A model generated the notes under the pieces. It had not been told where the DNA came from and made no database searches. It saw only the letters and a program-made list of their open reading frames with translations. This document shows positions 1-21,437 of a stretch of DNA of 21,437 nucleotides, one piece after another. The stretch lies in the NCBI RefSeq assembly GCF_000272405.2, contig NZ_AJZM02000042.1, positions 1 to 21,437 on the forward strand. Reading direction: 5' to 3'. The position numbers were made by a program, and so were the translations under genes. Numbering within the stretch: position 1 is the stretch's first letter; each line of letters begins with the position of its first letter. This DNA comes from Vibrio tasmaniensis 1F-187 (lineage in GTDB: Bacteria; Pseudomonadota; Gammaproteobacteria; Enterobacterales; Vibrionaceae).

Positions 1-161
1 CTCGAAAGATCAACACGCCCTAATAACAGTTTTTCATAGCAGTTATTGTGACATTTCTTTATGATTCGTCCAGTGGAAGCTTAAGATCATTGTCTCTGAT
101 TCCTTCAGAATGTCCTTTCCTACACTATTATTCTAATTTTCCCTCTTATTTGGAGTTGTTT

Positions 162-1532
162 GTGCATCGTTACAAAGAAGAATCCTCGAATCTAATCAAA
201 CTTGCGACCCCAGTATTGATCGCATCTGTTGCACAAACTGGAATGGGTTTTGTCGATACCGTAATGGCCGGTGGTGTAAGTGCTATCGATATGGCGGCGG
301 TTTCGATTGCAGCAAGTATCTGGTTACCATCAATCTTATTTGGTGTGGGTCTGTTGATGGCGTTGGTTCCTGTCGTTGCACAACTTCATGGTTCTGGTAG
401 ACAAGTAAAAATTCCATTTGAGATTCAACAAGGTGCGTTTTTAGCGCTTGTCATCTCCCTTCCAATCATTGGCGTACTTTTTCAGACACAACTGATATTG
501 GAGTGGATGGACATAGAACAACTCATGGCAGAAAAAACCATCGGTTATATGAATGCGGTGATGTTTGCTGTCCCTGCATTTTTGTTGTTCCAAACATTGA
601 GAAGCTTTACAGATGGTATGTCTTTAACTAAGCCTGCAATGGTGATTGGTTTTATTGGCTTGCTATTAAACATCCCGCTTAACTGGATGTTCGTATACGG
701 AAAGCTTGGCGCTCCCGCTCTAGGTGGTGTTGGCTGTGGAGTTGCAACGGCTATCGTATATTGGGTGATGTTTGCTCTGCTGTTCGCTTACGTTTTAACA
801 TCAAAGCGTTTGGCTAAAATCAATATCTTCGGTACGTTCCACAAACCTCAGCTCAAAGCACAAATTCGTTTGTTTAAACTGGGCTTTCCAGTTGCTGCTG
901 CTATCTTCTTTGAGGTGACGCTATTCGCTGTTGTTTCTCTGTTGGTTGCCCCTCTTGGGTCTTTGGTTGTCGCCGCACACCAGGTTGCAATTAACTTCTC
1001 GTCACTGATATTTATGATACCAATGAGTATCGGTGCCGCCGTGAGTATTCGTGTTGGTCATAAGTTGGGTGAAAACAACACTGAAGGAGCGAAAATCGCG
1101 ACACACGTGGGAATCATTGTTGGTTTAGTCACAGCCCTAATGACAGCTACATTGACGGTACTATTCAGAGAGCAAGTTTCGTTACTGTACACAGAGAATA
1201 CGGCGGTAATTACTGTTGCAATGCAATTACTATTGTTCGCTGCAGTTTATCAATGTACTGACGCAATCCAAGTTATCGCTGCAGGGGCTTTGCGTGGATA
1301 CAAAGACATGCGTTCGATCTTCAACATTACTTTCGTTGCTTACTGGTTGCTTGGTCTTCCTATTGGCTACATTTTAGGAATGAAAGATTGGATTGTTGAG
1401 CCTATGGGCGCGCACGGTTTCTGGGTTGGGTTCATTGTCGGTCTAACGTCAGCAGCTATTATGCTAGGTATGCGTCTGCACTGGATGCACAAACAAGACG
1501 ACGATGTGCAGTTAGAATTTAGCTCTCGCTGA
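162..1532 (+). CDS. norM: NorM-type MATE family multidrug/Na+ antiporter
   Basis: Inner-membrane MATE efflux pump, expected to export cationic drugs such as fluoroquinolones and dyes in exchange for Na+ (family knowledge). The 456-residue product is hydrophobic throughout, consistent with 12 helices. It carries landmarks I recognise from Vibrio NorM: LATPVLIASVAQTGMGFVDT near the N-terminus, RSFTDGMSLTKPAMVIG mid-protein, and AAGALRGYKDMR in the C-terminal half. The frame stays open upstream to base 48, but that extension is not membrane-like. I choose GTG at 162 because it gives MHRYKEE, the usual Vibrio NorM start, the family length, and a TGGAG ribosome site 6 nt upstream (151-155). Bases 1-161 hold no gene and no promoter I would defend. 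The gene converges on ligE. Identity is very likely; transported substrates are inferred. Confidence 0.95.
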   Translation: MHRYKEESSNLIKLATPVLIASVAQTGMGFVDTVMAGGVSAIDMAAVSIAASIWLPSILFGVGLLMALVPVVAQLHGSGRQVKIPFEIQQGAFLALVISLPIIGVLFQTQLILEWMDIEQLMAEKTIGYMNAVMFAVPAFLLFQTLRSFTDGMSLTKPAMVIGFIGLLLNIPLNWMFVYGKLGAPALGGVGCGVATAIVYWVMFALLFAYVLTSKRLAKINIFGTFHKPQLKAQIRLFKLGFPVAAAIFFEVTLFAVVSLLVAPLGSLVVAAHQVAINFSSLIFMIPMSIGAAVSIRVGHKLGENNTEGAKIATHVGIIVGLVTALMTATLTVLFREQVSLLYTENTAVITVAMQLLLFAAVYQCTDAIQVIAAGALRGYKDMRSIFNITFVAYWLLGLPIGYILGMKDWIVEPMGAHGFWVGFIVGLTSAAIMLGMRLHWMHKQDDDVQLEFSSR

Positions 1533-1550
1533 GTTATAACTCACTCAACC

Positions 1551-1604
1551 GGTATCCCTGATATTGAATACCAAAAAGAGCTCTGATATTCAGGGTTCTT
1601 TTTC
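1551..1604. terminator. Shared terminator between convergent norM and ligE
   Basis: CCCTGA (from 1556) pairs with TCAGGG (ending 1595), extended by a bulged TATT arm, and the plus strand then runs into TTCTTTTT. On the minus strand the self-complementary GAGCTC is followed by a run of T, so the element could also stop ligE transcription. A second small arm, GGTAT with ATACC, lies at 1551-1571. The stem is imperfect; its position between two converging genes supports the call. Confidence 0.6.
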
Positions 1605-1691
1605 GTCTAATCAATACTGTTTTATGTGTAGATATTTTTGTGCGGAGACTGTCTACGGGGCGATATTTCGCATCAGTCGGCAGTATGTGCC

Positions 1692-2534
1692 TTAATATTC
1701 ACTTTTCTCTCTAACGAAGCGCGCAAACTTGGGTTTTCCATTTTGAGTAAAGCCATTGTAGCGAAAGGTAATACGGCTGCCGATCTCAGGCGGCGCAAGT
1801 CTCATTTGATCACTGAACCCGCTTCCGATATAAAACTCAACCCCTTCTTCCGTGTGAACCAAAATCGAACCCATCATCCCTTTATACTTCCCTGTCCCGC
1901 CTTTGTAGCCAATAACTGTGGCTTCGGCATCGTGATGCCTTTTTAGTTTTAACAGGTCATTGCTTCGACCTGCTTGATAACGACTGGTGATCTTTCTGAG
2001 CATCAAACCTTCGCCATTACGTTCATCGACATTGTCTAATTGATAAAACAGAGCTTCTTCATTTTGAATAGGTACATGTTCGATGTAGCTGACATGAGGT
2101 TCTCCAATCATACTTACCCAATGCAATATGTTGTAATAGCGCTTTTGATAATCGCCAGTAGCCCCTGGCATATCAAACAGCATCAAGTCTATTTGGCGCC
2201 ACGCAACATCACTAGGTGTGTGATCGAGGACGGTAGATTGGACTAAGTGGAACTTTCCTCTTCCTGCCCAGAGCTCCCCTTCAAGGTGTACCTTCGGTAA
2301 GTTTTTTGTAAACCACTTCGGTGAGTAAATGCGATTCCCATTTCGAGTATAAAGGTGTTGTCCGTCCCAAAGAGCACGAATCCCATCAAGCTTTTCACTC
2401 TTCCAGTATTCAGAAACATCAATGCCTTGTTGGTATGTGTTTGCGAGCACCAGATGATCAGGCGGTAAATAGGATGAATGAGAAGAAAGCGAACACGCCC
2501 ATAGAGTGGCTATCGCCAATTTAGTTAATCTCAT
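1692..2534 (-). CDS. ligE: Periplasmic ATP-dependent DNA ligase, LigE type
   Basis: Minimal ATP-dependent DNA ligase that seals nicks through an enzyme-adenylate intermediate. The Lig E class of Gram-negative bacteria is exported and has been linked to uptake or handling of extracellular DNA (family knowledge). Counting from the chosen start, motifs are: I, KLDGIR with adenylated Lys48; Ia, YTRNGN at 62-67; III, LEGEL at 84-88; IIIa, LFDM at about 119-122; IV, EGLML at 175-179; V, LLKLK at 194-198. An OB-fold follows from about 200. The N-terminus MRLTKLAIATLWACSLSSHS looks like a signal peptide. Two adjacent ATG codons exist; the downstream one (2532-2534 on the minus strand) sits 6 nt from a GGAG site at 2541-2544, so I use it, giving 280 residues. 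The longer frame starting at 2570 is unlikely. Divergent from sypA. Confidence 0.9.
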   Translation of the reverse strand: MRLTKLAIATLWACSLSSHSSYLPPDHLVLANTYQQGIDVSEYWKSEKLDGIRALWDGQHLYTRNGNRIYSPKWFTKNLPKVHLEGELWAGRGKFHLVQSTVLDHTPSDVAWRQIDLMLFDMPGATGDYQKRYYNILHWVSMIGEPHVSYIEHVPIQNEEALFYQLDNVDERNGEGLMLRKITSRYQAGRSNDLLKLKRHHDAEATVIGYKGGTGKYKGMMGSILVHTEEGVEFYIGSGFSDQMRLAPPEIGSRITFRYNGFTQNGKPKFARFVREKSEY

Positions 2535-2711
2535 CATCTGCTCCGTATTGATATCTGTAGTGGTCAACAAACGCCTTTAATCCTAAGCGTTCTGACACGT
2601 AGCTAGACAACCTTTGCTAGAAGATGCGACCCACACATCAACCTTATTTAACTTTCAATTTCATTCATATAATTAATGACTTATGGGTCTCAAATGTTAA
2701 CCCATTTTTAG

Positions 2712-2748
2712 TTCTCATATTGAGAAACCAACTTTCTCAATATGAGAT
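2712..2748. promoter_or_regulatory. Twin activator sites upstream of sypA (probable SypG enhancer)
   Basis: TTCTCATATTGAGAA (2712-2726) and TTCTCAATATGAGAT (2734-2748) are each near-palindromes and are reverse complements of one another. Together they form a perfect 15-bp inverted repeat (2713-2727 with 2733-2747) around the spacer CCAAC. Their centres are 22 bp apart, about two helical turns, and lie about 104 and 82 bp before the inferred sypA start. Related sites precede sypL, sypM and sypP. Known biology: V. fischeri SypG binds enhancers upstream of sigma-54 syp promoters. Assignment to SypG here is inference. Confidence 0.8.
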
Positions 2749-2795
2749 AGATATTAGCAGTCGATTTAAGTTGTTGAAAAATATAAATATAAAAG

Positions 2796-2814
2796 TTGGC
2801 ACATTCAGTGCAAT
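2796..2814 (+). promoter_or_regulatory. Sigma-54 promoter of sypABCD
   Basis: TTGGCACATTCAGTGCAAT matches the -24/-12 pattern TGGCAC-N5-TTGCA except for one T to G change. The conserved GG (2798-2799) and GC (2810-2811) have the required 12-bp offset. Transcription should start near 2823, giving a short leader of about 23 nt. Confidence 0.85.
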
Positions 2815-2845
2815 TGTCCATACATACTCAAAAGGAGATATCGCT

Positions 2846-3175
2846 ATGGAACTACGTAAGATTGATTTAAATACAACGACACTGACTCTTTCTATCTTCG
2901 GTGATTTAGATGCAGCAGGTAGCCGTGATGCTCAAACCGATATTGACGATGTAATCTCAAATGATGGCCACCCTGAAATCGAAGTTGATTTCAGCCAAGT
3001 TGAGTTTTTAGATTCATCTGGTGTTGGCGCAATTGTTTACATGTTCAAACGCCTAACTGAACGCGAACGCAACATGCGACTTGAAAATGTGACTGGTCAA
3101 CCTCTTGAAATTATGAACTTGTTACGTATTGGCCACGCTATCCCAGTAAATTCAAAAAATCCTACAAATTCATGA
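2846..3175 (+). CDS. sypA: SypA-like STAS domain regulator
   Basis: A 109-residue single-domain STAS protein of the anti-sigma-factor-antagonist type. In V. fischeri SypA promotes syp biofilm at a step after transcription and is switched off when SypE phosphorylates one serine (established for that species). The signature FLDSSGVGAIVYMFKRL is present; by analogy with SpoIIAA the first serine of DSS, here Ser57, is the phosphorylation site. The ATG at 2846 follows AGGAG (2833-2837) by 8 nt and lies about 23 nt after the inferred sigma-54 start, which excludes the longer frame from 2624. First gene of the sypABCD run, with 62 bp before sypB. The SypE kinase/phosphatase gene is not in this window, so the partner is unknown. 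Confidence 0.88.
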   Translation: MELRKIDLNTTTLTLSIFGDLDAAGSRDAQTDIDDVISNDGHPEIEVDFSQVEFLDSSGVGAIVYMFKRLTERERNMRLENVTGQPLEIMNLLRIGHAIPVNSKNPTNS

Positions 3176-3237
3176 AGATCCACTAAGCTAGAAGTAACAA
3201 AACATAATAATAAAAAGTAAAAACATAGGACGTTGGC

Positions 3238-4074
3238 ATGAAAATACTGAAAAGCTACATAGCCCTTTCTCTGTCTGCTTTAGTTCTAGGTGGCTGTACT
3301 AGCTACCCTGAACAAGGCACTGGCGGCTTGGCTGAAAGTTATGACTCTATTAATTACCAAAATTCCGACTTTTCTCCTGTCATGCCAGACGAGCCTCTTG
3401 GTCCTGAACACGGATTACGTTTTGATTGGCAACTGGCTAAATTACATCTTGATGCCTTGATTCAAGAAGGCGCCCGTTGGTGCTTCCCCGCTGCTGTTGT
3501 GCAAGCGATAGAGAAGCAAAATCGTATCGCTCGCGAACTACAAGGTGGCCTGCTTCTAGATGCGGCAAACGACCTAGTCATTCAAAGAAAACGTTTAAAC
3601 GAACTTGAAGTCCAACTGGACTATGTGACGTCACAAGCACGGTGTGAACCACCAAAAAATGAAAACCAATTTAGAATGCAATTGTCGGTTATCGAACAGT
3701 TGTACGACCTGCTTAATGTTGACAACCAATTCGCGGAAAACTCTACTGAAGTCAATCCCAAATACATGGGACGACTTGCCGAGGCAACGACGCTACTGAA
3801 AGAACATAAATCTCTAGACCTTGTTGTTACCGGCCATGCTGATGCCACGGGTACTGAAGAATATAACGATGACTTGGCACTTGGACGTGCTAAACAAGTC
3901 GAACGCTACCTAACGATTTTTGGCTTAGGTGTTCAGAGAATCAAAGCGGTATCTGTTGGTGAAACGGTTCCTCTTTTTGAAGGCGAATCAGACGGTACGC
4001 GTTTAACTAACCGCCGAGTGAGTATTGAAGTTATCTCCCCTAAAAATGCCGAGAAAATGGGAGGTGGATTATGA
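3238..4074 (+). CDS. sypB: SypB-like OmpA-family outer-membrane lipoprotein
   Basis: A 278-residue lipoprotein with a C-terminal OmpA-like peptidoglycan-binding domain, probably anchoring or organising the export machinery at the outer membrane. The lipobox VLGGC places the lipidated cysteine at residue 20, followed by Thr, so outer-membrane sorting is expected. Residues 60-140 are helical and charged, probably coiled coil. The OmpA domain spans about 165-267, with VVTGHADATGTEEYN, then NDDLALGRA, and NRR at 258-260 supplying the usual Asp/Arg contacts to peptidoglycan. AGGA (3227-3230) lies 7 nt before the ATG. The stop overlaps the sypC start (ATGA), implying coupled translation. The family call is firm; the Syp assignment rests on gene order. 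Confidence 0.88.
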   Translation: MKILKSYIALSLSALVLGGCTSYPEQGTGGLAESYDSINYQNSDFSPVMPDEPLGPEHGLRFDWQLAKLHLDALIQEGARWCFPAAVVQAIEKQNRIARELQGGLLLDAANDLVIQRKRLNELEVQLDYVTSQARCEPPKNENQFRMQLSVIEQLYDLLNVDNQFAENSTEVNPKYMGRLAEATTLLKEHKSLDLVVTGHADATGTEEYNDDLALGRAKQVERYLTIFGLGVQRIKAVSVGETVPLFEGESDGTRLTNRRVSIEVISPKNAEKMGGGL

Positions 4075-6170
4075 AATCATTGATCGCTTTTATCATCACC
4101 CTATCGTTAAGCTTTACGAGTGTCGTAAATGCTAACGAAGAGTTTTCAGACGCGGTTCAAGTCGGTGACCTTATCCAAGTTAACGTACCCGGTGAAAGTA
4201 CGTTGAACAAAGGGTTCCAAGTGGATAAACGTGGCCGCATTACCCTCCCTGAAGTGGGCGCCGTATTTGTTGCGGGTTATAACAGTGAACAACTTAACAA
4301 AGTCGTTTTAGAGTCACTGGCTACCGCTTATAAAGATCTTTCAAACGCTTCGGTATATGTAAAAGAGCAGCTAATTATCATCTACGTGCAAGGTTATGTA
4401 GAACAACCCGGTGAATACACACTGGCGTTAGGCTCAAGTATCCAAATGGCACTCTACGCAGCAGGTGGATTACGTCCCGGCGCACAACTGGACAAATTGA
4501 TACTTAAGCGAGGTGCGGACAAGAAAGAGTTTAACTACAAACGATTCCTTGATTCAGGTGATGAATCAACACTACCTACTCTGCAATCACTGGATTCATT
4601 ATTCGTTCCAGCTTCCCCATTAGTCGGTAACATCGAGCAAGAGTTTGACGCAGCAAAGCTCGCTAACTCAGGTGACAGTGCTGACTCTCGCAATTCGATT
4701 AAAGTGTTTGGTGAGGTTAACGCGCCGGGTTCGTTCACTTACAAAGAGAATACCGACCTTGTCGACGTATTAATGCGTTCAGGCGGGGTAACTCGCTATG
4801 CCAGTGTTGAACAAATCCGAGTAATTTCAAATAATACGCCTACGCTGTTCAACCTTAAGCGTTATTTGGATTCTGGTGACGAAAGCCTACTTCCAATCTT
4901 ACGCCCAGGTGCAACGATTTTTGTGCCGAAGCAAGAGGAAGAGATCAAATCCGGCGCAAACATGGTTTACGTTATGGGTGAAGTCGCTGCCCCTGGCGCT
5001 TTTGAAGGAAAGAGAGACGCGACCTTCATGGATATCCTTGCCAATGCTGGCGGCCCAACTCGATTTGCAGAGTCGCGTCAAATACGCGTAATCAAAGCGG
5101 ATGGTCGAGTACTTAAATTCGATTTAGCGGCTTACACTGAAGGCTTGCCTAACTCTAACCCACCGAATATTAAAGCCGGTGACGCGATCTTTGTTCCTGA
5201 GAAAACCGACATGAACGAGAAATCTTGGTTAAAGATTGCACCAGACAGAGCAGTTAACGTGATTGGTGAGGTGAATCGACCTGGTCGTATAGAATGGTCA
5301 GATGAAATGAACTTCATGGGATTATTGGCACACGTCGGCGGCCCCACGCTACGCGCTGACACATCGAAAATTGAAGTCGTGACGGGTAGAAAGTTGGTTG
5401 TGTTTAATCTTGATGATTTCATCAGAAATGGTGCGCCACGAGATCTGATGCCACAAATTCGTGCAGGCTCTATCGTCCGTGTCCACGACTTGCCACAAGA
5501 TCCGTCAGACAATAAATCTCAATGGGTACGTCAAAGCTCTGATGCTTCGATCTACATTTTTGGACAAGTGAATGCACCGGGTCGTTACCGCTTCACCAAA
5601 GACATGCACTTTCTTGACATTTTGTCTGCAGCTGACGGGCCTACTAAGGATGCCGATATACACAACGTGCGTGTGACTCACCGTGATAAAACCTACTCTA
5701 AAGTAAGCAAACTCAATTTATCGTTGTACTTCGAAACCGGTGACGAATCGTTACTGCCAAATGTAACCACAGGTGACACTATTTATATCCCAGAGAAAGG
5801 TAAAAACTGGTTAGATACACCGAAAGAAGAAACCGTTCGTGTACTTGGCGCGATTAACAACCCAGGACGTTATGTGTTCAACGACAACATGACCATTTTA
5901 GATATATTGGCAGAGGCGGCGGGCCCTACTGATAACGCTTACGTAGAGAAAATTACCATTGTGAATATGTCTTGTTGCCAAGGTCAAGCTCGTACCTTCG
6001 ACCTTGTTGAATTCAGCAAAACAGCCAACATTTATAACCTACCAGTACTGCGCGCTGGTGACACTATCTACATCCCAGATCGCCGAGAGAGCTTTATGGA
6101 AAAAGCTCGTGTAGGTCTAGAAGACATACTACGTCTAACAACAATGATCGTCTTAATAGGAGCTTTATAA
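4071..6170 (+). CDS. sypC: SypC-like polysaccharide export protein with six SLBB repeats
   Basis: Outer-membrane polysaccharide export protein of the Wza/OPX class. A signal peptide ends near VVNA (residue 21). The polysaccharide-export domain covers about 27-102 (VGDLIQVNV, RGRITLPEVG). Six SLBB-type repeats follow at about 103-181, 210-287, 298-378, 394-474, 493-576 and 587-671. Most have a G-x-V-x-x-P-G turn near the start, and all but the fourth end in a strand resembling TIFVP or TIYIP. At 699 residues it is nearly twice the roughly 380 of E. coli Wza, so the periplasmic stack should be longer. The last 25 residues, ending in TTMIVLIGAL, form a hydrophobic helix like the one that crosses the outer membrane in Wza. 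It overlaps sypB by 4 nt and has a strong GGGAGG-type ribosome site. Confidence 0.9.
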   Translation: MKSLIAFIITLSLSFTSVVNANEEFSDAVQVGDLIQVNVPGESTLNKGFQVDKRGRITLPEVGAVFVAGYNSEQLNKVVLESLATAYKDLSNASVYVKEQLIIIYVQGYVEQPGEYTLALGSSIQMALYAAGGLRPGAQLDKLILKRGADKKEFNYKRFLDSGDESTLPTLQSLDSLFVPASPLVGNIEQEFDAAKLANSGDSADSRNSIKVFGEVNAPGSFTYKENTDLVDVLMRSGGVTRYASVEQIRVISNNTPTLFNLKRYLDSGDESLLPILRPGATIFVPKQEEEIKSGANMVYVMGEVAAPGAFEGKRDATFMDILANAGGPTRFAESRQIRVIKADGRVLKFDLAAYTEGLPNSNPPNIKAGDAIFVPEKTDMNEKSWLKIAPDRAVNVIGEVNRPGRIEWSDEMNFMGLLAHVGGPTLRADTSKIEVVTGRKLVVFNLDDFIRNGAPRDLMPQIRAGSIVRVHDLPQDPSDNKSQWVRQSSDASIYIFGQVNAPGRYRFTKDMHFLDILSAADGPTKDADIHNVRVTHRDKTYSKVSKLNLSLYFETGDESLLPNVTTGDTIYIPEKGKNWLDTPKEETVRVLGAINNPGRYVFNDNMTILDILAEAAGPTDNAYVEKITIVNMSCCQGQARTFDLVEFSKTANIYNLPVLRAGDTIYIPDRRESFMEKARVGLEDILRLTTMIVLIGAL

Positions 6171-6859
6171 TGACTATTTCAGCAATCCAAGCAGAAGTAG
6201 AACAACTGTATCTAGCTTCTGAACTTAACGGACAGAAATCGATTTGCGTGACTGCCTGTCATTCAGGTGACGGGGTAACCTCTATTGCAACTGCATTAGC
6301 AGAACGTTTTCTCCTTGCTGGTCATTCTACGCTTTATGTTGACCTCAACTTATACAATCCTGCTTTTAAAGATTTGAACATGTTGGAAGACAATCAACAG
6401 GGACAGTTAATTGAACATGTCGAGTCTCATCGTACGTTTATCGGTGTCCCTGCTCCACAAATCGCATCAACGCAATTGGCTTATAAAGATCCGACTACAT
6501 TACAAAAAGTGGTGAACAAATGGTTAGAGAAATACGATCGAGTCATCATTGATACCTCACCGCTTCTCAATATTAACAAAGGGAATATCCCCGCACAGTC
6601 TGTTGCGAGTGCCTGTGACAGCACATTGATGGTTGTCGCCTATGGTGAAACGTCAACTCACCACCTAGAACAAGCGAAAAAGCTGCTTGATGCGCAGAGT
6701 ATCAATCTTATGGGTTGTGTGATGAACATGAAACAAACACCTAGCTTTGCACAAGAGTTGGTAAGACAAATCAATCGCATGAAATTCCTTCCAACTAAAC
6801 TTCGCGATAGCTTGGCCAATAAGCTTTACCAAAATGAGTTTTTAAACCTACCGATGTAA
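6170..6859 (+). CDS. sypD: SypD-like CpsD/Wzc-type ATPase with degenerate Walker A
   Basis: A 229-residue cytoplasmic protein of the bacterial tyrosine-kinase/ParA-like fold that normally partners a Wzz-type membrane protein (here SypO). The fold is recognisable, but key residues deviate. The P-loop reads HSGDGVTS (31-38), with Val36 where the family has Lys. Walker A' reads VDLNLYNP, with Asn60 in place of the second Asp and no Arg. Walker B, VIIDTSP with Asp128, is intact. The C-terminus has one tyrosine (LYQNEFLNLPM) and no tyrosine cluster. Real kinase activity is therefore doubtful; a structural or regulatory role is a fair alternative. It overlaps the sypC stop by 1 nt (TAATG), with AGGAG 7 nt upstream. 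Last gene of this transcript; a terminator follows at 6961. Confidence 0.82.
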   Translation: MTISAIQAEVEQLYLASELNGQKSICVTACHSGDGVTSIATALAERFLLAGHSTLYVDLNLYNPAFKDLNMLEDNQQGQLIEHVESHRTFIGVPAPQIASTQLAYKDPTTLQKVVNKWLEKYDRVIIDTSPLLNINKGNIPAQSVASACDSTLMVVAYGETSTHHLEQAKKLLDAQSINLMGCVMNMKQTPSFAQELVRQINRMKFLPTKLRDSLANKLYQNEFLNLPM

Positions 6860-6874
6860 CTTTTCTGCGCCACG

Positions 6875-6912
6875 ATAGCTTTTTTGTACAACTATAGCTT
6901 TCTTGTGCAACT
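6875..6912 (+). repeat. Tandem 19-bp direct repeat
   Basis: Two abutting copies of ATAGCTTTYTTGTRCAACT (6875-6893 and 6894-6912) agree at 17 of 19 positions. They lie just after the sypD stop. Function is unknown; this could be a slippage duplication or a protein site. Confidence 0.75.
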
Positions 6913-6960
6913 GTATGGCTATCAGTAAATCCTGACAGCCACCGTGCCTATTGGACTTTA

Positions 6961-6999
6961 CGCCCAAACACCCCAAAACCAAGTTGGGTGTTTTTGGCG
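6961..6999. terminator. Hairpin terminator after sypABCD
   Basis: CGCC-AAACACCC at the left arm pairs with GGGTGTTT-TTGGCG at the right arm, with one unpaired C on the left and a loop of about 12 nt. The core ACACCC/GGGTGT stem leads straight into TTTT (6991-6995), as in an intrinsic terminator, and the extended stem is nearly symmetric. It should separate sypD from the betaine operon. Confidence 0.7.
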
Positions 7000-7440
7000 A
7001 AATTATTGTTAAAAATACGATTTTAAAAACCACTCAACGCATTTCACACACTTCGAGCGTGGTCTTACCACCTTTAAAACCCTTCAAGAATCAACCGCCC
7101 ATGCCTAACTTTATCGGTAATGTGACACAGACGGTTAAAGTGCCATGTAAATCGCATCAAAGATGGAATTCGTACGATTATTCCCTAAGATTATAAATAG
7201 AGGTGGTTTTTGACGAATTTGTAATAGTTTGACAAAGTTATCCGATGGCTGTTGAAACACAGTGGATGAATTGGCAAATCACACTTCACTGACTTTGCAC
7301 ATTTATCTATTCAAACTTCACCCATCCCTCCTTCTGCTCAAATGGTTCAAATACACGGAAAGGATCACCATCGAGCAATTTAGATAATCAATTTACCTTG
7401 GTTACCTTAGTTGTATTATTAAAGAGAAAGGAAACTCAAT
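7000..7440. other. Upstream region of proX, with a weak promoter candidate
   Basis: The gap between sypD and proX totals 581 bp; this AT-rich part has no credible gene. A possible sigma-70 promoter is TTTACC (7392-7397), a 16-bp spacer, then TATTAT (7414-7419). TTGACA at about 7230 and TTATAAAT near 7190 could belong to others but lack good partners. No -24/-12 element or palindrome of the syp type is present. The proX ribosome site is AAGGA at 7428-7432. Confidence 0.4.
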
Positions 7441-8433
7441 ATGAAATACAAGTTAAGCTCCGTATTTTTGTTAGTAGCAGCAGCCAGCGGTAATGCTAAC
7501 GCTGGAGAATGTGGCAGCGTAACAATCGCAGATATGAACTGGAACTCTGCAACACTGATCGCCAATATCGACCAATTCATCCTAGAACATGGTTATGGGT
7601 GTGATGCCGAACTTATCCCTGGCGACACCATGCCAACAGGCACATCCATGATTGAAAAAGGCCAGCCTGATGTTGCACCTGAACTTTGGAGCAACAGCTT
7701 AAAAGACGCATTGGACAAGGGTGTCCAAGAAAAACGTCTTCGCTATGCAGGTAAAGCACTTGTGAATGGCGGTGAAGAAGGCTTTTGGGTTCCAGCTTAC
7801 TTAGTTAAACAATACCCAGAGATGGCAACCATCGAAGGTGTACGTAAAAACGCTAGCTTATTTAAGCACCCTGAAGACCCAGATACATCAGCATTTTACA
7901 GTTGCCCAGCAGGCTGGAACTGTCAGATCAGTGCCGGAAACTTGTTTAACGCTCTTGAGCTGGAAGACAGTGGTTTCACGATTGTTGATCCAGGCTCGAG
8001 TGCCGGCTTATCTGGCTCTATCGCAAAAGCTTATGAGCGCGAAGAAGCTTGGTTTGGTTACTACTGGGCACCAACCGCTGTTCTAGGAAAATACGACATG
8101 GTTAAAGTCGACTTTGGCAGCGGCGTTAATGAGGAAGAGTTCCTTAACTGTACCACCAAAGAAGACTGTGAATCGCCAAAAGCGACCATGTACCCGCCTT
8201 CACCCGTTCACACTATCACCACTGAGAGTTTTGCGTCACGTGCACCTGAAGCTTATGACTACTTCACTAAACGTGGTTTCACAAACGACAAAATGAACTC
8301 GCTGCTTGCTTGGATGGAAGACAACCAAGCCGATGGTGAAGAAGCAAGTCTGCATTTCTTGAGTGAATTCCCAGAAGTATGGCACCCATGGGTTTCTCAA
8401 GAAGTGGCTAAGAAAGTTGAAGCCGAACTGTAA
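7441..8433 (+). CDS. proX: Betaine/proline-betaine ABC transporter, periplasmic binding protein
   Basis: Periplasmic substrate-binding protein of the ProX/OpuAC family, delivering glycine betaine or a related compatible solute to ProW/ProV. The 330-residue precursor has a signal peptide ending NANA (cleavage after residue 21). Trp34, Trp83, Trp116 and Trp209 lie in conserved contexts (ADMNWNS, PELWSNS, GFWVPAY, GYYWAPT) of the sort that build the aromatic cage for a quaternary amine. Six cysteines are present: 24, 54, and the close pairs 155/161 and 238/243, suggesting periplasmic disulfides. AAGGA lies 8 nt before the ATG. First gene of proX-proW-proV, the reverse of the E. coli V-W-X order. 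The exact solute (betaine, choline, carnitine or another) cannot be read from sequence alone. Confidence 0.9.
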   Translation: MKYKLSSVFLLVAAASGNANAGECGSVTIADMNWNSATLIANIDQFILEHGYGCDAELIPGDTMPTGTSMIEKGQPDVAPELWSNSLKDALDKGVQEKRLRYAGKALVNGGEEGFWVPAYLVKQYPEMATIEGVRKNASLFKHPEDPDTSAFYSCPAGWNCQISAGNLFNALELEDSGFTIVDPGSSAGLSGSIAKAYEREEAWFGYYWAPTAVLGKYDMVKVDFGSGVNEEEFLNCTTKEDCESPKATMYPPSPVHTITTESFASRAPEAYDYFTKRGFTNDKMNSLLAWMEDNQADGEEASLHFLSEFPEVWHPWVSQEVAKKVEAEL

Positions 8434-8511
8434 AAGCTTGGTTTAACAACAAGTAATTACGCTTCAACAATAATACGGAAATAACGTCGCTATACTTGAT
8501 GTTATTCATGA

Positions 8512-8565
8512 TTCGGAGCCCTTTTCATAGGCGATTACCTCATCGTATGAACAAGTGGCTCCGAA
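8512..8565. repeat. Long interrupted hairpin between proX and proW
   Basis: TTCGGAGCC (8512-8520) pairs with GGCTCCGAA (8557-8565). Inside it CTT pairs with AAG, TTCATA (8524-8529) with TATGAA (8546-8551), and CGAT (8532-8535) with ATCG (8542-8545), around the loop TACCTC. That is 22 base pairs with only small bulges. It ends about 5 nt before the proW ribosome site. Likely an RNA structure that stabilises proX mRNA or damps proW expression; no T-run follows, so it is not a classical terminator. Confidence 0.8.
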
Positions 8566-8580
8566 CTATAAGGATATAAA

Positions 8581-9480
8581 ATGGCTGACACCAATTGGTT
8601 ATCAACCTTTCCAGAGATGGAACGCGCTGATTTACGAACCATAAAAAAGACGCTGGATGGCGCATACCGTGAATTCTCTCGTGAATACGGTGAAATGATT
8701 GAATCTCTATTTGACCCTCTTCTTTCATTCCTAGTTTGGTTTGAAAAACTTCTTATCTCAACCCCTTGGATTATAGTCCTCGCTGTTTGTACAAGCCTTG
8801 TCTACGCCGCGAGTCGTTCTTGGAAACTGGCTTTAGGTTGTGTCGTTTCCCTGCTCCTTATTGGTTACTTTGGTATGTGGGAAGACACCATGCGTACGCT
8901 CAGTATCATCACTGTGTGTACCTTGGTTTCGATATTCTTAGGCATTCCGATTGGCATTGCGATGGCTCGCTCGAATCGAGCGCAATCTATCGTTACGCCG
9001 ATGCTTGATATCATGCAAACCATGCCGGCATTCGTTTACTTGATCCCAGTAGTGATGCTACTCGGCATCGGTAAGATTCCAGGGCTAATCGCCGTGGTTA
9101 TCTACGCGATTCCACCTGTGATTCGTTTAACCAATCTAGGCATACGCTTAGTCGACAAAGAAGTATTGGAAGCGGCTACCGCTTTTGGTGCGAGCAAAAA
9201 GCAACGCTTATGGGGTGTTCAACTACCGTTAGCGATGCCAACGATCATGGCGGGTATCAACCAAACCATCATGATGGCACTGTCTATGGTTGTTATCGCA
9301 TCAATGATTGGTGTTAAAGGCCTAGGACAACCGGTTCTTAAATCTATTACCAACCAATACTTCACATTAGGCTTGATGAATGGTTTCGCCATTGTTGCCC
9401 TAGCAATCCTTTTTGACCGCGCTTCGCAGGCGTACGCAAGAAGAACCAATGCGCATTTAGGAGGACTCAAGCATGACTAA
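8581..9480 (+). CDS. proW: Betaine/proline-betaine ABC transporter, permease
   Basis: Inner-membrane permease subunit of the ProU/OpuA class, 299 residues. A charged N-terminal segment (about 1-45) precedes a run of hydrophobic helices beginning near 62. The cytoplasmic EAA loop that docks on the ATPase is clear: EAATAFGASKKQRLWGVQLP at 197-216, with the conserved Glu-Ala-Ala, Gly and Pro. Upstream residues 136-160 (MLDIMQTMPAFVYLIPVVML) match the betaine permease family. AGGA at 8571-8574 precedes the ATG. The gene lies 147 bp after proX across a strong hairpin and overlaps proV by 8 bp. Somewhat shorter than E. coli ProW (about 350), mainly because of a shorter N-terminal extension. Confidence 0.93.
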   Translation: MADTNWLSTFPEMERADLRTIKKTLDGAYREFSREYGEMIESLFDPLLSFLVWFEKLLISTPWIIVLAVCTSLVYAASRSWKLALGCVVSLLLIGYFGMWEDTMRTLSIITVCTLVSIFLGIPIGIAMARSNRAQSIVTPMLDIMQTMPAFVYLIPVVMLLGIGKIPGLIAVVIYAIPPVIRLTNLGIRLVDKEVLEAATAFGASKKQRLWGVQLPLAMPTIMAGINQTIMMALSMVVIASMIGVKGLGQPVLKSITNQYFTLGLMNGFAIVALAILFDRASQAYARRTNAHLGGLKHD

Positions 9481-10705
9481 ACCATTGATTGAGATTAGTG
9501 GCCTATACAAAGTGTTTGGACCGAAACCGATGTCTGTTATGAACCGAGTTCAGAACGGCGAACACAAAGACCAGATTCTTGCTGACACGGGTCATACCGT
9601 TGGTTTGAAAGAGATTAACCTTGAGATTAACCGTGGCGAAATCTTCGTTATCATGGGGCTTTCTGGCTCGGGTAAATCGACGCTGATTCGCCACTTCAAC
9701 CGTTTGATAGATCCGACTCAAGGTAAAATCATGGTTGAAGGCATCGATGTGATGAGCCTCAATACCAAGCAATTAGAAGAGTTCCGTCGTCATAAAATGT
9801 CGATGGTATTCCAACGCTTTGGCTTAATGCCTCATCGCACCGTGGTAGAAAACGTTGCGTACGGGTTGGAAGTACAAGGTATCAAAAAAGAAGACCGTTT
9901 AGCGAAAGCCAATGAGTGGTTAGAAACGGTGGGGTTGAAAGGTTACGGCAAGCAGTACCCTGCCCAGCTTTCTGGCGGTCAACAACAACGTGTTGGTCTT
10001 TCTCGAGCTCTGTGTACTAATGCTGAAATCTTATTAATGGATGAAGCGTTTTCAGCGCTCGATCCTTTGATTCGAAGTGAAATGCAAGATCAACTCATTG
10101 AACTGCAAGAGAAGCTTCATAAGACGATTGTTTTCATCACCCACGATTTGGATGAAGCACTTCGTCTCGGCGATCGAATCGCAATTTTGAAAGATGGCGA
10201 GTTGGTACAACAAGGTACGCCACATGAGATTCTGCTGAATCCAGCCGATGACTATGTAGAGGCATTCGTTAAAGACGTAAACCGTGCTCGTGCATTGACC
10301 GTTGAAACCGTTATGCAGCCCCCTCTCTATCGAATCACATCTGAAACGATTGAAGGTGCCTTGGCACAAATGAAGATGCTGAAAAATGACTACGCTTATC
10401 ACGTAACGGATGAAGGCTATCAAGGTCTAGTCACACAAGAGAGCCTACAGGATGCAGTTGAAGATTCATCGGTGCATGACTTCAGTGAAGAGATATACGA
10501 AGAAGTTCCAGCCATTTTGCCTGATGCGGTGATTGAAGAAGTGCTACCAGACACAATGTCTTGTGACTATTCTCTTCCGGTTGTTGATGAGGACGGTAAC
10601 CTAAAAGGTGAACTAGAGAGAAGCGCTGTTGCTGATATCTTCTCCGAAAGTAGCGAGGAAGAAGTAGAAGCCGACCCAAAGCCAAAGATTGATAAAGCTT
10701 CGTAG
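9473..10705 (+). CDS. proV: Betaine/proline-betaine ABC transporter, ATPase
   Basis: Cytoplasmic ATPase that powers solute uptake through ProW. All ABC motifs are intact: Walker A GLSGSGKST (62-70), Q-loop Gln114 in MVFQRFGLMP, signature LSGGQQQR (166-173), Walker B ILLMDEA (186-192), and switch His224 in FITHDLDEAL. A regulatory extension follows from about 275 to the end, in the position of the tandem CBS domains that sense ionic strength or nucleotides in OpuA/ProV. It resembles CBS sequence only weakly, and the last 60 residues are very acidic. 410 residues, close to E. coli ProV (about 400). AGGAGG (9459-9464) lies 8 nt before the ATG, inside proW. Strong terminator at 10815-10851. Confidence 0.94.
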   Translation: MTKPLIEISGLYKVFGPKPMSVMNRVQNGEHKDQILADTGHTVGLKEINLEINRGEIFVIMGLSGSGKSTLIRHFNRLIDPTQGKIMVEGIDVMSLNTKQLEEFRRHKMSMVFQRFGLMPHRTVVENVAYGLEVQGIKKEDRLAKANEWLETVGLKGYGKQYPAQLSGGQQQRVGLSRALCTNAEILLMDEAFSALDPLIRSEMQDQLIELQEKLHKTIVFITHDLDEALRLGDRIAILKDGELVQQGTPHEILLNPADDYVEAFVKDVNRARALTVETVMQPPLYRITSETIEGALAQMKMLKNDYAYHVTDEGYQGLVTQESLQDAVEDSSVHDFSEEIYEEVPAILPDAVIEEVLPDTMSCDYSLPVVDEDGNLKGELERSAVADIFSESSEEEVEADPKPKIDKAS

Positions 10706-10746
10706 TTCTACTTTTCGATATTTAAAGCACGGCTGTTTAAATTATC

Positions 10747-10791
10747 GCTATTTGGGTTATAGCTATTTTGGTTATATAGCTATTTAGATTA
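10747..10791 (+). repeat. Imperfect tandem GCTATTT repeats after proV
   Basis: Three short units beginning GCTATTT start at 10747, 10762 and 10779, at spacings of 15 and 17 bp, each followed by a variant of GGTTATA. They are AT-rich, lie between the proV stop and its terminator, and have no assigned function. Confidence 0.6.
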
Positions 10792-10814
10792 GCCTAAACG
10801 ACTTAACCTGCTCT

Positions 10815-10851
10815 AAGACCACTGTTGTTAGTAACTGCAGTGGTCTTTTTT
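10815..10851 (+). terminator. Rho-independent terminator of proXWV
   Basis: AAGACCACTG (10815-10824) pairs perfectly with CAGTGGTCTT (10838-10847) around a 13-nt loop, and the stem runs into TTTTTT. A strong intrinsic terminator. Confidence 0.92.
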
Positions 10852-11111
10852 ATGTGTATCGGCCTCGCTTTGTCCTGCACTCTTCCCTTTAAGCGTATAA
10901 GTACCCAGGCTAATAGGTGCCTAAGTTTATATTTCATAAGAGAAAACAAATTTAAATCAGTTCGTTAGGTTTGTCACAAACATAGTGGCAATTCGGGCGA
11001 GAAGGCAATTAATTGCTTTGTTTATAAGGCAAGCAGTTGAAATTATTCTAGAAAATGACTAGAACTTAATAGTACTCACGGATATTACGCTCAACAAAAG
11101 GACTTAGTTTG
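10852..11111. other. Upstream region of the hpt gene
   Basis: No gene is visible. A perfect 12-bp palindrome, GCAATTAATTGC, lies at 11005-11016. There is no syp-type 15-bp site and no good -24/-12 element, so the signalling genes may be transcribed independently of SypG. AAGGA at 11098-11102 is the ribosome site for the ATG at 11112. Confidence 0.5.
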
Positions 11112-11516
11112 ATGAATTCCACTTTAGCGTCAGACACAGCTGCACATCTAAACTCACAAGAAGTTAGCGAGCTTGTTGATGAAAGCGTTCTAGAGCAAAT
11201 GATTCGAGATACAAGTGCGGATATTATCCCGATCTTGATCGACCATTATGTCGAAGAATCACAAACACGCTTGGTCGCCATAAAAGAGGCTGTCGCTCAG
11301 CACGACGCTCAAACACTTGAGTTTGAGGTTCATACTCTTGGCAGCACCGCACTCTCATTAGGTAATCGCCCTTTGGGTGAGTTAGCTCGCGCTTTAGAGA
11401 AGCAGTGTCTAGAACAGAGTCACGATGCGGCATTTCTGCAAGTTGACGAATTACTAGAACTCGCAGAGCGTTCAATCAAAGCCTTGCTTGACAGGAAACA
11501 GGCAGGCTTCAGTTAA
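11112..11516 (+). CDS. Free-standing Hpt phosphotransfer protein, SypF Hpt counterpart
   Basis: A 134-residue, helix-rich histidine phosphotransfer protein. The active-site helix reads EVHTLGSTALSLGNRPLGEL with phosphoacceptor His74, a variant of the usual HTLKGSS pattern. Nothing resembling a sensor, HisKA, HATPase or receiver domain is attached. It sits immediately before sypG, the place where V. fischeri has sypF, a hybrid kinase ending in an Hpt domain. In V. fischeri the SypF Hpt domain alone is reported to be enough to relay signal from RscS to SypG (established knowledge). I therefore infer that this is the SypF relay module reduced to its essential part, fed by an unlinked hybrid kinase. 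The start is ATG 11112, 9 nt after AAGGA; a TTG just upstream is unlikely. 221 bp separates it from sypG. I give no symbol because it is not a full SypF. Confidence 0.85.
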   Translation: MNSTLASDTAAHLNSQEVSELVDESVLEQMIRDTSADIIPILIDHYVEESQTRLVAIKEAVAQHDAQTLEFEVHTLGSTALSLGNRPLGELARALEKQCLEQSHDAAFLQVDELLELAERSIKALLDRKQAGFS

Positions 11517-11737
11517 CTTTGGATGTTCATATAGCATCAGATAAAAACTCAACATAGTCGTTATTAATATAGTCCCCATAAAGATGCGAACTAGTATGAG
11601 TAGCAATGCGGGAAATTCTACACACCGCGCCTTAAAAGATTGCATGCGGTAGATAACAAATACACAAGACTCGTATTGATGGTTTTATATCACTATGTTA
11701 TTGATTGGTTAGGATAAAGTTTCAAAAGGAATACACA

Positions 11738-13249
11738 ATGCGCCCTAAGGTATTGTTAGTTGAAGACTCCACCTCACTCGCCGTACTCTACAAGCAGTAC
11801 GTAAAGGACGAGCCCTACGATATCTTCCACGTCGAAACCGGCGCGGAAGCTAAGACCTTCATTGAAAGGCACTCTCCACAGCTTGTTATTCTTGACCTTA
11901 AGTTGCCCGACATGCCAGGGGAAGAAGTCTTAGATTGGATTAGTACGAACGAAATACCAACCGCCGTCATTATCGCGACGGCACATGGCTCAGTAAACAT
12001 TGCTGTTGACCTTATCCAGCGCGGTGCGGAAGACTTCTTAGAGAAACCCATTCAAGCCGATCGACTCAAGACTTCTGTTCGCTTACATCTAAAAAGAGCG
12101 AAACTCGAAAACCTTGTCGATAACATGCAAAGCAAGTTCGATCGTGACCGCTTTCATAATTTCATCGGCTCTTGCCTTCCCATGCAAGCGGTTTACAAGA
12201 TTATCGATTCGGTAGCACCAACCACCGCCAGCGTGTTTATTAACGGTGAAAGTGGTACGGGTAAAGAAGTGTGTGCTGAAGCGATCCACCAAGAGAGCCA
12301 GCGTAACGGTAAGCCCTTCGTGGCTATTAACTGTGGTGCTATCCCTCGAGACCTAATGGAAAGTGAAATCTTCGGTCACGTTAAAGGGGCATTTACCGGT
12401 GCGACAACCGACCGTAAAGGTGCCGCAATGCAAGCGCATGGTGGCACCCTATTTCTCGATGAGCTTTGTGAAATGGAACTGGAGATGCAGAAGAAGCTCC
12501 TACGATTTTTGCAAACTGGTACGTTTACCCCACTCGGTGGCAACCGCGAGATTAAAGTGGATGTCAGAATTATCTGTGCGACCAACCGCGATCCACTGGT
12601 TGAGGTAGAAGAAGGACGCTTTAGAGAAGACCTTTACTATCGTGTTCACGTTGTGCCTATCGAGATGCCACCGCTTCGTGAACGAGGAAGTGACATTGTC
12701 ACCCTGTCTAATCACTTCTTGAAGCTGTACGCGAAGCAAGACAAGAAGAAGTTCAAATCAATAGACAAAGAAACGCAGAATCTACTTAAACGTTATGCGT
12801 GGCCAGGCAACGTACGTCAGTTGCAAAACATCATCCGTAACATCGTGGTGTTGAACAATGAAACGAGCGTGACTAAAGACATGTTACCGCCTCCGATTAA
12901 TAAAGTAGACGTAGCTACAGCCACGAAATCAGTGACACCTATTCGAGTAGCTGCGCCCCAAGCTGCTGTTGTGGAAGCACCAGAAACTAAGTTGCCACCT
13001 ATTACACCGGAAGAGTTGGAGCAATCCTCAGTTGTCCCCGCTAACAACGATCCGATGACGCCCGCATTTACAACAAGCGAAGGTGCTATTCGTCCAATGT
13101 GGCAAATAGAGCGCGAAGCTATTCAACATGCCATCAATCATTGCGATGGGAATGTGTTAAACGCTGCCGTGCTGTTAGAACTTAGCCCTTCTACTGTTTA
13201 TCGTAAGAAACAGGCTTGGGAATCGGAAGATGAGTACAATCAAGCCTAG
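11738..13249 (+). CDS. sypG: SypG-like sigma-54-dependent response regulator
   Basis: NtrC-class activator, 503 residues. The receiver domain (1-115) has the acidic pair at 9-10, phosphoacceptor Asp53 (VILDLKLPD), Thr81 and Lys103. The AAA+ domain (about 140-370) has Walker A GESGTGKE (170-177), an intact sigma-54 contact loop GAFTGA (217-222) and Walker B GTLFLDE (236-242). A long Pro/Ala/Val-rich linker (about 384-450) leads to a Fis-type helix-turn-helix (about 459-491, ending LSPSTVYRKKQ). The ATG at 11738 is 7 nt after AAGGA and gives the standard receiver start MRPKVLLVED; the frame open from 11705 is not used. It probably receives phosphate from the adjacent Hpt protein and activates the four -24/-12 promoters found here. 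LuxO-like regulators share this architecture, but the context makes SypG the better call. Confidence 0.9.
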   Translation: MRPKVLLVEDSTSLAVLYKQYVKDEPYDIFHVETGAEAKTFIERHSPQLVILDLKLPDMPGEEVLDWISTNEIPTAVIIATAHGSVNIAVDLIQRGAEDFLEKPIQADRLKTSVRLHLKRAKLENLVDNMQSKFDRDRFHNFIGSCLPMQAVYKIIDSVAPTTASVFINGESGTGKEVCAEAIHQESQRNGKPFVAINCGAIPRDLMESEIFGHVKGAFTGATTDRKGAAMQAHGGTLFLDELCEMELEMQKKLLRFLQTGTFTPLGGNREIKVDVRIICATNRDPLVEVEEGRFREDLYYRVHVVPIEMPPLRERGSDIVTLSNHFLKLYAKQDKKKFKSIDKETQNLLKRYAWPGNVRQLQNIIRNIVVLNNETSVTKDMLPPPINKVDVATATKSVTPIRVAAPQAAVVEAPETKLPPITPEELEQSSVVPANNDPMTPAFTTSEGAIRPMWQIEREAIQHAINHCDGNVLNAAVLLELSPSTVYRKKQAWESEDEYNQA

Positions 13250-14336
13250 CCAAGGTGTACTCAACGTAAACCTTCACGAGATTTGGCTGTTGATCGACAG
13301 CCAAACTTTTGGAGGCATAGAAACGCATGTTTTAGAGTTAGCACAAGGGCTGATATCTGAAAGCGCCCAGTATTCAGAGGCTATTCGAATCGTTCTTTTG
13401 ACTAAGTTTAATCCTGAAGCGATCATCGTTGAAAAGTTGAATGCGCTGAACATCCCTTATAGTTACCTCTCCGATTTAGCCTCATACTCTGCAGGTTCAA
13501 GCGGCAATAGCGCGACACAGCTTAAACGTGCAGCTCATCATTATGAGCCAAGGCTTATCCATGCTCATGGTTACAAAGCCAGTTTGGTCAGCAAACTAAT
13601 AAAGCTCCCACCTCGTTTTAACAACACCAAACAAATCACCACTTATCATGCCGGTGAAACCCCAACAGGCAAAGTATGGCTTTATGACTGGCTCGACCGT
13701 TACAGCAGCTTTCTTTCTGATCAGTCGCTCGTGGTCAGTGAGAAGATTAAAGCGAAAGTGCCGAGTAAAACCCATCAATTGAATAACTTTGTTAAAGTCC
13801 CTACCGGATTAACAAAGTCCCCTTCATCAAGCCCATTCCATGTTGGCTTTGTGGGACGATTAAGCCACGAAAAAGCGCCAGATCGATTTGTCGCATTAGC
13901 CAAACCGTTTCCTGATGTTCGGTTTGAGCTTTTTGGTGACGGGCCAGAAATGGAAGCGTTAGTTAAATCGCAGCCTGATAATGTTACCTTTCATGGGCAT
14001 CAGACCAATATGGACGACGTCTGGAGCCAAATCGATTTGTTAATCATCCCTTCCCGCTTTGAAGGCTTACCTATGGCGGCATTAGAAGCCATGATTCGCG
14101 GCATTCCTGTCCTCGCCACCTCAGTTGGTAACTTGCCTAAACTCATCGAGCACCAAGTTAACGGCTACCTCGCCAATTCAGAAGCTGAACTAGAACAGTT
14201 TTTATCTTTGTGGATATCATTGTCGATTGAACAACGTGACTTTCTCAGAAGTAACGCGATAAAAACCGTCAAAAACCAATATTCGCCACAAGCTGTTGTC
14301 CCGAAGTTGTTGGAAATCTACCAACTCGATCGTTAA
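13230..14336 (+). CDS. sypH: SypH-like glycosyltransferase, GT4 family
   Basis: A 368-residue GT-B-fold glycosyltransferase that probably adds a sugar to the lipid-linked repeat unit on the cytoplasmic side of the inner membrane. The N-terminal domain has FGGIETHVLELA (27-38), the acceptor-side glycine loop of the family. The C-terminal domain has VGRLSHEKAPDRF (208-220) and the retaining-enzyme motif FEGLPMAALEA with Glu278 and Glu286 in E-x7-E spacing. The start at 13230 overlaps the end of sypG by 20 nt with little room for a ribosome site, so translation is probably coupled to sypG. Donor and acceptor cannot be told. In V. fischeri order sypI, sypJ and sypK would follow; here a sigma-54 promoter and sypL follow instead. 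Confidence 0.82.
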   Translation: MSTIKPSQGVLNVNLHEIWLLIDSQTFGGIETHVLELAQGLISESAQYSEAIRIVLLTKFNPEAIIVEKLNALNIPYSYLSDLASYSAGSSGNSATQLKRAAHHYEPRLIHAHGYKASLVSKLIKLPPRFNNTKQITTYHAGETPTGKVWLYDWLDRYSSFLSDQSLVVSEKIKAKVPSKTHQLNNFVKVPTGLTKSPSSSPFHVGFVGRLSHEKAPDRFVALAKPFPDVRFELFGDGPEMEALVKSQPDNVTFHGHQTNMDDVWSQIDLLIIPSRFEGLPMAALEAMIRGIPVLATSVGNLPKLIEHQVNGYLANSEAELEQFLSLWISLSIEQRDFLRSNAIKTVKNQYSPQAVVPKLLEIYQLDR

Positions 14337-14405
14337 TCCTAGCCTTAGTAGATAACTGGTTATTTTAGCTTGATAATTTAGCCGTTCTAGTCAGTTTTAT
14401 ACTGA

Positions 14406-14420
14406 TTCTCAAAATGACAA
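14406..14420. promoter_or_regulatory. Probable SypG site upstream of sypL
   Basis: TTCTCAAAATGACAA matches the sypA site TTCTCAATATGAGAA at 13 of 15 positions. Its centre is about 105 bp before the inferred start, the same as the distal sypA site. A weaker half-palindrome, ATCTCAACTTAAGAT, abuts it at 14421-14435. Binding is inferred. Confidence 0.68.
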
Positions 14421-14490
14421 ATCTCAACTTAAGATTATAGTATTACTCAATAATCCATCATTAAATCAGTTAGTTAACTGAGATGCATAA

Positions 14491-14508
14491 CTGGCACTCG
14501 CTTTGCAA
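14491..14508 (+). promoter_or_regulatory. Sigma-54 promoter of sypLMNO
   Basis: CTGGCACTCGCTTTGCAA is a full match to TGGCAC-N5-TTGCA, with GG at 14493-14494 and GC at 14505-14506. Start expected near 14518, giving a leader of about 78 nt. The best -24/-12 element in the window. Confidence 0.9.
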
Positions 14509-14564
14509 CCTTTAACATCACGCATTAGATACGACTTTCAAATGTATAACGATAGAGAGCTGCC

Positions 14565-14609
14565 ATGAATAGTTTACTCAGCAATAGAGATTACAATGCT
14601 CACCCCTGA
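14565..14609 (+). CDS. Possible 14-codon leader peptide overlapping sypL
   Basis: ATG at 14565 opens a frame encoding MNSLLSNRDYNAHP and stops at TGA 14607-14609, overlapping the first 14 nt of sypL in another frame. An AGAGAG stretch (about 14553-14558) could serve as its ribosome site. It lies wholly on the inferred sigma-54 transcript, while sypL itself has only a weak ribosome site, so translational coupling is conceivable. So short a frame could be chance. Confidence 0.3.
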   Translation: MNSLLSNRDYNAHP

Positions 14610-15972
14610 AGCCAATAGATTGCCAGTCATCATCACTATCAGCACCTTGTGTGTTGGGCTTGGTATTGTTTGGTACTTTGTGCCTCACCCTGCTGTTATT
14701 GTAGCGCTCGCTCTTGTGCCATTAGCTGGGTTATTCGTGTTAAACAAGACATTCTGGCTAGTTCTACTGTTCGTTGTCTTTTCATTTTTCCGAATTCACG
14801 AAGCCATACCTCAACTCTATTCGTTAAAAATACCGCTGATGCTTTCATTAGGTGCCCTGTCAGCTTTACTCTGGCATGCACTAATCAGTAAAGAGCTAAA
14901 AATCTTCTGGCACCCTTGTTTAAATTGGCTCGCCATATTTTGGGTATTGGTTTTCATTGGTATTATCTTCGCGTCTAACAGGCCCATAGCATTTGCAGAA
15001 TTCAAAGGTGTTTATTGGAAAATAATCGTCATGACGCTGGCGATTACTTGGTTAGTAAACACCACGGAAAATCTTGCAAAAACCGCGATGACGATTATCT
15101 ACGCAGGCGCTTTAGTCAGTTTTATTGCCGTGTACAACTCAGTAAATGGTATTGGGCTTGTCGAGGGCTCACGCGTGACTATTGGCCGCGATTTTGGCTC
15201 TATGTTAGGTGACCCGAACGACCTAGCACTGGTACTGATGTTCCCACTCGCCTTTACAATAAGCCAAGCCACCACGACTGGCATCTCACGATCCAAGCGT
15301 TTAATCAGTGCCTTAGTTTGTCTGTTACTGCTTGCCGCCATTATTGCCACTCAAAGCCGTGGCGGATTACTGGGTTGTATTGCGGTGATTGGTATTTTTG
15401 CGTGGAAGCTAGTGCGCTCTAAAGTCCTCTTAATCTCCGTAGGAACTGTCGCGGCCGTCGTGCTCTACTTGGTTGCTGGGATCTCAGACAGGTCTTCTGG
15501 TGGTGCAGCTGAACAAGGCATCGATGAATCTGCAATGGGGCGAATCTATGCTTGGGAAGCGGCAGTAAAAATGGCAGTTGAGAACCCACTGACCGGCGTA
15601 GGGTTGAACAACTTCTTCTCGAACTACTTCTTTTATAGTTCGCACTGGGACGGACTGAATCACGCCGTTCACAGTACCTGGTTTGGTGTGTTAGCAGAAA
15701 CAGGCTTTATTGGTCTGATCATTTTTGTCTGCCTTATCGTTTCTTTGATCAAAACCTCCCGATCCACACTCACCAGATTAAAAAACTCAACCACAGAAAT
15801 CGCACCTGAACTAAATGCGGTCGCGTATGCGATCTATGCAGGCCTGATTGGAACAATCGTGTCGGGTACATTTTTGACTCAAGGCTTCAACTGGCCGATT
15901 TATATCCTCGCAGCGCTCACAGTTTGCGTCTCTAACGTATCTCAAACTGCCTGTCAAAATGAGAAAACCTAA
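14596..15972 (+). CDS. sypL: SypL-like O-antigen ligase/polymerase family membrane protein
   Basis: Multi-spanning inner-membrane protein of the Wzy/WaaL family (Wzy_C domain), 458 residues. Hydrophobic segments run from about residue 8 to the C-terminus with one larger periplasmic loop. Diagnostic features are DPNDLALVLMFPLAF, the TQSRGGLLG segment, and in the loop MGRIYAWEAAVKMAVENPLTGVGLNNF followed by HAVHSTWFGVLAETGFIGL, the Arg and His positions typical of this family. It either polymerises repeat units (Wzy role) or ligates chains; with no other Wzy candidate in view, polymerase is my preferred inference. The start at 14596 has only a weak AGAG site and overlaps a tiny upstream frame. 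The 3' end contains the probable enhancer of sypM. Confidence 0.86.
   Translation: MLTPEANRLPVIITISTLCVGLGIVWYFVPHPAVIVALALVPLAGLFVLNKTFWLVLLFVVFSFFRIHEAIPQLYSLKIPLMLSLGALSALLWHALISKELKIFWHPCLNWLAIFWVLVFIGIIFASNRPIAFAEFKGVYWKIIVMTLAITWLVNTTENLAKTAMTIIYAGALVSFIAVYNSVNGIGLVEGSRVTIGRDFGSMLGDPNDLALVLMFPLAFTISQATTTGISRSKRLISALVCLLLLAAIIATQSRGGLLGCIAVIGIFAWKLVRSKVLLISVGTVAAVVLYLVAGISDRSSGGAAEQGIDESAMGRIYAWEAAVKMAVENPLTGVGLNNFFSNYFFYSSHWDGLNHAVHSTWFGVLAETGFIGLIIFVCLIVSLIKTSRSTLTRLKNSTTEIAPELNAVAYAIYAGLIGTIVSGTFLTQGFNWPIYILAALTVCVSNVSQTACQNEKT
15951..15965. promoter_or_regulatory. Probable SypG site inside the 3' end of sypL
   Basis: CTGTCAAAATGAGAA matches TTCTCAATATGAGAA at 12 of 15 positions, with the right half-site perfect. 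Its centre is about 82 bp before the inferred sypM start, the same distance as the proximal sypA site. It also encodes part of the SypL tail (QNEK), so the bases are under two constraints. Confidence 0.6.
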
Positions 15973-16012
15973 AACCCACACTTTAACCCATTGAAAACAT
16001 TATATTTATTAA

Positions 16013-16030
16013 ATGGCACAGTATATGAAA
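16013..16030 (+). promoter_or_regulatory. Sigma-54 promoter of sypM, weak -12 element
   Basis: The -24 element TGGCAC (16014-16019) is perfect. The -12 element reads ATGA, where TTGC is expected; the G (16027) is in place, but the following C is replaced by A. Start expected near 16040, leader about 25 nt. V. fischeri also has a sigma-54 promoter at sypM (established knowledge), which supports the call. Confidence 0.6.
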
Positions 16031-16064
16031 GTACTTCTATATAACAAGATAGAGGAGTTTCATT

Positions 16065-16850
16065 ATGACGTCAGTATCTATACATCAATTCAAACATTGG
16101 CTTAAGTTTCATCCTAATTCTCGAATTAGAAATGTGTTTTTCATTTTGAAAGACATCAGAAGCGCAGAGCTACCTACCCCTCAAATACTTAATCGTTGCC
16201 TCTATCAAGCGCACAAGCTAGTGGTGAATTTGGTTTCTGGCTTGACGAGATTCTTCTACTGGACACCGGCTTTCAAAGGTCGTGTGGCTCAATGTGGCAA
16301 GCGCCTGTATTTGTATGGTGGTCTGCCTTTCGTCAGCGGTCCGGTACAAATTACGATTGGCGACAACTGCCGTATCTCTGGCCACACGACATTCTCTGGT
16401 TGTACTCAGCCACTTGAAGGCTTGGAACACCCACTATTGTCGATTGGCAACAACGTCGACATCGGTTGGCAGTCGACTATCGCTGTTGGCGGTAAAGTGG
16501 TTATCTCTGACAACGTACGAATCGCTGGCGGCGCGTTTCTATTTGGATACTCTGGTCACCCGCTAGATGCAAAACGTCGAGCGCAAGGTGAAGGTGATGA
16601 CCCTCAGCAAATCGGCGACATCATTCTTGAACCCGATGTTTGGCTAGGCACGAATGTGACGGTTAAAGGCGGCGTAACTATCGGCGAAGGTGCCGTTATA
16701 GCCGCAGGCAGCGTAGTAACAAAGAATATCCCGGCCTTCGCAATCGCAGGTGGTAACCCAGCTCGAGTAGTCGGACAGATTAAATCCGTTGAAGTGACTG
16801 AATCCGATGTATTCGATTCATTAGAGACTCATGGAGGTGACCATGCGTGA
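16065..16850 (+). CDS. sypM: SypM-like hexapeptide-repeat acyltransferase
   Basis: A 261-residue acyltransferase with a left-handed beta-helix, probably O-acetylating a sugar of the repeat unit with acetyl-CoA. After a helical N-terminal region (1-70), hexapeptide repeats run from about 90 to 235 ([67 protein letters not shown]). The loop [12 protein letters not shown] carries His165, the likely catalytic base by analogy with galactoside and maltose acetyltransferases. The ending [11 protein letters not shown] is typical of the family. AGGAG (16053-16057) lies 7 nt before the ATG. It overlaps sypN by 8 bp. Acetyl transfer is inferred; another acyl group is possible. Confidence 0.87.
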
Positions 16851-17961
16851 TTTAATCGTATTTGGTGAAGACTTTGGCGGCCTACCGTCATCAACTCAAC
16901 ATTTAGTGCGTCACCTTGCTAAGCAACACAAAGTCTTATGGGTCAACTCTATTGGCCTAAGACAACCGAAGCTGTCCGCTAAAGATGCCACCCGAGCGTT
17001 CAACAAATTGTTTGGCAAAACCAAAGCCGTTACTCAAAACATGCTCGACTCTGAGGGAAACGACAACATTACTATCGTTAACTTAAAGACAATCCCTGCG
17101 CCTGCTTCTCAATTTTGTAGAAAGTTGGCTCAGCAAATGATGTTGCATCAACTAAAACCAATGATTGCAGAGCTTAATCTTAACACGCCTATCCTATGGA
17201 CTTCTCTTCCGACCGCTGTTGATTTGTGCGGACACTTAGGCGAGTCAGCGGTTGTTTATTACTGTGGGGACGACTTTAGTGCACTTGCGGGCGTAGACCA
17301 CAAGACAGTCGCAAAGCATGAATTAGAACTCATTGAAAAATCAGATTTGATCTTCGCTGCTAGTGAAAAATTGATAGACAAATTCCCTAGCAAGAAAGCT
17401 CAGCTCTTACCACATGGTGTCGATGTCGGGCTATTTTCTACACCCGCACCAAGAGCAAAAGATTTACCAAGCAACCACCGCCCTATTGCTGGTTTTTATG
17501 GCAGCCTTTCTAAGTGGCTTGATTATGAAATGATTGATCATGTTGCGAATGCGATGCCGGAATGGGATTTTGTTTTCATTGGTCCAAACGAGCTTGATAC
17601 GCTCATGCTGCCTAAGTTGAGTAACGTACATTACCTTGGCCCTCGTCCACACAACACGCTACCAAGTTATTCTCAACACTGGGATGTTAGCTTGTTGCCG
17701 TTTGTTGATAACGAGCAGATCCGAGCGTGTAGCCCACTCAAACTAATGGAATACCTTGCGGCTGGCACACCAATTATCACAACACCGTTCCCTGCTTTGG
17801 TTCCATATCAAGAGCACGTAACCACGGTTGGCAGCGCGAACCAAATGATTTGGGCGCTTGATCATGCACGCCAGCTAAGCAACTCACCTATCTCTGTCGT
17901 CGAACAAGAGAGCTGGCAGAACCGTGGTAACTTCGTACATTGGATGTTGGAGCTATTATGA
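16843..17961 (+). CDS. sypN: SypN-like glycosyltransferase, GT-B fold
   Basis: A 372-residue glycosyltransferase of the GT1/GT4 superfamily, presumed to build the exopolysaccharide repeat unit in the cytoplasm. N-terminal landmark: [20 protein letters not shown] (8-27). C-terminal nucleotide-sugar domain: [10 protein letters not shown] (189-198), [15 protein letters not shown], and [18 protein letters not shown] near 295-312. The last replaces the classical E-G-x-P-x-x-x-x-E motif, as in the glycosyl_trans_1_4 branch. I place the start at ATG 16843, because GGAGGTGA (16833-16840) directly precedes it and the earlier ATG at 16831 would overlap that ribosome site. It overlaps both neighbours (sypM by 8 bp, sypO by 4 bp), so the genes are translationally coupled. 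Sugar specificity is unknown. Confidence 0.84.
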
Positions 17962-19382
17962 ATAATCTTAAGTTGCGCTTACTAGTCATCCTAAATGCGA
18001 TGTGGCGCCAACGCTACGTTATCGTTCTGCCAATGCTTATTTTGCCATTTGTAGGCTTTGGTGTGAGTAAGTTGGCTCCAACTAAATATGACGCGCATAC
18101 CAGTATGTTGATTCAAGAAACGGCCAAGATGAATCCATTCTTGGAAGACATCGCCGTTTCTACCATGCTAAAAGATCGACTTAACGCATTGAGAACATTG
18201 CTTCACAGTCGACATGTTCTTTACTCTGTAGCGGAAGAGCTTGAACTGACCACACCAAATATGTCTGAAATTGAGAAACAAGAAATTATCACTGATCTGT
18301 CTCAGCGTTTATCAGTGACACAGCTTGGAAAAGATTTTCTTAAAATTAGTTTAACGTCGAACACTCCAAATGGAATGGAACAAACGCTTCGAGCGGTGAG
18401 TGAACATTTTATTGAACAGCTGCTCGCGCCGGAACGTTCGTCAATTGAGGACTCAAGTAATTTTTTGAAAATCCATATAGACAAACGTAGTGCGGAACTT
18501 GAAGAGGCAGAAGAAGCGCTAGCCGCATACATGAACGAAAACGTCCAATCGACGCCAGAAGTGCAAAGCCAAAGCTTGAATCGCTTAGCGTCACTCAAAC
18601 AAACACTGGCGGAAAAAGAGGCGGAATTATCGGGTGTTGAAAAAAGTTTAGGGTCAATCGACCAACAACTTTCTAAAACAAATCCCGTGATAGGTCGAAT
18701 CGAAGACCAGATCATCGACATTCGCAGTGAGCTGACTCTGCTGCAAGCCAAATACACAAATAAACACAGTGCCGTACAAGCTAAAGTCCGTGAATTAGAC
18801 AGGCTTGAAAATGAGCGAAAAAGTTTGCTCGAGGTAACCCAGCCAACGATGAACAGCGACCAGCTTTGGGACATCGCAAGTAGCACGACACTAAACAAGC
18901 TTTCTGATACCCAACCTCTTCTGGTCACTCAATTACACAGCCTACAACTGGTTCGTGCTCGCTTTGAGTCTTTAACTGAAGAGACCAAAAGCCTTCGTAC
19001 TATGATTTTCGAATTAGAACACAAGGCGAATAACTTCGGTGAAAATGCCAAAGAGATGTACCGCCTTAAACGTCAAGTTGAAATCAAGCGTCAACTATAT
19101 GATGAACTGACAGAGCGTTATGAAATGGCTCAGCTAACGGGTTCGCTTGGTGTATTCGAGCAAAACAAACGTGTGAAGATTATCGATTTGCCTTTCACGC
19201 CTAGCATGAAATCTAACATGCCGACTTTTATCTTTATTCTGGCTGGATTTGTTGCGGGCATCGGATTGGGCATTGGTCTGGCGGTATTGTTCGAGCTGTT
19301 TGACTCTTCAATCAAACGTAAAGACGAAATCGAAGAGATCTTAGGTGTCCCTGTGATAACGGTGATACCTAAAATGGGCTAG
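17958..19382 (+). CDS. sypO: SypO-like chain-length determinant (Wzz/PCP family)
   Basis: A 474-residue polysaccharide co-polymerase that sets chain length and links polymerase to export. An N-terminal cytoplasmic tail and first membrane segment (about 20-38, YVIVLPMLILPFVGFGV) lead to a large periplasmic domain with long coiled coils (about 160-240 and 335-395). The second membrane segment (about 421-445) precedes a short cytoplasmic tail ending VPVITVIPKMG. There is no fused kinase domain, so this is the Wzz half of a split Wzc, with SypD the probable other half. The periplasmic part is much longer than in classical Wzz and resembles EpsF/XrtA-associated proteins. The ATG at 17958 overlaps the sypN stop (ATGA), with GGAG 5 nt upstream; the TTG at 17940 is rejected. 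A terminator follows. Confidence 0.88.
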   Translation: MNNLKLRLLVILNAMWRQRYVIVLPMLILPFVGFGVSKLAPTKYDAHTSMLIQETAKMNPFLEDIAVSTMLKDRLNALRTLLHSRHVLYSVAEELELTTPNMSEIEKQEIITDLSQRLSVTQLGKDFLKISLTSNTPNGMEQTLRAVSEHFIEQLLAPERSSIEDSSNFLKIHIDKRSAELEEAEEALAAYMNENVQSTPEVQSQSLNRLASLKQTLAEKEAELSGVEKSLGSIDQQLSKTNPVIGRIEDQIIDIRSELTLLQAKYTNKHSAVQAKVRELDRLENERKSLLEVTQPTMNSDQLWDIASSTTLNKLSDTQPLLVTQLHSLQLVRARFESLTEETKSLRTMIFELEHKANNFGENAKEMYRLKRQVEIKRQLYDELTERYEMAQLTGSLGVFEQNKRVKIIDLPFTPSMKSNMPTFIFILAGFVAGIGLGIGLAVLFELFDSSIKRKDEIEEILGVPVITVIPKMG

Positions 19383-19459
19383 TCAGCCTCAAAGGTATTT
19401 TAAACTTGCTAGCCTCGTAGCTTCTTAGCTTCTTCTTGTCTTTTTTGCTTCCTAGCACT

Positions 19460-19490
19460 AAACGCCAACATTCGCTTGGCGTTTTGTTTG
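19460..19490 (+). terminator. Rho-independent terminator of sypLMNO
   Basis: AAACGCCAA (19460-19468) pairs with TTGGCGTTT (19476-19484) around a 7-nt loop and is followed by a T-rich tail. It separates sypO from the sypP transcript. Confidence 0.88.
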
Positions 19491-19573
19491 TCTGAAGACC
19501 CAAGTTCTAACGCCGCTTGAGGTTTCCCCGAGCCCTATTATTCAAACTGCCAATCAATCGTATTTTGTTTTGA

Positions 19574-19588
19574 TTCCCATTTTGAGAA
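19574..19588. promoter_or_regulatory. Probable SypG site upstream of sypP
   Basis: TTCCCATTTTGAGAA matches TTCTCATATTGAGAA (distal sypA site) at 13 of 15 positions. Its centre is about 92 bp before the inferred sypP start, one helical turn further than the proximal sypA and sypM sites. Confidence 0.65.
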
Positions 19589-19645
19589 ACGAAAACCGCC
19601 CTCGAACCATTCGCTATAAGCCACTGAAATGTAAAAACTATTTAA

Positions 19646-19663
19646 TTGGCACAACTCCTGCAA
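19646..19663 (+). promoter_or_regulatory. Sigma-54 promoter of sypPQ
   Basis: TTGGCACAACTCCTGCAA matches TGGCAC-N5-TTGCA except for C at the first T of the -12 element. GG (19648-19649) and GC (19660-19661) are correctly spaced. Start expected near 19673, leader about 81 nt. Confidence 0.85.
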
Positions 19664-19753
19664 TCTCATTGTAAAGCTAAACGTTTTAAAGAAGTAACTT
19701 CAAGACAAATGTCAGAAAGGCGAAACAAGATTTATAAAGGCAGGGTCCAAATT

Positions 19754-20854
19754 ATGAATACGCATTTAACGAAGCATGGTAAAAAGATCATACACGTTGT
19801 TCAGCACCTCGCTCCCGGCGGATTAGAAACCCTAACGTTAGATTTGCTGCGCCTTGCTAAACCAACAGACCAAGTGTTGATTGTCAGTCTAGAAGGAACA
19901 AAACAAGACTCGATCAACAACTGGCGTAAATTAAAGCAGTATCAAAATCAAATCGTCTTTTTGGACAAAGCACCAGGCGTACAACTCAGTATCATCATCA
20001 AATTGATGAAAGCATTTAACGGTATTCGACCTGATGTTGTTCACACGCATCACATAGGCCCACTGCTCTACGCGGGTTACGCTGCCCGTGTAACTGGGGT
20101 TCCTACTCGAATTCATACCGAGCATGATGCTTGGCATTTGAAAAATAACAAACGTCGTCGCTTACAAGCCCTTGCATTGAAAGCGGCTCAACCAACGTTA
20201 GTGGCCGATGCAACACGCGTTTACAATCAGTTACGTTGTGCGTTTTCATACAAAAACATCATCACGATTAAAAACGGCGTAGATTGTGAGAAGTTTAAAC
20301 CGATGTCAAAAGCAGACGCGAGAGCAAAGCACAACCTACCAACCGACAAATACATCATTGGTTGTGCAGGGCGTTTAGAGCACGTGAAAGGTCAAGATCA
20401 GCTGATTAAGGCACTTGCTCTACTGCCATCAAACACCGTTGTCGCACTGGCTGGTGATGGTTCAAAACGCAATCAACTGGAACAACTCACTGACCGCTTG
20501 AATCTCAGCGACCGTGTGATCTTTCTCGGCCTAGTGGATGACATGACTACCTTTTACGGAGCGCTGGATACCTTCTGCCTACCTTCACGCCACGAAGGGC
20601 TTCCTCTTTCTACACTCGAAGCCCAAGCATGTAACATTCCAACCGTCGCGATGAATGTCGGTGCGGTTGACGAAACCTTATGTCCCATCAGCAGTTCCCT
20701 CGTCAAAAGTGGCAGCATTGCCGGATTAGCCAGTGCGCTATTAGAAAAACAAAATGAACGCTTTTTGTCACCTCGTCGTTACGTTCTCGACAACTTCGAT
20801 ATCATCAAAATGGTTTCGTCTTACAACGACATCTCAGAAGGAGCATACGCATGA
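19754..20854 (+). CDS. sypP: SypP-like glycosyltransferase, GT4 family
   Basis: A 366-residue GT-B glycosyltransferase, presumably adding one sugar of the Syp repeat unit. N-terminal LAPGGLETLTLDLLRL (19-34) is the family glycine loop. THHIGPLLYAGYAARVTGVP and HTEHDAWH form the acceptor domain. The C-terminal domain has IKNGVD (172-177), GRLEHVKGQDQLI (206-218) and HEGLPLSTLEAQ with Glu281 and Glu289 in E-x7-E spacing, expected of a retaining enzyme. The start is ATG 19754, with GGG 8 nt upstream; the open frame from TTG 19646 begins inside the promoter and cannot be translated from that transcript. An intermediate in-frame ATG near 19710 is a weaker alternative. It overlaps sypQ by 4 nt. Confidence 0.85.
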   Translation: MNTHLTKHGKKIIHVVQHLAPGGLETLTLDLLRLAKPTDQVLIVSLEGTKQDSINNWRKLKQYQNQIVFLDKAPGVQLSIIIKLMKAFNGIRPDVVHTHHIGPLLYAGYAARVTGVPTRIHTEHDAWHLKNNKRRRLQALALKAAQPTLVADATRVYNQLRCAFSYKNIITIKNGVDCEKFKPMSKADARAKHNLPTDKYIIGCAGRLEHVKGQDQLIKALALLPSNTVVALAGDGSKRNQLEQLTDRLNLSDRVIFLGLVDDMTTFYGALDTFCLPSRHEGLPLSTLEAQACNIPTVAMNVGAVDETLCPISSSLVKSGSIAGLASALLEKQNERFLSPRRYVLDNFDIIKMVSSYNDISEGAYA

Positions 20855-21437
20855 TCGATTGGTTACTTGCAGGACTTTGTCTGTTTTCAGGTGCGTTAAT
20901 TGTCTATCATCACGCAGCCTATCCTTTACTACTACGCTGGTATGCGAAAAGCCACCCAGCACGTCAAATTGAAGAGAGTCATCGTTGTTACAAAGATGAG
21001 AAGCAAGATTGTACGTTACCCACCATCACCATTCTTGTACCGGCATTTAACGAGGAACAATGGATCGCAGATAAAGTTCGTAATCTTGCTTCACTCGATT
21101 ACCCAAAAAAGAAGTTACAAGTGATTATTGCTTGTGATGGTTGTACTGATGACACGGTAAAAATCGCTCAAATGACGATTCAAGAAGCGATGTGCAGTGA
21201 TGTTCATTTTGAGATACATGACCATCAATTAAACCGAGGTAAAGTCACGGTTATAAATGAGGAAGTGACATGCATAACCAGTGACATTACAGCGATGAGT
21301 GATGTATCAGCCCTTATTTCATTGGATGCGCTGCTTATTGCCGCCGCTCACTTTGAAAGTGACAAGGTTGGAGTGGTAAACGCAACGTATCAGCTTTGCC
21401 CAACACGTAACGAAGGTGAAAATACCTATTGGCAGTA
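20851..21437 (+). CDS. sypQ: SypQ-like glycosyltransferase, GT2 family (cut by window end)
   Basis: Partial gene, 195 codons visible, still open at the last base. An N-terminal membrane helix (about 3-21, WLLAGLCLFSGALIVY) leads to a GT-A domain: ITILVPAFNEEQ (61-72), the nucleotide-binding VIIACDGCTDDT, LNRGKVTVIN, and MSDVSALIS, which supplies the metal-binding Asp. This is the layout of membrane-anchored, processive-type GT2 enzymes such as IcaA/PgaC. The QxxRW motif and C-terminal helices would lie beyond the window. TGA of sypP overlaps its ATG, so the two are coupled and share the sypP sigma-54 promoter. SypQ is the plausible position-matched name; the sugar is unknown. Confidence 0.87.
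   Translation, partial: MIDWLLAGLCLFSGALIVYHHAAYPLLLRWYAKSHPARQIEESHRCYKDEKQDCTLPTITILVPAFNEEQWIADKVRNLASLDYPKKKLQVIIACDGCTDDTVKIAQMTIQEAMCSDVHFEIHDHQLNRGKVTVINEEVTCITSDITAMSDVSALISLDALLIAAAHFESDKVGVVNATYQLCPTRNEGENTYWQ

Follow-up and report, generated by a model that had tools for sequence, protein, structure and literature searches.

The syp locus of Vibrio tasmaniensis 1F-187 raises the question of how enhancer sites that stand at different distances from their sigma-54 promoters can serve the same activator, and whether a DNA-bending protein takes part. The window is the whole 21,437-nucleotide stretch of DNA that was analyzed. Its features are collected in the Table.

Enhancer Sites, Promoters, and the Presumed Activator

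Five TTCTCANNNTGAGAA-type sites precede four sigma-54 promoters, those of sypA, sypL, sypM, and sypP. Their positions were recomputed relative to the -12 base, and the placement in the initial annotation proved correct for each of the five sites and each of the four promoters. A search of both strands with the 15-mer at three or fewer mismatches gave 10 matches in the window, compared with a mean of 0.76 and a maximum of 4 for 100 shuffles, and a chance origin of the sites was rejected on this basis. The sigma-54 pattern alone, at two or fewer mismatches, gave 18 matches versus 12.8 expected in the window, which is not significant. This pattern stands out through its pairing with the enhancer sites and not by itself. 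GG at -25/-24 and GC at -13/-12 are present with the correct spacing at the sypA, sypL, and sypP promoters. The sypM promoter has GA at -12 and so carries the sigma-54 signature in part, as do 77/77 sypM promoters of the larger set described below. The -12 C used as the anchor in the initial annotation is found at the first three promoters, and at sypM the base is A. Since the sypP promoter occupies 19647..19662, the start codon of sypP should lie 3′ of the TTG at 19646 given in the list of open reading frames. No Rfam match at gathering scores was obtained anywhere in the window, and PADLOC found nothing for a DNA ligase-like ORF.

Table. Coordinates of the enhancer sites, putative IHF elements, promoters, and genes discussed in the text
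Feature	Coordinates	Strand	Position or sequence	Remark
SypG-type enhancer site, sypA distal	2712..2726	+	centre 2719 (-104); TTCTCATATTGAGAA	distance class common among relatives
SypG-type enhancer site, sypA proximal	2734..2748	+	centre 2741 (-82)	22 bp from distal site
IHF-like element, sypA	2767..2779	-	-56 to -44; TAAGTTGTTGAAA (+ strand reading)	reverse, 1 mismatch
Sigma-54 -24/-12 promoter, sypA	2797..2812	+	TGGCACATTCAGTGCA	
sypA	2846..3175	+		STAS-domain protein (Pfam)
sypG	11705..13249	+		response regulator with sigma-54 activation domain and Fis-type HTH, presumed binder (Pfam, NCBIfam)
SypG-type enhancer site, sypL	14406..14420	+	centre 14413 (-105)	
IHF-like element, sypL	14464..14476	+	-54 to -42; AATCAGTTAGTTA	forward, 0 mismatches to WATCARNNNNTTR
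Sigma-54 promoter, sypL	14492..14507	+	TGGCACTCGCTTTGCA	no mismatch
SypG-type enhancer site, sypM	15951..15965	-	centre 15958 (-82)	within 3′ end of sypL ORF
IHF-like element, sypM	15984..15996	-	-56 to -44; TAACCCATTGAAA (+ strand reading)	reverse, 1 mismatch
Sigma-54 promoter, sypM	16014..16029	+	TGGCACAGTATATGAA	A replaces -12 C
SypG-type enhancer site, sypP	19574..19588	+	centre 19581 (-92)	
IHF-like element, sypP	19617..19629	-	-56 to -44; TAAGCCACTGAAA (+ strand reading)	reverse, 1 mismatch
Sigma-54 promoter, sypP	19647..19662	+	TGGCACAACTCCTGCA	

The presumed binder of these sites is SypG. The window protein contains the Pfam domains Response_reg, Sigma54_activat, and HTH_8, and its gene stands in the same syp locus between an Hpt ORF and sypH. 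In V. fischeri, the SypG motif is TTCTCANNNTGMDWN and four syp operons possess sigma-54 promoters and SypG sites (Ray et al. 2013, as quoted in PMC10162802 and PMC10804989). The window has the same arrangement but is without sypI-K, and sypL is the gene that follows its second promoter. In a by-eye comparison, 2/5 window sites fit the V. fischeri motif fully and 3/5 have one mismatch. By analogy with V. fischeri, the five sites would be bound by SypG. It is very improbable that a different activator such as LuxO acts here in place of SypG. Among the NCBIfam models, LuxO fits the window protein best, and overlapping sites at V. fischeri qrr1 are used by both SypG and LuxO (PMC10162802), but the score of 600.5 bits is below the cut-off of 800 and the gene belongs to the syp locus. 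The V. fischeri sypA and sypP promoters are moreover SypG-dependent with no activation by LuxO (PMC10162802).

Helical Register of the Enhancer Sites

For the five sites in the window, the phase concentration R reaches 0.86 with a period of 10.5 bp (simulated p 0.014) and 0.94 with one of 11.04 bp (p 0.003). With one site per promoter, the simulated p values are 0.05 and 0.016, respectively. Taken by itself, the window offers weak evidence of phasing that is suggestive but not decisive, and it is the relatives that decide. A total of 129 syp loci were compiled, consisting of the window, 56 discovery loci (80 loci, with 24 from outside the Vibrionaceae left out), and 72 held-out loci (100 taken from 203 genomes with a SypA match, 28 of which were dropped as duplicates). 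The prediction and the thresholds for the held-out loci were fixed beforehand. A promoter was entered when a site with two or fewer mismatches occurs 45-170 bp upstream, so that promoters with no recognizable site are not counted. For six of 359 entries no assignment to a syp promoter was possible, leaving 353. Near-perfect sites (0-1 mismatch) number 129 in the window and discovery loci and 167 in the held-out loci, and omission of one unassigned site from these 296 leaves 295.

The window and discovery sites gave an R of 0.82 at 10.5 bp. The held-out sites gave an R of 0.84 at a best period of 11.12 bp, with the same phase as the discovery sites. A single register, with a tolerance of a quarter turn, accommodates 287/295 near-perfect sites, from 116 loci. 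This register spans about -71 to -116 across four different promoters, and the fitted period is 11.04 bp (bootstrap 10.92-11.28). The initial annotation had described activator position as fixed by rotation and free in distance, and had named phase in related syp loci as the check. Both sets of loci bear this out, and a fixed rotation with distance free in whole turns is strongly supported. The fitted period matches the 10.95-11.60 bp obtained from in vivo Lac loop fits (PMC1762422).

Many of the loci are closely related, and common ancestry alone might have produced the phase. Among 128 phylogenetically independent pairs, 83 are indeed unchanged. The other 45 show non-zero shifts, of which 22 are of 1-3 bp, 12 of 8-14 bp, 9 of 19-25 bp, and 2 of 44-45 bp. 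There are 0 shifts of 4-7 bp and 0 of 15-18 bp among these 45, so half-turn shifts are absent from them. On the SypC tree at least 41 class changes were counted (13, 15, 4, and 9). Thinning by SypC clusters, from which 6/129 loci with no usable SypC were left out, gave an R of 0.77 for 77 entries at 85% and 0.82 for 21 entries at 70%. The register survives thinning to 30, 12, 6, or 3 clusters and is found at four promoters. A phase due to ancestry only was rejected on the thinning and the independent pairs, and such an accident is scarcely credible.

The register could also arise from contacts between SypG molecules at neighboring sites and not from the promoter, if tandem sites two turns apart had each lost one member. 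Paired sites of this kind exist: the sypA promoter of the window, like that of many relatives, has two sites 22 bp apart, and at some sypI promoters the distance between two sites is about 21 bp. The sypM, sypP, and most sypI/L promoters, which mostly have a single site, nevertheless step by one turn relative to the promoter (-82, -93, and -104). These promoters account for each of the 12 independent shifts of 8-14 bp, and sypA for none. An origin in such contacts is accordingly judged improbable.

Four of the 8/295 sites that are off register belong to Photobacterium-type promoters after sypH (-100, -100, -101, and -110). Sites with three mismatches, used as a noise control, are still partly phased, with an R of 0.37 at 10.5 bp in the discovery loci and 0.47 at 10.9 bp in the held-out loci. 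Perhaps some of them are real weak sites. Fifty-nine permutations of the half-site gave six or fewer sites (median 0) compared with 295, a comparison that is unfair because the 353 promoters were chosen for having a site.

Clustering in whole turns with avoidance of half turns places the syp sites among LuxO/qrr-type enhancers in helical register. For Vibrio qrr genes, the loop lengths of 61 LuxO enhancers form groups separated by about 11 bp (PMC4740811). LuxO is paralogous to SypG, and whole-turn steps are common to both. In our own sample of LuxO sites (the first pattern matched 3/150 genomes and a looser one 42/61), most centres fall between -93 and -97 or between -105 and -108.

IHF-like Elements between Enhancer and Promoter

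An element resembling the IHF consensus with 0-1 mismatch lies between the activator site and the promoter, as in IHF-assisted enhancers, at 4/4 window promoters. The same slots, which were defined after the element positions had been seen, are occupied in 254/353 promoters of the whole set, and 99/353 have no element at one or fewer mismatches. The occupied slots number 84/110 for sypA, 73/117 for sypI-or-L, 60/77 for sypM, and 37/49 for sypP. Base-shuffled loops gave mean values of 6.9, 6.6, 5.3, and 3.1 elements in the slot, respectively. The elements are far above the shuffled loops, and absence of IHF-type bending was rejected as the default reading. A stricter IHF matrix lost most elements. 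It matched 78/353 loops versus 27/353 upstream and 18/351 downstream windows, with sypM poorly separated (22/77 loops versus 15 and 12). At the sypI/L promoter the positions of element and enhancer are jointly distributed; the proximal site is in the -82 class in 0/55 promoters with the element in the far slot and in 9/18 with the element in the near slot. The slot used at the syp promoters also holds an element at the pspA promoter of the window genome (PspF and PspA identified by NCBIfam). The E. coli pspA promoter uses IHF.

From their position and sequence, the slot elements at the syp promoters would be bound by IHF. The initial annotation had instead proposed rigid, phased action of SypG with no IHF-dependent looping, a claim that the elements in the window and in the larger set do not support. 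Under that proposal the A/T-rich element would reflect intrinsic curvature, a site for another protein, or a generic upstream feature. The loops are rich in A+T (71-75%), and an enhancer class with no IHF sites has been described (PMC4740811). LuxO sites, similarly phased, have few IHF-like elements (4/28, compared with 254/353 for syp), so that phasing in itself does not require IHF. Phasing alone would be no argument against IHF. What the syp promoters display is a specific 13-bp consensus at one position, in all four promoter types, and A+T content along the loops shows only a broad peak near 12-13 and none at 10.5 bp. At a fifth promoter of this type, outside syp and upstream of a gene for a LruC-domain protein, the near slot holds an element in 24/27 cases (21 forward and 4 reverse, one case having both orientations), and its centre is unchanged when the orientation flips. 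Action with no bending protein is therefore considered unlikely, though it retains some weight.

A Possible Three-Part Module

We consider it probable that the four promoters are IHF-assisted sigma-54 enhancer modules in helical register. Phosphorylated SypG on the palindrome would assemble into the AAA+ ring responsible for opening the RNA polymerase bound at -24/-12. The enhancer would be folded back onto the polymerase by IHF in its fixed slot. As the loop is short, the enhancer would have to keep to one face of the helix, free to shift in steps of a full turn, about 11 bp inside the cell, and not of half a turn. A stronger version, held tentatively and at somewhat lower than even confidence, is that the SypG enhancer, the IHF bend, and the promoter constitute one rigid three-part module. 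Its parts would evolve only by helical turns as they are in the cell (about 11.0 bp, not 10.5), with the centre of the IHF bend constant through flips and with enhancer and bend sliding together at the sypI/sypL promoter.

The order of activator site, IHF site, and -24/-12 elements, with a bend between activator and polymerase, is that of the IHF-dependent NifA-driven nif operons and E. coli glnHp2 (cited in PMC4740811). The syp promoters differ in having a LuxO/SypG-type response regulator as activator, and their IHF sites are predicted from sequence. Prior art also includes the SypG sites of V. fischeri, the LuxO steps at qrr (PMC4740811), and an IHF site previously predicted for the syp locus of V. 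fischeri, with citation of work by Hussa (PMC4573307). The latter is mentioned as a single prediction with no position given, whereas the slots described here are common to four promoters and to most of the 353. The V. fischeri account, as quoted in PMC10162802 and PMC10804989, mentions neither an IHF slot nor a helical register. The present analysis extends what has been published for LuxO at qrr by a second activator and a phylogenetically controlled test.

The register provides a precise, testable geometry for SypG, an activator that resists purification, attempts having reportedly failed (PMC10162802). Half-turn shifts would be expected to abolish activity, and the register rule makes predictions about the spacer changes that syp expression, and hence biofilm formation, would tolerate and those that would abolish it. 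If the three-part module is correct, genome comparison reads out not only the geometry of the loop but also the in-cell helical repeat of DNA. The combination of an in-register site, an IHF slot, and -24/-12 elements is also a search pattern, and it already points to a candidate outside syp. The LruC gene is likely a member of the regulon. A literature search found no paper linking bmpA/bmpC with SypG. One LruC promoter is off register at -108.

The syp Locus and Its Enhancer Sites

A syp-type exopolysaccharide locus was identified in the window using Pfam, with gene letters assigned after the V. fischeri order in excerpts of PMC5801674. No sypI, sypJ, or sypK ORF appears between sypH and sypL in the window ORF listing, and thus the second promoter precedes sypL. 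The position expected for the hybrid sensor kinase SypF holds only an Hpt-domain ORF; a truncated F is also described for V. diabolicus in the PMC5801674 excerpts.

Features of the syp locus (window, Pfam assignments) and of the LruC locus L245 (window genome, contig C87)
Feature	Coordinates	Remarks
sypA	2846-3175	STAS protein
sypB		OmpA-type
sypC		export protein
sypD		short
ABC transporter, betaine-type	7441-10705	three genes, between sypD and Hpt ORF
Hpt-domain ORF	11109-11516	135 aa
sypG	11705-13249
sypH
sypL	14596-15972	polymerase-like
sypM promoter	16014-16029	without -12 C
sypM, sypN, sypO, sypP
LruC-domain protein gene	L245:7424-9559 (-)
LruC promoter	L245 ~9600-9680	site at -91, IHF-like element at -43, sigma-54 promoter

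The initial annotation had placed five 15-bp near-palindromic sites on one helical phase upstream of four sigma-54 promoters. The sites, the promoters, and the distances (site center relative to the -12 base) were confirmed in the window sequence. For the window alone, simulation assigns the phase concentration a p between 0.003 and 0.05, varying with the period and with whether sypA is counted once or twice. SypG sites and sigma-54 promoters are established at four V. fischeri syp operons, according to excerpts of PMC10162802 and PMC10804989 quoting Ray et al. 2013.

Helical Register in Related syp Loci

A scan for SypG relatives provided 80 loci, 56 of which are Vibrionaceae by record title. 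Sigma-54 elements were scored, and sites with up to three mismatches to TTCTCANNNTGAGAA were located, using a single script with fixed thresholds. The window together with the 56 Vibrionaceae loci contains 129 sites with zero or one mismatch, for which the phase concentration (R) is 0.82 at 10.5 bp and the best period is 10.92. The register prediction was fixed in writing before a held-out sample was fetched; 203 genomes with SypA matches were the source of its 100 additional loci (72 after removal of 28 duplicates). An R of 0.84 and a best period of 11.12 were obtained for the 167 held-out sites, with the phase unchanged, and the proposed phase check in related loci thus found the register in discovery and held-out loci alike. 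In the pooled set of 295 assigned sites, 287 (from 116/129 loci) deviate by no more than a quarter turn, and 267 by no more than 2 bp, from a register at -70.8, -81.9, -92.9, -104.0, -115.0, and onward. The bootstrap period of 11.04 (10.92-11.28) excludes 10.5 and agrees with the 10.95 to 11.60 bp per turn fitted to Lac looping in vivo in excerpts of PMC1762422; about 11 bp per turn is also given in the portion of PMC8501960 consulted. Loop lengths of 61 LuxO-driven qrr enhancers cluster in steps of about 11 bp (PMC4740811, in part).

Eight sites are off register. Four (L038, L040, L173, and L174) are near-perfect sites at -110, -100, -101, and -100 of a Photobacterium-type promoter after sypH, 3-5 bp out of register, possibly reflecting a different loop geometry. 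The others are at -90 of the promoter after sypH (L141, L158, L162) and at -96 of a sypM promoter (L151).

Relatedness was controlled by thinning on SypC identity to 30, 12, 6, and 3 clusters (77, 43, 30, and 21 entries), for which the best R is 0.77, 0.76, 0.74, and 0.82, respectively. In a FastTree phylogeny built from the SypC proteins of 123 loci, changes in distance class number at least 13 at sypA, 15 at sypI/L, 9 at sypM, and 4 at sypP. The distance differs in 45 of 128 pairs taken on paths without a common branch: by 1-3 bp in 22, 8-14 in 12, 19-25 in 9, and 44-45 in 2, the larger sypA shifts partly reflecting which of two sites scores best. None of the 128 pairs is shifted by 4-7 or 15-18 bp. 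All 12 shifts of 8-14 bp occur at the three promoters other than sypA, and therefore the enhancer of one promoter shifts by whole turns, with half turns avoided.

IHF-like Element and the -12 Base

The annotation had further suggested action without IHF, a reading that the loops between enhancer and promoter do not support. With WATCARNNNNTTR taken as the IHF consensus and at most one mismatch allowed, matches are far more common in the loops of the four promoter types (88/109, 78/115, 63/77, and 39/48) than in dinucleotide shuffles of the same loops (25, 26, 16, and 11); a stricter matrix gave a weaker contrast, least for sypM. The element is reversed and concentrated at -56 to -44 at sypA, sypM, and sypP, and forward at -54 to -42 or -43 to -31 at sypI/L. 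Referenced to the outer end of the WATCAR half, our own choice of point that may differ from the true IHF bend center, two centers appear one turn apart, at about -44 and -55; these slots were picked after the positions were inspected. At sypI/L, the proximal site belongs to the -82 class in 0 of 55 promoters with the element in the far slot and in 9 of 18 with the near slot, a joint pattern that is suggestive only because about three lineages, by eye, carry it.

In the simplest account, IHF would fold a short loop whose stiffness would demand one helix face. SypG and IHF are putative binders from sequence, and loss of function upon a half-turn shift is predicted. For the syp locus, an earlier work already lists a predicted IHF site (PMC4573307, in part). 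The cross-species register of SypG sites, the constant IHF-like slot, and the LruC promoter described below are not mentioned in the openly accessible literature searched.

None of the 77 sypM promoters found has C at -12, the base there being A in 56, T in 20, and G in 1, and C is present at 270 of the 276 sypA, sypI/L, and sypP promoters. This conserved departure from the sigma-54 consensus perhaps bears on promoter strength or leakiness.

Promoters Outside the syp Locus

Sites with at most one mismatch occur at 36 places in the window's genome, versus 24 for the backwards pattern; four of the 36 fall inside the window, which leaves hardly any surplus in the rest of the genome. For three of the 32 places outside the window, a lenient threshold reveals a sigma-54-like element 45-250 bp downstream. 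In locus L184, a perfect site at -91 of TGGCACGTAACTTGTA precedes the gene for a 711-aa protein with LruC (DUF4842), GEVED, and DUF6923 domains. This gene is likely a SypG target outside syp, and its product is probably secreted and a candidate matrix protein. The two weaker candidates have one-mismatch sites, at -93 of TGGTTCGTATCTTGCT in L195 (contig C139) and at -94 or -119 of poor sigma-54-like elements in L205 (contig C254).

An LruC homologue is present in 69 of 118 genomes searched, and 30 homologue loci were fetched. A site-promoter pair was found in 27 of these 30 (5 via a two-mismatch site only) and not in L270, L274, or L282. Among sites with at most one mismatch, 21 of 22 are in register, the exception being L257 at -108. 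The IHF-like element occupies the near slot at 24 of 27 promoters (21 forward and 4 reverse, with L280 in both counts), and these LruC promoters come closest to testing the slots independently. The -12 C is absent at 25 of 27 (T 13, A 12). When six of these promoters, including off-register L257, were aligned, the site and the IHF-promoter block were constant and the length changes fell in the A-rich spacer between them.

For LuxO-type loops (putative qrr genes), 32 loci were read and 29 contained a LuxO-sigma-54 pair; L221, a sypA promoter, was left out. The element is in the slot in 4 of the remaining 28, in keeping with excerpts of PMC4740811 that describe one enhancer class with IHF and another without. 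The reverse slot with a sigma-54 element occurs at six places in the window's genome (one for the backwards control): sypA, sypM, sypP, and three others, each with the slot at -56. In these three, the sigma-54 element that follows the slot stands at pspA beside pspF (NCBIfam; L251), close to genes with GDPD and phosphonate-binding domains (L250), or close to the gene for a 4Fe-4S protein (L252).
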